NCBI RefSeq assembly: GCF_001984215.1
Contig: NZ_CP019420.1
Coordinates: 5,146,001-5,210,000 of the forward strand
Direction of reading: 5' to 3'
DNA length: 64,000 nucleotides
Origin: Mycobacterium sp. MS1601
Lineage (GTDB): Bacteria; Actinomycetota; Actinomycetes; Mycobacteriales; Mycobacteriaceae
This document shows positions 1 through 64,000 of the stretch, piece after piece. Made by a program: the position numbers and the translations under genes. How positions within the stretch are numbered: the stretch's first letter is position 1; every line of letters begins with the position of its first letter. Under the pieces are notes generated by a model. It saw nothing but the letters and a program-made list of their open reading frames with translations. It did not search any database and was not told the origin of the DNA.

Positions 1-535
1 ACAAGAGGGCCATTGCCAGGGCGAATCGCATGGCTTGTTCCACACCGGCGATGTTGATCAACACGAAGAGTCCGTAGAAGATCAGCCACCACACCGGCTG
101 CGGCAGTTCGAGTCCGATGGTGGACTCGGCAATGCCGCCCATGTAGCCGCCGATTCCCACGGCCACGGTGGCGGAGGCGCCCACGTAGACGATGGTCTCG
201 GCGACTCCAGTGATGAACCCACCCCATGGACCCATGGCCGAGCGTCCGAAGCTGTACGCACCGCCGGTGTGTGGCATTGCCGCAGACATCTCGGCCACAC
301 ACATGGTGAGCGTCATGTACAGGGCGAAGGCGACCAGCACGGCGACGAGCATGCCGCCGAAACCGCCTGCAGTGAGGCCGAAGTTCCAGCCAAAAAAGTT
401 CCCGGAGATCACCGTGGCTATTGCCAGGCCCCACAGAGTACCTACGCCGGCATATCGCCGGAGTTGCCGCTTCTCGAAATATCCCTGCTCAGCATGGCGG
501 TAGGTCACCCCCTGGGGGTCCTTCGCATCAGCCAT
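1..535 (-). CDS. APC-superfamily amino acid/ethanolamine permease (N-terminal part)
   Basis: This leftward gene starts at ATG 535 and runs off the left edge, so only about 178 N-terminal residues are present. The start is supported by GGGAGAA just upstream. After a polar head of about 30 residues come hydrophobic segments typical of the APC superfamily. The glycine-rich first helix (VISGNFFGWNFGL) and the following MPHTGGAYSF stretch resemble the ethanolamine-permease/amino-acid transporter branch. The likely role is import of an amine or amino acid across the inner membrane. It is the last gene of a leftward group with a class III aminotransferase and an M20 carbamoylase, suggesting a catabolic unit. 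The substrate cannot be fixed from the fragment. Confidence 0.85.
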   Translation of the reverse strand, partial: MADAKDPQGVTYRHAEQGYFEKRQLRRYAGVGTLWGLAIATVISGNFFGWNFGLTAGGFGGMLVAVLVAFALYMTLTMCVAEMSAAMPHTGGAYSFGRSAMGPWGGFITGVAETIVYVGASATVAVGIGGYMGGIAESTIGLELPQPVWWLIFYGLFVLINIAGVEQAMRFALAMALL

Positions 536-1118
536 GTCGGTTCTCCCTACTCTCAATCGTGGTCAGCCAACCCATTGACAACCAAATGACGACCTTATCC
601 TGAATGGTCGAAGTGAACTGTGTCAAGGGACACTGTGTAATTGGGAGTCAAAGCTCTGATCAAGACTCCATGCACCGCCCCGCACGGTAGGGCCGCGCCG
701 TACCCGGCAGTGGCGTGGTGCGCCCGTGTCCCGAATCGGAAGGCAGTCAGGAACTGCGCACGCTGGTGCCATAGCGCGTGATCAAGACACGAATCATGGT
801 TATTTCCAGCATGTTTCTGCGCGAGTTACTCAGAGATGAGGAGGTTACACACTGAGATCTCCGCACTGCGCAGAGCAGAGGAAGTCCTCAGCTGCGTCCG
901 CTGAGGATCATTGTTTGGTAGTCCGTGGTCGCTGGGGCCGGTGGTTCGATACAGGCAACGCCAACCATTAGTAATTGGTTGACGACGAGTGGTGGTCCCC
1001 CTGGCAATCGGTCAGCGGCAACTTGACCCGCGGCCACGACGACTTCGGGGCGAGGACCATCAGGGGGGTCATGCTGTGTGCGGTGCCACCGCACGCAGCT
1101 CCATACCCGATCGCGGTT
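536..1118. other. 583-bp gap with candidate promoter of the permease
   Basis: No convincing gene is seen here. Close to the permease start lies an inverted repeat GTGTC-AAGG-GACAC at 620-633, and its complementary strand contains TTGACA (627-622), a possible -35 element for leftward transcription. Nearer the gene, CCAACC (567-572) and ACAACC (578-583) resemble a motif in front of the aminotransferase gene. The long gap suggests the permease has its own promoter. The stretch 650-1110 shows nothing I can name. Confidence 0.35.
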
Positions 1119-2579
1119 CTAGACCAGGTTCTTGTCACCGATGAGTCCGAGAAGCTCTTCCTTGACGAATCGCCGGAGGTCCTCACGCAGGTAGCCACCA
1201 GCACTGTTGGCCGGCCGCGATGTGGAGATGGTCCTGGCGACAAACTCGAATTCGGTCAGATATCGGTCGACATCGGATTGGTCGAAAACCAACGGTGGAC
1301 GCACTTTGATGACATTGCCGAACTGCCCCGCCATGCTGGTGATCACCTTGCGGTGACGTAGTTCGTTGACAAAAGCGGAGGCCGTTTGCGGATCCGGGGT
1401 CTTGGTTTCAAGGTCGCCGACAAACTCGACACCCATGTACATCCCGGCGCCACGGACGTCGGCCTGGACCCCGCTGTCAGCGATGATGCGACGCATGCCG
1501 TGCAGAAGCTGTGTGCCCTTGTCTTGGGCATTGGCGATCAGATTTTCGTCGCGGATGACTTCGAGGACGGCTCGGGCGGCTGCAACAGGTGCATTTTCCC
1601 CGCCAAAAGTGTTGAAGTACGCCACATTGTCGCCGAAAGACTCGACCACCGGCCGTCGGCAGACGACGCCACCGATAGGCATACCGTTGCCCATCGGTTT
1701 CCCCATCGTGATGATGTCGGGGACCACGTTACTGCGCTGGTATCCCCACATCGCTGCCCCGGTGCGGCCGAACCCCGTCTGTACCTCGTCGCTGATGAAC
1801 AGACCTCCGGCTTGGTGCACAGCTTTGACAGCCGGCCCGAGTACGCCGGAGTCGGGGTAGATGCCATCCGAGGAGAAGAGGCTGTCGGCGACAAGAGCGG
1901 CAACCTTGACGCCGTGACGGCGCAGGTCGTCGATCTGGCGTTGGACTTGTGCGGTGAACCATTCGGCCAGCCCATGATCTGTACGGCGGAAGGTGTCCGG
2001 CGCGGGTACTGTACGCACCTCGGGACCGAGGATGGTGCCCACACCCGACGACGGAGACCACGACGCAACGTCGCGGGTGCAACCGTGATACGCGTACTCG
2101 GTGACGATAATGCCGGTGCCGCCAGTGGCTTGACGAGCCATGCGGGCAGCCAGATCGTTGGCCTCCGAGCCGGTGCAGGTGAACATGACGGTCTCCAAAG
2201 CTGAGTCATGCGTTGAGACCAAATTTTCGGCGTACTCGATGATGTCGCGCTGCAAGTACCGGGTATTGGTGTTGATCATGCGCAACTGACGGGCTACGGC
2301 ATCCACTACACGGGGATGGTTGTGCCCAACACTAGCGACATTGTTGTAGGCATCGAGGTATTCGTCGCCGTGGACGTCGATGATCTTGGTGCCCTGAGCC
2401 CGTGCCGGTTGGAAGGGTACCGAATACGACAGTCGGTATGCAGGGCCCATCACCCGATCCCGACGTTCGACGAGGCTACGTGTCTCTGCGTCCAGCGCTG
2501 ACTGGTCACTCGAAGACAAGGAATTGAGTGCAATGACCTCGACGGGCAACGGCGACGAGTCGAGACGGCGATCGATCAT
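1119..2579 (-). CDS. Class III PLP-dependent aminotransferase
   Basis: A 486-residue fold-type I class III aminotransferase. The family signature is clear: FISDEVQTGFGRTG with Asp264, which would contact the pyridine nitrogen, and MGKPMGNGMPIGG with the PLP lysine at about Lys294. The start ATG 2579 is chosen over a longer open frame (to 2777) because GAGAGGG precedes it and the extra N-terminus is low-complexity. The sequence resembles the AGXT2/ethanolamine-phosphate phospho-lyase branch, whose members act on beta-alanine, other omega-amines or phosphoethanolamine. With a permease downstream and an N-carbamoyl hydrolase upstream, transamination of beta-alanine or a related amine is my inference; the substrate is not proven. 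Confidence 0.85.
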   Translation of the reverse strand: MIDRRLDSSPLPVEVIALNSLSSSDQSALDAETRSLVERRDRVMGPAYRLSYSVPFQPARAQGTKIIDVHGDEYLDAYNNVASVGHNHPRVVDAVARQLRMINTNTRYLQRDIIEYAENLVSTHDSALETVMFTCTGSEANDLAARMARQATGGTGIIVTEYAYHGCTRDVASWSPSSGVGTILGPEVRTVPAPDTFRRTDHGLAEWFTAQVQRQIDDLRRHGVKVAALVADSLFSSDGIYPDSGVLGPAVKAVHQAGGLFISDEVQTGFGRTGAAMWGYQRSNVVPDIITMGKPMGNGMPIGGVVCRRPVVESFGDNVAYFNTFGGENAPVAAARAVLEVIRDENLIANAQDKGTQLLHGMRRIIADSGVQADVRGAGMYMGVEFVGDLETKTPDPQTASAFVNELRHRKVITSMAGQFGNVIKVRPPLVFDQSDVDRYLTEFEFVARTISTSRPANSAGGYLREDLRRFVKEELLGLIGDKNLV

Positions 2580-2906
2580 CAGGGGATACCCTCTCGTAGA
2601 TGTGCCGACGGCGTTGCTCGGCCGGCGGCTCCTGGACGCGGACGCCGGACCTCCGGACAAACTTCGAACTATCGGGTGGAAGTGGTCCAAACCGGGCAAC
2701 CAAATACTATCAAATGGTTGTTTTCGGTTGTAGCGACCGTATCGAGTCCAAAATTCACTGTCAAGCACGGTTTCCACGCCGAAACGTGCCGGAAGCGCTC
2801 AGGCAGGCATCCAGCCAATCGGTCGTGCAACCTGTTGAGGGTGCGCCGGTACCCGCGTGGTCGGCTTTCCCTTTCGGCGGGTTCCTGGCCTTGACTTGAG
2901 GTCGGT
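2580..2906. promoter_or_regulatory. 327-bp gap with inverted repeat upstream of the aminotransferase
   Basis: The region separates two leftward genes and holds an inverted repeat CAACCA-N12-TGGTTG at 2697-2720, followed by a second GGTTG at 2726-2730. A related arrangement of CAACC words lies before the permease (567-584). This looks like the operator of a regulator serving both transcription units. No small gene with a credible ribosome-binding site was found. Confidence 0.35.
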
Positions 2907-4199
2907 TCAGGCGCGCGGGCTCTCGGCCATCCGCGCCACCACTTCGGTGAGCACGTCCACCCCGGCCGTCAGGTCGGCATCGTGGGTGTACTCGGCTTCC
3001 GCATGCGACACCCCGTCCACACTGGGGATGAAGAGCATGACCGTGGGCACCAGGTCCTTCATGTTGGTCGAGTCGTGTCCGGCACGGGTCAGCACTTGCA
3101 TGTGGCTCAGGCCCAGGTCGTCGATGGCGGCTTCGGCCAGTGCCACGCCCTCGGGCTGATAGGTGTGCCCCTTCCAGGTGTGGGCGAAGCGCCGTTCGAT
3201 GCGCACGTCGGCAGCCACCTCGATTTCGGCGCAGGCCCGCCGCAGCTGTTCGTCGGCGGCCGCCAACAACGCATCGTCGGGCGATCTCAGGTCCAGGTGC
3301 ATGTGCACCTCGCGGGCCACCACCACCGGTGAGTTCGGGTATACCGTCAGCTGACCGCACGAGGTGTGCAAGTGTTCGCCGTGCTGGTCGGCGATGTCCC
3401 GCAGCGCCACGATGATCTTGGCAGCGCCCAGGAGTGCGTCTTGGCGGTCGGCGATAGCCGTTGCGCCAGTGTGCGCTTGTGCCCCGACCACGGCGATCTC
3501 GTATTTGTTGGCCGCCCAGGTGGCCGGCACGACACCGAGTCGAATGCCCGCCTTGTCGAGTTCTCGGCCCTGTTCGATGTGGATCTCGGCATAGCCGCAC
3601 ACGCTCAGTCCGCCAGGAGAGTGATGGGAACCGGCCTCGAAAACATCGGTCTGGCCCCGCATTCCGAGGGCGTCCAAGGCTTCCCGGACAGTGACCCCGG
3701 CGGTGTCGGCGGTAGACAGCGCCGCGGCGAGATCGATCTTGCCGGTGAACACCCCGCTGCCCTGCATCGACGGTTTGAACCGAGAGCCTTCCTCGTTGAA
3801 CCAGTTCACCACTGCGAGGTTCACCCACGCGCCGTCGGGCTGCTCGGTGTAGTGGCGTTGCAACCGGTCCACAGCATGCGCGGCGGCCAGCACACCATAG
3901 GCGCCGTCGAAGCGGCCACCCCGTGGCTGACTGTCCAGATGTGAGCCCACCAAGACGTAAGGGGCACCAGGCGCGAGCTCGCACAGACCGAACTGGTTGC
4001 CTATCCGGTCGTAGGCGACTCGAAAACCCCTGGAAGACAACCACTGCGCCAGCCACTGTCGGGTCTGTCCGTCGCCGGCGGTGCCGGCTTGGCGTTCGAC
4101 CCCGCCGGCCGGGGTGGCGCCGAATCCCGACATGGTGGTGAAATCTTCGAGGAACCAATTGTCGGCCAAGCGATTCGGTGGGATTCGTACCGTGGTCAT
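2907..4199 (-). CDS. M20-family N-carbamoyl amino acid hydrolase / amidase
   Basis: A 430-residue zinc hydrolase of the hydantoinase/carbamoylase group (AllC, beta-ureidopropionase, L-carbamoylase). Metal-binding features are visible: GSHLDSQPRGGRFDG with His87 and Asp98, FNEEGSRF with Glu136/Glu137, and later AEIHIEQG and AGHDSTNM. Length matches the family. ATG 4199 follows GGAGCACC. Such enzymes remove the carbamoyl group from N-carbamoyl amino acids, releasing ammonia and carbon dioxide. Together with the aminotransferase and permease downstream, a reductive pyrimidine or hydantoin breakdown pathway (N-carbamoyl-beta-alanine to beta-alanine to malonate semialdehyde) is a reasonable guess. 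Allantoate hydrolysis is an alternative. Confidence 0.85.
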   Translation of the reverse strand: MTTVRIPPNRLADNWFLEDFTTMSGFGATPAGGVERQAGTAGDGQTRQWLAQWLSSRGFRVAYDRIGNQFGLCELAPGAPYVLVGSHLDSQPRGGRFDGAYGVLAAAHAVDRLQRHYTEQPDGAWVNLAVVNWFNEEGSRFKPSMQGSGVFTGKIDLAAALSTADTAGVTVREALDALGMRGQTDVFEAGSHHSPGGLSVCGYAEIHIEQGRELDKAGIRLGVVPATWAANKYEIAVVGAQAHTGATAIADRQDALLGAAKIIVALRDIADQHGEHLHTSCGQLTVYPNSPVVVAREVHMHLDLRSPDDALLAAADEQLRRACAEIEVAADVRIERRFAHTWKGHTYQPEGVALAEAAIDDLGLSHMQVLTRAGHDSTNMKDLVPTVMLFIPSVDGVSHAEAEYTHDADLTAGVDVLTEVVARMAESPRA

Positions 4200-4251
4200 G
4201 GTGCTCCGATTCGACTTCGTATGGTGGTCATAGGCGTGCTGACAACTGGGG

Positions 4252-4458
4252 CTACAGTGTCGGTGTCACGCGGTCGCCGTAGGCTGCCAGTGTCGCATCG
4301 ATGCTGTCGTGCTGCAGATAGGCGGCGAACTGGTCGACTTCGAGATCGCGGAGTTCCTGCAGCCGGGTCACGTGCTCATCGGGTGCGCCCAGCAGGCAGA
4401 AGCGGTCGATGATCTCGTCGGGGACGAAGTCGGCGTGGGTGTACCCGGCTTTGCGCAA
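4252..4458 (-). pseudogene. C-terminal fragment of an LLM-class F420-dependent oxidoreductase
   Basis: The 68 residues resemble only the C-terminus of the mycobacterial luciferase-like F420-dependent oxidoreductases (DEIIDRFCLLGAPDEHV, then VDQFAAYLQHD). Family members are about 330 residues long, so roughly four fifths of the gene is missing. No matching N-terminal part was found upstream in any frame. It is most likely a deletion remnant. The ATG at 4458 is only the first in-frame one and has no biological support. Confidence 0.6.
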
Positions 4459-4674
4459 GATATCCCGTATCGAATCGGTGACGGGGCCGATTCTGAGCGA
4501 CCCCGAGCGCAGACTGACTGTCTTCGTCGCGCTGGCCGCGTTCTCGCTCGACAGTCAAACTGACAGCTGGCAAATCGCCTCGGATTGGAGAACTGGTGGC
4601 AGTCCCTGTGTTCGACTTACTGGCAACAGGTTCAGTCGGATTCCGATCCCACCGACGGTGTAGAGGAGTCACGT

Positions 4675-4995
4675 GTGAGTACACAGTCCGGCGGTGAGTC
4701 ACCGGGAATCGGCGGTCTCAACTCCTATCAGGAGATCGCCAATCTGGAACATCGGTTCATCGAGTTGCTGGATCAGCGAGATACCGTCGCTATGGCGGCC
4801 CTGTTCCGGCACGGCACCTTCGAGTTGAACCATGCCCCCTCGGTCGTCTCGGCGTGGGGCGTCCGCGCTGGACAACCGGGACACTTCCGCGGACTGGGGC
4901 GACACTTCGCCGAGTTGGCGCGCAGTGACGGGAAGTGGCTTTTCAAGCGCCTCACGATCCACGCAGACGTCGACTACCCGTATCCGGCGAACTGA
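4675..4995 (+). pseudogene. Degenerate SnoaL-like (NTF2-fold) protein
   Basis: An open frame of 106 residues from GTG 4675, which has a good GAGGAG seven bases upstream. The first half (SYQEIANLEHRFIELLDQRD, then MAALFRHGTFEL) matches the start of SnoaL/NTF2-like proteins, and the end (RSDGKWLFKRLTIHADVDY) matches their last strands. Normal members have about 130-150 residues, so the central strands appear deleted and the joint is divergent. Next to the LLM remnant, this points to local gene decay. A short functional protein cannot be excluded. Confidence 0.5.
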
Positions 4996-5222
4996 CGTCG
5001 AATGCGCCAGTTCGTGCGCACGCATGTCGCCGGGCATTCTCTCGATTACGTCATTGTCACGTCATATTTGGTAGCCGGTCCCGCTGGTGATGGTCGCCGG
5101 GGCGCAGGGCTCGCGGGTTCAATCACACTTCCTTTGCGCCTCGTGCTCGCGACCTTTCTTCTACTCTATGAATTCATCGACGCGCTGGCCGGTGGCGCGC
5201 GTGCTGGCATCGAGGAGCCGAA

Positions 5223-7580
5223 TTGAGGAAATCGGGGATCTCGGCGGCGGTGGCGCTGGTGGTGTTCTCGGCGTGGCTTCTTGCCGGCTGGGGTGGGCCA
5301 ACTGCAGTACAGGCGGTCAGCAACCTTGGTTCGCTCTTGTTCGGCACGGTTGCCTTGTGCTGCACCGTGCTGGCAGCGAGGTCGAGCATGGGGCGTCAAC
5401 GCCGTGGCTGGACGGCCTTGGCGGTGGGTTTGGCGTGTTGGGTGATCGGCGATGCGATCTGGACCTTTCATGAGTTGGTTCTGCACGTGGCGGTGCCGTT
5501 TCCGGGACCGGCGGACGCCGGATATCTTGCCTTTCCGATCGCCGCGTGCGTCGCCTTGGTCTCATTCCCGGTCGGGTACACGGGCCAGTCGCGGGCGCGC
5601 ATCTTCCTGGACGGTGTTCTGGTCGCGGGTTCGCTTTTTGTGCTGTCCTGGGCCTTGGGCTTGGGAACGGTGTTCCGAGCCAGCGCCGAGTCTGTATGGA
5701 CGTTCGTCGTCTCGTTGGCTTATCCGCTGTCAGATCTGGCGCTGTTGACCACGGCGACATTGGTGCTGGCTCGTGCACAGGCTGCGCAACGGACCGCTAT
5801 GCTCTTGTTGACCGCCGGCCTGGCCTCAATGGCCGTGTCCGACAGTGCCTTTGTGTACTTGATCGCCGATAGCGACTACGCCTCCGGTAATCCCATCGAC
5901 ATCGGCTATGCCGCCGGCTTGGTGCTGATGGCACTGGCGGCACTCTCGGCATGGCGCGCACCAACTCTTTTGCACAGCCCGGCGGCGGCGCCGTCGTCGA
6001 CGGCGCTGTGGCTTCCCTATCTCTTGCTGCCGTTGGCCATTGGTGTCGGTTTGGGCGCCAGTGTCGATGGACCGAACGACGTGCCCGCCTTTGTTGCCGT
6101 CGCGGTCTTGATAGCCGCGGTGTTGATCCGACAGTTCTTGGTGCTGAGCGAAAATCGCCGTCTGCTGGCGATCATGGCCCAACAGGCCCTCCATGACCCG
6201 CTGACCGGGTTGGCGAACCGCGTCTTGCTGCACCGCCGTCTGCACGAGGCCATAGCGCAACAACGCATTGATGGCAGCCGTGTCGCGGTGCTGTGCTTGG
6301 ACCTGGACGACTTCAAACTCGTCAATGATTCTCTCGGCCACGCCGCTGGAGATGCAGTGCTGGTCGCGGTCGCCCAGCGCATCGTGGCGTGTGTACGCGC
6401 CACCGACACCGTGGCACGCCTGGGAGGTGACGAGTTCGCGGTGCTGCTCCAAGACGGTCCGGAGCCACCTGTCGCCGTTGCCCGACGGATTCGACGGGCA
6501 TTCGAAGCCCCCTTCTATCTGGAACGGCAGCCCTGGACGCTGCTCCCGAGCATTGGCGTGGGCGTCAGCGACTCAGCGGGCGCAAGTCCTGATGCCATCG
6601 CAGACACCGTGTTACGTCATGCGGATGTTGCAATGTATGCGGCGAAACGCGGGCAGGTCGGTGGAGTGCAGACGTACTCCGCTGACATGGGTTTCATTGA
6701 GCCCGACGAGGGCGACTTCACCCGGCTGCGCAGTAGCCACGCCGCCTCCTCCGCATCGGGTTTGTCCGTCGATCTCTCTCGCGCACTCGAGCACGGTGAC
6801 TTGACCGTCGTCTACCAACCAAAGTTCAGTTGCGCGAACGGAGTGATGGTCGGCGTCGAGGCGTTGGTGCGATGGTCACATCCGAGCCTGGGGCCACTGC
6901 GGCCGGAACGACCGGTGGCTCGCACCAACGGGCTGATGGACGCGCTGACTGACTTTGTGGTGACACGCGCAGCCGAAGACGCCGCCTCCTGGCGCGATCA
7001 GGGGCACCGAGTTCAGTTCGCGGTCAACGTATTCGCACCGACATTGACCGATAGCAGCTTCACGCAGCGGGTGCTGGCGATTCTGCACGCCCACGACATT
7101 CCGTTCAGCTGGCTCACAGTCGAGACCTCCGACGAGTTCTTGGCTGAAAACCACTCCAGGACCGTTCGGGTGATACACGATCTGCGAGCACACCACGTGC
7201 GCGTCGCCCTCGACAGCTTCGGTAGCGGACATGCCGCTCTGACCAAGCTGATGCACACCGAGGTTGACGAACTCAAACTCGACCGCGCGTTGATCGCCGG
7301 GATCGCCCATCAGCGCGCGCCCCGGGTGGTGGTGAAATCGATGGTGGAGATGGCGCATGCGCTTGACTTGGTGTGCGTCGGAAAGGGGGTGGAAGACGGT
7401 GATACGGCCCGGCTACTGAGCCATCTCGGCTGTGATGTGATGCAAGGGAACTATTGCAGCCCACCGATTCGCGCCTCGAAGGTCCTTGATGCCGCGCAGG
7501 CGCCGACGGGTGGCTGGGTCGGCGCCCGGTCGGAGTCGGCCCAGCCGCATCGGCCGCCTCGTGGGACACCGCCCCCCTAG
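5223..7580 (+). CDS. Membrane GGDEF-EAL protein (diguanylate cyclase with degenerate EAL domain)
   Basis: A 785-residue inner-membrane signalling protein. The TTG start at 5223 is preceded by GAGGAG. About nine hydrophobic segments occupy residues 1-300. A GGDEF domain follows with an intact GGDEF motif at residues 401-405, predicting cyclic di-GMP synthesis from two GTP. The C-terminal EAL-type domain (about 528-770) keeps VEALVRW, but the usual DDFG metal site reads LDSFGSG and the AEGVE motif reads GKGVE, so phosphodiesterase activity is doubtful and a sensory or binding role is likelier. The neighbours are another EAL gene (convergent, 2 bp away) and a second GGDEF gene, forming a c-di-GMP cluster. 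Confidence 0.9.
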   Translation: MRKSGISAAVALVVFSAWLLAGWGGPTAVQAVSNLGSLLFGTVALCCTVLAARSSMGRQRRGWTALAVGLACWVIGDAIWTFHELVLHVAVPFPGPADAGYLAFPIAACVALVSFPVGYTGQSRARIFLDGVLVAGSLFVLSWALGLGTVFRASAESVWTFVVSLAYPLSDLALLTTATLVLARAQAAQRTAMLLLTAGLASMAVSDSAFVYLIADSDYASGNPIDIGYAAGLVLMALAALSAWRAPTLLHSPAAAPSSTALWLPYLLLPLAIGVGLGASVDGPNDVPAFVAVAVLIAAVLIRQFLVLSENRRLLAIMAQQALHDPLTGLANRVLLHRRLHEAIAQQRIDGSRVAVLCLDLDDFKLVNDSLGHAAGDAVLVAVAQRIVACVRATDTVARLGGDEFAVLLQDGPEPPVAVARRIRRAFEAPFYLERQPWTLLPSIGVGVSDSAGASPDAIADTVLRHADVAMYAAKRGQVGGVQTYSADMGFIEPDEGDFTRLRSSHAASSASGLSVDLSRALEHGDLTVVYQPKFSCANGVMVGVEALVRWSHPSLGPLRPERPVARTNGLMDALTDFVVTRAAEDAASWRDQGHRVQFAVNVFAPTLTDSSFTQRVLAILHAHDIPFSWLTVETSDEFLAENHSRTVRVIHDLRAHHVRVALDSFGSGHAALTKLMHTEVDELKLDRALIAGIAHQRAPRVVVKSMVEMAHALDLVCVGKGVEDGDTARLLSHLGCDVMQGNYCSPPIRASKVLDAAQAPTGGWVGARSESAQPHRPPRGTPPP

Positions 7581-7582
7581 GG

Positions 7583-8871
7583 CTATTGCTGCGAGGCGGG
7601 GTCTACGGAAATGCGACCAAGAAGCTTGCGCGCGGCCAAGGCGACCAAGCTGCGATCGAATGTCAACGTCATCTGAAATTGTCGACGCTCTTCCGGGGTG
7701 CCGGTTGTGCCCTGATCGTATTCGCGCGCGACAAGTACGGCGGCGATATCGGGACCCAGCGTCAGAATCGTCCACTCGCGGCAGAGCGGGTCGCCGGGTT
7801 CGACATGTACTCCCCGCACGCCGGGAGCGGGTTCGGGGCGAGCCCGGTGCCGAACACGGCGACAAGTGGGCTGCGTTGGCCGAGTTCGCGATACATCTGT
7901 TCGGTGACTCCGAAGAAGTAGCCCGCATGCTGCACAGTGGTCAGCACAATCGGAGGAGTGTCAGCAGCTGTGGCGAGTCGTTCCAGGTGTCGGGAGAAAG
8001 CCACCAAAGTGGGTTTTCGCACAGTCCGGACGGGCAGTTTGTCGGCGATGAGCTCGAAGATCGAGCCGCCGCGTGGAAGCGACGAGGTGGTAGGGATGGG
8101 TGGGCAAGACCAGGTTTGCGGCTCGGTGGCCAGTTCGCCGGGTCGGCCGAACCAGTAACCCTGACCCAGGGTGGCCCCGTAGGCCAACGACTGCTCGAAA
8201 TGCTCCTCTGTCTCGATCCCTTCGGCCACGATGACGGTTCCGGCGCGTTCGTGGTGGGCCAGAATCGCGGTCAAGGCCCTGGCTTGCACTCGATCCGGTT
8301 GACGTTGAATAAGTCTCAAGTCCAACTTGATGATCTCAGGTGAGATGACGTCCAGGAGTGCAAGCGACTCCGGCTCTGCCCCAACATCATCGAGAGCTAT
8401 GAGAAACCCGTCGGCGCGCAGAGCATTCACTTTGCGCAGTAACGTGTGCGGTTTGGCCAGTAGTCTACGTTCGGTCAATTCGAAGACAATCGTGAATTTC
8501 GACGCTGCCCGCCCCAACGCACCCGTCGTCCCTGAGCCGGGAACGTGCGCTGCGGTCGGCTCCGAATTGATGAACAACATCATTCCCGGGCTCGAGTTAC
8601 CCTTCAGCGCACCCGAGGCCGCACCCTGGACGCAGAGGCGATCCAGGTCCTCGAGAACACCCATCTGTTCGGCTCGCTCGAACACGCGGGCTGGCGACAT
8701 TCCGGACAGCAACGGCCATCGAGCCAATGCCTCGTAACCGATGACTGTTTGGTTCGGCAATGTGACGATCGGTTGGAAAGCCGGCAAGAGGCCGCTGCCC
8801 ATGGCCGCAGCGTCGAGGTCCTCAGGCACTGGCAACCACGCTGTACCCGGCGCATCGGTGGCTATCGACAT
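7583..8871 (-). pseudogene. EAL-DICT domain protein, interrupted by a one-base frameshift
   Basis: Leftward gene from ATG 8871. The EAL phosphodiesterase domain looks complete: VIGYEALARW, FINSEP, FELTER, ALDDVGAE, IIKLDLRLI and VAEGIETEEH are all present, so it could hydrolyse c-di-GMP. It is followed by a DICT-type sensory domain. The reading frame changes at a run of four C on the coding strand (7835-7838). Adding one C joins GTGLAP to EPAPGVRGVHVEP and continues the DICT domain to a stop at 7583. The uncorrected frame instead ends at 7762 with a meaningless tail. The whole repaired protein would be about 430 residues. A true mutation and a homopolymer consensus error are both possible. 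Confidence 0.75.
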
Positions 8872-9049
8872 GAAACACCGTTTCGAGCAGCATCGGCGGC
8901 GCCCTTCGACTCGACTCAATTGACGTATGTTCTTCGATTAAACAGGGTGGTGGAGAACCCGTCGGTACTCCGTCCGCTGTCCAACTGGGTGGATTGCGAC
9001 CGCTGTGTCGCGGGTATACCGCCGTCAACATCAGAAGGGAACCAGCCAC

Positions 9050-9286
9050 ATGAGCGAACGCGACAGCGGGCCTGAGTCAGGAATCAAGGGCATCGTGGAG
9101 GACGTCAAGGGAAAAGCGAAGGAAGTGGCCGGCATCGTCACCGACCAGGACGATCTCCGGGAAGAAGGTCGCGCCCAGCAAGACAAGGCCGAGGCGCAAC
9201 GCGACGTCGCGAAGAAAGAAGCCGAGGCTGAAGCCGCGCGGGCTGCGGCTGGGGCGGCAGAGGCGCGTCAGAAGGCTGCCGAATAG
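9050..9286 (+). CDS. CsbD-family general stress protein
   Basis: A 78-residue, very hydrophilic, Ala/Glu/Lys-rich protein beginning MSERDSGPESGIKG and continuing with VEDVKGKAKEVAG, the typical CsbD core. ATG 9050 follows AGAAGGGA. CsbD proteins are small cytoplasmic proteins induced by general stress; their biochemical role is unknown. It is divergent from the EAL gene. GGGTAT at 9013-9018 could be a SigF-type -10 element, but no clear -35 partner is seen. Confidence 0.85.
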   Translation: MSERDSGPESGIKGIVEDVKGKAKEVAGIVTDQDDLREEGRAQQDKAEAQRDVAKKEAEAEAARAAAGAAEARQKAAE

Positions 9287-9546
9287 GGTCGGGAATGGTC
9301 GGCCCCGTCGGGCCGCTGACTCGCCGGACTGGGCAGTTGGTCCAGCTGTGAGTCGTCTGCTCGGCGCAGCATCGTCTGCCAACACACGGGTAGTCTGTGC
9401 CGCCGCATCACCCGTGTGCCGGATGTTTTGTCAATCAACCCATTTGGCGCCAGTTTCTCATTAGCCTTCGAGGCCTCGTCGCGTTCTCGAGACCATCAGC
9501 GGCGTGGGAGTGCGAGGGCAGACCACTTGGTCAGTGTGGACGGTGA

Positions 9547-10620
9547 GTGATGTGGCGAGGGCGACAGCTTGAGCACTTCGAGTGGGTTACTGACTTTCTG
9601 GAAGCGCGAAACGCACTGTCGTTAACTCGTCTCTTTGTTGCTGCAACTGCGACGGCGATGAGTGTGGCATTGCTGGTCCTGCTCTTCGGATCGGGCGGAC
9701 CGCGCACTCAACCCGCACAGACAATGATGTGGTTGGCTGTCGGTGGTGGCGTCGCGGGAACACTGCTGTGGCTGTGGCGCTGGCCGTCTCGGAGACAGTC
9801 TGCGGCGTTTGCTGCCATCACCACCGCGTCGATTGCATTGGCATGCTTGGCCTACCCCGACCCCTTGGCTGCGCTGCTGGGTTGCATCGCGTTCACCACC
9901 ATCGCTGGGTACGTGGCGTTCTTTCATGCCGCTCCGGTGATCCGCGGGACGCTCGTCGTCGTTGTCGCGGTGGCAGCTACTCGCGCGGTGGAACTCGCCG
10001 GCGAGGGCCGTGCCGCGCTCGCAATCGTGGACCTGTTCCTGGTGCTGCAGGCAAACATCGCGATAACGCTTGCCATTCACGGTCTGTTGCGGACGGTCAA
10101 GGGCGACTTGACGGTAGCCAATCTCGACCCACTGACCGGACTGCTGAATCGGCGCGCGTTTCGACGTCAGGTGTCCGCCGAGGTCGCACAGCGCCACGAT
10201 GCGGCCGGTGACGGGTACCTGTTGGTAGGGCTGATCGACCTCGATGGATTCAAATCTCTGAATGACTCTCTCGGACATGCCGCCGGTGACCGAGCCCTTA
10301 TCGCTGTCGCGGACGCGTTGCGCGCCTCCGCCGCCTCGACAGCTGTGGTGGCGCGCATCGGGGGCGAAGAGTTTCTGATTGCCGATCTTGTGTCATCACA
10401 CCGCGATGTTCTGATCTGTCAGCACATCTGCACCGCGATCGACGAACTGCCGATACCGACAACGGCCAGCGTGGGTACGGCGTGTATGAAATTGGACGCA
10501 CTGGCGAGAGGCGACTTCGACGAGGCCATGGACAGCCTGATATCCGCGGCGGACATGGCTATGTACCGGGCCAAGAGAAATGGTGGCAATCAGTGCAATC
10601 ATCACGGAACGTTACTCTGA
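9547..10620 (+). CDS. Membrane diguanylate cyclase (GGDEF)
   Basis: About 357 residues from GTG 9547 (ATG 9550 is equally possible). The first half contains about six hydrophobic helices. The second half is a GGDEF domain with NLDPLTGLLNRRAF at its start, the allosteric-site-like region FKSLNDSLGHAAGDRAL, and an intact active-site motif RIGGEEFLI. The final SAADMAMYRAKRNGGNQ is also typical. It should make cyclic di-GMP at the membrane. It is the third c-di-GMP-related gene within 5.5 kb. No ribosome-binding site is convincing, so the exact start is uncertain. Confidence 0.88.
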   Translation: MMWRGRQLEHFEWVTDFLEARNALSLTRLFVAATATAMSVALLVLLFGSGGPRTQPAQTMMWLAVGGGVAGTLLWLWRWPSRRQSAAFAAITTASIALACLAYPDPLAALLGCIAFTTIAGYVAFFHAAPVIRGTLVVVVAVAATRAVELAGEGRAALAIVDLFLVLQANIAITLAIHGLLRTVKGDLTVANLDPLTGLLNRRAFRRQVSAEVAQRHDAAGDGYLLVGLIDLDGFKSLNDSLGHAAGDRALIAVADALRASAASTAVVARIGGEEFLIADLVSSHRDVLICQHICTAIDELPIPTTASVGTACMKLDALARGDFDEAMDSLISAADMAMYRAKRNGGNQCNHHGTLL

Positions 10621-10729
10621 GCGGTCGCTGAGCGTTGGCTTGGCGTCCGACCCGTCGGGCTTGATCATCGACCTCAGCGTCGCCGAGGTTTCGGCGTCAG
10701 CTGACTGCAGGACGCCTTGTCGGTGACCT

Positions 10730-11494
10730 GTGGCGGCCACCAGTGCGACGATGGATGCTGTGGACGACATGGTGAACAATGCCGCAATCGACGATGCGCA
10801 TTTCCTCGAGACTGTGCAGTCGACGCTGGTCGAGGTGACGCGACAGTTTGCTCATCCGGTGAGCATGGATGAAACCTTGACGGCGATCACCACGGCCGCC
10901 ACGCGGTTGATCGACGGTGTGGACAGCGCCGATGTCCTGTTGATCGACGACGCTGACCAATACCGATCAGCGGCTGCGACTTCTCCGCTGGCTGAGAATC
11001 TGAGCCGTATTCAGCAGCAGCACCAACAGGGTCCGTGTGTCGACGCCGCTGTGGGGGAAACGATGGTGTTGTCCCAAGACCTGCGGCACGACTCTCGCTG
11101 GCCGGAGTATTCGGCGAAGGCCATCGACGCCGGAGCCTTGGGGGTGTTGTCCTTTCAGCTCTACACCCATCAGAGCCGGCCCAGCTGTCGGGCGGCGTTG
11201 AACCTGTTCAGCTGCACATCTTTCGCCTTCGATTCGGATGCGCAGGCAGCTGCTGCAATGCTGGCCACCCACGCGGCGCTGGCATTCATTGCCCAGGACC
11301 GCCAAGCGCAATTTCAGTCCGCGTTGGCCAGCCGAGACGCCATCGGACAGGCCAAAGGGATGTTGATGGAGCGGTACAAAGTTGATGCTGTTCGCGCCTT
11401 TGAGCTGATGCGCAGATTGTCCCAGGATTCCAACATCCCGATCGTGACGATCGCCGCCCGCATTGTCAGCACCGGCTCAGGTCAGTACATCTAG
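10730..11494 (+). CDS. GAF-ANTAR domain transcription antitermination regulator
   Basis: A 254-residue protein. A GAF-like sensor domain spans about residues 30-180, and the last 60 residues form an ANTAR RNA-binding domain (SRDAIGQAKGMLMERYKVDA, then FELMRRLSQDSN). ANTAR proteins bind paired hairpins in nascent RNA and prevent termination; mycobacteria have several such stand-alone GAF-ANTAR proteins. The start is uncertain: GTG 10730 and ATG 10751 are both possible. The 3' end touches the convergent SulP gene, whose stop shares 4 bp with this one. Ligand and RNA targets are unknown. Confidence 0.8.
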   Translation: MAATSATMDAVDDMVNNAAIDDAHFLETVQSTLVEVTRQFAHPVSMDETLTAITTAATRLIDGVDSADVLLIDDADQYRSAAATSPLAENLSRIQQQHQQGPCVDAAVGETMVLSQDLRHDSRWPEYSAKAIDAGALGVLSFQLYTHQSRPSCRAALNLFSCTSFAFDSDAQAAAAMLATHAALAFIAQDRQAQFQSALASRDAIGQAKGMLMERYKVDAVRAFELMRRLSQDSNIPIVTIAARIVSTGSGQYI

Positions 11495-13131
11495 TCAGGT
11501 TCAACGTGCCTGCGGGCGTGGGCGATGGCTTCGTCGAGGGAATCGATGAGGTGATTTTCGTGACTGAGGGAGTCGATGATGCCGACGTTGGTGAGCAGCG
11601 GACGGTGTTCGGGTTGTACGCCTTTGATGATGACGGTAATACCCCGAGATTCGAGATCGTGGGTGATCTGGGTCAAGGTGTGTGCCCCGGTGGCATCCAG
11701 CATGCCGAGGCGGGACAAGCGGATGATGACCACTTTTGTGTCCGGGTGGCTGGCTTTGGCAATGGCCGAGGACATGCGGTCGGCGGCACCGAAGAACATG
11801 GCACCGTCGAGGCGGAGTAGGACGATGTGTTCATCACCGGGTAATGGTGGGCCGGGCAGGTTCTCGCGGGTCACGCTGCTGCGTCGTGCCACGGTGTACA
11901 GGGCCAGAAGCGCGCTGATCGCGATGCCGATCTCGACAGCCTGGATCAGGTCGAAACACACGGTGATCACCGCTGTCAGCGTGAAGGTGGCCGCCCCTGA
12001 ACGGCTGGACCGCAGTATCCGCGCAACCGTGTGCCGAGAGATCATGCGACACGAGGTGACCATCAATACTGCTGACAATGATGCGATCGGAATAGCTGCG
12101 ACCGGACTGCTGACGACATAGACGACTGCCAACAGCAGAATCGAATGCACGATCGCAGACAGCCGGGTCTGTGCCCCGGATCGGACGTTGACCGCGGTGC
12201 GCGCGATCGCCCCGGTGGCGGGCATCCCCCCGAACACACCCGATGCCATGGAAGCCAGCCCCTGACCGACGAGTTCGCGGTCCGGGTCATACGGTCCGGT
12301 CGCCGACATCGAGGCGGCCACCCGCGCGGAGAGCAGCGACTCGATCGCGGCCAGTGCGGCAATCGTCAGTGCGGCACCGAGAAGCTGGTGCAGTGTGGCC
12401 AGGTCGGTGTGTGGCCAGACCGGGGCGGGCAGATGCGATGGCAATTCCCCGATCCGGGTTGTCGGCAACTGCACGGCGATGACGAGCACGGTGGCTGCGA
12501 CGACGGCAAGAAGCGACGCGGGGAGTGCGGGGTGAAGTCGCGGCGCCGTCAGCATCATCAGCACCACGACCGCCACCACGACAAGTGCGGGCCACGCTGT
12601 GGTCCAATCGGCGTGCACGACAGTCGAGGCCGCGGCCATCACGGGGGATTGGCCTTGCGGGGTCGGTTGGCCGAGGGCCGCGGGAACCTGTTGCAGGAAG
12701 ATGATGATCGCGATTCCGAGAGTGAACCCTTCGATGACCGGCCAAGGGATGAACGTCACGGCGCGGCCGATACCACTGATTCCGGCGGCGAGCACAACAA
12801 CCCCGGCCAGTACCGTGACCAGGGCGACGCTGCTCAGGCCGTATTGGGTGACGATCGGTGCCAGCACGACGGCCATCGCGCCGGTGGGACCCGAGACCTG
12901 CACATGCGAACCGCCGAACACCGCGGCCACCACTCCTGCAATGACGGCGGTTATCAGCCCGGCCGCGGCGCCCACACCGGAGCTGATTCCGAACGCGAGG
13001 GCCAGTGGCAGTGCCACCACCCCGACGGTGACGCCGGCCACTGCATCACGACGCCAGGATCGCCGCAGCCCGGTGTAGTCACTCGGGCTGGGCAGGAGTC
13101 GAAGGGCACGATCGAGGAGCAGGTTCCTCAT
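11491..13131 (-). CDS. SulP-family anion transporter with STAS domain
   Basis: A 546-residue SLC26/SulP transporter. It opens with WRRDAVAGVTVGVVALPLALAFG, the usual first helix region, has about 10-12 transmembrane segments to residue 400, and ends with a cytoplasmic STAS domain (VVIIRLSRLGMLDATGAHTL). Such proteins carry sulfate, bicarbonate or other anions. The start overlaps the stop of the upstream ArsR gene by four bases (ATGA), so the two are translationally coupled and the transporter is probably under that repressor. The substrate is not determinable here; bicarbonate or sulfate are candidates. Confidence 0.88.
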   Translation of the reverse strand: MRNLLLDRALRLLPSPSDYTGLRRSWRRDAVAGVTVGVVALPLALAFGISSGVGAAAGLITAVIAGVVAAVFGGSHVQVSGPTGAMAVVLAPIVTQYGLSSVALVTVLAGVVVLAAGISGIGRAVTFIPWPVIEGFTLGIAIIIFLQQVPAALGQPTPQGQSPVMAAASTVVHADWTTAWPALVVVAVVVLMMLTAPRLHPALPASLLAVVAATVLVIAVQLPTTRIGELPSHLPAPVWPHTDLATLHQLLGAALTIAALAAIESLLSARVAASMSATGPYDPDRELVGQGLASMASGVFGGMPATGAIARTAVNVRSGAQTRLSAIVHSILLLAVVYVVSSPVAAIPIASLSAVLMVTSCRMISRHTVARILRSSRSGAATFTLTAVITVCFDLIQAVEIGIAISALLALYTVARRSSVTRENLPGPPLPGDEHIVLLRLDGAMFFGAADRMSSAIAKASHPDTKVVIIRLSRLGMLDATGAHTLTQITHDLESRGITVIIKGVQPEHRPLLTNVGIIDSLSHENHLIDSLDEAIAHARRHVEPD

Positions 13132-13505
13132 TCAGAGACGCCGATGGGTGGCAGTGAACTCAGCGCGTCAAGCTGATCACGCTGGGCGGCAAGCGTATCG
13201 GCGAGGAACGTTCGGGCAATCAGCAACAGTTCGGCGATCTTCGGGTGGGCGATCGTGTAGAACACGGCGTTGCCCACCCGGTGCGCACCAACCACGTGAT
13301 GTCGTTTCAGGACAGCCAGATGCTGCGAGAGCAAGGTCGGTTCGATCTCGGTGGCGGCGAGGATCGCGCTGACCGGTGTCGGCTCCTCGTTGGCAGACAG
13401 AATCTCCAACACCCGGATGCGTGCCGGATGGGCCAGTGCTTTGAACAGGTTGGCCTTGATCTCATAGAGCGGTCGCCCAGGGCCGTACATGACGCTGTCG
13501 CTCAT
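13128..13505 (-). CDS. ArsR-family winged-helix repressor
   Basis: A 125-residue ArsR-type regulator: KANLFKALAHPARIRVLEIL (helix 1-2), then LSQHLAVLKRHHVV (recognition helix) and the beta-wing VGNAVFYTIA. No Cys pair is visible at the classic arsenic site, so an acid or redox signal or another metal site is possible. The gene lies directly before a SulP transporter with a 4-bp overlap. An inverted repeat in the upstream divergent region (13532-13557) is a good candidate operator, predicting autoregulation of this regulator-transporter pair. Confidence 0.88.
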   Translation of the reverse strand: MSDSVMYGPGRPLYEIKANLFKALAHPARIRVLEILSANEEPTPVSAILAATEIEPTLLSQHLAVLKRHHVVGAHRVGNAVFYTIAHPKIAELLLIARTFLADTLAAQRDQLDALSSLPPIGVSE

Positions 13506-13531
13506 CGTCGCCTCCTTGGGTCACTGGATTC

Positions 13532-13557
13532 ATGGATTGATGGAATTCGCAATCCAT
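13532..13557. promoter_or_regulatory. Candidate ArsR operator (inverted repeat)
   Basis: ATGGATTG (13532-13539) and CAATCCAT (13550-13557) form a perfect 8-bp inverted repeat with a 10-bp spacer, in the 76-bp gap between the leftward arsR and the rightward DUF5313-like gene. The position fits a shared operator. The link to this ArsR protein is inferred from location only. Confidence 0.55.
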
Positions 13558-13581
13558 CATATAGGGGTCTATTGTCGTGCC

Positions 13582-14001
13582 ATGACCCGCGATGACATCG
13601 CACGGACGACACCCGGCCCGTGGCAGTACTTCACCTACTGTTACGGGCGAGCGCTACCCGATTCGATGCGCTCGTGGGTGGCTCGGGATCTGGCTGGTCC
13701 CGGGGCGACGGTACGGATGATGGTTCGGGTTGCCATTCCTGCGGTTCTGGTCCTGGCGCCCATCTGGTTCATCCCCATGTCGCTGTATCTGCATGCCAGC
13801 ATGACGCTGCCTATTCTGATCCCGTTCGTGTACTTCTCCCATGCCCTCAACAAGGTGTGGCGGCGTCACATGCTCGCCAAGCATGGGCTGCCCCCCGGTC
13901 TTCTCGACGAACGGGCGCGTCTGAAGAACGCTCATGTGCACCAGGCGTACGCCGACCGTTACGGCCCGCGCACCGGCCCGAGCAGCAGCCACGACATCTG
14001 A
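13582..14001 (+). CDS. DUF5313-like small membrane protein
   Basis: 139 residues from ATG 13582. The N-terminus (PGPWQYFTYCYGRALPDSMR) and the following WVARDLAGPG match actinobacterial DUF5313 proteins, which have two closely spaced hydrophobic helices (here about residues 50-90) and a charged C-terminal tail. Function is unknown. It is divergent from arsR-sulP and may share the inverted-repeat operator between them. Confidence 0.7.
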   Translation: MTRDDIARTTPGPWQYFTYCYGRALPDSMRSWVARDLAGPGATVRMMVRVAIPAVLVLAPIWFIPMSLYLHASMTLPILIPFVYFSHALNKVWRRHMLAKHGLPPGLLDERARLKNAHVHQAYADRYGPRTGPSSSHDI

Positions 14002-14243
14002 TCGTTGCTCCGACGCAGACTCTCTGCTCCCGGATGCCCTCGACACCCTTGAGCCCCAGTCCTTTTGGTGGGGTTCGACGCGAACCCTTTGCCGTTCGGA
14101 TGTGCGGGCCCGTTCCGTCACCACCGGAATCGTCGACTCGCCCGACGTCATCAACCACCGGCGAGGATGCGCCCCGGCCTGAAAAAGGGGTGCGCGGGGT
14201 CAAGGCCCGGTATTGTCCACGGCAACAACAAAAGGGGATTGTT

Positions 14244-14516
14244 ATGGCACAAAAGTTTTCGGGTCGTCGTCTCGGTGCGGTGATCGGTGGTGGTGCGATC
14301 CTCGCGATGATCGGCTTCACCGCGGCGTGCAGCAGTGAGAGCAGCACCCCAGAGGAGTCGACCACGACCACCACCACCACCACGACAACGACGACCACGT
14401 CGGAGCCGACGGTGAGCCCCACGGAGAACATGCCCAACCCGAACGTCTCGGGTGTCTTCACGCCGCCGGTGGTGGCGCCGCAGCCGACGCTGCAGCATCC
14501 CTCTCCCGGCGACTAA
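14244..14516 (+). CDS. Small secreted lipoprotein-like protein with poly-Thr tract
   Basis: 90 residues from ATG 14244, preceded by AAAGGGGA. A signal peptide with positive residues (KFSGRRLG), a hydrophobic stretch and a lipobox-like FTAAC is followed by a run of about 12 threonines and a Pro-rich tail (VFTPPVVAPQPTLQHPSPGD). The threonine run comes from a repeated ACC/ACG trinucleotide tract around 14360-14400. The probable location is the cell envelope, and Thr/Pro-rich linkers are often O-mannosylated in mycobacteria. No functional domain is recognised. Confidence 0.65.
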   Translation: MAQKFSGRRLGAVIGGGAILAMIGFTAACSSESSTPEESTTTTTTTTTTTTTSEPTVSPTENMPNPNVSGVFTPPVVAPQPTLQHPSPGD

Positions 14517-14597
14517 CCCATTGGTGAGGAGCAAGGTGATCAGTACGGGTGTCTCGTCGCTCGTTGATCGCCTTGGTTCTCGTCGAGAGCTGAACCA

Positions 14598-14614
14598 CTC
14601 CTCTGTCAGAGGAG
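14598..14614. terminator. Hairpin downstream of the lipoprotein gene
   Basis: CTCCTCT-GTC-AGAGGAG is a perfect 7-bp stem with a 3-base loop, 80 bp after the lipoprotein stop. There is no U-tract, as is common for actinobacterial intrinsic terminators. A terminator role is inferred from position. Confidence 0.4.
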
Positions 14615-14797
14615 CTGGGTGGTCTTCTTCTCCCGCCGTCAAGGTGGGCAACGGTGCCTCGGCTGACCAATACAGACGTGCCCACGTTCCTCGTCCTCGG
14701 GCGGCACGCCCGGGGCTCTGTGCAACCCGCCACCGCGAGGTCGCGTAGATTTGAGGATCACTCCGAGCACCTGACACTGCATTCAACGAAGGCCATG

Positions 14798-15046
14798 ATG
14801 TCCGAGGACCCGAACACAGACGTTCCACCGAATCACCTCTCCATCGATCCGACCAGTCCCTTTTTCAGCGAAGAGGTGCTGCGCCGCGACGTGGGTATTC
14901 GCTTCAACGGCGTCGAGAAAACCAATGTTCACGAATACAACGTCGCCGAGGGTTGGGTGCGTGTTGAAGTCCGCACCGCGAAGGATCGCCGGGGCAATCC
15001 TATGGTCGTCAAGCTCAGTGGCACGGTTGAGCCTTATTTTCGTTGA
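14798..15046 (+). CDS. DUF3297 family protein
   Basis: About 82 residues (ATG 14798; ATG 14795 is adjacent). The sequence follows the DUF3297 pattern closely: LSIDPTSPFFSEEVLRRDVG, then IRFNGVEKTNVHEYNVAEGW, a DRRGNPM turn, and the end VKLSGTVEPYF. These are small, single-domain bacterial proteins, often annotated as glutathione-peroxidase-associated, but without a proven activity. The preceding 280 bp hold only the hairpin described above. Confidence 0.75.
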   Translation: MSEDPNTDVPPNHLSIDPTSPFFSEEVLRRDVGIRFNGVEKTNVHEYNVAEGWVRVEVRTAKDRRGNPMVVKLSGTVEPYFR

Positions 15047-15386
15047 GCGGCATGGCGGGCGCGCTTGATCCCCAGCGCGGCTCTGAGCGCAAAGCGCGAC
15101 TGGCCTGCGGCCTGAGCGGCCAGGCTGACGATCTCTAACCGTTTGGCGCGCAGTGTCATTGGAGGTAGGCGGTCGCGTTTGCGGTCCGTGTGGTTGAGGC
15201 TGCGCGCCGATCACACATGCGCGTCCCGCGTGGCGGCGACTCTGGTTTGCCGGACCCTCCCCGACGCGACTACTCAGGAACCGGCGAAGCGGAAATCGGA
15301 GTCCGTCTGCACCGCAGATGCCCGGTAAAATAGGCTGTTGGTTCCGCACCCGCGGATTACGGCCGGAGACCTGAGGGGGAGGATCG
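15047..15386. other. 340-bp gap before the molybdate operon
   Basis: No convincing gene. On the minus strand a 41-codon frame (15159 to 15034) reads as a basic peptide but lacks any ribosome-binding site, so I do not call it. AGGGGGAGGATC just before 15387 is the ribosome-binding site of the next gene. A molybdenum-responsive element is not evident. Confidence 0.4.
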
Positions 15387-15791
15387 TTGTCGGATATCCG
15401 GATCAAGGATGCCGCCACGTTGTTGGGCGTCAGTGATGACACGGTCCGGCGGTGGATCGACAGTGGAAATCTCACGGCGCAGAGAGATTCCGCAGGTCGC
15501 AAGGTCATCGCCGGAGAAGTGCTGGCCGAATTTGCGCGCGAGCACGCGGCGCCCCCACCGGATCCGTTGGGGATCTCCAGTTCGGCGCGCAACCGCTTCG
15601 TAGGACTGGTGACCCGGGTCAATGCCGACGGGGTGATGGCCGAGGTGCAGATGCAGTGCGGGCCTTTCACCGTCGTCTCCCTGATGAGCAGCGAGTCGGC
15701 AAAGGGATTGGGTTTGCAGCCAGGTTCACTCGCCGTGGCCGTCGTCAAGGCAACCACCGTGATCGTCGAAACACCGGAAGGCAGTTCATGA
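15387..15791 (+). CDS. HTH-TOBE molybdate-responsive regulator / molybdopterin-binding protein
   Basis: 134 residues from TTG 15387, with GAGGGGGAGGA upstream. The N-terminus is an excisionase/MerR-like helix-turn-helix (IKDAATLLGVSDDTVRRWID), and the C-terminus is a single TOBE/Mop domain that binds molybdate or tungstate (SSARNRFVGLVTRV to VVKATTVIVETPE). The stop overlaps the modA start by 4 bp, so it is the first gene of the molybdate operon and probably controls it in response to oxyanion. This arrangement is common in actinobacteria. Confidence 0.85.
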   Translation: MSDIRIKDAATLLGVSDDTVRRWIDSGNLTAQRDSAGRKVIAGEVLAEFAREHAAPPPDPLGISSSARNRFVGLVTRVNADGVMAEVQMQCGPFTVVSLMSSESAKGLGLQPGSLAVAVVKATTVIVETPEGSS

Positions 15792-16555
15792 TGCGCGCGG
15801 TTCACTTCGCCCTCGCAGCACTCGGTGTCGCCACCCTCGTCGCCGGCTGTTCGGGCTCTGGGTCCGACTCCGTGTCCGCCACCGGTGATATCACTGTGTT
15901 TGCTGCCGCGTCGCTGAAAAGCACGTTCACCGAATTGGGTGCCCAACTCGAGGCCGCCAACCCCGGCACCACGGTGAGCTTCAACTTCGCCGGCTCGTCG
16001 GATCTTGTTGCCCAACTCGCCCAGGGCGCCCCCGCAGATGTGTTCGCCTCCGCCGACGAAAACAACATGGCCAAGGCAGTCGACGGCGGTCTTGTCGCCG
16101 GTGACCCGGTGGACTTCGCCACCAACACACTGACGATCGTGACACCGCCGGGAAACCCCAAGGGCATTGCCTCGTTTGCCGATCTCGCCAGACCGGAGAT
16201 CACCGTCGTCGTGTGCGCTCCCCAGGTACCGTGCGGTTCCGCCACCGAGAAGATCGAGCAACAGACCGGGGTCACCTTGGCCCCGGTCAGCGAGGAGTCT
16301 GCCGTCACCGACGTACTCGGCAAGATCACCTCCGGGCAAGCCGATGCCGGCCTGGTCTACGTCACCGACGCCAAAGGCGCCGGCGACGCGGTGACCGAAG
16401 TTTCCTTCCCCGAATCCAGCGGTGCGGTCAATACGTACCCCATCGCAGTTCTGTCCGGGGCGGCCAACTCGGAAGCGGCGCAGGGTTTCGTGGACTTCGT
16501 CACCGGCCCCGAAGGTCAGAAGCTGCTGTCGCAGGCAGGTTTCGCCGCTCCATGA
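15788..16555 (+). CDS. modA: Molybdate ABC transporter substrate-binding lipoprotein
   Basis: 255 residues from ATG 15788 (ATG 15791 is also possible). A lipoprotein signal ([10 protein letters not shown]) is followed by the ModA core: [47 protein letters not shown], and a C-terminal VNTYPIAVL. It captures molybdate outside the membrane and delivers it to ModBC. It is coupled by 4-bp overlaps to the TOBE regulator upstream and modB downstream. Confidence 0.93.
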
Positions 16556-17364
16556 GGCTCCGGCAACAAGCCGGAAGGCTGATCCAGGTCGGTGTGCCGG
16601 TCTGGATCTATCTGCCGGCCATGGTCGGGGCGCTGTTCGTCGTTCTCCCGTTGATCGCGATTTTGCTGAAGATCGACTGGGCGAACTTCATCCCCCTGGT
16701 CGTCTCCGAATCATCGCGCTCGGCACTGCTGCTGAGTCTCAAGACCGCCACGGCAAGCACACTCGTGTGTACCTGCCTGGGCGTGCCGATGGCGGTGGTG
16801 CTGGCCCGCGGACAGTTCCCGGGACAGGCGGTGCTTCGCGCTCTGGTGTTGTTGCCCCTGGTCCTCCCACCGGTGGTGGGAGGTATCGCCCTGCTCTACA
16901 CCTACGGCCGCCTCGGCCTGCTCGGTCAGCATCTCGAGGCGTTCGGTGTCCGGATCGCGTTCTCCACCACCGCGGTGGTCCTGGCCCAGTCCTTTGTGTC
17001 ACTGCCGTTTCTGGTCGTCAGTCTCGAAGGCGCCATCCGGTCGGCCGGAAGCCAGTACGAGAACATCGCCGCGACACTCGGTGCTCGACCCACCACCGTG
17101 CTGTGGACGGTGACGTTGCCGTTGGTGCTGCCCGGTCTGATGTCGGGTGCGGTACTGGCATTCGCGCGGTCGCTGGGCGAGTTCGGCGCCACTTTGACTT
17201 TTGCCGGCTCCCTGCAGGGGGTGACGCGCACGCTGCCGCTGGAGATCTATCTGCAGCGCGAAACCGATCCTGATGCCGCAGTGGCACTCTCGCTGTTGTT
17301 GATCGTGGTCGCCGCGGTCATCGTCATTGCCTCGGCCTCGCGCCGACTGACAGGCCCGATATGA
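16552..17364 (+). CDS. modB: Molybdate ABC transporter permease
   Basis: 270 residues from ATG 16552, overlapping the modA stop. The protein has about six transmembrane helices and the binding-protein-dependent permease EAA-like loop ([20 protein letters not shown], then a proline-rich [12 protein letters not shown]). It forms the channel of the ModABC importer in the inner membrane. The length is slightly above the 220-230 residues of E. coli ModB and agrees with actinobacterial forms. Confidence 0.92.
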
Positions 17365-18452
17365 GTGGCCTTGACCTGCGCGCACGACTGGAACTCCGAG
17401 ATGTCGAGTTCGACCTGGCACTCGATCACGGTGATGTGCTCGCCGTGCTGGGGCCCAACGGTGCGGGGAAATCCACTCTGCTGTCGCTGATCGCCGGTCT
17501 GCTTCGGCCGGATGAGGGCCGAATACTCCTGGGCGACACCGTGATCGTCGACACCACCGACGATACGTTCGTCCCCGCCCATCGCCGCGGCGTGGTGATG
17601 CTCGCCCAACAGGCGCTGCTGTTCCCGCACATGAGCGTCGCTGCCAACGTCGCCTACGCCCCTCGATGCCACGGTCGCAGCAGAACCGAGGCGTCGGCCA
17701 TCGCGCAGAAGTGGCTCAAGGCGGTCGAAGCCGAGCACCTTGCCGACCGCAAGCCTGCCCAACTCTCGGGCGGGCAGGCTCAGCGGGTGGCGATCGCCCG
17801 TGCGCTGGCCGCCGAACCGCAACTGCTGTTGCTCGATGAGCCGATGGCCGCCCTTGATGTCACGGCCGCACCAGCGGTACGGCGGCTGCTGCGTGACATC
17901 CTGCGCGGCGATCGAAGGACCGCGGTTATCGTCACCCACGATATTCTCGACGCTCTGGCAGTCGCCAACAAGGTGATTGTCGTCGAACAGGGGCGGATCG
18001 TGGAACAAGGCGCCGTCCGCGACATCCTCACCTCGCCGCGCAGCGCCTTTGCCGCACGTATCGCCGGGGTGAACCTGGTTCCCGGAACAGCAGGCGAGCC
18101 TGGTGTGATCCAGACTCCCACCGGTGCACAGATTTTCGGTGTCGGAGAGCTGGTATCGGGCCGCGCCGCGGTCGGGCTGTTCCGTCCCGCCGCGGTGTCG
18201 GTGTTTCGCGATCCACCGCAGGGCAGCCCGCGCAACGTCTTTCCCGTGACGATCGTCGAAATGGACTTCACCGGGAGCACGGTCCGTGTGCGCGGACAGG
18301 GACAGATCGACGCAAGCACCGGAATCGCTGCAGACATCACCGCCGCAGCCGCTGCTGACCTCGACCTCGCGCCCGGTCAGGAGGTCTACTTCGTGGTCAA
18401 GGCCCAGGAAGTCGAACTGCATCCAGCGTTGGAAACCGACGACCGCACCTGA
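17361..18452 (+). CDS. modC: Molybdate ABC transporter ATPase with TOBE domain
   Basis: 363 residues from ATG 17361, overlapping modB. Walker [12 protein letters not shown], signature [15 protein letters not shown], Walker [13 protein letters not shown] and switch His (VTHD) are intact. The C-terminal part from about residue 290 ([20 protein letters not shown]) is a TOBE/Mop domain for molybdate sensing, typical of ModC. It ends 22 bp before the convergent metal-sensing repressor gene. Confidence 0.93.
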
Positions 18453-18474
18453 TGTTGTGCCGCCGCAATGCTCA

Positions 18475-18774
<300 letters not shown>

Positions 18775-18779
18775 TCATA

Positions 18780-18795
18780 GTACCCGCAGGGGTAT
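18780..18795. promoter_or_regulatory. CsoR/CstR-type operator
   Basis: GTACCCGCAGGGGTAT contains the inverted repeat TACCC-GCAG-GGGTA, the classic pseudo-palindrome bound by CsoR-family repressors. It lies 36 bp before the repressor start and 213 bp before the ATPase start, so it may control both. Confidence 0.7.
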
Positions 18796-19007
18796 TTTCG
18801 GCAGTGCTCAGCAAGGGGCCGGTCCGGCGGCTGGAGGAATCACGCGGACGTCTCTGACCTTGTCCAGGTCATCGACGCCGCAAACTGCACTGGTCATGTC
18901 GCGACGGGGCCCAATGGCCCTACTGGCAGTCGCCCTTTCGTGATCGACTCGGATGAGCGGCGACACCACGACCTCGGTTGCGCTGTGTGATCGGCGGGAG
19001 GTTCTCG

Positions 19008-21311
19008 ATGGGTGGCCGCGTGCAGTGGAGATCGCTGAAGGAGCCCGCCTTGGTGGTGCTCACTGTCGTCGCGCTGACCGGTGGCGGCATCGCGTGGTTG
19101 ATGGGCCGAGCCGACGTCGCAGACCGAGTGTGGGCGGTGGGAACCATCCTGGCGGTGGCGCCGGCGGCGGCGTGGGTGTTCGCGGCACTGCGTCAGGGCA
19201 AGCTGGGCGTCGACGTCATCGCGGTGCTGTCGTTGGTCGGCAGCCTGGTCGTTGGTGAGTACCTGGCCGGTGCGATCATCGCGGTGATGCTGGCCGGGGG
19301 GCGCGCCCTGGAGGCCGCGGCATCCCGGCGCGCGACTCGTGATCTGAGGGCACTGCTGGAGCGTGCGCCCAGGTTCGCGCGACGCCAGGTGGGCACCACC
19401 ATCAGCGTGGTCCCGGTCGATGATGTGGTGGCCGGCGACCTGCTGGTTGTTGCCTCCGGCGACGTCGTACCGGTGGACGGTCGGGTGGTGCAACCCGTCG
19501 CGGTGCTCGACGAATCAGCCCTGACTGGAGAGTCTCTCTCGGTGGAACGCGGTTGCGGTGAACCGGTCCGCAGTGGGGTCGTGAACGCCGGTGACGCCTT
19601 TGAGTTGCGGGCCACCTCCAGCGCGGCCGACAGCACCTATGCCGGCATCGTCCGCCTGGCGCAACAGGCCGGCGCCGAGAGCGCGCCGGTGGTCCGCCTG
19701 GCTGACCGGTACGCGGCGTGGTTCCTTCCGCTTGCGCTGCTGATGGCGGGTGCGGCCTGGCTGGTCAGCGGGTCTGCTGTGCGAGCTGTGGCGGTACTTG
19801 TGGTGGCCACTCCCTGTCCGCTGCTGTTGGCAGCTCCGGTGGCCATCGTTTCGGGACTGTCCCGCGCCTCCCGCGCCGGCGTCGTTATCCGCAGCGGAGG
19901 CGCACTCGAGAATCTCGGGCATGCAACCACTCTGGTGATGGACAAGACCGGCACCCTCACCATGGGTCGTCCCACGGTGATCGACGTGCTCGCTGAGCCC
20001 GGCACCGACTCACGCGACATGCTTCGTTTGGCGGCGTCGGTGGATCAAGTGTCACCGCACGTGCTGGCCGAGGCAATTGTCAGCGAAGCACTCTCGCGTG
20101 GGCTGCCCCTCAGCCTCGCTTCCGACGTTGTCGAAGAAGCAGGTCGGGGGGTGACGGCCACGGTGGATGGCCGACGCGTCGCGGTCGGCAGAATCAGTGA
20201 GGATGTTGCCGGTCGGCCATGGGTTCAAGCCGCGTTGAATCGGGTGCGCTTGGACAGCGCAGCGTTGGTGTGGGTCAGCATCGACGCAGACCCGGCCGGC
20301 GCGATACTGCTGCGAGATCCGCTGCGGCGACAGGCACCTCGCACCATGCGAAGACTTCGCGAAGCCGGTTTCACCCGATTGGTCATGCTCACCGGAGACC
20401 GGATGGAGCCCGCTCGCGACGTGGCCACCGTATTGGGGCTCGACGAGGTATACGCCCAGCAGACACCGGCGGACAAGGTGGCTGCGGTGCGCGCCGAATG
20501 CGAGAAGGCGGTGACCGTGATGGTGGGCGACGGCATCAACGACGCGCCGGCGCTGGCTGCGGCAACGGTGGGTGTGGCGATGGGTGCACGAGGAGCCACC
20601 GCTTCGTCGGAGGCTGCGGAGATCGTGCTGACGACCGACCGTCTCGATCGGCTGGCCGATGCCATGGACATTGCCCGTTGGTCGCGTCGCATTGCCGTGC
20701 AGAGTGCGGTGGTGGGCATGAGCTTGTCCGTGTTGGCAATGGCGGTGGCCGCATTCGGTTACCTGCCGCCGGCAGCCGGCGCGCTCTTGCAGGAAGGCAT
20801 CGACGTTGCGGTTATCCTCAACGCGATCCGCGCACTGCGCGGTGATCCGGCCACCCACGTGACACTGCCCACCGGCACAGAGGCGCTGCTGCATCGTTTC
20901 TCAGCAGAACACGACACCCTGCGTGACACCATCGCATTGGTTCGCGACAGCGCCGATCGACTGGTGGAAGCGTCTGACGAGCAGGCCCTGCCGATAGTGA
21001 AGGCCGTACATGCAGAACTGGAACAGCGGATTTTGCCCCACGAACGAGCAGAGGAGCATGAGCTCTATCCGGCGCTGGCGATCCCACTGAGAAGCGGTGA
21101 GGCCACTGCGACAATGAGTCGAACACACGCCGAGATCGAACATCTCATCGACCGCATTGGCACCCATGTCCACGTAGCGGAATCTGCCGGCCGAGTCCAG
21201 ATCGGTCAGCGTCGAGACTTGCTGGCCGCTTTGTACGGGCTGCACGCGTTGCTGCGCCTGCATTTCGCTCAGGAGGAGGAGAACTACTTCACGCTCGCGC
21301 CTGACCAGTGA
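19008..21311 (+). CDS. P1B-type heavy-metal ATPase with C-terminal hemerythrin domain
   Basis: 767 residues from ATG 19008 (GGGAGG at good spacing; an upstream in-frame ATG at 18978 lacks one). P-type ATPase features: TGES at about 173-176, the transmembrane metal motif TPCP at 268-271, the phosphorylated Asp312 in DKTGTLT, and GDGINDAPAL. From about residue 629 a hemerythrin-like domain follows with His629, His635, HERAEEHELYP, HAEIEHL and HFAQEEE as probable di-iron ligands. TPCP plus a hemerythrin tail is the signature of the P1B-5 group, whose studied member (Nia) responds to nickel and iron. Metal export controlled by iron or oxygen is inferred. No N-terminal heavy-metal-binding domain is present. 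Confidence 0.88.
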   Translation: MGGRVQWRSLKEPALVVLTVVALTGGGIAWLMGRADVADRVWAVGTILAVAPAAAWVFAALRQGKLGVDVIAVLSLVGSLVVGEYLAGAIIAVMLAGGRALEAAASRRATRDLRALLERAPRFARRQVGTTISVVPVDDVVAGDLLVVASGDVVPVDGRVVQPVAVLDESALTGESLSVERGCGEPVRSGVVNAGDAFELRATSSAADSTYAGIVRLAQQAGAESAPVVRLADRYAAWFLPLALLMAGAAWLVSGSAVRAVAVLVVATPCPLLLAAPVAIVSGLSRASRAGVVIRSGGALENLGHATTLVMDKTGTLTMGRPTVIDVLAEPGTDSRDMLRLAASVDQVSPHVLAEAIVSEALSRGLPLSLASDVVEEAGRGVTATVDGRRVAVGRISEDVAGRPWVQAALNRVRLDSAALVWVSIDADPAGAILLRDPLRRQAPRTMRRLREAGFTRLVMLTGDRMEPARDVATVLGLDEVYAQQTPADKVAAVRAECEKAVTVMVGDGINDAPALAAATVGVAMGARGATASSEAAEIVLTTDRLDRLADAMDIARWSRRIAVQSAVVGMSLSVLAMAVAAFGYLPPAAGALLQEGIDVAVILNAIRALRGDPATHVTLPTGTEALLHRFSAEHDTLRDTIALVRDSADRLVEASDEQALPIVKAVHAELEQRILPHERAEEHELYPALAIPLRSGEATATMSRTHAEIEHLIDRIGTHVHVAESAGRVQIGQRRDLLAALYGLHALLRLHFAQEEENYFTLAPDQ

Positions 21312-21394
21312 CCGAGATCCGCAGCAGCAACGGCGATGGATGCCGCACCGTCCAGGCGTGCCTTGAAAACAACGACCGCGCGAAAGGCGCAACG

Positions 21395-22273
21395 ATGAAC
21401 GACACGACAACAAACGGCCCGGTGGTGGTCGGGATCGACGGATCGAAGTCGGCACTGCACGCTGCGATCTGGGCCTCGGCCGAAGCGGCGGCCCGACATG
21501 TGCCTATGAGGCTGGTTCACGTGGTCTCCTCTGACAACGCGCGGGACCGGGAGGAGCCAATCGCCTACGCCGAGCGCGCTTTGCACCATGTCTGGAAGAG
21601 GCTTCGGCAACAGACATCCAGCACCGTGCGCATTGAATCGGAGGTGCGACAGGGTGATCCGGCAAAAGAGCTCGCAAAAGCTGGGCAGGGCGCGGCGTTC
21701 ATCTGCCTCGGCGCTGATGGAACGGGCCGCAATGGCCGGCGTCATCTCGGCACGGTGGCGCGGAACGTGGCTCGCCACGCATCGACCCCCGTTGCCGTGA
21801 TACGACGGCGCTCCCAGAATCGGTCCCCTGACGGCCCGATGCCGAGAAAGTGGATCATGGCGATTCTGCGAGAGCATCACGGAGCTGACGCTGCCCTCAG
21901 CGCCGCCGTTGACGAAGCGAGGCTACGGCATGTCCCCATCCTCGTGATGACGTCATGGTCAACCACATCCAGTACACCTGCAGCCGGTGGCGATGATGTG
22001 CAGTCCTTTGTGGACCGCCATCTGTGCACCGCTGAGGGAAGCGGAGACGACATCGAGATTTGCGCGTTGCCGGTGCCGGCCGACATCGTCCCGCTGATCG
22101 CAGATGCCGCAGGAACATTGGAGATGGTGATCGTGGCGGCGCACGACGTCGCGACCGTTCAGACGTTGACCAGCACGAGAGGCAACGAAGCTCTGTGCGG
22201 GTCAGATTGTTCGGTGCTGGTGGTGGGTGGACGGAAGACGTCGGAGCATCAACAATCGAAGGCCACCGTTTGA
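21395..22273 (+). CDS. Universal stress protein (tandem USP, divergent second domain)
   Basis: 292 residues from ATG 21395 (AAAGG upstream). The first USP domain begins [18 protein letters not shown] and ends with GTVARNVARHASTPVAVIRR. The second, from about residue 148, is weakly conserved and lacks the full G2XG9XG(S/T) ATP-binding motif. It follows the P1B ATPase by 83 bp and is probably co-transcribed. Its 3' end overlaps the convergent otsB-GH65 gene by 25 bp. Confidence 0.8.
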   Translation: MNDTTTNGPVVVGIDGSKSALHAAIWASAEAAARHVPMRLVHVVSSDNARDREEPIAYAERALHHVWKRLRQQTSSTVRIESEVRQGDPAKELAKAGQGAAFICLGADGTGRNGRRHLGTVARNVARHASTPVAVIRRRSQNRSPDGPMPRKWIMAILREHHGADAALSAAVDEARLRHVPILVMTSWSTTSSTPAAGGDDVQSFVDRHLCTAEGSGDDIEICALPVPADIVPLIADAAGTLEMVIVAAHDVATVQTLTSTRGNEALCGSDCSVLVVGGRKTSEHQQSKATV

Positions 22274-25200
22274 CCAGGGGAGAGAACTGCCGTTCGTCCG
22301 CGGCACTCGATCAGCACCGGCGCGGCGTCGTCCCGACAGGCGGCACTGATCTCGGCGCTGCGACCACTGACCCGAATGTGCAGATGCTGGCCGCGGTAGT
22401 GTATCGAAACCGTCAGCGGTCCAGCATCTTCGGGCCACGAAGGGCTCAGTACAATGCGGTCTCCCCGCGTTTCCAAACCGGTGAAACAGCGCTGGACCAG
22501 GTCCACACTGCCGGCCATGGCGGCCAGGTGTACACCTTCGGCCGTCGTCCCGCCCTGGATATCGGCGACATCAGAGGCGAGCACCTGTCCGAAGAACTCG
22601 GTGGCGCGATCTCTGTTGGCTCGTGCCAGGACCCAGGTGTTGACCACCGCACTCAACGTGGATCCGTGCGATGTCCTGGCGAGGTAGTAGTCGACCATGA
22701 TTGGGATCAGGTCGGGTTCCAGTCGATATCCAAGGCGGTCGAGAATTTCGCGTAGCTCGTCGGAGGAGAGCAGGTAGAGCAGCATCAGTACGTCGGCCTG
22801 TTTGGCGGCCTGGTAGCGATTGACGTCATCACCCTCGGCTTCAAGGATCCGGTCGAGACGTTGAATGTTGCCGTATCGAACTCGATAATCGATCCAATCC
22901 AATTCCCGCAGAACCTCGTAACCCTCGAACTGACTGATCATGTTGTTGTGAAACGGCACGAAAAGTCGTCGGCTCACATCGTCCCAATGGGCCAGCTCCG
23001 CGTCAGTCAGTGCCAATTCCTCGCGCAGATCCAGTCGTGACATGAGGGGAAGAGTCTGCAGAGCGTCGAACGCGCGAAGAATCACCCACACCGCCATCAC
23101 ATTGGTGTACGCGTTGTTGTCCACACCTTGATGCGGGCGGTCCGGATATCCGGAATGAAACTCATCGGGGCCGATCACGCCGTTGATGCTGTACTTGCCG
23201 CGATTCTTGTCGTAAACAGTTCTGCTGACCCAGAAGCGGGCAATCTCGATGAGCAGCGTGGCACCGAAGTCGATGAGGTAGGGGAGATCACCCGAGGCCT
23301 GGTAGTACTGCCACACGTTGTAGGCGACGGCGATTCCGGCGTGGTGCGCCAGGTGGCTGGGGTCCGGATTCCACCGACCCGACTGTGGGTTCAGATGCAC
23401 CTGTGGGCTTTCCTCGCGACCGTCGCTTCCTGACTGCCACGGGAACATGGCACCTGCGTAGCCGGCGAGGGCGGCCGCACGGCGCGCTTCTGGCAATCTA
23501 CGGTGGCGGTAACGCAGCATCGCACGGGTGATCGTCGGAAACCGCAGGTTCAGCACCGGCACGATGAACAGTTCGTCCCAGAAGACGTGCCCGCGGTATG
23601 CCTCGCCGTGTAGGCCGCGGGCAGGCACTCCGACATCGAGATCTGCAGTATGAGGTGAGATCGTCTGCAGCAGATGAAGCAGATGCAGGCGCAGCACCCG
23701 GAGTTCATCGGGATATCCGGCCACCTCGATGTCCAGACGTTCCCACAGGTGGCTCCACCGCACTTCGTGGGCCCTGCGCAGCTGTGCGGCGGGACCGAGG
23801 CCCGCCATGAGTCGGACGGCGGTGTCCGATGGTTCGGAGGTGGCCACGTCACGGCCGGTGACGATGCAGGCCACCTTGTCGACGGACACAGCCTGCTTGG
23901 CGGCGACGTGGACGGCGAAGCGGTGGCCGACAGCGACGGTGCCATCGAGTCTGGTGAGTGGTGTGTGCACACCGTCGCGCTCGGCAGTGGTGCGGACAGC
24001 CACCGCGACGAAAATGCGCGACTGGACGGTCCGCACTGTCAGCACAGCCGTGTCGTGGGATACCTCGGAGCTGACCGGCTGCAGATGGGCGCTGGCCAGG
24101 TCGCGGTAGCGCTCGACGCCGCCATTGCGCACGTCTGCGTCGATCGACGATTCGAACTCGATTGCCCCTGACCAGTCTTCGGCGACAACACGGGTACTCA
24201 GCACCGCGACGTGGGCCTCGTGCATGGCGGCAAAGCGATGTTGGGTCAACGAGGTGGTGCGACCTCTGGCATCGCGGAAGCGCACCTGTCTGGTCATCAC
24301 CGCGGACCTCATGTCCATACTCTGGTGATACTCGAGGATTGACACCGCGTCGATGTCGAACCAGTCGCCACCGTCGACGCGGAACTTCAGAGGCAACCAG
24401 TTCGGTAGGTTGACCAGGCTCTCGTTCTCGGTGTGCCGACCGTTGACGATGTCGTCCAGACGATTGAAGATTCCCGCAACATAGGTGCCCGGATAATGCC
24501 GTTCCCCGGCGCGGCACTCCGGTGCGGCTCCTCGGGTGGCGAGATAGCCGTTGCCGACGGTGCACAGCGCTTCCCTGAGCTTCTCCGCTGACGGGTCATA
24601 TCCGTCGAAGGTGAAAGTCCAAGCCTGCGTTGTTTCCCGCTCCTGGCTCAACCATGTGCTCAGCAGGCCGAGCAGCCGGCACACTTCGTCGGGATCGCGC
24701 ACGGTGTAGCGTGCTGCAGTCGCTCGATGACCGTCTTCGTCATGGCGCACCAGAACCGCGATTCCGCTCAATCTGAGGGCCAGGAACACGTCCTCGTCGG
24801 TGGTGTCGTCACCGACGTAAATCGGCAACGCCCGTTCGCCTCGGGTGACGCGTTGAGTTATCCAGCGCACCGCGGCACCTTTGTCCCATTCGACGTCCTG
24901 ATGCAAGTCGACGACTTTGCGGCCCTGGACGTGTCGCAAGCCGTGCTGCCGGGCGCAGCGCACGGCGGCGTCTTGGACGACGCCCTGATGCCGACTGTCG
25001 ACATTGCGGTAGTGCACGGCGATCGAGTGGCGCTTGTGTTCGACGCGAACACCCGGTATGCCGGCCAGGTTTTCGCGAAGTGCCGAGGCTGCGCGTTCGA
25101 GAGTCGTGTCTGCGCCGGTGTCCCCGGCCGGCAGGAACGAGATGCCTTCCGGGCCTGCCAGTTCCAGGCCGTGATTTCCTGCGTACCAGAGGTTGTCGAT

Positions 25201-25428
25201 GCCGACGCGACTGCGGACATCGCTCAGATCGCGCCCACTGACGATCGCGACCGGGCACAGCGCCGCAAGCTGGCTGAGCGCCCCGGCGGCTCCTTCAACC
25301 AGGGTCGCGTCGTCCGGATCGGCCACGATGGTCGACAACGTGCCGTCGAAGTCGAGACAGACCACAGGACCTCGGGCGGTGACCAGATCATGCAGCTCGG
25401 CGCTGCACTCGATCACGTCAGGAAGCAT
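22249..25428 (-). CDS. otsB1: Trehalose-6-phosphate phosphatase / GH65 phosphorylase-like fusion (OtsB1-like)
   Basis: A 1059-residue two-domain protein. Residues about 1-250 form a HAD-type trehalose-phosphatase (CLDFDGTLSTIV, SGRDLSDVR, then GDDTTDEDVF). Residues about 260-1059 form a glycoside hydrolase family 65 enzyme (YPGTYVAGIFNRL; INGVIGPDEFH near residue 754 with the probable catalytic Glu). M. tuberculosis OtsB1 (Rv2006, a DosR-regulon gene) has the same order plus an extra N-terminal HAD domain that is absent here. GH65 members are mostly phosphorylases of trehalose, maltose or kojibiose. A role in turning over trehalose or trehalose-6-phosphate in dormancy is inferred. ATG 25428 has only a weak ribosome-binding site. 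Confidence 0.85.
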   Translation of the reverse strand: MLPDVIECSAELHDLVTARGPVVCLDFDGTLSTIVADPDDATLVEGAAGALSQLAALCPVAIVSGRDLSDVRSRVGIDNLWYAGNHGLELAGPEGISFLPAGDTGADTTLERAASALRENLAGIPGVRVEHKRHSIAVHYRNVDSRHQGVVQDAAVRCARQHGLRHVQGRKVVDLHQDVEWDKGAAVRWITQRVTRGERALPIYVGDDTTDEDVFLALRLSGIAVLVRHDEDGHRATAARYTVRDPDEVCRLLGLLSTWLSQERETTQAWTFTFDGYDPSAEKLREALCTVGNGYLATRGAAPECRAGERHYPGTYVAGIFNRLDDIVNGRHTENESLVNLPNWLPLKFRVDGGDWFDIDAVSILEYHQSMDMRSAVMTRQVRFRDARGRTTSLTQHRFAAMHEAHVAVLSTRVVAEDWSGAIEFESSIDADVRNGGVERYRDLASAHLQPVSSEVSHDTAVLTVRTVQSRIFVAVAVRTTAERDGVHTPLTRLDGTVAVGHRFAVHVAAKQAVSVDKVACIVTGRDVATSEPSDTAVRLMAGLGPAAQLRRAHEVRWSHLWERLDIEVAGYPDELRVLRLHLLHLLQTISPHTADLDVGVPARGLHGEAYRGHVFWDELFIVPVLNLRFPTITRAMLRYRHRRLPEARRAAALAGYAGAMFPWQSGSDGREESPQVHLNPQSGRWNPDPSHLAHHAGIAVAYNVWQYYQASGDLPYLIDFGATLLIEIARFWVSRTVYDKNRGKYSINGVIGPDEFHSGYPDRPHQGVDNNAYTNVMAVWVILRAFDALQTLPLMSRLDLREELALTDAELAHWDDVSRRLFVPFHNNMISQFEGYEVLRELDWIDYRVRYGNIQRLDRILEAEGDDVNRYQAAKQADVLMLLYLLSSDELREILDRLGYRLEPDLIPIMVDYYLARTSHGSTLSAVVNTWVLARANRDRATEFFGQVLASDVADIQGGTTAEGVHLAAMAGSVDLVQRCFTGLETRGDRIVLSPSWPEDAGPLTVSIHYRGQHLHIRVSGRSAEISAACRDDAAPVLIECRGRTAVLSPGQTVAFDC

Positions 25429-25480
25429 TGCCGCCGAACAGTATTCGCTGGCGGCTCCGTTGATTCTGTGGGTTGCGCCG

Positions 25481-25678
25481 TCAGCGCCCGCTCGCGATGG
25501 CGGCGGGGGCACAGTTGGCCTTGGCGAAGGCAACGACGGCCTGCTCGGGGAGATCGCGGACGATGTCGGCATCCGCGTCGATGCCGAGTTCTGCCATGTG
25601 GCGAGCAGCAGCGACCAACGTCTCGTGCTCACCGGTGCAGGTGGCGCCGGCGGGCGGGATGTCTCTCGCAGTGGTCAT
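25481..25678 (-). CDS. Small hypothetical protein upstream of the OtsB-GH65 gene
   Basis: 65 residues from ATG 25678, with GGAGGA directly upstream, the best ribosome-binding site in the area. The sequence has two Cys (ATCTGEHE and KANCAPAA) and amphipathic helices; I recognise no family. The gene ends 52 bp before the OtsB-GH65 start and points the same way, so they probably form one operon. A DosR-like box at 25757-25770 sits 79 bp upstream of its start. Confidence 0.5.
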   Translation of the reverse strand: MTTARDIPPAGATCTGEHETLVAAARHMAELGIDADADIVRDLPEQAVVAFAKANCAPAAIASGR

Positions 25679-25756
25679 GGGGTCCTCCGCACGTTGTCGT
25701 CAGGACAGGAACAGTCCTGCCAGGCTGATACTGGGCCGGAGAGGGGCGCCGCGCTA

Positions 25757-25770
25757 GGGTCATTCGACCC
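25757..25770. promoter_or_regulatory. DosR-like box (perfect palindrome)
   Basis: GGGTCATTCGACCC fits the DosR pattern GGGNCNWWNGNCCC at every defined position and is an exact GGGTC/GACCC inverted repeat. It lies in the divergent region and is nearest to the leftward small gene and OtsB-GH65 gene. Confidence 0.6.
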
Positions 25771-25819
25771 TCGGGGATGCGGACGCTCGCCCCTGGTCGA
25801 CTCGGTCTGCGCGCACGAC

Positions 25820-25855
25820 ATGACCAACGGCCCTCGACCGCTGGACCAATGACCT
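25820..25855. promoter_or_regulatory. Paired DosR-like boxes upstream of USP
   Basis: ATGACCAACGGCCC (25820-25833) and TGGACCAATGACCT (25842-25855) both fit the DosR-type motif and start 22 bp apart. The second ends 67 bp before the USP start at 25923. Confidence 0.6.
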
Positions 25856-25922
25856 CAGACCGTGACGGCGACAACGCCATAGTCTCCAGAGATCCGTCCA
25901 GCAAGCAGCCCGGAGGGCAGCT

Positions 25923-26795
25923 ATGAACGAGTTCATTTCACCGGTTGTGGTCGGTGTCGACGGGTCGGCTGCCTCCCTGGAGGCCGCGCTGTGGGCCGTT
26001 GATGAAGCAATGACCCGGAACACCTGGTTGGTACTCAGCTCGGTGGTGGACCCCCGGGACTCAGACTTGAGTGCCAGGCTGACCTCTGCCCGACGAATGC
26101 TGTGTTCTGCCAAGGCGTTCGTGCAAGATGCCAAGCCACGCGCCATGGTCAGGGCCGAGGTGCTCGTCGATGACGAGGCGCATGCGTGGTTGCAGCACGG
26201 ACGCACGGCGTCTCTGTTGTGTCTGGCGCGTCACGCCGGTTTCGGCAGCGGTGATTCTCCCAGGTGTCCACCGGTCGCTGACGTGGTTCGTTGGGCGGAG
26301 GTTCCGGTCGCCCTGGTGGGGCGCCACCCCGCGCCCCGTCCGGATGATCGGTGGGTGGTGGTGGTCATCGACGCCTCGACACACGCCGGCACGCTGTGGG
26401 CTGCGGCCCTGGCAGAGGCAAGGATGCGCGCTGCCGCCGTCATGATGTTGGCGCCGCCTGGCGTATCGCCTGACGATGTGCAGGAGGAGCTAGAGCGGAG
26501 CGACCCCGGCGACGACTTGGAGGTCTGGGCCATGCCCTGGACTGATGATCTGTCCGGTCTGCTGGCGCAGGCAAACGGTCATGAGCAGGTGGTGGTGATC
26601 AACTCGGCAGCGGGCGCGGTTCTCGACAACTTGCTCGATGCCGGGCACGACAGTGGGTTGCCCGTGGATTGCTCTGTCCTGATGATGCCCTGCGACATCA
26701 CCAGCTGCAGTCGACCCGCTCACCAACACATCGAGGGCCACCCGTTCTACTGCTCGACGCCGGTGGTGCGGGAGCCCGGTGCCGCCGGTAGCTGA
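25923..26795 (+). CDS. Universal stress protein (divergent tandem USP)
   Basis: 290 residues from ATG 25923, with GGAGGGCAG upstream. The first domain opens VVVGVDGSAASLEAALWAVD as in other DosR-regulon USPs. The second (about 138-270) opens WVVVVIDASTHAGTLWAAA. Glycine-rich ATP-binding motifs are largely lost in both halves, so nucleotide binding is doubtful. Two DosR-like boxes precede the gene. It ends 21 bp before the convergent WS/DGAT gene. Confidence 0.82.
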   Translation: MNEFISPVVVGVDGSAASLEAALWAVDEAMTRNTWLVLSSVVDPRDSDLSARLTSARRMLCSAKAFVQDAKPRAMVRAEVLVDDEAHAWLQHGRTASLLCLARHAGFGSGDSPRCPPVADVVRWAEVPVALVGRHPAPRPDDRWVVVVIDASTHAGTLWAAALAEARMRAAAVMMLAPPGVSPDDVQEELERSDPGDDLEVWAMPWTDDLSGLLAQANGHEQVVVINSAAGAVLDNLLDAGHDSGLPVDCSVLMMPCDITSCSRPAHQHIEGHPFYCSTPVVREPGAAGS

Positions 26796-26816
26796 CGGTA
26801 ACGGCCGTGCCCACTG

Positions 26817-28274
26817 TCACCTCGGCGGTCGGCGTCGGATGCTGCGGCGATTGGTCTGCTTGGCGGGTGGGCTGGACTTGGGGAGCAGTTCCACCACAGT
26901 GTTGGCTTGTTCTGCAGAAGTTCGGCTGGCGACCACCAGCTCGTGGACGGCGTCGTGCACCTTGCCGGCGAAGAGATCGAGATCCGGTGTCGAATCGCGG
27001 TCGGCAACGATGCCGAAAACCAGCTCGTCGGCATAGCTGAGTATGGCCACACCCGTCAGCAGGCCGACTCCGATGGGCGGGACGGGCAGCAGGTGTCTGA
27101 CCGTGTGCCCACCGACGCGGTGGCGTTTTCTGGGGCCCGGCACGTTGGTGGCCAGAGCTACCACGCCGCGCTGTGGCAGCGCAGTCAACAGCCGAACAGT
27201 CCAGGCGGACAGCATGAACGGGAAGTATCGGGCCGCCTGCATCAAGAGCGCGGCCGCCTGTGGCTGACCGCTGTGCTTGCCCCCGGCCAGTCGTCGGTGC
27301 ACCACACCGAGCCGTTCCAGCGCATCGTCGATGTCCACGGGCAAGAGGGTGAGCATGGCTGCAACGCGGTTGTCGGTCTGGTCGAACGCATCCGACCGCC
27401 GAATCGAAATGGGTACGAGTGTGCGTACCGGCTCCTTTCCGGGCGCTTCGTGGCGGGCCAACAGAACCGCCCGGAACCCGTGGGCTATGGCGGTCAGAGC
27501 CACGTCGTTGACCGTGACCTCGAATGCCGCGCAGATGCTCTCGACATCGCTCAGGGAGACCCGCACGGCGCGGTACCGGCGCAGAGTGCCGAGCCTGCCG
27601 GTGAGTGAGGTCTGGGCGGGCCGCACTATCTCCGAGGCCATCTGAAGGGCGCCGACACCGGCTCGAGCGAGCCTTCTGGGAAGTACGGATGAAGCCTGCC
27701 AGGCCGCCTGAATCACCTGGCGCGGATCGACACTCAGCTGTATCCGCCCGCGCGCTCCTTGCGGATGAGTCGAGCCATGAATCTGGTCGGCGAATGTCGC
27801 CCCGCCGCCGTCATCGAAGAGCCTGATCAAGGTGTTGGTGGCGGCGATACCGTCGGCGATGCAATGGTGGAGCTTGATCAGTATCGCCCAGCTGTCGTGC
27901 TCCAGGCCCTCGATCACCCAGCACTCCCACAGCGGCCGCTCGCGATCCAGTCGGCGAGCCATGATGTCTGCGGTGAGGTCGAACAGGGCGGTATCATCGC
28001 CCGGCGCGGGAAGCGCCACCCGTCGGACGTGCCGGTCGATTTCGAAGTTGGGGTCCTCCTGCCATTGCGGGGCCTTGAATTTGAGTGGGTGCTGCCGCAG
28101 CACCTGGGTGAAGCGTGGAATCGAAGCCAGTCGCGCTGCCAGAGTCGCCAAGAGGACATCCTGGGGCTCGGGTGGGCCGTCCAGGATGGCGATGCCGCCG
28201 ATGGCCAGACTGATGTGGCGGTCGGCGTCCTCGGCCTCGAGAAATCCCGCCTCGAGAGCTGAGAGATGCTCCAT
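26817..28274 (-). CDS. Wax ester synthase / diacylglycerol acyltransferase (WS/DGAT)
   Basis: 485 residues. The catalytic motif HHCIADG is intact at about 136-142 (HHxxxDG), and the C-terminal family features (TNVPGPRK, a PIGVGLLTGVAILSYAD region) are present. Such enzymes esterify diacylglycerol or fatty alcohol with acyl-CoA to make triacylglycerol or wax ester for storage; Tgs1 is the DosR-regulated homologue family in M. tuberculosis. A DosR-like box lies 59 bp upstream (28333-28346). Carbon storage during hypoxia is the probable role. Confidence 0.9.
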   Translation of the reverse strand: MEHLSALEAGFLEAEDADRHISLAIGGIAILDGPPEPQDVLLATLAARLASIPRFTQVLRQHPLKFKAPQWQEDPNFEIDRHVRRVALPAPGDDTALFDLTADIMARRLDRERPLWECWVIEGLEHDSWAILIKLHHCIADGIAATNTLIRLFDDGGGATFADQIHGSTHPQGARGRIQLSVDPRQVIQAAWQASSVLPRRLARAGVGALQMASEIVRPAQTSLTGRLGTLRRYRAVRVSLSDVESICAAFEVTVNDVALTAIAHGFRAVLLARHEAPGKEPVRTLVPISIRRSDAFDQTDNRVAAMLTLLPVDIDDALERLGVVHRRLAGGKHSGQPQAAALLMQAARYFPFMLSAWTVRLLTALPQRGVVALATNVPGPRKRHRVGGHTVRHLLPVPPIGVGLLTGVAILSYADELVFGIVADRDSTPDLDLFAGKVHDAVHELVVASRTSAEQANTVVELLPKSSPPAKQTNRRSIRRRPPR

Positions 28275-28332
28275 ATCAACACTATCGAGGCGACTCCATC
28301 AGCGTAGGAAGTTCGAAAGGTACCTCTTTCAA

Positions 28333-28346
28333 GTGACAAGCGACCC
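28333..28346. promoter_or_regulatory. DosR-like box between WS/DGAT and flavodoxin genes
   Basis: GTGACAAGCGACCC fits the DosR-type motif. It lies in the 148-bp divergent region, so it could serve both the leftward acyltransferase and the rightward flavodoxin-like gene. Confidence 0.5.
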
Positions 28347-28422
28347 TAGTTGGGACGGTGAGCGGACCGGAAGCCTGGTCTTCAGGAAGGCAGCTTCGAC
28401 CGATCCGAGAAGAGGTGCTGCG

Positions 28423-28959
28423 ATGCGTGTACTCGTTGCCTACGCCTCCCGCCGCGGCGGGACGGCAGGGCTGGCTGCCATGATCGGAGATGCGTTCGGG
28501 CGCAACGGATGGGAGGTCGACGTTCGTCGCGCCGGTGACGTTCATGACCTGGCTGAGTTCGATGTCGTGGTGGTGGCTTCCGCGCTGTACATGGGCCGGT
28601 GGCTGGGGGAGGCCCGTCGGTTTCTGCGACGGCATGCCGACGAGTTGCGGACGCGGCACGTATGGCTGGTCAGCAGTGGGCCCCTGACGCGGGATGTTGA
28701 GATCGACACTCCGCCACCGCGTGCGGTGAAACGGTTGGCGGTGAAGGTGAACGCCTACGGTCACGCGATGTTCGGAGGGCGGCTGCTCCGCGACGCACGC
28801 GGATTTCCGGCCCGCGTAATGGCACGGTCGAGTTCGGGGGACTATCGCGATCCTGCCCGGGTGCAGGCGTGGGTCTCGGCGGCAGTGGCCAGCGTGCGGG
28901 CTGTCAGTGCCCGTGAGCGCCAGTCGCACGCGCAGCCGGAACACAACACTTCGCTCTGA
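28423..28959 (+). CDS. Flavodoxin-domain protein (HemG-like)
   Basis: 178 residues from ATG 28423, with AGAGGT upstream. It begins MRVLVAYASRRGGTAGLA, the FMN phosphate-binding loop of flavodoxins, followed by FDVVVVASALYMGRWL and a WLVSSGPL strand. This pattern is close to menaquinone-dependent protoporphyrinogen oxidase (HemG) and related flavodoxin-like proteins common in actinobacteria. An FMN-dependent electron-transfer role is likely; protoporphyrinogen as substrate is unproven. It is divergent from WS/DGAT with a shared DosR-like box. Confidence 0.8.
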   Translation: MRVLVAYASRRGGTAGLAAMIGDAFGRNGWEVDVRRAGDVHDLAEFDVVVVASALYMGRWLGEARRFLRRHADELRTRHVWLVSSGPLTRDVEIDTPPPRAVKRLAVKVNAYGHAMFGGRLLRDARGFPARVMARSSSGDYRDPARVQAWVSAAVASVRAVSARERQSHAQPEHNTSL

Positions 28960-29067
28960 CACCCGTCAGCGTCCTCTGGCATTCGATGCGACGGAACCGT
29001 TCACGATCACGTCGAGATCGACGACTTTCCTGTGGGCGCTGCTCGCCGCCCGGACGTTCACTGTCGA

Positions 29068-30014
29068 TCACGAGAGTTCCACGGGGTCCGGCACGACACG
29101 GAACAGACGTTCGACATCCTCTCGACGGCAGACCTCGGTGCCCGGCGTCAACAGCATGGCTGCTCCCGCAGCGACGCCGAATCTCATGGATTTCCTCAGC
29201 GACCACCCTCGCTCCAGGCTGGTCACCACGGCGGCCACCATCGCGTCTCCTGCGCCCACCCCGCTCACACCGGAGACAGGTACGGCGGGGAACAGCGCGG
29301 CGGTCGTGTCGGTGATCAACAGGGCACCATGGGCGCCGCACGACACCACGACGATACGAGCCACACCGTGACTGATGAGCTCCCGGCCCGCGGCTACCCG
29401 CGCCGTGTCGTCCGACAACTCCCTGCCAAGCCGGTCGCGGAGTTCGCGCACACTGGTCTTGAGGAGCCATACGTCGGAGGTGATCTGGTGCAGGCCTCGT
29501 CCCGATGTGTCCAGCACCATCAATGTATCTGTTTTGCAGCATATCTCGGCGACACGCTGGTACAGATCCGGCGACGACCCAGGGGGAGGCTGCCGCTGCA
29601 GACCACGAAGCGTGCGCCTTGCGCGGCTTCGTCCAGAGCCTTTAAACATCGGTTCTCATCCTCGGCGGTCACCGTAGGACCGGGCAGGACGAATCGGAAC
29701 TGACGCCCCGTGTTGCGTTCGTTGACGGTGAAGCTCTCCCTGGTCGGCCCGGCTATCCGCACTTCTCGGATCGGGACCGAGGCGCGGTGCATGAGATCGA
29801 TAATGGTTTGACCGGTGGGCCCACCCACAGGAAACACCGCTGTTGCCACAGCGCCGAGAGCCTGGGCTGTGCGGGCCACGTTGATACCGCCACCACCGGG
29901 ATCGTAACGCGCAGCACTGCAACGGAGTTTCTCTGTGGGATCGACGGTGTCGGTGGCAGTGGTGATGTCCAGAGCTGGATTCATCGTCAGAGTGACGATG
30001 GATGGCGGCATCAC
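29068..30014 (-). pseudogene. pfkB2: PfkB-family (6-/1-)phosphofructokinase, interrupted by a one-base frameshift
   Basis: The leftward gene starts at ATG 30014. The first frame holds the ribokinase-fold N-terminus (TLTMNPALDITTATD, DPGGGGINVARTAQALG, FVVCSGSLP). The second frame holds the rest (DLYQRVAEIC to VSGVSGVGAGDAMVAAVV, with the catalytic Asp in GAGD). The break is at a run of five C on the coding strand (29582-29586); one more C gives SGSLPPGSSPDLYQ and a full-length kinase of about 315 residues. M. tuberculosis PfkB2 (Rv2029c) is the DosR-regulon homologue and is also next to Rv2030c. The start overlaps the Rv2030c-like stop by 4 bp, so the two are coupled. The break may be a sequencing error. 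Confidence 0.8.
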
Positions 30015-32056
30015 AATCCCGTCGGGAACGTCTCGGGTGTCTCTCCGGCGACCCAGCGACTGTTCACCTCAAGCGGCTCGAGAGCGCTGGTGCGGTCGAT
30101 GTGGATGATGGCGTCGAACTGGTCGGCCGAGCGGACGTGAAAGTAGTGGCTCTGCCGTTCGGTCGCAGGAAGATAGATGACCCCGATGGCTCTGCCCAGA
30201 CGAACCGTGGACAACGGTTCGTCTGCCCAGCGGCTGATCCTGGGCGAAATCAGGAACGCGTCCCGGCCGGTCGCATGGAACAGCTCCTCGACACTGCCGT
30301 TGAGTGCCGGGCGAACCGTTTTCCGCTCGGCAGGGCCACCCCATTCACTGGCGGCGGTCACGCTACCGGTGTACGTGGTCATGCCGATGAGGCGAGCGCT
30401 GTCGGCGTAGGTCTGACGTGCCAACTGACCCAGTGTCAGTTGACCGTCGGCGGATACCTCGGTGGCTCTGGCATCGCCGACGTGAGAATTGTGGGCCCAC
30501 ACCACGATTCGTGCCGGCTTTCGGCCGTCGCGACCCAGATGCGCCGACAGTGCCTGAAGTGTTTGATGCATGTGCCGGTCGCGCAGGTTCCATGACGTCA
30601 CGCGGCCCCCGAACATGGCGCGGTAATACTCCTCGGCATTGCGCACCGTCAGGGCATTCTGCGTTGCGTAGAACAATTCGTCTTCGCCCACCATGCCGTC
30701 CCGGCGGGCGAGCGTGAGGGCGTTGCGCTGCATGTCGGTGAGCTGTGCGATGACCTGTCGCTCGCAGGACAACCCGGCTCCGAACGCGGCAGCGAACCCG
30801 TAAGCCTGTCCATCGTCGCCGGCGGTGCGATCGAAGCAGGCGTACCTGTTGCGGGCTCGCCCGGCCGCTGCGGGGTCGACGTTCTCGAGGTAGTTGATGA
30901 CTTCCTGCATCGATCTGTGCAGGCTGTACAGATCGAGCCCGTAGAAGCCTGCTGGTGTACTGCCGGCAGAATCGCAGCGTTGATTGTGTCGATGCAGCCA
31001 TTGCACGAAGTCGCGGACATCGACGTTTCGCCACATCCAGGAGGGGAAGCGTTCGAAGCCTCGCAGCGCCTGATCAGCGGTCTGATCGGTGCCGAGTCCG
31101 CGTACGTAGCGGTTCACACGGTAGGCATCAGGCCAGTCCGCTTCGACCGCCACGGCACAGAATCCTCGTTCGGAGATCAACCATTTCGTGATGGCAGCGC
31201 GCGCCGAGTAGAACTCGTGGGTGCCGTGTGAGCTCTCACCGATCAGAACGATCTGTGCATCACCGATGATCTCATCAAGCACCTCGTGGGGTGGAACGCC
31301 GTGCGGAGCGTCGACTGCGCACCGGTTGACGCCGTCGATCGGTGTCGGCTCGGTCAGCACCGAGACGTTGGCAGGTCCCGTGGTTGGCTTTGCCAGGTAA
31401 TCCCGCACCTCGTCGTCGCTGACCTGGCGGAAATCCCAGAACGACTCGCCCACCGCCACGAACGGCGTCGGCATGCTGGCGCACACCATGTCATCGACGA
31501 CGTCGGCGAACGCGCGGCACGTGGACTCGGGCGCCGCGGGGACGGCGACCACGATCTCAGCGGCGTCTTCGTCGCGCAGCGTCTGCACCGCGGCGTACAT
31601 GCTGGAACCGGTTGCGAGCCCGTCGTCTACGAGGATGACCGTCTTTCCGGTGACCTCGATCGGTGGCCGCTCCCCGCGATAGGCGGCCTCCCGGCGGAGA
31701 AGCTCGCGCCCTTCGCGTTCGACGATATCGCGGAGCTGCTGTGGGCTGACGCGCAGTGCGCGGATGATGTCATCGTTGACCACGACGCGGCCGCCGCGTG
31801 CCACGGCGCCGATCGCGAACTCTTCGTGGCCGGGAGCGCCGAGCTTGCGCACGATGAAGGTGTCCAGCGGTGCGCCGAGGGCTGCCGCCACTTCCCAGGC
31901 AACGGGCACGCCACCGCGCGCAAGGCCCAGTACGAGAACATCGTCGCGGTTGCGGTAGGCAGTGAGCAGCCCGGACAAAACCTGACCGGCTTCGCGACGG
32001 TCCCGGAAGACGCGGCGGGGTTCGCCGAGGGTCGTTGTGTCCTGTGTGTGGGTCAT
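30011..32056 (-). CDS. Phosphoribosyltransferase-erythromycin esterase fusion (Rv2030c-like)
   Basis: 681 residues, the length I recall for Rv2030c. Residues about 15-215 are a type I phosphoribosyltransferase domain with the PRPP-binding loop [18 protein letters not shown]. Residues about 250-670 are an erythromycin-esterase-like domain ([56 protein letters not shown]). The enzymatic function is unknown, though the family is a hallmark of the DosR regulon. It lies in a leftward run hspX, DUF1876, this gene, pfkB2. ATG 32056 has GGGAA upstream, and the DUF1876 gene ends 23 bp before it. Confidence 0.88.
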
Positions 32057-32079
32057 CGGAGTTCCCTGTTGTGTTCGGA

Positions 32080-32343
32080 TCAGTTCAGATGGTCCACCGG
32101 AGCGTTGGTGGCGGCCTCGATGTGGTGCCGGGTTACGGAGCGCAGTTGCTGGGCAAGATCGGTCAGCGCCCGCGCGGCAGCAAGCTCAGCCCCGATATCC
32201 GCGATATCACGATCGGCAGGGTTGCAACGCGCTCGCCCCTCGGCCACCAAAGTCCGCTCTCCCCAATGTAACCGCGCGACGGCCTTGGTAGTGCCGTCGT
32301 GCTCGTCGGTGGTCACATCCACCGACCAGTGTTTGCCGTGCAT
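32080..32343 (-). CDS. DUF1876 (Rv1738-like) stress protein
   Basis: 87 residues from ATG 32343, with GGGAGGA upstream. [20 protein letters not shown], the [20 protein letters not shown] stretch and the end match the Rv1738/Rv2632c family, which is strongly induced in hypoxia and has a fold like ribosome hibernation factors. A role in slowing translation during dormancy has been suggested for the family but is not proven. It lies between hspX (75 bp) and the Rv2030c-like gene (23 bp), most likely in one operon. Confidence 0.85.
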
Positions 32344-32418
32344 GGCATTCCTCCCATGGGATGGCGCCGCGAGCGGCGGTCTCGGCACACGAGCGCGTGC
32401 ACGAGACCGCCGCGGCGG

Positions 32419-32850
32419 TCACTTCGTCGATTCGATCGACACGTGCTTCTCGGTCACCGCAGACTCCTTCAACGGCACCGTCACCGTGAGGATCCCCTTG
32501 TCGTAGGTGGCTTTGATGCTCTCGTCGTCGGCGCCGGCCGGCAGTGTGACCGAGCGGAGGAAAGAGCCGTAGGAGAACTCCGACCGCCCGCTGGGCTCCT
32601 CCTTCCGCTCGCTTCGCTCCGCCTTGATGGTGAGGACACCGTCACGCACGGTGACGTCGACGTCCTTCTCCGGGTCCACCCCCGGGATCTCGGCCTGCAG
32701 CTGATACTTGCCGTCCAACACGGCGTCCTCAACCTTGATGATGTGGCCGTCGAACGGTGGTCGCAGGTTTGCCCAGCCGGGTAGCCCTGAGAAGAAGTCG
32801 GAAACGTCCGGCCAGAACGAGCGATGCTGGTGCACAGCAAGATTGCTCAT
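32419..32850 (-). CDS. hspX: Hsp20/alpha-crystallin small heat shock protein (HspX/Acr-like)
   Basis: 143 residues from ATG 32850, with AAAGGACA upstream; an extra in-frame N-terminus to 32937 is rejected. The alpha-crystallin domain covers about residues 40-135 (YQLQAEIPGVDPEKDVDVTV, SYGSFLRSVTLPAGADDESI, YDKGILTVTVPLKE). Length is one residue less than M. tuberculosis HspX (Rv2031c). It is an ATP-independent holdase chaperone. Two DosR-like boxes lie 68 and 90 bp upstream, and the gene leads the hspX-DUF1876-Rv2030c-pfkB2 run. Confidence 0.92.
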   Translation of the reverse strand: MSNLAVHQHRSFWPDVSDFFSGLPGWANLRPPFDGHIIKVEDAVLDGKYQLQAEIPGVDPEKDVDVTVRDGVLTIKAERSERKEEPSGRSEFSYGSFLRSVTLPAGADDESIKATYDKGILTVTVPLKESAVTEKHVSIESTK

Positions 32851-32917
32851 GATGTGTCCTTTCGTAGTGATGTTGCCGCAAAACCAGATCCGACCACCGG
32901 GGCAGGGTGGGGGACTA

Positions 32918-32953
32918 GGGGCAGAAGTCCTCGCCACACAGGTCGATGGTCCG
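32918..32953 (-). promoter_or_regulatory. Paired DosR-like boxes upstream of hspX
   Basis: Read on the minus strand: AGGACTTCTGCCCC (32931-32918) and CGGACCATCGACCT (32953-32940). They are offset by exactly 22 bp and lie just upstream of hspX. The hspX promoter of M. tuberculosis is also controlled by several DosR sites. Confidence 0.6.
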
Positions 32954-33131
32954 GCGAGAGTTGGCGGCGCCCCAACCCAAGGTCGAGCAACGCCCTGACG
33001 GTTGTCGCGGTTGGCCTGCAGCGAGCGGGCTCACAGGACTCCGGCAAACAAGTCGTAGCCGTATTGGTTGTGGTTTGTTCGCCGAGATGGTGCAGTTCTT
33101 TGCCGACGCGCTGTACAAACGCCAGACACTG

Positions 33132-33145
33132 GTGACAACCGGCCC
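33132..33145 (+). promoter_or_regulatory. DosR-like box upstream of SRPBCC gene
   Basis: GTGACAACCGGCCC fits the DosR-type motif and ends 35 bp before the start at 33181. The rest of the 330-bp divergent region from hspX (32851-33180) holds only the boxes listed. Confidence 0.55.
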
Positions 33146-33180
33146 TAGGCAGGTCCAGCTATGCGCGGGAAGCTGCTGGC

Positions 33181-33858
33181 ATGCCTTCCAACACCGTCAA
33201 GACCGGTGCCGCACTGGGATTTCTCTACGTCGCACGGCGGTACTACCGCAACTGGGGAACCACCAAAGAGGAGTGCTCGGAGACACTGCCAGGGGACGAT
33301 CTGGTGGAGGCTCCGGCCGTCCAGACCACCGAAGGAATCTGGATCGACGCACCCGCGGCCGACGTCTGGCCCTGGCTGATCCAGATGGGCCAGGACCGCG
33401 GTGGCCTCTACAGCTACGAGAAGCTCGAAAATCTTGCGGGTCTGCAGTACCACAACACCGATGTCGTACATCAGGAGTGGCAACATCTGCTGCCTGGGGA
33501 TGTCGTTCGGCTGGCACCCCAGCGGTGGCTGGGACTTCGGGACGGCCTCGTGCTCGAAGTCGCCAAGGTGGTGGAAGGGCAGTCGATAGTGCTGCGCGCG
33601 ACCCCTGCACGTCAGCACTGGAACGCGGTGTGGTCGTTTCACGTGCTCCCGCGATGGGATGACCGGTGCAGGCTGCTGATTAGGTCTCGAACGGGATTAC
33701 GCCACCCTGGTGAAGTACTCGCCACCGAAATCGCCGGGCCGGCCTTGGCGATCATCACCCGGGGGATGCTGTTGGGAATCAAACGTCGCGTAGAGAATCT
33801 GGCCCAAGCCGACGCGGCAGCGGCGGCCGCCAGCGGGGATGGCCAGCGGGTGCGCTAG
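33181..33858 (+). CDS. SRPBCC-fold protein
   Basis: 225 residues from ATG 33181, with GGGAAG upstream. The sequence has the pattern of a START/SRPBCC hydrophobic-ligand-binding family: IWIDAPAADVWPWLIQMGQD, GGLYSYEKLENLAG, HNTDVVHQEWQHLLPGD, then a beta-rich core. Ligand and function are unknown. A clear paralogue lies at 34996-35634, and both are preceded by DosR-like boxes. The C-terminal Ala-rich tail overlaps the convergent flavin-oxidase-like gene by 80 bp. Confidence 0.8.
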   Translation: MPSNTVKTGAALGFLYVARRYYRNWGTTKEECSETLPGDDLVEAPAVQTTEGIWIDAPAADVWPWLIQMGQDRGGLYSYEKLENLAGLQYHNTDVVHQEWQHLLPGDVVRLAPQRWLGLRDGLVLEVAKVVEGQSIVLRATPARQHWNAVWSFHVLPRWDDRCRLLIRSRTGLRHPGEVLATEIAGPALAIITRGMLLGIKRRVENLAQADAAAAAASGDGQRVR

Positions 33859-34291
33859 AACTCTCATCTCTGGGCGCGCTTGCCGGGCGGTCGAACTGGA
33901 ACCGGCGACCGCTGACCCGCAGCGGACGAATGCGGACGAAATGTTGTTTGTCCGCGTCCACCCATGGCCGCAGCCCGGCCTGCTCTGCAACGTCGATCTC
34001 GTCGTCGGTGGACAGAATCCTTGCGAACCCCTTGACGATGACGCTCCAGCCTTGAGTGTGCTCGTGGCCGTCCGCCTCGAAGGTGACGTTGTGATTGATG
34101 GCGGTGCTGACCAGCTTCGTTCCTCCGGCGGTCCGGAACAACAGAGTGCGGTCCTGAACGGCGAAGTTGACCGGGAACACTTCGGGTTCGCCGTCAACAC
34201 TGGTGATGAGGCGGCCTAGCGAGACGCTGGACAACAGATCCCAGCAGGTGCTCTCCGGTAGGACGGTGGCGAGTTGGGTTTGGTTGGACAT
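33779..34291 (-). CDS. Pyridoxamine 5'-phosphate oxidase-fold flavin-binding protein
   Basis: 170 residues from ATG 34291. The first 130 residues follow the PPOX/FMN-binding split-barrel family (LLSSVSLGRLITSVDGEPEV, FPVNFAVQDRTLLFRTAGGTKL, HTQGWSVIVKGFARIL, VRIRPLRVSGRRFQF). Members bind FMN, F420 or heme. The natural end is expected soon after FQF; instead a 40-residue Pro/Arg-rich tail runs 80 bp into the convergent SRPBCC gene, so a small frameshift near 33895 is possible. A DosR-like box lies 37 bp upstream. Confidence 0.75.
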   Translation of the reverse strand: MSNQTQLATVLPESTCWDLLSSVSLGRLITSVDGEPEVFPVNFAVQDRTLLFRTAGGTKLVSTAINHNVTFEADGHEHTQGWSVIVKGFARILSTDDEIDVAEQAGLRPWVDADKQHFVRIRPLRVSGRRFQFDRPASAPRDESSSAPAGHPRWRPPLPRRLGPDSLRDV

Positions 34292-34605
34292 GGCCGTGAC
34301 GCTACGCAGTTTTTCACGTCGGGAACGTGGCCGAAAGGCCCTACCTCATGGAGTATTTGGGCGCGGCCCAGGTTCTTTGAGTGTCAACACACCGCCGAAA
34401 CCGGAGGTCGACCGCGTCCGAGTTCCTCGGCAACTGCACTTGCCGCCCATCGGCTCCCACGTACCCAATGGGTTGGTGATCGCATCTCTGAGTCCGCACG
34501 TCAAGACTGTCTGCACAGCTATCAGTGATGCCCATCCTGGGCCGGAGGTTTACGCGGGTGAGCGGATGCGCTTTGGTCCCGTCCAATAATGCGCGGGTGG
34601 GTTGC
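34292..34605. promoter_or_regulatory. Gap with DosR-like box at 34328-34341
   Basis: The 314-bp gap between two leftward genes contains TGGCCGAAAGGCCC (34328-34341); its reverse complement GGGCCTTTCGGCCA fits the DosR-type motif except the last base. It lies close to the start of the flavin-oxidase-like gene. Nothing else was recognised up to the SpoIIAA-like gene. Confidence 0.5.
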
Positions 34606-34974
34606 TTAACCGGCGGACCACTCCTTGGCTTGTTCGAGCTCGTCGAGGCCGAACAGTTTCAGTTCGCCGGGAACCATCCAGGCCAAGGCGTGCAGGGCGT
34701 GCGCTATCCACTCCTTGTCGGTGACCACCGCCATGCGCTTGAAGGACGAATGGTGCTGGAACACAACACCGAAACCCTGTTTGAGGTCCTCGGTGAGACC
34801 GCCGGGTCCAAAGCCCCGGTAGTCGCTGTCGATGACCTCGACGAACCGGATCTCGTCGGTGTCGAGAAGCTGTTGCATCGTGGGTCTGAACTCGCGGATG
34901 TCGTCACCGGTGAGCTTGCCGGAGACGCGGATGCCGGTGACACCCTCGGGGGTGTCGGGTAGTACCTCGATCAT
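34606..34974 (-). CDS. SpoIIAA/STAS-like protein
   Basis: 122 residues. The sequence (IRVSGKLTGDDIREFRPTMQ, FVEVIDSDYRGFGPGGLTED, HHSSFKRMAVVTDKEWI) is typical of the SpoIIAA-like family (DUF3478), a STAS-fold group thought to bind nonpolar ligands or partner proteins. There is no conserved phosphorylatable Ser of true anti-sigma antagonists that I can assign. It is 21 bp downstream of the SRPBCC gene and probably co-transcribed with it. Confidence 0.8.
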   Translation of the reverse strand: MIEVLPDTPEGVTGIRVSGKLTGDDIREFRPTMQQLLDTDEIRFVEVIDSDYRGFGPGGLTEDLKQGFGVVFQHHSSFKRMAVVTDKEWIAHALHALAWMVPGELKLFGLDELEQAKEWSAG

Positions 34975-34995
34975 GTTGCGGTGTCCTCTCTGACG

Positions 34996-35634
34996 TCAGT
35001 GAACGTGCCGACCCGCGGCGCGGTCCCGGATTCCTCGCAGCATCCGTTGCTCCATCACGAAGTGCGGTACGTCGAACCAGAAGTGGCCGACGGGTGTACC
35101 GCTGCCACGGGCCACCAGCCTGATGCCGCCGTTGGTCGGACGAACAACGAAGCTCCACGAGCCGTGAGCTTTCCGTCCCTCCGTCAGACGGGTGAAATCA
35201 GCCGGCGAAACCAGCACCAGATGTGACTCAGTCCGCACGGCGGCGACGATCTGCCGCGCCGACTGGCCGTACCGCCGGGCCAGCCACACGGTGTCGCCGA
35301 CGTGCAGCGGTTGCCACTCCGGGTGAATGTGGTTCGCATTGTGCATGTCTGCACCGAGGGCGCGTTCCAGCCATGCGTAGCTGTAGAAGCCGCCACGGCC
35401 TTCGCCCATCTGTGCCAGCCAGGGCCAGACGGCGTCAGCCGTGGCAGGGATCCAGATGGCTCGTGTGGTCCGCGGCAGTTCGGTTTCGGTGAGCTCATCG
35501 CCGGGCAAGGAATCGACGATCTCGTCGGGATGCGCGCCCCACGTGTACATCCAGGGGCGGAACAGGCCGCGGTAGAGGGCAATGATCCACACTGCAAACA
35601 TGGCCAGCGCCAGTCCGAACCGTTGTTGTCCCAT
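34996..35634 (-). CDS. Membrane-anchored SRPBCC-fold protein
   Basis: About 212 residues from ATG 35634; the start is uncertain because no strong ribosome-binding site is seen and an in-frame ATG exists at 35667. An N-terminal hydrophobic helix (FGLALAMFAVWIIALYRGLF) is followed by an SRPBCC domain closely related to the protein at 33181: IWIPATADAVWPWLAQMGEG, GGFYSYAWLERALGADMHN, HPEWQPLHVGDTVWLA. The helix suggests membrane attachment, unlike the paralogue. DosR-like boxes lie in the divergent region with ppsA. Confidence 0.78.
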   Translation of the reverse strand: MGQQRFGLALAMFAVWIIALYRGLFRPWMYTWGAHPDEIVDSLPGDELTETELPRTTRAIWIPATADAVWPWLAQMGEGRGGFYSYAWLERALGADMHNANHIHPEWQPLHVGDTVWLARRYGQSARQIVAAVRTESHLVLVSPADFTRLTEGRKAHGSWSFVVRPTNGGIRLVARGSGTPVGHFWFDVPHFVMEQRMLRGIRDRAAGRHVH

Positions 35635-35753
35635 TCCCGCACGATCACATCCCGAGTTGTGCTGCATCAGGGTCGAAAGGCCGCACACCGGAGGTCTTGT
35701 GGGGTCTAGCCGCGGGACTCTGCGATCACACCCGGGTGCGTCACCGGGCGTGT

Positions 35754-35790
35754 GGGACCTAAGACACCGGCTGACTGGGACCTTCGCCGA
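35754..35790. promoter_or_regulatory. Paired DosR-like boxes upstream of ppsA
   Basis: GGGACCTAAGACAC (35754-35767) and GGGACCTTCGCCGA (35777-35790) start 23 bp apart. The second ends 56 bp before the ppsA start, and both also lie upstream of the divergent SRPBCC-SpoIIAA pair. Confidence 0.55.
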
Positions 35791-35846
35791 CGGGGTATGG
35801 TCCTGCGCCGCTACGCGCACCGGCCGGGGCCGACGACAGTGAGTGC

Positions 35847-38126
35847 ATGCACGAGGACCGCTATGTCAAGAACATCGCTGAGCTGGGGATCACCGACGCC
35901 GAGGAGGCGGGCGGCAAAGGCGCCAACATGGGTGAGCTGGTGTCGGCCGGTTTGCCTGTCCCACCGGGCTTCGTCCTGCTCCGCGGCGCCTACGTCGAAT
36001 CGATGCGCGCTGCCGGTGTTGATGCCGAACTGCGTGCGCTGCACGACGAAGCGCTGCACGCCGTCGCAGACTCCGGTCGTCTCACCGAGCTGTGCGGACG
36101 AATGCAGGAACTTGTCCACAAAGGGGGGTTGGCCGACGACGTGGTCGAGGCGGCGCTGTCGGCTTACCAACGACTCGGGAGGGGATGTGTTGTCGCGGTC
36201 CGTTCCTCGGCGACGGGGGAAGACGGTCGCGATGCCTCCTTCGCCGGGATGAATGCGACGCTGACCAACATCGCCGGTGAAACTTCGTTGCGCGAAGCCG
36301 TTGTGCGGTGCTGGATGTCACTCTTCTCGCCACGTGTGGTGGCCTACCGCGCGAGCAAGCATTTCACTGCCGAACCGGCAATGGCCGTGGTGGTGCAGCA
36401 GATGGTTCAATCGGAGAAAGCCGGTGTGGCGTTCACCGCGGACCCTAGCACCGGTGCTCCGGACCGAGTGGTGATCGAGGCTGCCTACGGGCTGGGTGAG
36501 GTGGTGGTGTCCGGCGCCGTGGAACCGGATACCTATGTGGTGGCCAAGGACACGCTCGAGGTGCTGGACGTCCGGGTCGGGCGGCAGGGTTTCAAGATCG
36601 TCCGCGGGTCCGACGGCCATGACCAACGCGTCACCCTGGACGCGGACCTGGCCGGCGCCCGGGTACTCGACGACGTTGAGTTGAGGCGCGTGGCCGATCT
36701 GGCGGTCAGCGCCGAGCGCCACAACGGATGCCCCCAGGACACCGAGTGGGCGATCAGCAACGGACAGACCTACCTGGTGCAGGCTCGTCCCATCACCACA
36801 CTGCGCCAGGCGTCCACCCTGACACCCGACGATCACGCCGTACTGGTACGCGGACTGGCGGCCGCACCGGGGCTCGGTTCTGGACCGGTCACAGTGCTCG
36901 CGGATCCCGGCGAGGGCGACCGCCTTCGTGACGGGGACGTCCTGGTTGCCCAGATGACCAATCCGGACTGGCTCCCGACCATCCGCCGGGCCGCGGGACT
37001 GGTGACCGACACCGGCGGCATGACCTGCCACGCCGCCATCGTGGCCAGGGAGCTGGGGGTGCCGTGCGTGGTAGGCGCACGTAGTGCGACCACTGACCTG
37101 CATGACGGCCTGACGGTGACTGTCGACGGCACCCGGGGACGCGTCCTCGCGGGGAAGATCGAGGTGGCGGACCCGGCCGGCGTCGGTGCGGTGGTGGATC
37201 GGTACGGGCCGCAACCACATGTCGCGGAGGTGACGGCCACCAGGGTGTACGTCAACCTGGCGATGCCGGACACCGCTGAGGCTGCCGCGGCGCTGGACTG
37301 TGACGGCGTGGGGCTGCTGCGTGCGGAATTCATGCTGACGCAGGCTTTGAGCGGCAGGCACCCCCGTGCTCTGATCGCGAGCGGCAAGCAGGCTTCACTG
37401 GTGGACGCGATGGTCGCGTCACTGAGTCGGATCGCCGCGGCCTTCTCGCCCCGCCCGGTGATATACCGCGCCACCGACTTTCGTACCAACGAGTTCCGCA
37501 ATCTCGCCGGTGGCGACTCCTACGAGCCGCTGGAACACAATCCGATGATTGGCTACCGGGGGTGTTACCGCTATGTCAGCGACCCGAGCTTGTTCGATCT
37601 GGAGCTGCAGGTCCTGGCGCGGGTTCGAGAACAGTTCCCGAATCTTCAACTCATGATTCCGTTTGTGCGGACCAAATGGGAGTTGGAACGGTGCTTGGAT
37701 CTGGTGGACGCCAGTCCGCTCGGCCGACAGCGCGGTCTGCACCGCTGGGTGATGGCCGAAGTGCCCTCGGTGGTGCACTGGTTGCCGGAATACATCGGCC
37801 TCGGTATCGACGGCGTGTCGATCGGCAGCAACGACCTGACGCAGCTGCTGTTGGGCGTAGACCGGGATTCCGAGATCTGTGCGGAGTTGTTCGACGAATC
37901 CGATCCGGCGGTTCTCCATGCTATCCGCCGGATCATCCACACCGCCAACAAGTTCGGGATCACGTCCTCCTTGTGCGGGCAGGCGCCGTCGACCGATCCC
38001 GCCTTTGCCGAGTACCTCGTGCGAATGGGCATCACTTCGGTATCTGTCAATCCGGACGCCGTGGATGGCGCTCGACGCGCGATCGGCGCCGCGGAACGGC
38101 GGGTGCTCCTGGATGCGGCCCGGTGA
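35847..38126 (+). CDS. ppsA: Phosphoenolpyruvate synthase
   Basis: 759 residues with the three-domain PEP-synthase/PPDK layout. The N-terminal ATP-grasp domain carries GGKGANMGELVSAGLPVPPG and VVAVRSSATGEDGRDASFAG. The swivelling domain has the phosphohistidine in TGGMTCHAAIVAREL (His395). The C-terminal barrel has RATDFRTNEFRNLAGG, IGSNDLTQLLLGVDRD and the catalytic-Cys region SSLCGQAPS. It converts pyruvate and ATP to PEP, AMP and phosphate, the entry to gluconeogenesis. Two DosR-like boxes precede it, and the MgtA-type ATPase gene begins 7 bp after its stop, implying co-expression. Confidence 0.9.
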   Translation: MHEDRYVKNIAELGITDAEEAGGKGANMGELVSAGLPVPPGFVLLRGAYVESMRAAGVDAELRALHDEALHAVADSGRLTELCGRMQELVHKGGLADDVVEAALSAYQRLGRGCVVAVRSSATGEDGRDASFAGMNATLTNIAGETSLREAVVRCWMSLFSPRVVAYRASKHFTAEPAMAVVVQQMVQSEKAGVAFTADPSTGAPDRVVIEAAYGLGEVVVSGAVEPDTYVVAKDTLEVLDVRVGRQGFKIVRGSDGHDQRVTLDADLAGARVLDDVELRRVADLAVSAERHNGCPQDTEWAISNGQTYLVQARPITTLRQASTLTPDDHAVLVRGLAAAPGLGSGPVTVLADPGEGDRLRDGDVLVAQMTNPDWLPTIRRAAGLVTDTGGMTCHAAIVARELGVPCVVGARSATTDLHDGLTVTVDGTRGRVLAGKIEVADPAGVGAVVDRYGPQPHVAEVTATRVYVNLAMPDTAEAAAALDCDGVGLLRAEFMLTQALSGRHPRALIASGKQASLVDAMVASLSRIAAAFSPRPVIYRATDFRTNEFRNLAGGDSYEPLEHNPMIGYRGCYRYVSDPSLFDLELQVLARVREQFPNLQLMIPFVRTKWELERCLDLVDASPLGRQRGLHRWVMAEVPSVVHWLPEYIGLGIDGVSIGSNDLTQLLLGVDRDSEICAELFDESDPAVLHAIRRIIHTANKFGITSSLCGQAPSTDPAFAEYLVRMGITSVSVNPDAVDGARRAIGAAERRVLLDAAR

Positions 38127-38133
38127 ACCCAGC

Positions 38134-40737
38134 GTGACGACGCAGGTCCTGCCACACAAGGTGAGCCCGGAGCAGGTGTGCGTCGCTTCGATCCCGGAGT
38201 TGCTGACGTCATTGAACGCGTCGAGGGCGGGCTTGTCCGGCCGAGAGGCTGCCGACCGACGAGCGAAGTGGGGGCCGAACGCCGTTCGCACACACGGCGT
38301 CAGTGCCCTGCGGGTTCTTCTCCGTCAACTCGACAACGCTGTCTTGGGTTTGCTGGCCGCTACCGCGGTGGTCTCGTACTTCCTCGGGGATCGCACTCAA
38401 GCGTTGATCATCGGCGTCATCCTGGCCGTCAGTGTCGGACTGGGTTTTGTCAACGAATACCGGGCCGAGCGCGCCACTGCGGCACTCCATTCGCGGATCC
38501 GCCATACCGCAACAGCGCTGCGCGACAACATGATGACGGAAGTCGATGTGGTCGACCTGGTGCCCGGTGACGTGATACGACTGGAACTCGGGGAGTTGGT
38601 TCCCGCCGATGTTCGGCTGCTGGAAGTCAACGGTTTCGAGTGCAACGAGAGCATTCTCACCGGTGAATCCGGTAGCACCGAGAAAACCGTGGGCACGGTG
38701 GCGGGGGCCGCCCTGGCTGATGCGGCGAACCTGGCGTTCATGGGCACCGTGGTGACTGCCGGTGATGCCACTGCCCTGGTGTACGCCACCGGCGCCGACG
38801 CGCAATTCGGGCGCATCGCGGCCGGGCTCGGCGAGCGCGAACCGGAAACCGAGTTCCAGCTGGGCCTGCGTCGATTCTCGTATCTTCTGCTGTGGGTCGC
38901 GCTGACGCTCACGGGCGTCATCATCGTCATCAACCTCCTGTTACGCCGGCCGGTGATCGAGTCCGCGTTGTTCGGCCTCGCCATTGCCGTGGGCATCACG
39001 CCTCAATTGCTGCCCGCTGTCGTCAGCACCAGTCTGGCGGCCGGCTCTCGCCGGCTGGCCAGCCTGAAGGTGCTGGTCAAGCGGCTCATATGCATCGAAG
39101 ATCTCGGTGACATCGACATACTGGTCACGGACAAGACGGGCACATTGACCGAGGGTCGTATCGAACTCGTCGACGCCGTCGATCCCGGGGGCGTCCACGC
39201 TGACCCGGTGTTGCGTCTCGGCATGCTGGCAACCGAGATCGACCCGGCAGTCGGCGGCAGGTGCGCCAATGAACTCGACGCCGCTCTGTGGAGCGGTAGG
39301 CCACCGGTCACCGGTGTCACACGCGTTGCTTTGCTGCCTTTTGACCATTCCCGCAGATCCACCACCGCACTGGTGGACGACGGCACCGATCGCGTTCTCG
39401 TGTGCAAGGGTGCCCCCGAACAGATCATGGACAGATGTGTGCGGGTGCCGGACACCGCGCGCAGGACGCTGGCCGCTCTCTTCGCCGAAGGTCGGCGCGT
39501 GGTCGCCGTGGCCACCAGAGCCGCCGACGGGATGTCCACCGTGACGGTCTCCGATGAAGCGGGCTTGTCGCTGCGGGGCTTCCTGGTGTTCGCTGACAGG
39601 CCGAAAGCCGCTGCCCGTCAGTCGCTTCGCGAGCTTGCCGCGTTGGGCATCGAGGTCAAGGTGGCCACCGGCGACAATGCCGCTGTCGCCGAGAAGGTCT
39701 GTACCGAGCTCGGTTTGGTGTCCAAGGGGTCGGTTACCGGTGCGGACCTCGCGGACATGACTGCCGAGCAACTCGACACCGCTGTCGCCGAGCTCACGAT
39801 CTTCGCCCGTGTCTCGCCCGAACAGAAGGCCCGGGTGATCTCGAGCTTGCGGCGGCACGGCCGCTCGGTGGCTTTCCTCGGTGATGGAGTCAACGACGCA
39901 CTGGCATTGCATTCGGCCGATGTCGGTATCTCGGTCGACAGCGCCACCGACGTGGCCAAGGACGCCGCCGACGTGGTGCTCATGGACAAGGACCTGGGTG
40001 TGCTTGCCGCAGGTGTCAGCGAAGGGCGCCGGATATTCGCGAACACGATCAAGTACGTGCTGATGGGTACGTCGAGCAACTTCGGGAACATGTTCAGCGC
40101 AGCGGCAGCTTCGGCCGTACTCAGCTTTCTGCCGATGTTGCCAAGCCAGATCCTGCTCAACAACCTGCTCTACGACACGTCGCAACTGGCCATTCCATCA
40201 GACCGAGTGGACGACGAACAGCTACACGCCCCGTCACACTGGAACATCGGCTTCATCAGGCGCTTCATGCTGACTTTCGGCCCCATCAGTTCGCTTTTCG
40301 ACTTCATGACCTTCGGTCTGATGTTGGGTGTCCTGCACGCCGGTGCCACCGAATTCCGCACGGGCTGGTTCGTGGAATCTCTGGCCACCCAGACGCTGAT
40401 CATTTTCGCGGTGCGGACCAGACGGGTGCCCTTTCTGCGCAGCAGACCGAGTGTGCCATTGATCTTGGCGACGCTGGCCGTCATCATGGTTGGCGTCGCG
40501 GTGACCGTCACACCCCTGAACCGTCACCTCGGATTCACTCCATTGCCGTGGCAGTTCTTCGCTGCTCTGGTGGCGTTGACCGCTGTTTATCTCATCCTTG
40601 TCGAAGTAACCAAGTCGGTCTTCTACGCCGAACCCCTCGGTGCCCCCTCCGTGCGTCGCACCCGCGGCCATGTTCATCGCATCCATCGGCGTGCCGCGCG
40701 GTTCAGCTCGCGGGGCCGTGCCAGATGGACGAACTGA
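38134..40737 (+). CDS. Magnesium-type (P3B) cation-transporting P-type ATPase
   Basis: About 867 residues from GTG 38134 (in-frame ATG 38113, overlapping ppsA, is an alternative). P-type motifs: TGES, phosphorylated Asp333 in DKTGTLTEGR, GDGVNDALALHSADVGISVD. The fourth-helix motif ITPQLLPAVVSTSLA and the C-terminal LLNNLLYDTSQLAIPSDRVD are those of MgtA-type magnesium importers rather than calcium pumps (PEGLP). Position and DosR-like control recall ctpF (Rv1997) of the M. tuberculosis regulon, but the ion-site motif points to magnesium. It is probably in an operon with ppsA. Confidence 0.85.
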   Translation: MTTQVLPHKVSPEQVCVASIPELLTSLNASRAGLSGREAADRRAKWGPNAVRTHGVSALRVLLRQLDNAVLGLLAATAVVSYFLGDRTQALIIGVILAVSVGLGFVNEYRAERATAALHSRIRHTATALRDNMMTEVDVVDLVPGDVIRLELGELVPADVRLLEVNGFECNESILTGESGSTEKTVGTVAGAALADAANLAFMGTVVTAGDATALVYATGADAQFGRIAAGLGEREPETEFQLGLRRFSYLLLWVALTLTGVIIVINLLLRRPVIESALFGLAIAVGITPQLLPAVVSTSLAAGSRRLASLKVLVKRLICIEDLGDIDILVTDKTGTLTEGRIELVDAVDPGGVHADPVLRLGMLATEIDPAVGGRCANELDAALWSGRPPVTGVTRVALLPFDHSRRSTTALVDDGTDRVLVCKGAPEQIMDRCVRVPDTARRTLAALFAEGRRVVAVATRAADGMSTVTVSDEAGLSLRGFLVFADRPKAAARQSLRELAALGIEVKVATGDNAAVAEKVCTELGLVSKGSVTGADLADMTAEQLDTAVAELTIFARVSPEQKARVISSLRRHGRSVAFLGDGVNDALALHSADVGISVDSATDVAKDAADVVLMDKDLGVLAAGVSEGRRIFANTIKYVLMGTSSNFGNMFSAAAASAVLSFLPMLPSQILLNNLLYDTSQLAIPSDRVDDEQLHAPSHWNIGFIRRFMLTFGPISSLFDFMTFGLMLGVLHAGATEFRTGWFVESLATQTLIIFAVRTRRVPFLRSRPSVPLILATLAVIMVGVAVTVTPLNRHLGFTPLPWQFFAALVALTAVYLILVEVTKSVFYAEPLGAPSVRRTRGHVHRIHRRAARFSSRGRARWTN

Positions 40738-41134
40738 GCGTTCAGGGGGGACTGCCCACCGGGTAGCGATGGTCTCGTTGGTCATCTGCTCATGCTGAGG
40801 CGCCGTGCCCGCGGTCACCCAGGGTCCAGTGAACCTGGAAGCCAACGGCTTAGGGCACGTTCGAGCCGCCGGTTGCCGGGTGGTGTCCCGATACCGGTTC
40901 GCACAGTACCCATCGGGGTATCGCTTGGCCGACGCCGGGCGGGTGACCACCGGCACCCGCCAGACGGGACCAACGACCCTGACCGCGCCGGCGCTCGCCC
41001 CATAACGTCTTACTCATCAAAACCGGCAGTGACGCCAGGCAGGTGTTGTCGTGGTAGACCCACGACGACGGTGGTGTTGAGAGTTTTCGTCACCACTTGC
41101 GAGTCGTCGTGCCATCCCGAGTGATCGGAGACAG
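40738..41134. promoter_or_regulatory. 397-bp gap with paired DosR-like boxes (40943-40979)
   Basis: GTGACCACCGGCAC (40943-40956) and GGGACCAACGACCC (40966-40979) start 23 bp apart and lie about 155 bp upstream of the next USP. The rest of the gap shows no gene. The distance from box to start codon is longer than elsewhere in the window, so a 5' leader of about 100 nt is expected. Confidence 0.55.
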
Positions 41135-42013
41135 ATGATGACAAGAGCAGACACTCGCTACGGCATTCTCGTCGGAGTCGACGGTTCTGAAGAGTCCGAT
41201 GCCGCCGTCCGCTGGGCCGCCACGGAGGCTGCGAAACTCGGTGTCGCGATCACTTTGATGCATGCAGTCGAACCGATCGTGATCAGTTGGCCCATGGCTT
41301 CATTTCCCGAGACGATCGCCGAAGCCCAACGTGAAGCTGCAGCGACCGTGATCGGCCGGGCCACCGAGGTTCTCTCGGCTACCGGTGAGAACGTGGAGGT
41401 CCGCACCGACATGCAATTCTCCGGCGCGGTTCCGGCCCTGGCCGATGCGTCGAAGGATGCTCTGATGGTCGTCGTCGGCAGCCGGGGGATGGGCGCCATC
41501 GGGCGAGCGGTGCTCGGATCGGTCAGCGCCGGGTTGGTGCACTATGGGTTCGGTCCCGTTGTGGTGGTGCACGTCCAGGACGGGCACTTGCCAGACGAAG
41601 CAGCCCCGATAGTCCTGGGCATTGACGGATCGCCGGCCTCCGAAGCGGCCACCGAGATTGCCTTTGCCGAAGCGGACCGACGCAGGGCGGAGTTGGTGGC
41701 TGTACATGTCTGGAGCGATGTCGGAGTGCTGCCGGTGATCGGTTTGGACTGGCGGGAGTTCGAACAGCGCGGGGAAGAGGTGCTGGGTGAGCGGCTGGCG
41801 GGCTGGCAAGAGCAGTACCCCGACGTCACGGTCAGGAGGCGGGTCCTGTGCGACAAGCCCGCTCACTGGCTGCTCGAGGAGGGGCGAGACGCGCAGCTGA
41901 TCGTCGTCGGCAGCCATGGCAGGGGAGGCTTCTCCGGAATGCTGCTGGGATCTGTGAGTTCAGCGGTGGCGCATTCTGCGCACGTTCCGGTGATGGTGGT
42001 GCGACCTCGATGA
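41135..42013 (+). CDS. Universal stress protein, tandem USP domains
   Basis: 292 residues (ATG 41135 or 41138, after GGAGACAG). Two complete USP domains, each opening with a GVDGS/GIDGS strand and each with the ATP-binding loop: VVGSRGMGAIGRAVLGSVSA in the first and VVGSHGRGGFSGMLLGSVSS in the second. This is the classic Rv1996/Rv2005c-type architecture, and ATP binding is expected. It overlaps the zinc-ribbon gene by 4 bp. The USP at 44898 is a close paralogue. Confidence 0.9.
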   Translation: MMTRADTRYGILVGVDGSEESDAAVRWAATEAAKLGVAITLMHAVEPIVISWPMASFPETIAEAQREAAATVIGRATEVLSATGENVEVRTDMQFSGAVPALADASKDALMVVVGSRGMGAIGRAVLGSVSAGLVHYGFGPVVVVHVQDGHLPDEAAPIVLGIDGSPASEAATEIAFAEADRRRAELVAVHVWSDVGVLPVIGLDWREFEQRGEEVLGERLAGWQEQYPDVTVRRRVLCDKPAHWLLEEGRDAQLIVVGSHGRGGFSGMLLGSVSSAVAHSAHVPVMVVRPR

Positions 42014-42639
42014 CTCGGGACGTCAAGATGACCACGCCCCACGACGCCGACGACATGGCGATGTGCCCCAACGGTCATGTAAATCCCGCAGACTGGGATG
42101 TCTGTGGCGAGTGCGGGGAATCGCTGGAGCCAACTCGGGGTCTGCTCGGCTGGTTGCACAGTCCTGCGTTCTGGGTCGCGTTGGTGGCCTCGGCGGTGGC
42201 CCTAGTCGGCGCGGGGGTATTACTGGGGCACAGCGCTTCTGGCCCCGGTCAGCACGTCGATGACGCGGCCGCCAAACGAGCGGCCGTCCAACAGTGGTGG
42301 ACCTCGGCCCGTTCGGATGTCGACGAACTGGAGTCTGCGCTGGACGACTCGCAGCGTGCGGTGCGGCAGTGGGACTCTTCTGCGTTCAACGACGCCTGTC
42401 AGCGCATGCACGATGCGGCGGCAGTGGGTGTGCCGCAACACCTCCCCACCCCTGACCCCCAAATCTCTGCCGAACTCGACGCAGCTGCCGAGGATGCCCA
42501 CAGTGCGTCACACATGTGTCTGGCTGCCCTGGCTCAGACCCGCAACAACTATGACGGCGAATTCATCGCTGCGACCGAGCAAGCCGAGACACACGTCAAA
42601 GAGGCAAAGGCGCTCATCGACCTCGGCTTGACGGCATAG
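42010..42639 (+). CDS. Zinc-ribbon membrane protein
   Basis: 209 residues from ATG 42010, overlapping the USP stop (ATGA). Residues about 17-37 form a zinc-ribbon-like motif (CPNGHVNPADWDVCGECGE). A single transmembrane helix (about 50-70) follows, then a helical domain of about 130 residues with no family I recognise (AVQQWWTSARSDVDELESAL; MHDAAAVGVPQHLPTPDP). The topology suggests a cytoplasmic zinc ribbon and an extracytoplasmic helical sensor or scaffold. Coupling to a USP and to a tiny downstream gene makes a three-gene operon. Confidence 0.7.
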   Translation: MTRDVKMTTPHDADDMAMCPNGHVNPADWDVCGECGESLEPTRGLLGWLHSPAFWVALVASAVALVGAGVLLGHSASGPGQHVDDAAAKRAAVQQWWTSARSDVDELESALDDSQRAVRQWDSSAFNDACQRMHDAAAVGVPQHLPTPDPQISAELDAAAEDAHSASHMCLAALAQTRNNYDGEFIAATEQAETHVKEAKALIDLGLTA

Positions 42640-42657
42640 AGCACACACGGAGGTCAC

Positions 42658-42807
42658 ATGGTCACCATGAAGATACTCGATTCGATCAAACGAATCATCG
42701 CTGCGGACACCTACATTCGTCGCCGCGAGGAGACGGCGAAGGATTCAGAGCCCCGAGTTCTGCCGCGGGAGACCGGCCAGGGTCCGCAGCCCACCCTGGG
42801 CCCCTGA
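42658..42807 (+). CDS. Small basic protein of 49 residues
   Basis: ATG 42658 follows GGAGGT and the frame ends at TGA 42805-42807. The N-terminus is amphipathic (MKILDSIKRIIAADTYIRRR, starting at the second Met, 42667) and the tail is polar and Pro-rich. No family is recognised. The strong ribosome-binding site and the 18-bp gap from the zinc-ribbon gene support a real gene at the end of the USP operon. Confidence 0.5.
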   Translation: MVTMKILDSIKRIIAADTYIRRREETAKDSEPRVLPRETGQGPQPTLGP

Positions 42808-43168
42808 AAGGGGCGAGTGCTGGTCGCCGGACCCTCACCGGCCCCGCCGACGGCACCCACCGTGATGCGGGCAGAGTGCGAACGTCGACCGGCCTTGCGC
42901 GTCGGTGGCCACCGCCGTCGTGTTCCGCCTTGTGCCGTAGAGCCACGTCCACAATGTGCTCGAACACCTCCCCGAGGATGTTCGAGCGTTGTCGAGACCA
43001 GAACCTGTGTGCCCCGCATGGTCGGACGGTATGTGCGCAGGACCTAAGGCTCCGCCACGTCGAGCCGTCTTCCCCTACCGTCGATTTCCCTCTTGCTGGT
43101 GTCATCTGAGTGGGCGGCGGCATCAGGCCGCAGCCGACATTCGCGGACAGAACGTGGAGGCAAAGACC
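42808..43168. promoter_or_regulatory. 361-bp gap with DosR-like box at 43039-43052
   Basis: AGGACCTAAGGCTC at 43039-43052 resembles the DosR motif (one of the closing C positions differs) and lies about 117 bp before the next gene. Open frames in the region have no coding character. Nothing else was recognised. Confidence 0.4.
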
Positions 43169-43639
43169 GTGAAACACATAGCGAGGACAACTGATCGCAC
43201 GCGAGTGATTGCCCGAGTGCTCGGACCATATCTGATAGTGGTGACGCTGGCGGCGGTGGCGAGAAGCCAACAGATGCCGGCGCTGATGTCGGACTTGACG
43301 ACGAGCTCTGCCTTGTTGTGGGTGACAGGCGCGTTCGTTCTGCTCATCGGTCTGACTGTGATTGCCGCACACACCAGTTGGCGCGGTGCGCCGGCCGCCA
43401 TAGTCTCGGCCATCGGTTGGCTCACCGTCGTCAAGGGGGCGCTCCTCGTGACGTTTCCCCAGGTGTCGGTGTCCATAACGGAGACGTTGATGGGGCGTAA
43501 CGGTTGGTGGCAGGCATCGATGCTGGTGACGGCGGCGGTTGGGGTTTATCTGACATACATCGGGTGGGTGCCACGCGGCGCCGGATTGCCGGCGTCGGAG
43601 GCCAAGACAGCTCCGAGGGATCTGCCTCGTGCGGCATGA
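43169..43639 (+). CDS. Four-helix small integral membrane protein
   Basis: 156 residues from GTG 43169, with GGAGG eight bases upstream; the longer open frame upstream is low-complexity. Hydrophobic helices lie at about residues 14-32, 45-66, 73-92 and 110-130, and the C-terminus is Ala/Pro-rich. The pattern (VIARVLGPYLIVVTLAAVAR, AIGWLTVVKGALLVTFP) resembles uncharacterised membrane proteins common in actinobacteria. Function is unknown. A weak DosR-like box is upstream. Confidence 0.65.
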   Translation: MKHIARTTDRTRVIARVLGPYLIVVTLAAVARSQQMPALMSDLTTSSALLWVTGAFVLLIGLTVIAAHTSWRGAPAAIVSAIGWLTVVKGALLVTFPQVSVSITETLMGRNGWWQASMLVTAAVGVYLTYIGWVPRGAGLPASEAKTAPRDLPRAA

Positions 43640-44103
43640 ACCGCCATCGGATCGAGCCAGGATCGGGGAGACCGATGTAGTGAGTCACCACCGGATGGGC
43701 ATCCAGCGATGAGTGGCTGCACTTCATCTCCGTGACGGTGCGAGGGTCGTCACCCCCAGTAGTTGGCCCCGCTTCGAACGCGCCGATGGCGACGTCTGCA
43801 TCTCCGCTTTCGGTCACGTTTCGATGCCCAATCATCGAGATGGCAGGGATGTGCGGTGAAGAATCACAAGTACCGCTCGCGCTCGCTGAGTTCCCCGGTC
43901 AGCCGCGTCACCGCCGTACGATCTCGGAGCGGGAGATGCCATACCTCGTTCCAGGTGACCTTTGGCGCCACTGCGTACGGCGATCGTGCAGGGCCAATGC
44001 CCCGCACAGCAGTGACTTTGGCCCCTCCGCCCGAGCGGGCGGTCTCATTCATCATCGACGTGTAGACAGACGAACGTCGCTCTCGCTCCTCGGAGGGGCT
44101 GCC
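43640..44103. other. 464-bp gap before the Rv1733c-like gene
   Basis: Apart from the two DosR-like boxes at its right end, no gene is supported. Open frames here have neither ribosome-binding sites nor recognisable protein features. Position 44092 onward (GGAGGGG) is the ribosome-binding site of the next gene. Confidence 0.35.
43990..44025 (+). promoter_or_regulatory. Paired DosR-like boxes upstream of Rv1733c-like gene
   Basis: AGGGCCAATGCCCC (43990-44003) and GTGACTTTGGCCCC (44012-44025) start 22 bp apart. The second is among the best matches to the DosR consensus in the window and ends 78 bp before the start codon. Confidence 0.65.
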
Positions 44104-44697
44104 ATGGACACCGTGCATTTCACCGTCAAGAACACGTTGCTGCTGCGAGCTTGCGGTCGTAATCCGCTGGTGCGGAACAGTGATCGCGTGGAAGCGATCT
44201 CCACCCTATTCCTGGTGGCCATCCTGGTTCTGTTTGTGCCTGTTGCCGGCGCGATCGGCACCGCCGTACACGACAGCCAGACGACATATCGCACCGATGC
44301 CCTGGCGACACGGCAGGAGAGGTCTGCGTTGGTCACGGACAACAGCGTCAATGTGACAGCTCCTTCCGACACGGGATCGTTGACGCCGGTGCGTTGGTCG
44401 GTGGGAGACGAGATCCACGAAGACGTGGTGCGGTCCAAAGAGTGGTATCAGCGCGGCGACGAGATGACGATCTGGGTGGACCACCGCGGCGTCCGCGTGC
44501 CGGCGCCGCCCACTCCGGCGGACGCCGCTCTGGCTGCGGTGATGGCGGCTGTCGCCACGTGGCTGGGCGTCGCAGCGGCAGCAGCGCTGGGACGCGCGAT
44601 GATGCAACGTCGCCTGGACCACAAGCGATACACGGAGTGGGACAACGAGCTTCACCAACTCGCCGACGGCGACGGGAAGCACCCGCGGCACACATGA
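44104..44697 (+). CDS. Rv1733c-family membrane protein
   Basis: 197 residues from ATG 44104, with GGAGGGG upstream. The family start (HFTVKNTLLLRACGRNPLVR, then NSDRVEA) is followed by one transmembrane helix (about 33-55), an extracytoplasmic loop of about 100 residues, a second helix (about 140-165) and a basic tail. This is the architecture of Rv1733c, a DosR-regulon membrane protein and latency antigen of unknown function. The first 30 residues are repeated in a degraded copy at 55071. Confidence 0.85.
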   Translation: MDTVHFTVKNTLLLRACGRNPLVRNSDRVEAISTLFLVAILVLFVPVAGAIGTAVHDSQTTYRTDALATRQERSALVTDNSVNVTAPSDTGSLTPVRWSVGDEIHEDVVRSKEWYQRGDEMTIWVDHRGVRVPAPPTPADAALAAVMAAVATWLGVAAAAALGRAMMQRRLDHKRYTEWDNELHQLADGDGKHPRHT

Positions 44698-44792
44698 TCG
44701 CCGCCGAGAGACCTCATCGCTTCCTTGAGCGCTCCACTCGAATTGGCTGCCAGGTCATGCGACCAGGCGACGGCAGGCGAATCCGTTGGGGT

Positions 44793-44829
44793 GGGACCAG
44801 TGTCACGCATCAGACAGGACCAACGCCTC
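44793..44829 (+). promoter_or_regulatory. Paired DosR-like boxes upstream of frameshifted USP
   Basis: GGGACCAGTGTCAC (44793-44806) and AGGACCAACGCCTC (44816-44829) start 23 bp apart; the second ends 68 bp before the USP start. Both are imperfect at one or two positions. Confidence 0.45.
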
Positions 44830-44897
44830 TGCCCGGGTCAGCTGCGCCGCAATAACGTCAGTACATCGACAGGTGAAGTGAGCCGGAGGCTACAGAG

Positions 44898-45768
44898 ATG
44901 ACCAGAGAAACTCGCTACGGCATTCTCGTCGGTGTCGACGGCTCCGAGGAGTCCGACGCAGCCGTTTGTTGGGCGGCCGCCGAAGCTACCCGTCTCGACC
45001 TGCCCATCACCTTGATGCATGCGGTGGTTCCGATCGTCATGAGTTGGCCGGTGGCTCCTCTTCCCCCGACACGCTGATCGACGCTGAACGCGAGGCGGCG
45101 GAGCAGGTCATCGCGCGGGCGCGCGCCGTCGTGGCAGCCGCCGACGAGACACTGAAAGTGCGTTCGGAAGTGGTGTTCGCGGCGGCCGTGCCGGTGTTGG
45201 CCGATGCGTCCAAGGACGCATCGATGGTGGTGGTCGGAAGCCGCGGGATGGGAGCGTTCGGGCGGGCCGTGCTGGGTTCGGTCAGTTCGGGACTGGTGCA
45301 TCTCGGGCACGGCCCGATTGCGGTGGTCCACGCGCCGGATGGTCGCGTGCCGGATCCGGCCGCTCCGGTCATCCTCGGCGTCGACGGGTCACCCGCCTCC
45401 GAGGCGGCTATCCCGCTGGCCTTCGCTGAAGCCGACCGGCGCAGAACAGAACTGGTGGCGGTGCATTCGTGGAGCGATGGGGGTTGCTGCCCATGCTCGG
45501 CCTCGATTGGCGAGAGTACGAGCAGCGCGGCGAGGAGTTGTTGGGGGAAAGACTCGCCGGTTGGCAGGAGCAGTTCCCCGATGTCTCGGTTCGGCGCCGT
45601 GTGGTGCGCGACAAGCCCGCGCGGTGGCTGATGGAGGAGGCGCAATACGCGCAACTCATCGTTGTGGGAAGCCATGGCCGCGGCGGCTTCTCCGGGATGT
45701 TGCTGGGTTCGGTCAGTTCGGCGGTGGTGCATTCGGCACAGATCCCGGTGATCGTGGTCCGTCCGTGA
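44898..45768 (+). pseudogene. Universal stress protein with two one-base frameshifts
   Basis: ATG 44898 follows GGAGG. The protein is a close paralogue of the USP at 41135. The first frame stops after SWPVAPLPPTR. A second frame continues DTLIDAEREAAEQVIARARA, and a third carries GLLPMLGLDWREYEQRGEEL to the end VVGSHGRGGFSGMLLGSVSS. The breaks are at a C run (45063-45067) and a G run (45479-45483); one extra base in each restores a tandem USP of about 290 residues. Every domain is otherwise intact, so a consensus error is at least as likely as decay. Confidence 0.75.
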
Positions 45769-46053
45769 GAGCGCGAGAGCGCGGGGTGTCACGCGATTCC
45801 GCCATGCGGCAGAACGCGTTTCAAGGACGGCAAAGCGACTGGCCGCCGCGGGATCGGCGAACGCGGCATGCCCCCAACCGCCCACGGACAGCGCTGTAAT
45901 GCGGCGCCAAGCCCAACGCTGCGCGTAGCCTTCGCAGAATCGCGGCTGCCAACAGGTGGAATGTGGCCGTGACTACCCACAGCGCAGTCGGCCGGAAGGT
46001 GCTCGATCGGTAGCGGCCACGTAGACCCGCCACCATGTCGTCACGCTGATCGC

Positions 46054-46209
46054 TTACATGGGGTCCGGCTGCTCGGTTGTCTGCTGCTCGGGCTCAGGCC
46101 GGGTCTCGCTGGGGGCCCGCCATCCCGGTGGAGGCGCGCCGTAGGGGGAGTGACGGTGATGCAGATACACGCGTGGTCGATCATCACCGTGGTCACGGGA
46201 TGGATTCAT
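46054..46209 (-). CDS. Small Pro/His-rich protein of 51 residues
   Basis: ATG 46209 follows AAGGAACG. The 51 residues (MNPSRDHGDDRPRVYLHHRH, then a Pro/Glu/Gln-rich tail ending TEQPDPM) show no family and no membrane segment. A DosR-like box at 46312-46325 lies 103 bp upstream. The 285-bp stretch to its left (45769-46053) contains no convincing gene. Modest confidence because of size and lack of homologues known to me. Confidence 0.4.
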   Translation of the reverse strand: MNPSRDHGDDRPRVYLHHRHSPYGAPPPGWRAPSETRPEPEQQTTEQPDPM

Positions 46210-46311
46210 CACGTTCCTTGTCTCAATGGGTGAGCGGGGCTCCGTTCGGGCCCGCTTTGCCTGCCACACAGGCGATATCTCTGAAGTTACGCCGTGGGGA
46301 GCCCGAGCGCT

Positions 46312-46325
46312 GGAGGCTTTGGTCC
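46312..46325 (+). promoter_or_regulatory. DosR-like box near small gene and USP
   Basis: GAGGCTTTGGTCCC fits the DosR-type core with one mismatch at position 2. It lies between the leftward 51-codon gene and the end of the leftward USP gene, so the former would be its target. Confidence 0.35.
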
Positions 46326-46388
46326 CGAAGTTGGTTACTGCAGGCCGGCCGGGCACCCGGCGAGCGCCGCGATCACCTCTTCTGGAAC

Positions 46389-47264
46389 TCAGAATCGTTT
46401 GGCGGCCGGGCAGATGAGGACAGGAACGGGACTGTGGTGCAAGAGATTGAGTGCGGTCGACCCCAGGAGCGTGGCCGCCAGGGCGTTGCTGCGATGAGTG
46501 GCGACCACCAGCAGTTGGCAGTCGGCGGCGTGGTCGAGCAACAGTTGACTCGGCTTGGCGCGCTCTACGACACAGTGGACATCGACTTCGGGAAACCGGA
46601 CGGACCATGGGCGCAGAGCGGCGCAGAGTGCCTCGGTTTCGCTGCGTTGCAGGGCGTCCCAGTCGATCAGATAGGGCACTTCGACGCTATCGGCAGGCAG
46701 GCGAGGGTTCCAGGCATGGACTGCGGTCACCGGGGCGCCGAAGTCGTGCGCGTACTCGAAGGCGGCCCCGAGCGCGGCATCGTCGGCGCCACCGAGAGCG
46801 ACACCCACCACCACTTCAGCAGTGGTCGGGGTCGCGACATTGCGCCACGCCACCACGGGGCAGTCCGACCGGGTCGCTGCGGTCAAAGTGGTGGAGCCGA
46901 GCAGCAGCGCTGCGGAACGACCGACGTCTTCGCTGCCCACCACGACCAACCGGGCGTGTCGACTGCGCCGGATCAACGCGACGTCGGCCGGCTCGGACAC
47001 CTCCTCGGTGTCGACCGCCACATCGGGAAACTCCCGCACCACAGCCTGAGCTGCCGTGTCCAGGATCGTCGTCGCAACAGCGCACCGGTCTAGGTCTGCC
47101 GGCTCGGCCTGGGAGTACACCAGGTGCAATGAGGTCTGGTGGGCACGCGCGAGGTGCGCCGCCCACCGTGCTGCCCCGCCGCTGCTCTCCGATCCGTTGA
47201 CGCCCACCACGACCGGCAGTGATTCGTGTGTGCCTGCGTCCGGTGATCCGGAATCCTGTGTCAC
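46389..47264 (-). CDS. Universal stress protein, divergent tandem form
   Basis: 291 residues from GTG 47264 (GGAGAG upstream). Domain 1 opens VVVGVNGSESSGGAARWAAH; domain 2 (about 150 onward) opens VVVGVALGGADDAALGAAFE and ends LLGSTALNLLHHSPVPVLIC. The loops around the ATP-binding glycines are only partly conserved. It lies 17 bp downstream of the alcohol dehydrogenase gene and is probably the third gene of the leftward operon kinase-dehydrogenase-USP. Confidence 0.85.
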   Translation of the reverse strand: MTQDSGSPDAGTHESLPVVVGVNGSESSGGAARWAAHLARAHQTSLHLVYSQAEPADLDRCAVATTILDTAAQAVVREFPDVAVDTEEVSEPADVALIRRSRHARLVVVGSEDVGRSAALLLGSTTLTAATRSDCPVVAWRNVATPTTAEVVVGVALGGADDAALGAAFEYAHDFGAPVTAVHAWNPRLPADSVEVPYLIDWDALQRSETEALCAALRPWSVRFPEVDVHCVVERAKPSQLLLDHAADCQLLVVATHRSNALAATLLGSTALNLLHHSPVPVLICPAAKRF

Positions 47265-47281
47265 GAGGCGCTCTCCACGAG

Positions 47282-48340
47282 TCAGCCTTCGGCGTGGTGC
47301 GTGGGGGCCAGCAGCACCTTCAACGCACCGGTGTCGGCTGACTGGCTGAACACGTCATAGGCGAGGTCGAACTCGTCGAAGCCGAACCGATGGGTGATCA
47401 TCGGGGTGGTGTCAATCTGGTGTGCTGCTACCAGCCCGACCAACGTCGGCGTCGAGTGTGTGTCGACCAGCCCGGTGGTGATGGTCAGATTCTTGCTCCA
47501 GATGTCCTCCAGGTGCAGGGTGCCCGGTGCTCCGTGCACGCCGATATTTGCGACGTGGCCGTTCGGGCGAACCAGCCGCACCGCTTGTTCGAAGGTCTCA
47601 GGGACGCCGACGGCTTCCATCGCGACGTCGGCGCCGAGACCGGCGGTGAGACCGTCGATGACCGAGCGGGCATCCTGTGCCGTGGCATCGACGACGATGT
47701 CGGCGCCCAGCTTGAGGGCAGCGTCCAAACGTGCTGCGGCGACGTCGATCACCACGACATGTGCGGGGCTGTACAGGCGGGAGGTGAGGATGGCTGCCAG
47801 TCCGATGGGGCCTGCTCCGATGATCGCCACCACGTCGCCGGGGCGGACCGTACCGTTGAGCACTCCCACCTCGTAGGACGTGGGCAGGATATCGGCGAGC
47901 ATGACCATCTGTTCGTCGCTGACTCCTGGCGGGATCTTGTGAGTGCTGTTGTCGGCGAACGGAACACGGACGAACTCCGCCTGGGTTCCGTCGATCAGGT
48001 GGCCGAGGATCCAGCCGCCGCCGCCGAGACACTGGCCGTAGTGACCGTCGCGGCAATAGCGGCAGCTGCCGCAGGCACTGATGCAGGACACCAGCACACG
48101 GTCACCCACGGCCAGATTCTCCACCGCTGCTCCGATTTCGGTCACGGTGCCCACCGCCTCGTGACCGAGCACCCGACCCGGCTGCACCTCGGGAACGTCT
48201 CCTTTGAGGATGTGCAGGTCGGTTCCGCAGATGGTGACGGCATCCACGCGGACAACAGCGTCGGTGGCGCGTTGGATCACCGGGTCGGGTACCTCTTCCC
48301 AGGACCGCCGGCCGGGACCGTGATAGACGAGTGCGTGCAT
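47282..48340 (-). CDS. Zinc-dependent alcohol dehydrogenase (MDR family)
   Basis: 352 residues from ATG 48340 (GAGAGGA upstream). Catalytic zinc residues are in TICGTDLH and GHEAVG; the four structural-zinc cysteines are in CGSCRYCRDGHYGQC. The NAD-binding motif is VVAIIGAGPIGLAA. Sequence features resemble the threonine/sorbitol-dehydrogenase-like alcohol dehydrogenases of actinobacteria. It should oxidise or reduce an alcohol/aldehyde with NAD(P). It lies 26 bp after the Rv2004c-like gene and 17 bp before a USP, in one leftward unit. Confidence 0.88.
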   Translation of the reverse strand: MHALVYHGPGRRSWEEVPDPVIQRATDAVVRVDAVTICGTDLHILKGDVPEVQPGRVLGHEAVGTVTEIGAAVENLAVGDRVLVSCISACGSCRYCRDGHYGQCLGGGGWILGHLIDGTQAEFVRVPFADNSTHKIPPGVSDEQMVMLADILPTSYEVGVLNGTVRPGDVVAIIGAGPIGLAAILTSRLYSPAHVVVIDVAAARLDAALKLGADIVVDATAQDARSVIDGLTAGLGADVAMEAVGVPETFEQAVRLVRPNGHVANIGVHGAPGTLHLEDIWSKNLTITTGLVDTHSTPTLVGLVAAHQIDTTPMITHRFGFDEFDLAYDVFSQSADTGALKVLLAPTHHAEG

Positions 48341-48366
48341 GAATCCTCTCCTCTCGAAATGTATCT

Positions 48367-49854
48367 TCAGAAAGCCGCAGAGCAGATGCTCTGAGCGTGG
48401 GTCACTGATTCGGCCACTGGGCGTCCCGTATCGACAACGTGCGCACCAGGCCAAGGTTGGTTGGTGATCTGCTCGGCGACACGAGCTGTCGCATCGGAGT
48501 CTGTCGGCCCGCGTGCGGTGAGTCTCGACTGGGCCTCGGAAAGGTTGGTCGTGCAACACAGTTGAACCAGTGCCGCGGATGCGCGTTGGGCGAGGTCGAA
48601 GGCTCTGCGCCGCTGCCGGGCATCGCGCCAGGTCCCGTCGAGGATCACAGATCTCCCCAGCCCCAGAGCTTGGCCTGCACGCTCGAGGACTTCGGCGTAG
48701 ACGGCCGAGACATTGGCGGGATCATAGAGTCCCCGATCCACATCGCCCACTTCGCCGGTGATGCGGCCCCGGTGTTGGAGTTCTCGCCGCACCAGGTCGG
48801 TCGAGATCACCTGGGCGCCCAGCACATCGCGTAATGCGGAGGCCAAGGTGGACTTGCCGGTGCCGGGACCACCACCGATGAGCACGAGTCTCACGGTGCC
48901 CGATCGAAGATGCCTCTGAGCGACATCGATATGCCGATACACGTCGGCGCGGGCAGCGCGCTGACCCTGGGTGACTTTGATGCAGTCCACTTTCGCGCGG
49001 ACCACTGCTCGGTAGGCGATGTAGAAGTGGGCCAGTGTTGTGGGGGCCGGGTCGGCGGCTGCGCGGCGGTAGCTGTCGAGAAACAGCGCAGCCAACTCGG
49101 GCCGGCCGAGGAACTCCAGGTCCATCGCCAGAAACGCGGCGTCGTCGATGCCGTCGACATAACGCAACTGGTCATCGAACTCCAGGCAGTCCAGCGGTAC
49201 CGGACCGTCCTCGGTGCAGAAGATGTCGTCGGTCGTCAGGTCGCCGTGTCCGTCGATCACCCGATGCTCCGCAACACGAGATGCGAACAGGGGGGCCCGT
49301 CCGGCCAGGAACCTCATGGCGAGTCGCCGCAGTTCGCAGATCTGCTCTGCCGTGACGAGTTCTCCGGCAAAGCGGTCCAGGGCTGACAGGTTCTCCTGCC
49401 AGCGTCCGGCGATGCCCGTGACCGACGCACAGTTGTCGATCACCGGTGAACGCGCCGCGCCGGCGTGGAACCGAGCCAGTGTTCGTGCCAGCGCGGTGAG
49501 ATGACGTTCGGTGGGCTCGCCGCGTTCCAGCATGGGGCGCAACCGAATATCCTCGGAGTAGCGTTTCATCACCACCACCGGTTCCGGGGCTGCGCCGTCG
49601 GGAGTGTGAAAGTGCCCTACGCCGAGGTAGCTGGTGGGGGCGAGCCGACGGTTGAGGTCCACCTCTCGGGCGCACGCCCGCTCACGTGTCTCCCGCGTGC
49701 GGAAATCGAGGAAGTCGGTGACCACTGCCTTCTTCGACTTGTAGGCGCGATCGCCCACGAGAACGACGATGCCGGTGTGCGTCTCGCGCACCTCGACGTC
49801 GGCCGACCCGGTTGCCGCGCTGACTGTTGCGCTGACGACTGGCGGCCTGGTCAT
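48367..49854 (-). CDS. APH-like kinase / P-loop ATPase fusion (Rv2004c-like)
   Basis: 495 residues from ATG 49854, close to the 498 of Rv2004c. The N-terminal two thirds are an aminoglycoside-phosphotransferase-like kinase domain (VDLNRRLAPTSYLGV; HGDLTTDDIF with the catalytic-loop Asp). From about residue 330 an AAA/kinase P-loop domain follows (LVLIGGGPGTGKSTLA, then RRELQHRG). Such fusions are DosR-regulon members of unknown substrate. No ribosome-binding site is visible, so the mRNA may have a very short leader. A DosR-like box lies 58 bp upstream on the minus strand. Confidence 0.85.
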   Translation of the reverse strand: MTRPPVVSATVSAATGSADVEVRETHTGIVVLVGDRAYKSKKAVVTDFLDFRTRETRERACAREVDLNRRLAPTSYLGVGHFHTPDGAAPEPVVVMKRYSEDIRLRPMLERGEPTERHLTALARTLARFHAGAARSPVIDNCASVTGIAGRWQENLSALDRFAGELVTAEQICELRRLAMRFLAGRAPLFASRVAEHRVIDGHGDLTTDDIFCTEDGPVPLDCLEFDDQLRYVDGIDDAAFLAMDLEFLGRPELAALFLDSYRRAAADPAPTTLAHFYIAYRAVVRAKVDCIKVTQGQRAARADVYRHIDVAQRHLRSGTVRLVLIGGGPGTGKSTLASALRDVLGAQVISTDLVRRELQHRGRITGEVGDVDRGLYDPANVSAVYAEVLERAGQALGLGRSVILDGTWRDARQRRRAFDLAQRASAALVQLCCTTNLSEAQSRLTARGPTDSDATARVAEQITNQPWPGAHVVDTGRPVAESVTHAQSICSAAF

Positions 49855-49911
49855 AAAGAGAATCCTGGTGCTGGCGCCCCCGGCTTCGCTGCGGCCGAAC
49901 GTCGTGCCGTA

Positions 49912-49925
49912 CGGCCAAAAGGTCC
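49912..49925 (-). promoter_or_regulatory. DosR-like box upstream of the Rv2004c-like gene
   Basis: CGGCCAAAAGGTCC on the plus strand matches most of the DosR-type motif with one or two deviations. Its distance to the leftward start suits activation of a transcript with a short leader. Confidence 0.4.
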
Positions 49926-49962
49926 TGCCCCGCACGGGTAGAAAGTCATCAATGTGGATCGA

Positions 49963-49976
49963 GTGACCAAAGACTC
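49963..49976 (+). promoter_or_regulatory. DosR-like box upstream of the USP-dosR-dosS operon
   Basis: GTGACCAAAGACTC lies 82 bp before the USP start at 50058. Control of this operon by DosR would be positive autoregulation, as known for Rv3134c-dosR-dosS in M. tuberculosis. Confidence 0.5.
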
Positions 49977-50057
49977 TTTCCGCCTGTTGGCACTCGTGCC
50001 GATGCTGCTTGACACAACACGGCTACGCCGAGCAACAACGTCAGAGAGGAGGCCGCC

Positions 50058-50918
50058 GTGAAGGATCATTCGATACCTTCACCCGCCGTTGTGGTGGGCA
50101 TCGACGGTTCACGCTCGGCGTTGGCGGCCGCGCTGTGGGCGGTGGACGAGGCGCTGGATCGTGACGTTCCGCTGCGGCTGCTGTATGCCGTCGCGCCTCG
50201 CCCGGTCCCGATGAACGCCGATGTGGCTGCGCGCGACCTGGCTACCGCGGAGATCGCGATCCGCGAGGCGTTCATGGCCGTCGAGTCTCTCGACAAGCCG
50301 GTCAAGATCGAGGTGGAAATCGTTCAGGATGATCCGATTCACGCTCTGTTGAATGCATCTCGATCGGCAACGATGCTGTGCGTCGGAGATCTCGGCATTG
50401 GGCGATCCACCGGACGGCATTACGGTTCTGTCGCCGCAGCGGTGTCGCGATCGACGCACTGCCCCGTGGCCGTCATCCGGCGAGACGACGCCGATCACCG
50501 CGGATGCGTGATTGCCGAAGTTGACGAATCCACGTCCTTCGCGGCAGTTTTGGACTTGGCCGTGAGCGAGGCGCGGATGCGGAAGTGCCCGTTGCGTGTT
50601 CTCACCGGGTCGCAACCCCGCTTCACCGACGTCGCCGATGCTCCAGATGCGGCCGAAGCCACCAGAGACGCCCAGACCCGACTCGACAAGCAACTCGACT
50701 GGTGGCGGCGACGCTACCCGGACCTCGACGCCGTGGCGGTCGCCACCCGCGGTTCCACATTGAACTACCTGGCTCAGCAAGACGATTCAATTCAATTGCT
50801 GGTAGTCGGGCCGGGGAATGGCCACCGACGGCCGGAAGCTGCGAAAGCCGATGCGCACAGTGCTTTGCGAGATGGCCGATGTTCGGTTCTCATCTCTGGT
50901 CGCCATGGCGCGCTGTGA
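50058..50918 (+). CDS. Universal stress protein, first gene of the dosR operon
   Basis: 286 residues from GTG 50058, with GAGGAGG upstream. The first USP domain opens [20 protein letters not shown]; the second (about 150 onward) is divergent ([20 protein letters not shown]). Rv3134c, also a USP, precedes dosR in M. tuberculosis in the same way, so this is its positional equivalent. The dosR start is 62 bp downstream. ATP-binding glycines are incomplete. Confidence 0.85.
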
Positions 50919-50980
50919 GTGATACTGACTTCAGGGTTCGGCCTGCGACCGGAAATCGCGACGTCCACGAAAGGCCCGAT

Positions 50981-53402
<2,422 letters not shown>

Positions 53403-53471
53403 ATACGGGGACGCCGAGCGTCGATTGAGCACGGGTCGCACCGCAAATGACGGTGAGATGCCCTTCTAGTC

Positions 53472-53485
53472 GTGACTTTCGCCCC
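53472..53485 (+). promoter_or_regulatory. DosR-like box upstream of the decarboxylase-nitroreductase operon
   Basis: GTGACTTTCGCCCC is one of the strongest matches to the DosR consensus and ends 37 bp before the start at 53522. Confidence 0.65.
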
Positions 53486-53521
53486 TGTCGGCGTGGGCCA
53501 CTGCCGAGGCAGCGTGATGGT

Positions 53522-53884
53522 ATGAACAGCCGCCGGCCCTCACACCATGTTCTCGACACCCTGTGGCCCGAGTACCGGGCACTGCGACAGCTGAACCCCA
53601 CGGTCCATCAGGCGCTCGACGAACTACGCGAGCAGGTGATGCTCGAGGGGGCTCTCACGGTGAAGGACAAGGAACTGATTGCGCTGGCCATCGCAGTGGT
53701 GCAGGGTGGCGACGCAGTGATCGCGGCGAATGCCAGGAATGCCGTTGCGGCGGGCGTGACCGAAGCAGAGGCTGCCGAGGCGATTGGTGTCGCTGTGATG
53801 ATGCAGAGCGAACTCGCCACCATGAACGGCGCACGTGCTGTCAGCGCCTTCTCGGAATTCGAGAAGGCCGTGACCCGCGAATGA
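53522..53884 (+). CDS. Carboxymuconolactone decarboxylase-like (AhpD-fold) protein without Cys pair
   Basis: 120 residues from ATG 53522. The AhpD-like helical core is visible (DELREQVMLEGALTVKDKEL, IALAIAVVQGGDAVIAANAR, AAGVTEAEAAEAIGVAVMMQ). In redox-active members a CxxC pair with His sits where this protein reads GGDAVIAANA, so there is no thiol active site and peroxidase activity is unlikely. It lies 38 bp upstream of the nitroreductase and shares its DosR-like box. Confidence 0.8.
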   Translation: MNSRRPSHHVLDTLWPEYRALRQLNPTVHQALDELREQVMLEGALTVKDKELIALAIAVVQGGDAVIAANARNAVAAGVTEAEAAEAIGVAVMMQSELATMNGARAVSAFSEFEKAVTRE

Positions 53885-53922
53885 GGGCCACACGTGGAGA
53901 CCTCCCAGCATCTCGAGGTGAC

Positions 53923-54921
53923 ATGAACGTCCATTTTCCCGACCACGCCACCGTGACCGCTGCCCTGGAGATGGCGAATCGCGCGCCATCGCTGCACAAT
54001 TCACAACCCTGGCAGTGGCGAGTGGGATTGCGCAGCATCCATCTTCACGCGCAACCGTCGCGACAGCTACCCCATACCGATCCCGACGGTCGTGACCTGC
54101 TGGTCAGCTGCGGTGCGACACTTCATCATTGCCAGATCGCGTTTGCCGCACTGGGATGGCGTGCGGTGGTGCACCGGCTACCTGACCCTGGGCAACATCA
54201 CCATCTGGCTGCCATAGAGCTGCACCGTGCGCTGCCCTCCAACGCCGAGATCGCCCTGGCCGCCGCCATTCAGCAGCGCTACACCGACCGGCGTTCCTAC
54301 GCCGCCACGACCGTCCGCGCAGCCGATATTGCCCTCATGGGTGCGCGCGCTGCGCGTGTCGGGGTGACGATGCGACGGATGGAACCGACTACGGAATTCC
54401 GCGCCCTTCTTGCGCAGGCGGTATGGGCGCATGCCGGCGATTCCGACTACCTCGACGAATTGGCCGCGTGGTCCGGGCGCCACGCTGCGGATGACGGTGT
54501 ACCCGCGCGCAATGTGCCGCCGTCGAACCCGCGCGCCGCGATCCCCGGACGACTCTTCGCCGACCCACAGCTGAGCTCGGGGGACGGTGAGGACTCGACT
54601 CGCGACAGTGGAGTGCTGCTGGCGCTCGGAACCGCCGAGGATGACACCATGGCGCGATTGCGCGCTGGAGAGGCCACCAGCGCCGTCCTGCTCACCGCTA
54701 CCTCGCAAGGGCTGGTCAGTTGCCTCATCTCCGAACCACTCGAAGTTGCCGAAACGCGACAAGGCGTGCGGCAGTGGGCATTCGACGATCGCGAGTATCC
54801 GCAGATGATGATCCGCGTCGGCTGGTTGCCGGCGGGGCTCAGACGATTGCCACCCACCCCACGACGACCGCTGTCCGATGTCGTGGTACGCCTCGACGGT
54901 GGCGCGTTCGTGCATCGCTGA
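53923..54921 (+). CDS. acg: Acg-family nitroreductase-like protein
   Basis: 332 residues from ATG 53923, with GAGGTG upstream; M. tuberculosis Acg (Rv2032) has 331. Family features: ALEMANRAPSLHNSQPWQWR, LLVSCGATLHHCQIAFAALG, QQRYTDRRSYAATTVRAADI, ATSQGLVSCLISEPLEVAET. Acg proteins bind FMN but have a lid over the active site and no shown nitroreductase activity; they may sequester flavin in dormancy. It is co-transcribed with the AhpD-fold gene. Confidence 0.88.
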   Translation: MNVHFPDHATVTAALEMANRAPSLHNSQPWQWRVGLRSIHLHAQPSRQLPHTDPDGRDLLVSCGATLHHCQIAFAALGWRAVVHRLPDPGQHHHLAAIELHRALPSNAEIALAAAIQQRYTDRRSYAATTVRAADIALMGARAARVGVTMRRMEPTTEFRALLAQAVWAHAGDSDYLDELAAWSGRHAADDGVPARNVPPSNPRAAIPGRLFADPQLSSGDGEDSTRDSGVLLALGTAEDDTMARLRAGEATSAVLLTATSQGLVSCLISEPLEVAETRQGVRQWAFDDREYPQMMIRVGWLPAGLRRLPPTPRRPLSDVVVRLDGGAFVHR

Positions 54922-54960
54922 GCCGTGCTCTGAGGTCGGACCCTTCGCAGATCCATCGGC

Positions 54961-54996
54961 GTGCCAAAGCCTCTGCACAGCTGTGACTTTGGGCCC
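54961..54996 (+). promoter_or_regulatory. Paired DosR-like boxes upstream of the Rv1733c remnant and USP
   Basis: GTGCCAAAGCCTCT (54961-54974) and GTGACTTTGGGCCC (54983-54996) start 22 bp apart. The pair has the same spacing and the same second box core as the pair before the intact Rv1733c-like gene (43990-44025). Confidence 0.6.
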
Positions 54997-55070
54997 TTCG
55001 AAGTCGGGCCGGTTAAGTCCACCATGAATGTGCACCGACAGCAGGATCGAACGTCGCCTGGAGGACCGCC

Positions 55071-55370
55071 GTGGACACCCTTCACTTCACCCTCCGGAAC
55101 CCGTGGATGTTGCGTGCGCTCGGCCGAAATCAGCTGGTGTGTGGCAGTGACCGCATTCCAGTGAGCTGGTCAGCCAATGGCCGCCGCCACCAGGGCTCAG
55201 TGCGTTCCCAGAACTGGCACCGTACCGGTGGCACAGAGGTAACCGCAGACGGTATACGACGTGGGATCGCGAGTTTGGGCACCTCGCCGGCGACGACAAA
55301 CGCCCGCATCACCACTGATGCTCACGCCGTCAACGGATCCCCTGATGCTCGGAAAAAAGAAAGGCATGAC
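55071..55370 (+). pseudogene. Truncated Rv1733c-like gene, in frame with the following USP
   Basis: GTG 55071 has GGAGGACC upstream. Its first 29 codons (HFTLRNPWMLRALGRNQLV, then CGSDRI) match the start of the Rv1733c-like protein at 44104. After that, homology ends and about 70 unrelated, non-hydrophobic codons (PVSWSANGRRHQGSV and on) continue without a stop into the USP at 55371. Both transmembrane helices are missing. The original promoter boxes and ribosome-binding site remain, so this looks like an internal deletion that now places the USP under the Rv1733c-type promoter. A translated N-terminal extension of the USP (392 residues in all) is formally possible. Confidence 0.6.
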
Positions 55371-56249
55371 ATGGCTTCGAACACTGCCGGAAGCGAGATC
55401 GTGGTCGGGTATGACGGCACGCGAGCATCCCGGTCGGCTCTCGAGTGGGCCACGCGTGAAGCGGGCCTGTGCAACCGCAAGATCACCGTTGTCCACGTGA
55501 TCCTGACACCCGAGATGGGCGAGTGGATCGATACGGCCATGTCGGAGCGGTACAACGCCGCGCGGCAGGAGCGCGCGAACGCCCTGCTGCAGGAGGCAAC
55601 TGCACTGGTATCCAGGACGGCGAGCACCGATCGTCCGGTCTCGGTCGGCACTCGGGTAGCAACCGGCTCTGTGCTGGCGACACTTGTCGAGACATCCAAG
55701 GACGCCTACATGATTGTCGTCGGCCGTCGTGGTCTGGGCGCGTTGGCTGGGGTAGTCCTGGGCTCGGTTAGTCGAGGCCTGGTCGAACACGCACACTGCC
55801 CGGTGGTCGTGGTGCGCAACGAAGAGCAGCCGCCACCCGAAGCGCCGGTGGTGCTGGGAGTGGACGGTTCGCCTACATCGCAGGCTGCCACCGCCTTGGC
55901 CTTCGACCAGGCCTCCCGGCGAGGTGTTGATCTGGTTGCCGTGCACACCTGCAGCGACGACAACGTAGACATCGTCGATGTCGGTTGGGCAGATCTGGAG
56001 AAGCTGGGAGCTGAGGTGGTTTCGGAGCAGCTGGCAGGCTGGGTCGACCGATATCCCGATGTGTCGGTTCGTCGAATCGTGGCGCGAAACAGCCCTGCGC
56101 GATGGATTGTCGAACAAGCGGATTCGGGTCAGCTCGTTGTGGTGGGAAGCCATGGTCGTGGAGGGTTCGCCGGCATGTTGCTCGGATCGGTGAGCAACGC
56201 GGTGGTGCAGGCCTCCCGAGTGCCCGTGATTGTCGTCCGGCAATGCTGA
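55371..56249 (+). CDS. Universal stress protein, tandem USP domains
   Basis: 292 residues from ATG 55371, which has its own AAAGG. Both domains are complete: IVVGYDGTRASRSALEWATR with VVGRRGLGALAGVVLGSVSR, and VVLGVDGSPTSQAATALAFD with VVGSHGRGGFAGMLLGSVSN, so both should bind ATP. It is the closest in type to the USP at 41135. The stop overlaps the next small gene by 7 bp. Confidence 0.9.
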   Translation: MASNTAGSEIVVGYDGTRASRSALEWATREAGLCNRKITVVHVILTPEMGEWIDTAMSERYNAARQERANALLQEATALVSRTASTDRPVSVGTRVATGSVLATLVETSKDAYMIVVGRRGLGALAGVVLGSVSRGLVEHAHCPVVVVRNEEQPPPEAPVVLGVDGSPTSQAATALAFDQASRRGVDLVAVHTCSDDNVDIVDVGWADLEKLGAEVVSEQLAGWVDRYPDVSVRRIVARNSPARWIVEQADSGQLVVVGSHGRGGFAGMLLGSVSNAVVQASRVPVIVVRQC

Positions 56250-56503
56250 TCGAGAACGTCCCCGTTCAGCCGGGCGGTTCGTCGACGGTGGTGTTCGACA
56301 ATGAGATCGACGAGATCATCACCGCGGTCTGCGCCAAATTCCCCGCATGTTCCCGCGCTGAAGTCGAGTCGGTGGTCGTGCAGGCCTACCGGCATCTGGC
56401 GGATCGGGCCACCGTGACCGCTCACTTGATTCCACTGACGTTGAACCGCAGCGTGCGGGTGCTGCGCAGAGCGCACCCGTCGCCTCGCTGCACTGATCGC
56501 TGA
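56243..56503 (+). CDS. Small three-helix-bundle dimerisation-type protein
   Basis: 86 residues from ATG 56243, overlapping the USP stop. The core (DNEIDEIITAVCAKFPACSR, AEVESVVVQAYRHLADRATV, HLIPLTLNRSVRVLR) matches the short actinobacterial proteins annotated as three-helix bundle dimerisation domain. It probably dimerises with itself or a partner. It is coupled to the USP and 3 bp upstream of the SulP gene. Confidence 0.7.
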   Translation: MLIENVPVQPGGSSTVVFDNEIDEIITAVCAKFPACSRAEVESVVVQAYRHLADRATVTAHLIPLTLNRSVRVLRRAHPSPRCTDR

Positions 56504-56506
56504 GCG

Positions 56507-58156
56507 ATGCACGTCCGGCCGCAATCACTCTTCCCGGGCTTGATGAATTCCGCGCCCTACCAACGCCGCTGGTTACGTGGGGATCTGATTGCCGGCACGA
56601 GTGTGGCCGCGTATCTGATACCTCAAGCGCTCGCATACGCCACCCTGGCGGGATTGAGTCCCGTTGCGGGGTTGTGGGCCGCGTTGCCTCCGCTGCTGAT
56701 CTATGCCGCGCTGGGTTCGTCGAGGCAACTCTCAGTCGGCCCGGAGTCCACCACGGCGCTCATGACGGCTGCAGTGGTTGCCCCGCTGGCGGCCGGGGAT
56801 GACGTCCGTTACGCCAGCTGTGCTGCGGTGCTGGCTGTGCTCGTCGGCGCGCTGTGCCTCGGCGCAGCGTTGCTCAGGCTCGGTTTCCTGGCCAACCTCC
56901 TGTCGGAACCCGTGCTCGTGGGGTATCTGACTGGTATCGCTGTGATGATGGTGACCAGTCAGCTGGGCCGTCTCACCGGTTCGCAATCACAGGGATTGCA
57001 CTGGCCCACAGTGGCTCTCAGTGCCACATCTCTAGCGGTCGTGTTTGCCCTCGAGCGCTGGGCCCCGCGTGTTCCGGGTCCGCTGACGGCAGTCGTGGTA
57101 TCCATACTTCTGGTGGGCGTCCTGTCGTTGACGAGTAGCGGGATTTCGGTGGTCGGTGAACTGCCCATGGAGTGGCCGACAGTGACCTTTCCGGTCCTGG
57201 AACGCCAGGACATCGAGGCTCTGGTATTGCCCGCGGTAGGTATCACCATTGTCGCCTTCTCGGACAACGTGCTGACTGCTCGGGCATTCGCCGCCAAGAC
57301 CGGAGACGAGATCGATACCAACGCCGAGTTGCGCGCACTCGGCGCCTGCAACGTCATTGTCGGTCTGACACAAGGATTCCCGGTGAGTTCCAGCGGCAGC
57401 CGGACCGCGCTCGGCGTCGCCTCCGGGTCCGCGACACAACTTTACTCCCTGGTGATGCTCGCGGTTGTGGCCGTGGCAGTGACCATCGGCGGCCAGTTCA
57501 TCGCGATGATTCCTTCAGCGGCACTTGGCGCGATCGTCGTCTTCGCCGCGATCAAGCTCATCGATATCGACCAGTTTCGCAGGCTGGCCCGATTTCGCCG
57601 CAGTGAACTCATCCTTGCAGTGGCCACCACCGTCAGCGTCGCGTCGCTGGGAGTTCTCCAGGGCGTCCTCGTCGCGGTGGCGTTGACCGTACTCGATCTG
57701 TTGCGTCGACTGGCCCGTGCACACGACAGTGTGCAGGGCTTTGTGCCTGGGCTGGCCGGAATGCACGACATCGACGACTACCCCGATGCCCGGCAAATCG
57801 CGGGGCTAATGGTGTATCGCTACGACGCTCCGCTGTGCTTTGCGAATGCCGAGAACTTCAGGAAGCGGGCCTTGGCGGCCCTGAACACAGGTCCTGAACC
57901 GGTGCGATGGTTTGTGCTGAATGCCGAGGCCAATGTCGATGTCGATTTGACCGCGTTGGAGGCGCTGGATCGTGTTCGGGCCGAATGCGAACGCCGCGGC
58001 GTCGTCTTCGCGATGGCCCGGGTCAAACAGGACCTGCGGGACGCCCTCACGGCTGCCGGGCTGCTCGACGTGATCGGCGAGGACCGCCTTTTCATGACAC
58101 TGCCGACTGCGGTCGCGGCATACGAACGCGCACGAGACGGGAACGCTCCGCAGTGA
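56507..58156 (+). CDS. SulP-family anion transporter with STAS domain
   Basis: 549 residues from ATG 56507. The first helices contain RWLRGDLIAGTSVAAYLIPQ and YATLAGLSPVAGLWAALPPL, typical of SulP; 10-12 transmembrane segments precede a C-terminal STAS domain (about 430-545; YRYDAPLCFANAENFRKRAL). Several M. tuberculosis SulP proteins share this layout. The gene appears to be the last of the operon USP/three-helix/SulP driven by the boxes at 54961-54996, so anion transport may be part of the hypoxic response. The substrate is unknown. Confidence 0.88.
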   Translation: MHVRPQSLFPGLMNSAPYQRRWLRGDLIAGTSVAAYLIPQALAYATLAGLSPVAGLWAALPPLLIYAALGSSRQLSVGPESTTALMTAAVVAPLAAGDDVRYASCAAVLAVLVGALCLGAALLRLGFLANLLSEPVLVGYLTGIAVMMVTSQLGRLTGSQSQGLHWPTVALSATSLAVVFALERWAPRVPGPLTAVVVSILLVGVLSLTSSGISVVGELPMEWPTVTFPVLERQDIEALVLPAVGITIVAFSDNVLTARAFAAKTGDEIDTNAELRALGACNVIVGLTQGFPVSSSGSRTALGVASGSATQLYSLVMLAVVAVAVTIGGQFIAMIPSAALGAIVVFAAIKLIDIDQFRRLARFRRSELILAVATTVSVASLGVLQGVLVAVALTVLDLLRRLARAHDSVQGFVPGLAGMHDIDDYPDARQIAGLMVYRYDAPLCFANAENFRKRALAALNTGPEPVRWFVLNAEANVDVDLTALEALDRVRAECERRGVVFAMARVKQDLRDALTAAGLLDVIGEDRLFMTLPTAVAAYERARDGNAPQ

Positions 58157-58171
58157 CCGGGGCGGACCAGG

Positions 58172-58185
58172 GTGACCTTCGGCCC
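58172..58185 (+). promoter_or_regulatory. DosR-like box upstream of USP
   Basis: GTGACCTTCGGCCC closely matches the DosR consensus and ends 80 bp before the USP start at 58266. Confidence 0.6.
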
Positions 58186-58265
58186 GTGATCGGTGGCATC
58201 GGCCTCTGTCCCGCTTGCGCACCTCCCGCGAAACTCGGTGTCTGGAACTACCGGAGGAGTTTGTC

Positions 58266-59147
58266 ATGCAGACGCGCGCCGCAGATGTACCGTGCGATTG
58301 GCGACCACGGATCTCGTCGCAGCGGAGAGAATCAGCACGGGGCAACACGGCTGTGGTGGTGGGAGTCGACGGCTCCGCCGGTTCCATGGCAGCGGTGCGG
58401 TGGGCAGCTGGGGAGGCGGCCGGCCTGAGGCTGCCACTTCGACTCGTCTACGCGATCGATCCGGACGATGCCACCACCGCTCTGCCGACCGGGACCGCCC
58501 GATTGCGGAGTTCGGCACAGTCAACCCTCGAGCAGGCAGAGAACGAGGCGCAGCGAGTGGCCCCGCAACTCGATGTCGAATGTTTGATGGTGAACGGTCG
58601 GCCCGCGGTCACGCTGGCGGGGCTGGGGCGTCCGGCCATGATCTGTGTCGGGGCGTCGGCTCCCGCGGTTCCCCATCCAGGACATCACGCAAACGTGGTC
58701 ACCGAGCTGATTCTTGCTGCCGACTGCCCGGTGGTGGTGTTTCAGGATGAGCCGCCCGGTTGCGGTTGGGTGGTAGCCGAGGTGGGCGCCGATCCTGACG
58801 CCGACAACATTCTGCGGTTTGCGGTGGGGGAGTCGCTCCGGCGGGGATTTCCCTTGAAGGTGGTGGCTGGTCCATACCGTGAGGGCGAGCTCACCAGCGT
58901 CGAGCTGCGCCGGCGAATCGAGCGGAGTCTGTCTCGCTGGCAGACAGCGCATCCCGAGCTGGACGCGCTGGTTGTCACCGAAACCTGGGAACTGGAACAG
59001 TATCTGAAGTGGTTTGCACCCACCATTGCGCTATTCATTGCCCCACGCCTGCAGGTCCACCAGATCGGTACCGTACTTCACCCGACCGCGGCAAGGGCGC
59101 TCGCTGTGCTGGACTGTCCGGTCGTGATCTACACACCCGGGCCCTAG
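58266..59147 (+). CDS. Universal stress protein, divergent tandem form
   Basis: 293 residues from ATG 58266, with GGAGGAG upstream. An N-terminal extension of about 30 residues precedes AVVVGVDGSAGSMAAVRWAA. The second half (from about 175) opens GWVVAEVGADPDADNILRFA. Glycine motifs for ATP are poorly kept. A strong DosR-like box lies upstream. It is the rightmost member of the dormancy block, followed by the kdp leader region. Confidence 0.82.
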   Translation: MQTRAADVPCDWRPRISSQRRESARGNTAVVVGVDGSAGSMAAVRWAAGEAAGLRLPLRLVYAIDPDDATTALPTGTARLRSSAQSTLEQAENEAQRVAPQLDVECLMVNGRPAVTLAGLGRPAMICVGASAPAVPHPGHHANVVTELILAADCPVVVFQDEPPGCGWVVAEVGADPDADNILRFAVGESLRRGFPLKVVAGPYREGELTSVELRRRIERSLSRWQTAHPELDALVVTETWELEQYLKWFAPTIALFIAPRLQVHQIGTVLHPTAARALAVLDCPVVIYTPGP

Positions 59148-59352
59148 GGGCACCGACCTGGGAGGTCGAGTATGCGGACGGGGTCGTGACCCCCCCCAGA
59201 TGTGCAGGCCGTCACAGACACCGCAAGAACTCCGTTAAGGAGCCCGACAGTGGTGTCAAGAAACCGTCAAGGCGCGATTGCGCCGTCCTGGAGCGGGGTT
59301 GACTCCTGATGCGCTCACTCGGAAGTGAGCCTTGAAACGGAGTCGGATAGTC
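59148..59352 (+). promoter_or_regulatory. kdp leader region with hairpins and repeated motif
   Basis: The 205-bp region holds CGTTAAGGAG (59233-59242) and CGTCAAGGCG (59265-59274), two similar words about 32 bp apart that may be KdpE sites; a stem GGCGC-GATT-GCGCC (59271-59284); and a perfect 7-bp stem GCTCACT-CGGA-AGTGAGC (59313-59330) shortly before the first small gene. A structured 5' leader controlling kdp is possible. I could not match it to a known riboswitch. Confidence 0.35.
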
Positions 59353-59433
59353 ATGTCTGTAGTCGTCTACGTCGTGCTGACCATCGCGCTGTTCGCGTTG
59401 TTCGGCGGAGCCGTGAGGTTGCTCGAGCGATGA
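59353..59433 (+). CDS. 26-residue membrane peptide upstream of kdpF
   Basis: ATG 59353 to TGA 59433 encodes [20 protein letters not shown] followed by VRLLER: a single hydrophobic helix with a basic end. ACGGAGTC lies 8-15 bases upstream as a ribosome-binding site. The stop overlaps the kdpF start by 4 bp, so the two are translationally coupled. It is not KdpF itself, which follows. It is either a leader peptide or an additional tiny Kdp subunit. Confidence 0.5.
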
Positions 59434-59519
59434 ATCTCGCCAACAGCGTCGGCCTGGTGCTGGCTGTCGCAATCGCCCTGTTCCTGATCGCCACCTTGCT
59501 GTTCCCGGAGAGGTTCTAG
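59430..59519 (+). CDS. kdpF: KdpF small subunit of the potassium ATPase
   Basis: 29 residues from ATG 59430 ([20 protein letters not shown], ending ATLLFPERF). One hydrophobic helix with a FPERF end is the KdpF pattern. KdpF stabilises the KdpABC complex in the membrane. The stop TAG shares its last base with the GTG start of kdpA. Confidence 0.85.
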
Positions 59520-61192
59520 TGAGCGCCACAACCGCCGGGGTGTTGTTCCTTCTCGTCCTGATCGTCGCGCTGGCCGTCGTGCACGTGCCGCTGGGTGACT
59601 ACATGTACCGCGTTTACACCACCACCAAGGACTTGCGTATCGAAGGCCTGATCTACAGAGTGATCGGCGCTGATCCCAAAGCCGAGCAGACGTGGGCTGC
59701 CTACGCGCGCAGCGTGCTCGCGTTCTCGGCAGTGTCCATCTTGTTCCTGTTCTTCTTCCAGCTGCTGCAGGGCAGACTCCCGCTGCACCTCAACGATCCC
59801 GCTACGGAGATGACGCCGGGGCTGGCGTGGAACACCGCGGTGAGCTTCGTGACGAACACCAACTGGCAGGCCTACTCCGGTGAGTCCACCCAGGGGCACC
59901 TGGTCCAGATGGCCGGCCTGACGGTGCAGAACTTCGTCTCCGCCGCTGTGGGTATGGCCGTGGCCATCACCCTGGTTCGTGGCTTCGCCCGTACCAGAAG
60001 TGGTGAGCTGGGCAACTTCTGGGTGGACCTGGTGCGCGGCACGTTGCGTATTCTGTTGCCCCTCTCGTTCATCGCCGCGATCATCCTCATCGCCGGCGGC
60101 GCCATCCAGAATTTCGCCCTGCACAGTCAGGTGATCGACACCCTCGCCGGTGCGCAGCAGACCATCCCCGGCGGCCCGGTTGCCAGCCAGGAAGCTATCA
60201 AGGAACTCGGTACCAACGGCGGCGGCTTTTTCAACGCCAACTCCGCGCATCCGTTCGAGAACCCCACGGCCTGGACGAACTTTGTCGAGATCTTCCTGCT
60301 GTGCCTGATCGCGTTCGCCCTGCCGCGCACCTTCGGCAAGATGGTGGGCAACACCAAGCAGGGCCTGGCGATCGTCGCTGTGATGGCCGTTATCGCCACC
60401 CTGAGCGTGACCTTGACGATGCTCTTCCAACTGCAGGCCCACGGCACCGTTCCCACAGCGGTGGGGGCCGCTACCGAAGGCGTGGAAACCCGCTTCGGCG
60501 TCGGCAATTCGGCGGTGTTCGCCGCGATGACCACACTGACGTCCACCGGCGCGGTGAACTCGTTCCACGACTCCTACACCAGCCTCGGCGGGTTGATGAC
60601 GATGTTCAACATGCAGCTCGGTGAAATCGCCCCCGGCGGTGTGGGATCGGGACTGTACGGCATGCTGGTACTGGCGGTCATCACGGTGTTCGTCGCCGGC
60701 CTGATGGTGGGGCGCACCCCGGAGTACCTGGGTAAGAAGATCACCCCGCGTGAGATCAAGCTGGCAGCAAGCTATTTCCTGGTCACCCCGCTGCTGGTGC
60801 TCACCGGCACCTCGATCGCGTTGGCTTTGCCCGCGCAGCGCGACAGCATGCTCAACACCGGGCCACACGGCCTCTCGGAGGTGCTGTACGCGTTCACCTC
60901 GGCATCGAACAACAACGGGTCGGCATTCGCCGGCATCAGTGTGAACACGCAGTGGTTCAACACCGCACTGGGGCTGGCGATGGTCGTCGGTCGATTCCTG
61001 CCGTTGGTGCTGGTGCTCGCGCTGGCGGGTTCCCTTGCCAAGCAAGGTCACACGCCGGCTTCGGTGGGCACCCTGCCCACTCACCGTCCGCAGTTCGTCG
61101 GCATGGTCACCGGCGTGACCGTAGTCCTGGTCGCCCTGACCTTCCTGCCCATGCTCGCGTTGGGCCCGCTCGCTGAAGGAATACACGTATGA
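59519..61192 (+). CDS. kdpA: Potassium-transporting ATPase subunit A
   Basis: 557 residues from GTG 59519. Typical KdpA features include [39 protein letters not shown], the filter-like loops [19 protein letters not shown] and [14 protein letters not shown]. It is a channel-like subunit binding K+ at high affinity in the inner membrane. The 3' end overlaps kdpB by 4 bp. Confidence 0.95.
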
Positions 61193-63324
61193 CCGTCACC
61201 ATGGTGACTACGGCGGCTGAAGCCGCCAAGCACAACTCCACCACGAAGTCCGTCAAGGGCGGGTTGCTCGAACCGAAGATGCTGTTGAGCTCGCTACCCG
61301 ATGCGCTGCGCAAGCTCGACCCCCGCACCATGTGGCGCAATCCGGTGATGTTCATCGTCGAGGTGGGCGCCGTCTGGTCAACCGTCCTTGCGATCCTGGA
61401 TCCGTCCTGGTTCTCCTGGCTGATCGTCATCTGGCTGTGGCTGACAGTGGTTTTCGCCAACCTCGCCGAAGCCGTGGCTGAAGGTCGCGGAAAGGCGCAG
61501 GCGGAGTCGCTGCGCAAGGCCAAGTCCGACACCATGGCGCGCAAGCTGAATCCGGACGGTTCCGAGCAGGCTGTTCCCGCCCCGATGCTCAAGCAGGGCG
61601 ACTACGTAGTGGTCGAACCCGGTGACGTCATCCCTGGCGACGGGGACGTCGTGGAAGGCATTGCGTCGGTGGATGAATCGGCGATCACCGGTGAGTCCGC
61701 GCCTGTCATCCGCGAGTCCGGCGGCGACCGCTCCGCGGTGACCGGCGGTACCACGGTGCTGTCCGATCGGATCGTCGTCAAGATCACCCAGAAGCCCGGT
61801 GACAGCTTTGTCGACCGGATGATCGCCCTGGTCGAGGGTGCCAACCGGCAGAAGACACCCAACGAGATTGCCCTGAACATCCTGTTGAGCGCATTGACCA
61901 TCATCTTCGTCTTCGCCGTCGCAACCCTGCAGCCGCTGGCCATCTTCTCCAAAGCCAACAATCCCGGTGTGCCGGACAGTCTGGCGCTCGACGGCAACGG
62001 TGTGACAGGGATCGTCATGGTGGCGCTGCTGGTGTGCCTGATCCCGACCACCATTGGTGCGCTGCTGAGCGCCATCGGCATCGCGGGCATGGACCGACTG
62101 GTGCAGCGTAACGTGCTGGCCATGTCCGGCAGGGCCGTCGAGGCGGCCGGTGACGTCAACACCCTACTGCTCGACAAGACCGGCACTATCACCATGGGCA
62201 ACCGTCAGGCCAGCGATTTCCTGCCGCTTCCCGGCGTCGACCTGGCAACCCTGGCCGACGCTGCACAACTGTCCAGTCTCGCCGACGAGACGCCCGAGGG
62301 ACGCTCTATCGTGGTGCACGCCAAAGAAGCTCACGGTCTTCGGGCACGCACCCCGGGTGAGTTGTCCGGTGCGCAGTGGGTCGAGTTCACCGCCACCACC
62401 CGGATGTCGGGCGTCGATCTGGAGGACGGCCAGTCCCTGCGTAAAGGTGCTGCAGGTTCGGTCGCGGAATGGGTGCGTAGCCTGGGCGGCACGGTGCCAG
62501 CTGAGCTCACCGACATCGTCAACGACGTCTCCAATTCCGGTGGCACGCCTCTGGTGGTCGGCCGGGCGCGCAACGGCGGAGCTGATGTGCTTGGTGTCGT
62601 CCATCTCAAAGACGTGGTGAAACACGGGATGCGGCAACGCTTCGACGAGATGCGCCGCATGGGCATCCGCACGGTGATGATCACCGGCGACAACCCGATG
62701 ACCGCCAAGGCCATTGCCGACGAGGCAGGGGTGGACGACTTCCTGGCCGAAGCCACACCGGAGGACAAGCTGGCGCTGATCAAGAAAGAACAAGCCGGCG
62801 GCCGACTGGTCGCGATGACCGGTGACGGCACCAATGACGCGCCTGCGCTGGCGCAAGCTGATGTGGGTGTGGCGATGAACACCGGCACCTCGGCAGCCAA
62901 AGAGGCGGGCAACATGGTGGATCTGGATTCCGACCCCACCAAGCTGATCGAGATCGTCGAGATCGGCAAGCAGCTACTGATCACCCGTGGCGCGCTGACC
63001 ACGTTCTCCATCGCCAACGACATCGCCAAGTACTTCGCCATCATTCCGGCGCTGTTCGTGACGCTGTTCCCCGGCCTGGACCTGCTCAACATCATGCGGT
63101 TGCACAGCCCGCAGTCGGCGATTCTGTCGGCGGTGATCTTCAACGCGATCGTAATCGTGTTCCTCATCCCGTTGGCACTCAAAGGTGTTCGCTACACCCC
63201 GGCCAGTGCGTCCAAGTTGCTGAGCCGCAACCTCCTGGTTTACGGCCTCGGCGGCATCGTCGCACCGTTCGTCGGTATCAAACTCATCGACCTCGTGATC
63301 CAGCTCTTCCCCGGGATGTCCTGA
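61189..63324 (+). CDS. kdpB: Potassium-transporting ATPase subunit B
   Basis: 711 residues from ATG 61189. P-type ATPase motifs: TGESAPV, phosphorylated Asp329 in [32 protein letters not shown]. The N-terminal [19 protein letters not shown] is typical for KdpB. It supplies energy by ATP hydrolysis for K+ uptake through KdpA. It is coupled to kdpA by overlap and separated from kdpC by 1 bp. Confidence 0.95.
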
Positions 63325-63325
63325 C

Positions 63326-64000
63326 ATGTCTATCACCAACATCATCCGTCAACACTGGGCGGCGTTACGCGCGCTGCTCCTGCTCACCGTCCTGCTCGGA
63401 CTGGTGTACCCGCTCCTGGTCTGGGCCGTTGCCCAGGTCCCCGGGCTGAAGGACAACGCCGACGGATCCCTCGTCGAGGTCAACGGCCAGGTGGTCGGCA
63501 GCAGTCGCATCGGTCAGATGTTCACTGATGCCAGTGGCAACCCGCTGCCGCAATACTTCCAGTCGCGGCCCTCGGCGTCAGGTGGCGGTTACGACCCGAT
63601 GGCGACCAGCGCGTCGAACCTCGGACCTGAGGACATGATCGACACCGAGGACCGTTCCAGTTTGCTCACCCTGGTGTGCAGTCGAAGCCTCGCCATCGGA
63701 GAGCTCGAGGGGGTCGACGGGACACGGCCGTTCTGCACCAATGACGGTGTGGGCGCGGTGCTCTCGGTGATCGCCCCCCGCGACGCCTCGGGACAGGTGG
63801 CCAACCCCACCCAGGTGGTCAGCGTCAACCAGTGGTGCGGCACTACCGCCACCCCGTTCATCACCACCTATGAGGGTGTGCGGGTGGAGTGCAACGACGG
63901 CACCCAGGACATCGCGGCGGGTCAGATCGTTCCGGTAGAAGGCACCACGCTCCAGCCGAAGATTCCCGCGGACGCGGTGACAGCCAGCGGCAGCGGCTTG
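63326..64000 (+). CDS. kdpC: Potassium-transporting ATPase subunit C (3' end beyond window)
   Basis: ATG 63326 starts a frame that is open to the end of the window (225 codons). One N-terminal transmembrane helix (about 12-35: RALLLLTVLLGLVYPLLVWA) is followed by the KdpC periplasmic domain (YFQSRPSASGGGYDPMATSA, SNLGPEDM). KdpC stabilises the complex and raises ATP affinity. Actinobacterial KdpC proteins can be longer than the 190 residues of E. coli, which fits the extra inserts seen here. Confidence 0.93.
   Translation, partial: MSITNIIRQHWAALRALLLLTVLLGLVYPLLVWAVAQVPGLKDNADGSLVEVNGQVVGSSRIGQMFTDASGNPLPQYFQSRPSASGGGYDPMATSASNLGPEDMIDTEDRSSLLTLVCSRSLAIGELEGVDGTRPFCTNDGVGAVLSVIAPRDASGQVANPTQVVSVNQWCGTTATPFITTYEGVRVECNDGTQDIAAGQIVPVEGTTLQPKIPADAVTASGSGL

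Follow-up and report, generated by a model that had tools for sequence, protein, structure and literature searches.

Paired DosR boxes with a 21- to 23-bp spacing in a DosR regulon island of Mycobacterium sp. MS1601

Genes and boxes of the island

The window analyzed here is a 64,000-nt stretch of the genome of Mycobacterium sp. MS1601 (NZ_CP019420.1, positions 5,146,001 to 5,210,000), in which the block from position 25757 to 58185 was studied. Since genes were called with our own script, start codons and the limits of intergenic regions are approximate. In this non-tuberculous mycobacterium, the block forms an island of the regulon of DosR, the switch protein for low-oxygen dormancy, and carries a usp-dosR-dosS operon of its own on the forward strand, composed of a universal stress protein gene ahead of dosR (50091..50918, Pfam Usp), the gene of the response regulator DosR (DevR) itself (50981..51631, Response_reg and GerE domains), and, beside it, the gene of a DosS-type sensor kinase (51717..53402, Pfam domains GAF, GAF, HisKA_3, and HATPase; start set by our gene caller). 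Usp 50091 was the best match in the window for the gene called before dosR in 57 of 79 related loci, counted irrespective of strand. The best PDB match of DosR was M. tuberculosis DevR (3c3w, 366 bits over residues 1-213), and residues D54, T82, K179, K182, and N183 are unchanged between the two proteins. DosR of the island is by this comparison a DevR orthologue that keeps the phosphorylation site D54 and the DNA-contact residues, K179 and N183 among them. The island further contains genes of the kinds typical of the regulon (hspX-like, usp, tgs, and nitroreductase genes), with HSP20, several Usp proteins, WS/DGAT, a nitroreductase, and an Rv2632c-like protein among the products. An Rfam search of positions 25000-59500 gave nothing above the gathering score.

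The scoring matrix for the boxes was built from relatives alone, the window being excluded. The motif gGGGACCAANGgCCCTg was derived from intergenic DNA of the relatives starting from a published consensus, and 1 of 40 random starts converged on the same motif form. For the pair statistics, a softer pseudocount replaced the harsh first matrix. Intergenic regions included 30 b of coding DNA at each flank, and 56,595 intergenic positions of the same genome served as background (99th percentile, 2.1 bits). Counting of mismatches to a consensus was dropped in favor of the matrix, and the exact palindrome GGGACNWWNGTCCC, with 0 matches genome-wide, was too strict for this organism.

The original prediction had placed DosR-like 14-mers in front of nearly every operon of the block and had named 14 of them, arranged as seven pairs 22 or 23 bp apart. 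Thirteen of the 14 match GGGNCNWWNGNCCC with 0 to 3 mismatches, one of them exactly, and score above the 99th percentile. The only one below it is the 14-mer at 54961 (4 mismatches, -5.6 bits), for which position 54960 is the better register (2.3 bits). Boxes are indeed present ahead of the operons of the block: its 6,659 b of intergenic DNA hold 16 sites scoring 12 bits or more, versus 0 in 60,555 b of intergenic DNA from 18 other 20-kb stretches of the same genome, and at 10 bits or more the counts were 20 versus 7. Their identification as DosR-type boxes is supported by the encoded DosR, which matches M. tuberculosis DevR, and by the accompanying DosS-type kinase.

Eight of the pairs precede genes as follows. 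On the forward strand, pair 25820/25842 (25820..25855, 22 bp, 14.7 and 9.6 bits) lies before usp 25923 with TAGTCT at +31, and pair 35754/35777 (35754..35790, 23 bp, 12.6 and 6.3 bits) before a PEP-synthase-like gene (Pfam) with no TANNNT at +30/31. Pair 40943/40966 (40943..41008, 23 bp, 9.4 and 16.3 bits), located before usp 41135 and followed by the -10 sequence TAACGT at 41003-41008, would give the most complete of the composite promoters in the block. Pair 43990/44012 (43990..44025, 22 bp, 4.9 and 12.9 bits; CATCAT at +31) precedes ORF 44104, and pair 44793/44816 (44793..44858, 23 bp, 2.9 and 13.8 bits; -10 TAACGT at 44853-44858) precedes a usp gene with a broken reading frame. Pair 58172/58193 (58172..58206, 21 bp, 12.1 and 6.1 bits) lies before usp 58353, which encodes a Usp domain. 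On the reverse strand, pair 32918/32940 (32918..32953, 22 bp, 15.3 and 4.9 bits) precedes an hspX-like gene with an HSP20 domain and has no TANNNT at +30/31, and pair 34328/34351 (34299..34364, 23 bp, 10.6 and 4.6 bits; -10 TAGCGT at 34299-34304) precedes a pyridoxamine-phosphate-oxidase-like ORF (33779-34291, Pfam). Two further pairs are 25757/25780 (25757..25793, reverse strand, 23 bp, 15.0 and 7.5 bits), with CAGTAT at the -10 place (+30), and the weaker pair 40822/40845 (40822..40858, 23 bp, 8.2 and 6.1 bits).

The remaining pair is the seventh of the original prediction, whose weak box was read one base off; since the better register is 54960, it becomes 54960/54983 (54960..54996, forward strand, 2.3 and 14.4 bits), spaced by 23 instead of 22 bp, located upstream of usp 55371 with CACCAT at +30, and the weakest of the seven. 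The other six stand as read, and pairs 25757/25780, 34328/34351, 40822/40845, and 58172/58193 are additional to them.

A single strong box at 46313 (46284..46326, reverse strand, 14.6 bits; -10 TAACTT at 46284-46289) points left into a region without a recognized gene. Of 100 genomes, 2 contained a match to a 51-residue ORF below this promoter: its own genome and another with a weak match.

Spacing of the box pairs in the window and in relatives

Thirteen of the 20 strong sites of the block have a second box at 21-23 bp, compared with a mean of 1.5 and a maximum of 4 at other distances, and 21-23 bp ranked first of 67 distance bins with the matrix trained outside the window. At thresholds of 4, 5, 6, 7, and 8 bits, the block contains 9, 6, 6, 3, and 2 pairs at this spacing, whereas 1.35, 0.99, 0.68, 0.36, and 0.27 pairs are expected when positions are shuffled within each region. 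Among 4,000 such draws, none reached the observed count at 4, 5, or 6 bits (p of 0.006 at 7 bits and 0.029 at 8 bits), and the excess fades as the threshold rises, one partner of a pair being mostly weak. The dense DosR box pairs at fixed distance in the block are thereby confirmed as real.

The originally proposed fixed spacing was borne out, but its range of 22-23 bp has to be widened to 21-23 bp. The accompanying suggestion of two helical turns on one DNA face holds approximately: with 10.5 bp per helical turn, two turns span 21 bp, and copies spaced by 22 and 23 bp are rotated by about 34 and 69 degrees. With the harsh first matrix, the spacing profile of the window had a weak peak at -23 (2.8 SD), and that of the named dosR loci had peaks at -22 (6.2 SD) and -21 (5.4 SD).

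Relatives (109 loci, 1,014 sites) contained 74, 85, and 28 pairs at 21, 22, and 23 bp, counts that are not redundancy-reduced, and only 2 at 20 bp and 3 at 24 bp. The same DNA read backwards (574 sites) gave 3, 6, and 8. These relatives are not independent, redundancy having been trimmed at 75% identity only, and the slow-grower set was chosen by species name; with the window included and at 80% non-redundancy, 41, 43, and 28 pairs remained. A 21-23 bp pair was present in 56 of 80 named DosR loci and a site of at least 10 bits in 79 of them. In the window and in relatives alike, the 21-23 bp spacing lies far above chance. A shift of the MS1601 genome to 23 bp (3 of 5 pairs versus 27 of 177; Fisher p of 0.03, related sequences being counted as independent in all p values) is not claimed because of the non-redundant counts.

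Some promoters keep another box distance. At PEP-synthase loci of relatives (44 sites, harsh matrix), the top offset was -28 (3.7 SD), followed by -21 (3.0 SD). In a separate count, PEP-synthase promoters had 8 partners at 28 bp, 4 at 22 bp, and 4 at 23 bp. In the window, 7 of the 20 strong sites lack a partner of at least 2 bits at 21-23 bp, among them 49963, the strongest box ahead of usp-dosR-dosS. It belongs to a group of three boxes (49912..49976; 49912, with alternative register 49913, 49936, and 49963, scoring 6.9, 13.5, and 16.6 bits) between a leftward operon starting at 49854 and the rightward usp-dosR-dosS operon. Box 49963 is 27 bp from 49936, the partner of which scores 3.5 bits at 23 bp (49913) or 6.9 bits at 24 bp (49912).

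The -10 element and the polarity of the boxes

In relatives, the strongest evidence tying the pairs to promoters is a -10 element that the original prediction had missed. TANNNT starts at +30/+31, downstream of the center of the proximal box, in 67 of 150 non-redundant sites (65 of 144 with the window excluded) and at none of +26-29 or +32-35 of the 150 boxes, with 0.13 per position elsewhere. A box centered 30-31 bp upstream of the -10 covers the -35 region, an overlap found in relatives and, with a strict -10, at only six sites within the window. The element was present in 52 of 71 boxes with a detected partner versus 15 of 77 without. In 58 of the 67 composite promoters, the highest-scoring site 21-23 bp upstream reached at least 0 bits, compared with 0-8 at seven other distance triplets. 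Inspection of a count table of pair spacing (21, 22, 23) against -10 distance (30 or 31) showed no evident coupling. The signal is weak in the window alone: strict TANNNT at +30/31 occurred at 6 of 202 site-orientations of at least 5 bits in the block versus 2 of 122 outside, and at 5 of 50 versus 0 of 6 at 10 bits or more. Besides the hspX-like and PEP-synthase-like genes, the dosR operon lacks it.

The central AAC gives each box a direction, and among promoters with one possible target 64 of 67 proximal and 46 of 52 distal boxes run with transcription. Both this polarity and the -10 element bear on the idea that the pairs reflect two overlapping promoters, or genes read divergently, instead of cooperativity. 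Divergent regions do exist (25679-25922, 35635-35846, and 49855-50090), but pairs persist at promoters with a single possible target, and the -10 keeps a constant position with respect to both boxes, at +30/31 from the proximal and at +51 to +53 from the distal box (28 of 47), which together with the shared orientation makes this idea improbable.

Still less probable is that the second box is a site of another regulator or a relic of promoter duplication without DosR contact. Such an origin would fit the degeneracy of the distal box at +6/+7, where C fills 46 of 134 cells, which is the control level. The best 21-23 bp sites of the 67 composite promoters nevertheless carry G-5, C-3, G+3, and C+5 in 62, 63, 56, and 57 cases and all four together in 44, versus 0-7 at seven other distance triplets, and the narrow 21-23 bp window is unexpected of relics. 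The distal box keeps its outer half, but in the half toward its neighbor the conserved CC has been lost. The possibility that a loose consensus in GC-rich DNA simply yielded accidental near-matches, selected by eye, can practically be dismissed: several partners are weak (2.3-4.9 bits) and matches to a strict box pattern do not exceed background genome-wide (28 versus 37 in the backwards control), but 6 of the 28 lie in the block, all intergenic, a partner of at least 2 bits stands at 21-23 bp for 5 of these 6 versus 3 of 22 elsewhere, and the off-window matrix, the relatives, and their -10 distance contradict this explanation.

Proposed mechanism and comparison with known DosR systems

Considering the identity, density, spacing, and polarity of the boxes, their conservation in relatives, and their -10 distance (mainly from relatives), we put at about 90% the probability that two DosR dimers sit side by side on composite promoters, with the proximal dimer covering the -35 region, as reported for M. 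tuberculosis DevR. Such a promoter would combine a TANNNT -10, a DosR box whose center lies 30-31 bp upstream of it, and another box, in most cases the weaker one, at a center-to-center distance of 21-23 bp farther upstream. By analogy with DevR, DosS would phosphorylate DosR, one dimer would occupy the stronger box and recruit a second to the neighboring box through protein contacts, and the proximal dimer would substitute for the -35 contact, aiding SigA polymerase. Below 21 bp, two footprints of ~20 bp would collide; above 23 bp, the dimer contact would presumably be lost. A more tentative proposal, which may well not hold, is a single polar mycobacterial rule (distal box, 21-23 bp, directional proximal box, 30-31 bp, TANNNT) with a distal box minus the neighbor-facing CC, as though contact between the dimers stood in for base reading there.

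In M. tuberculosis the boxes are spaced by 21 bp (-42.5/-63.5), and tandem boxes are, to our knowledge, a hallmark of all DevR promoters. Rv3134c, the gene before devRS, encodes a universal stress protein. By sequence, the regulator of the M. tuberculosis DevR/DosR promoters (Rv3134c-devRS, tgs1-Rv3131, narK2-Rv1738, hspX) is the same as that of the block. Passages of two papers describe cooperative binding of DevR to adjacent P and S boxes, the proximal one over -35 (PMC3029386; PMC5360333); cooperativity is reported for that protein (PMC3029386) and would apply to DosR of the block by analogy. According to passages of PMC3029386, PMC4973870, PMC7018068, and PMC5360333, M. tuberculosis shares with the block the strong and weak adjacent boxes with the proximal one over -35, as well as devRS in an operon with the preceding gene. 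The -10 differs: here it is TANNNT, often TAnCGT, whereas the putative -10s of seven selected DosR-regulated M. tuberculosis genes deviate in Table 2 of PMC5360333.

Passages of PMC6448022 give the M. smegmatis DosR motif as GGGACTTNNGNCCCT, the same kind of box as in the block, and do not describe a pair spacing. Passages of PMC10034137 and PMC11876180 describe DosRS regulons for M. abscessus and M. avium in which, as here, DosR motifs are predicted ahead of target genes; the main texts of both papers do not contain the word "spacing." OsdR of Streptomyces coelicolor is, in passages of PMC5069765, a functional DevR orthologue with a usp-rich region around osdR and a box, AGGGCCGATCGGCCCT, that is more palindromic than the DosR box of the block; "tandem" and "spacing" are absent from the main text. 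In the titles, abstract openings, and passages covered, we found no statement of the box-pair spacing, and the passages contained none of the polar rule; the tendency of the boxes to follow transcription and the loss of the distal CC are possibly new.

The mechanism is ordinary and cleanly displayed. The pair arrangement is common to many relatives, its principle being already known from M. tuberculosis; the analysis converts this principle into a precise promoter template with which mycobacterial genomes can be searched, predicts transcription starts, and names positions relevant to the cooperation of two DosR dimers, and it documents the tandem box arrangement in many mycobacteria besides M. 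tuberculosis.

Box density and gene content of the DosR block

The original prediction listed seven pairs of DosR-type 14-mers (boxes, named here by start coordinate) within the DosR regulon block at 25757..58185. Thirteen of the 14 coordinates carry 14-mers with 0 to 3 mismatches to GGGNCNWWNGNCCC, and 54961 has 4 mismatches. Because a fit to hand-picked sites was to be avoided, the box matrix was learned by expectation-maximisation from two sets of intergenic DNA of the genus, one from 80 named dosR loci and one from 29 PEP-synthase loci, with the window excluded. Training from the published consensus yielded gGGGACCAANGgCCCTg; of 40 random starts, one ended in this form as well (12.9 bits), and the remaining 14 of the 15 best-ranked random starts gave at most 6.5 bits. 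When matrix scores were compared with background (eighteen 20-kb stretches from other parts of the same genome), the intergenic DNA of the block proved far richer in boxes, as predicted: 16 sites reached 12 bits or more in 6,659 intergenic bases of the block versus 0 in 60,555 elsewhere, and with a cut-off of 10 bits the counts rose to 20 versus 7. Coding DNA of block and background differed little. Genome-wide, the strict box pattern occurred at background level outside the island (28 matches in all versus 37 in the control); of the 22 outside matches, 15 fall in called genes and 3 have a partner box of at least 2 bits. Outside the block, a 16.6-bit box (harsh matrix) lies at 18907-18920, in intergenic DNA ahead of the gene at 19008.

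Pfam and NCBIfam scans of the window (contig 1, 5,146,001-5,210,000, of the 6.83-Mb genome) recognised a stress/dormancy gene block with several universal stress proteins (Usp), HSP20, a wax ester synthase/diacylglycerol acyltransferase, a PEP-synthase-like enzyme, a P-type ATPase, an Rv2632c-like protein, a nitroreductase, a sulfate permease, and an operon of usp (50091-50918), dosR (50981-51631), and dosS (51717-53402). The 80 best named DosR loci, which stem mostly from Mycolicibacterium and Mycobacterium and possibly omit the window's own record, reached at most 89% identity. The island DosR protein aligns with the solved M. tuberculosis DevR structure over residues 1-213 and retains D54, T82, K179, K182, and N183; K182 is reportedly required for DNA binding of DevR. 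T82 is required for cooperative binding of M. tuberculosis DevR, according to PMC4973870. A PfkB-type kinase is represented by two overlapping ORFs in different frames (29068-30014, minus strand), for which frameshift, decay, and sequencing error are candidate causes. The potassium transport gene kdpA (59519-61192, plus strand) lies just right of the block.

Spacing of paired boxes in the block and in relatives

Pairs at a narrow spacing were commoner than under random placement. At thresholds of 4, 5, 6, 7, and 8 bits, the block contained 9, 6, 6, 3, and 2 pairs at 21-23 bp, compared to 1.35, 0.99, 0.68, 0.36, and 0.27 expected when sites were placed randomly within their own intergenic regions. 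Among the 20 block sites of at least 10 bits, one of which (25849) overlaps its neighbour 25842, 13 had a partner scoring 2 bits or more at 21-23 bp; other 3-bp distance bins starting outside 18-24 had a mean of 1.5 and a maximum of 4. With the off-window matrix, six of the seven predicted pairs stand; in the seventh, 54961 reads better as 54960, which gives 23 bp. Additional pairs were found at 25757/25780, 34328/34351, 40822/40845, and 58172/58193.

With a site cut-off of 5 bits, the 109 training loci contained 74, 85, and 28 pairs at 21, 22, and 23 bp, with 2 at 20 bp, 3 at 24 bp, and a mean of 5.6 per distance over 30-80 bp. The same DNA read backwards gave 3, 6, and 8 pairs at 21, 22, and 23 bp (574 sites versus 1,014 forward). 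The paired-box finding is real and well above chance. A strong site was present in 79 of the 80 named dosR loci and a 21-23 bp pair in 56. In slow growers (18 named loci, chosen by us from species names), 30 of 43 proximal sites, i.e., those nearer to the promoter -10, had a partner (13, 17, and 0 at 21, 22, and 23 bp), compared to 37 of 92 in the other named loci (16, 15, and 6) and 2 of 9 in the PEP-synthase loci.

Promoter position and polarity of the boxes

We oriented 241 sites with a single possible target gene by transcription and thinned them to 197 (<75% identity; 8 from the window). For the 150 sites without a downstream box, TANNNT started at +30 (40 cases) or +31 (27 cases) from the box centre, never at +26 to +29 or at +32 to +35, and at other positions 0.13 times each on average; for distal sites it started at +51 to +53 in 28 of 47. 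A -10 at +30/+31 was found in 52 of 71 promoters with a partner versus 15 of 77 without; in two further promoters the best partner lay at 24 bp and TANNNT was missing at +30/+31. The dinucleotide TA alone occurred 29 times at +30 and 24 times at +31 in the 71 promoters, versus 1.06 per position. In the window, boxes 25842, 40966, 43039, and 44816 (rightward) and 34328 and 46313 (leftward) have a strict -10. Among site-orientations scoring 5 bits or more, this makes 6 of 202 in the block versus 2 of 122 outside, so that the rule is not demonstrable from the window alone. One predicted -10, TAGCGT (34299-34304), ends ~8 bp upstream of the start codon of the ORF at 33779-34291 (minus strand), whose transcript would be leaderless or nearly so if this -10 is used.

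In the 67 non-redundant composite promoters (proximal box plus TANNNT at +30/+31; 2 in the window), the proximal box was oriented with transcription in 64 cases; of 52 detected distal boxes, 46 had this orientation. Equal polarity held in 72 of 112 non-redundant pairs with or without a -10, making polarity a tendency and not a law. The best site 21-23 bp upstream reached 0 bits or more in 58 of the 67, compared to 0, 1, 2, 2, 2, 7, and 8 at seven other distance triplets treated identically, and the distal core G-5, C-3, G+3, C+5 was complete in 44 of 67 versus 0-7 at these control triplets. Distal positions +6/+7, which face the proximal box, were C in 46 of 134 cells, similar to control offsets (280 of 804); the proximal box had C there in 118 of 134. 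The outer GG was mostly retained (92 of 134 distal, 107 of 134 proximal, 206 of 804 in controls). Selecting the distal site with a symmetrised matrix gave the same picture.

Exceptions and the tandem-box design

Not all promoters follow the 21-23 bp rule. Boxes 49912, 49936, and 49963 precede the usp-dosR-dosS operon; the partner of 49936 at 23 bp (49913) scores 3.5 bits and is surpassed by the one at 24 bp (49912), 49963 lacks a partner at 21-23 bp, and TANNNT is absent at +30/31 before this operon. The hspX and PEP-synthase promoters of the island have pairs and no strict TANNNT at +30/31. For PEP-synthase promoters of relatives (13 loci), the best partner lay at 28 bp eight times and at 22 and 23 bp four times each; the 28-bp partner (loci L082-L110) perhaps marks a second class of DosR promoter. 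A second dosR-dosS pair of this genome (C1:1467106-1469359; locus L132, 17106-19359), whose DosR is 74% identical to the island protein, is preceded by a single 15.9-bit box with the -10 TACTGT at +31, one of the 22 outside strict-pattern matches. Cross-regulation between the two systems is possible. Several related records also hold two dosR loci (L015/L019, L016/L035, L026/L075).

A single strong box at 46313-46326 (minus strand; -10 TAACTT at +30) is directed left into 46054-46289, which lies between two converging usp genes and holds no recognised gene. On the minus strand, this region is a candidate for a hypoxia-induced small RNA or a 51-residue protein; among 100 genomes searched, the peptide had a match in its own and a weak one in a second. 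Directly behind a paired DosR promoter, a universal stress protein domain is spread over two frames (44898-45631, plus strand), reflecting either a decayed gene or a sequencing error.

By analogy with M. tuberculosis, we infer the following steps for the present species. As a NarL-type response regulator, DosR would bind as one dimer per box; 21 bp would be the minimum at which two ~20-bp footprints sit side by side, and 23 bp the apparent maximum bridged by dimer contact. The 30-31 bp to the -10 would put the proximal dimer at the expected place of sigma factor region 4. PMC3029386 describes for M. tuberculosis DevR a high-affinity box with an adjacent low-affinity box, a proximal box overlapping the -35 element, and strong cooperativity depending on parts beyond the DNA-binding domain. 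Our distance rule fits this scheme closely. What may be new are the distances shared across the genus, the polarity of the boxes, and the relaxation of the distal box at its inner edge; the arrangement itself is the tandem-box design already known for the DevR regulon, here in one more mycobacterium.
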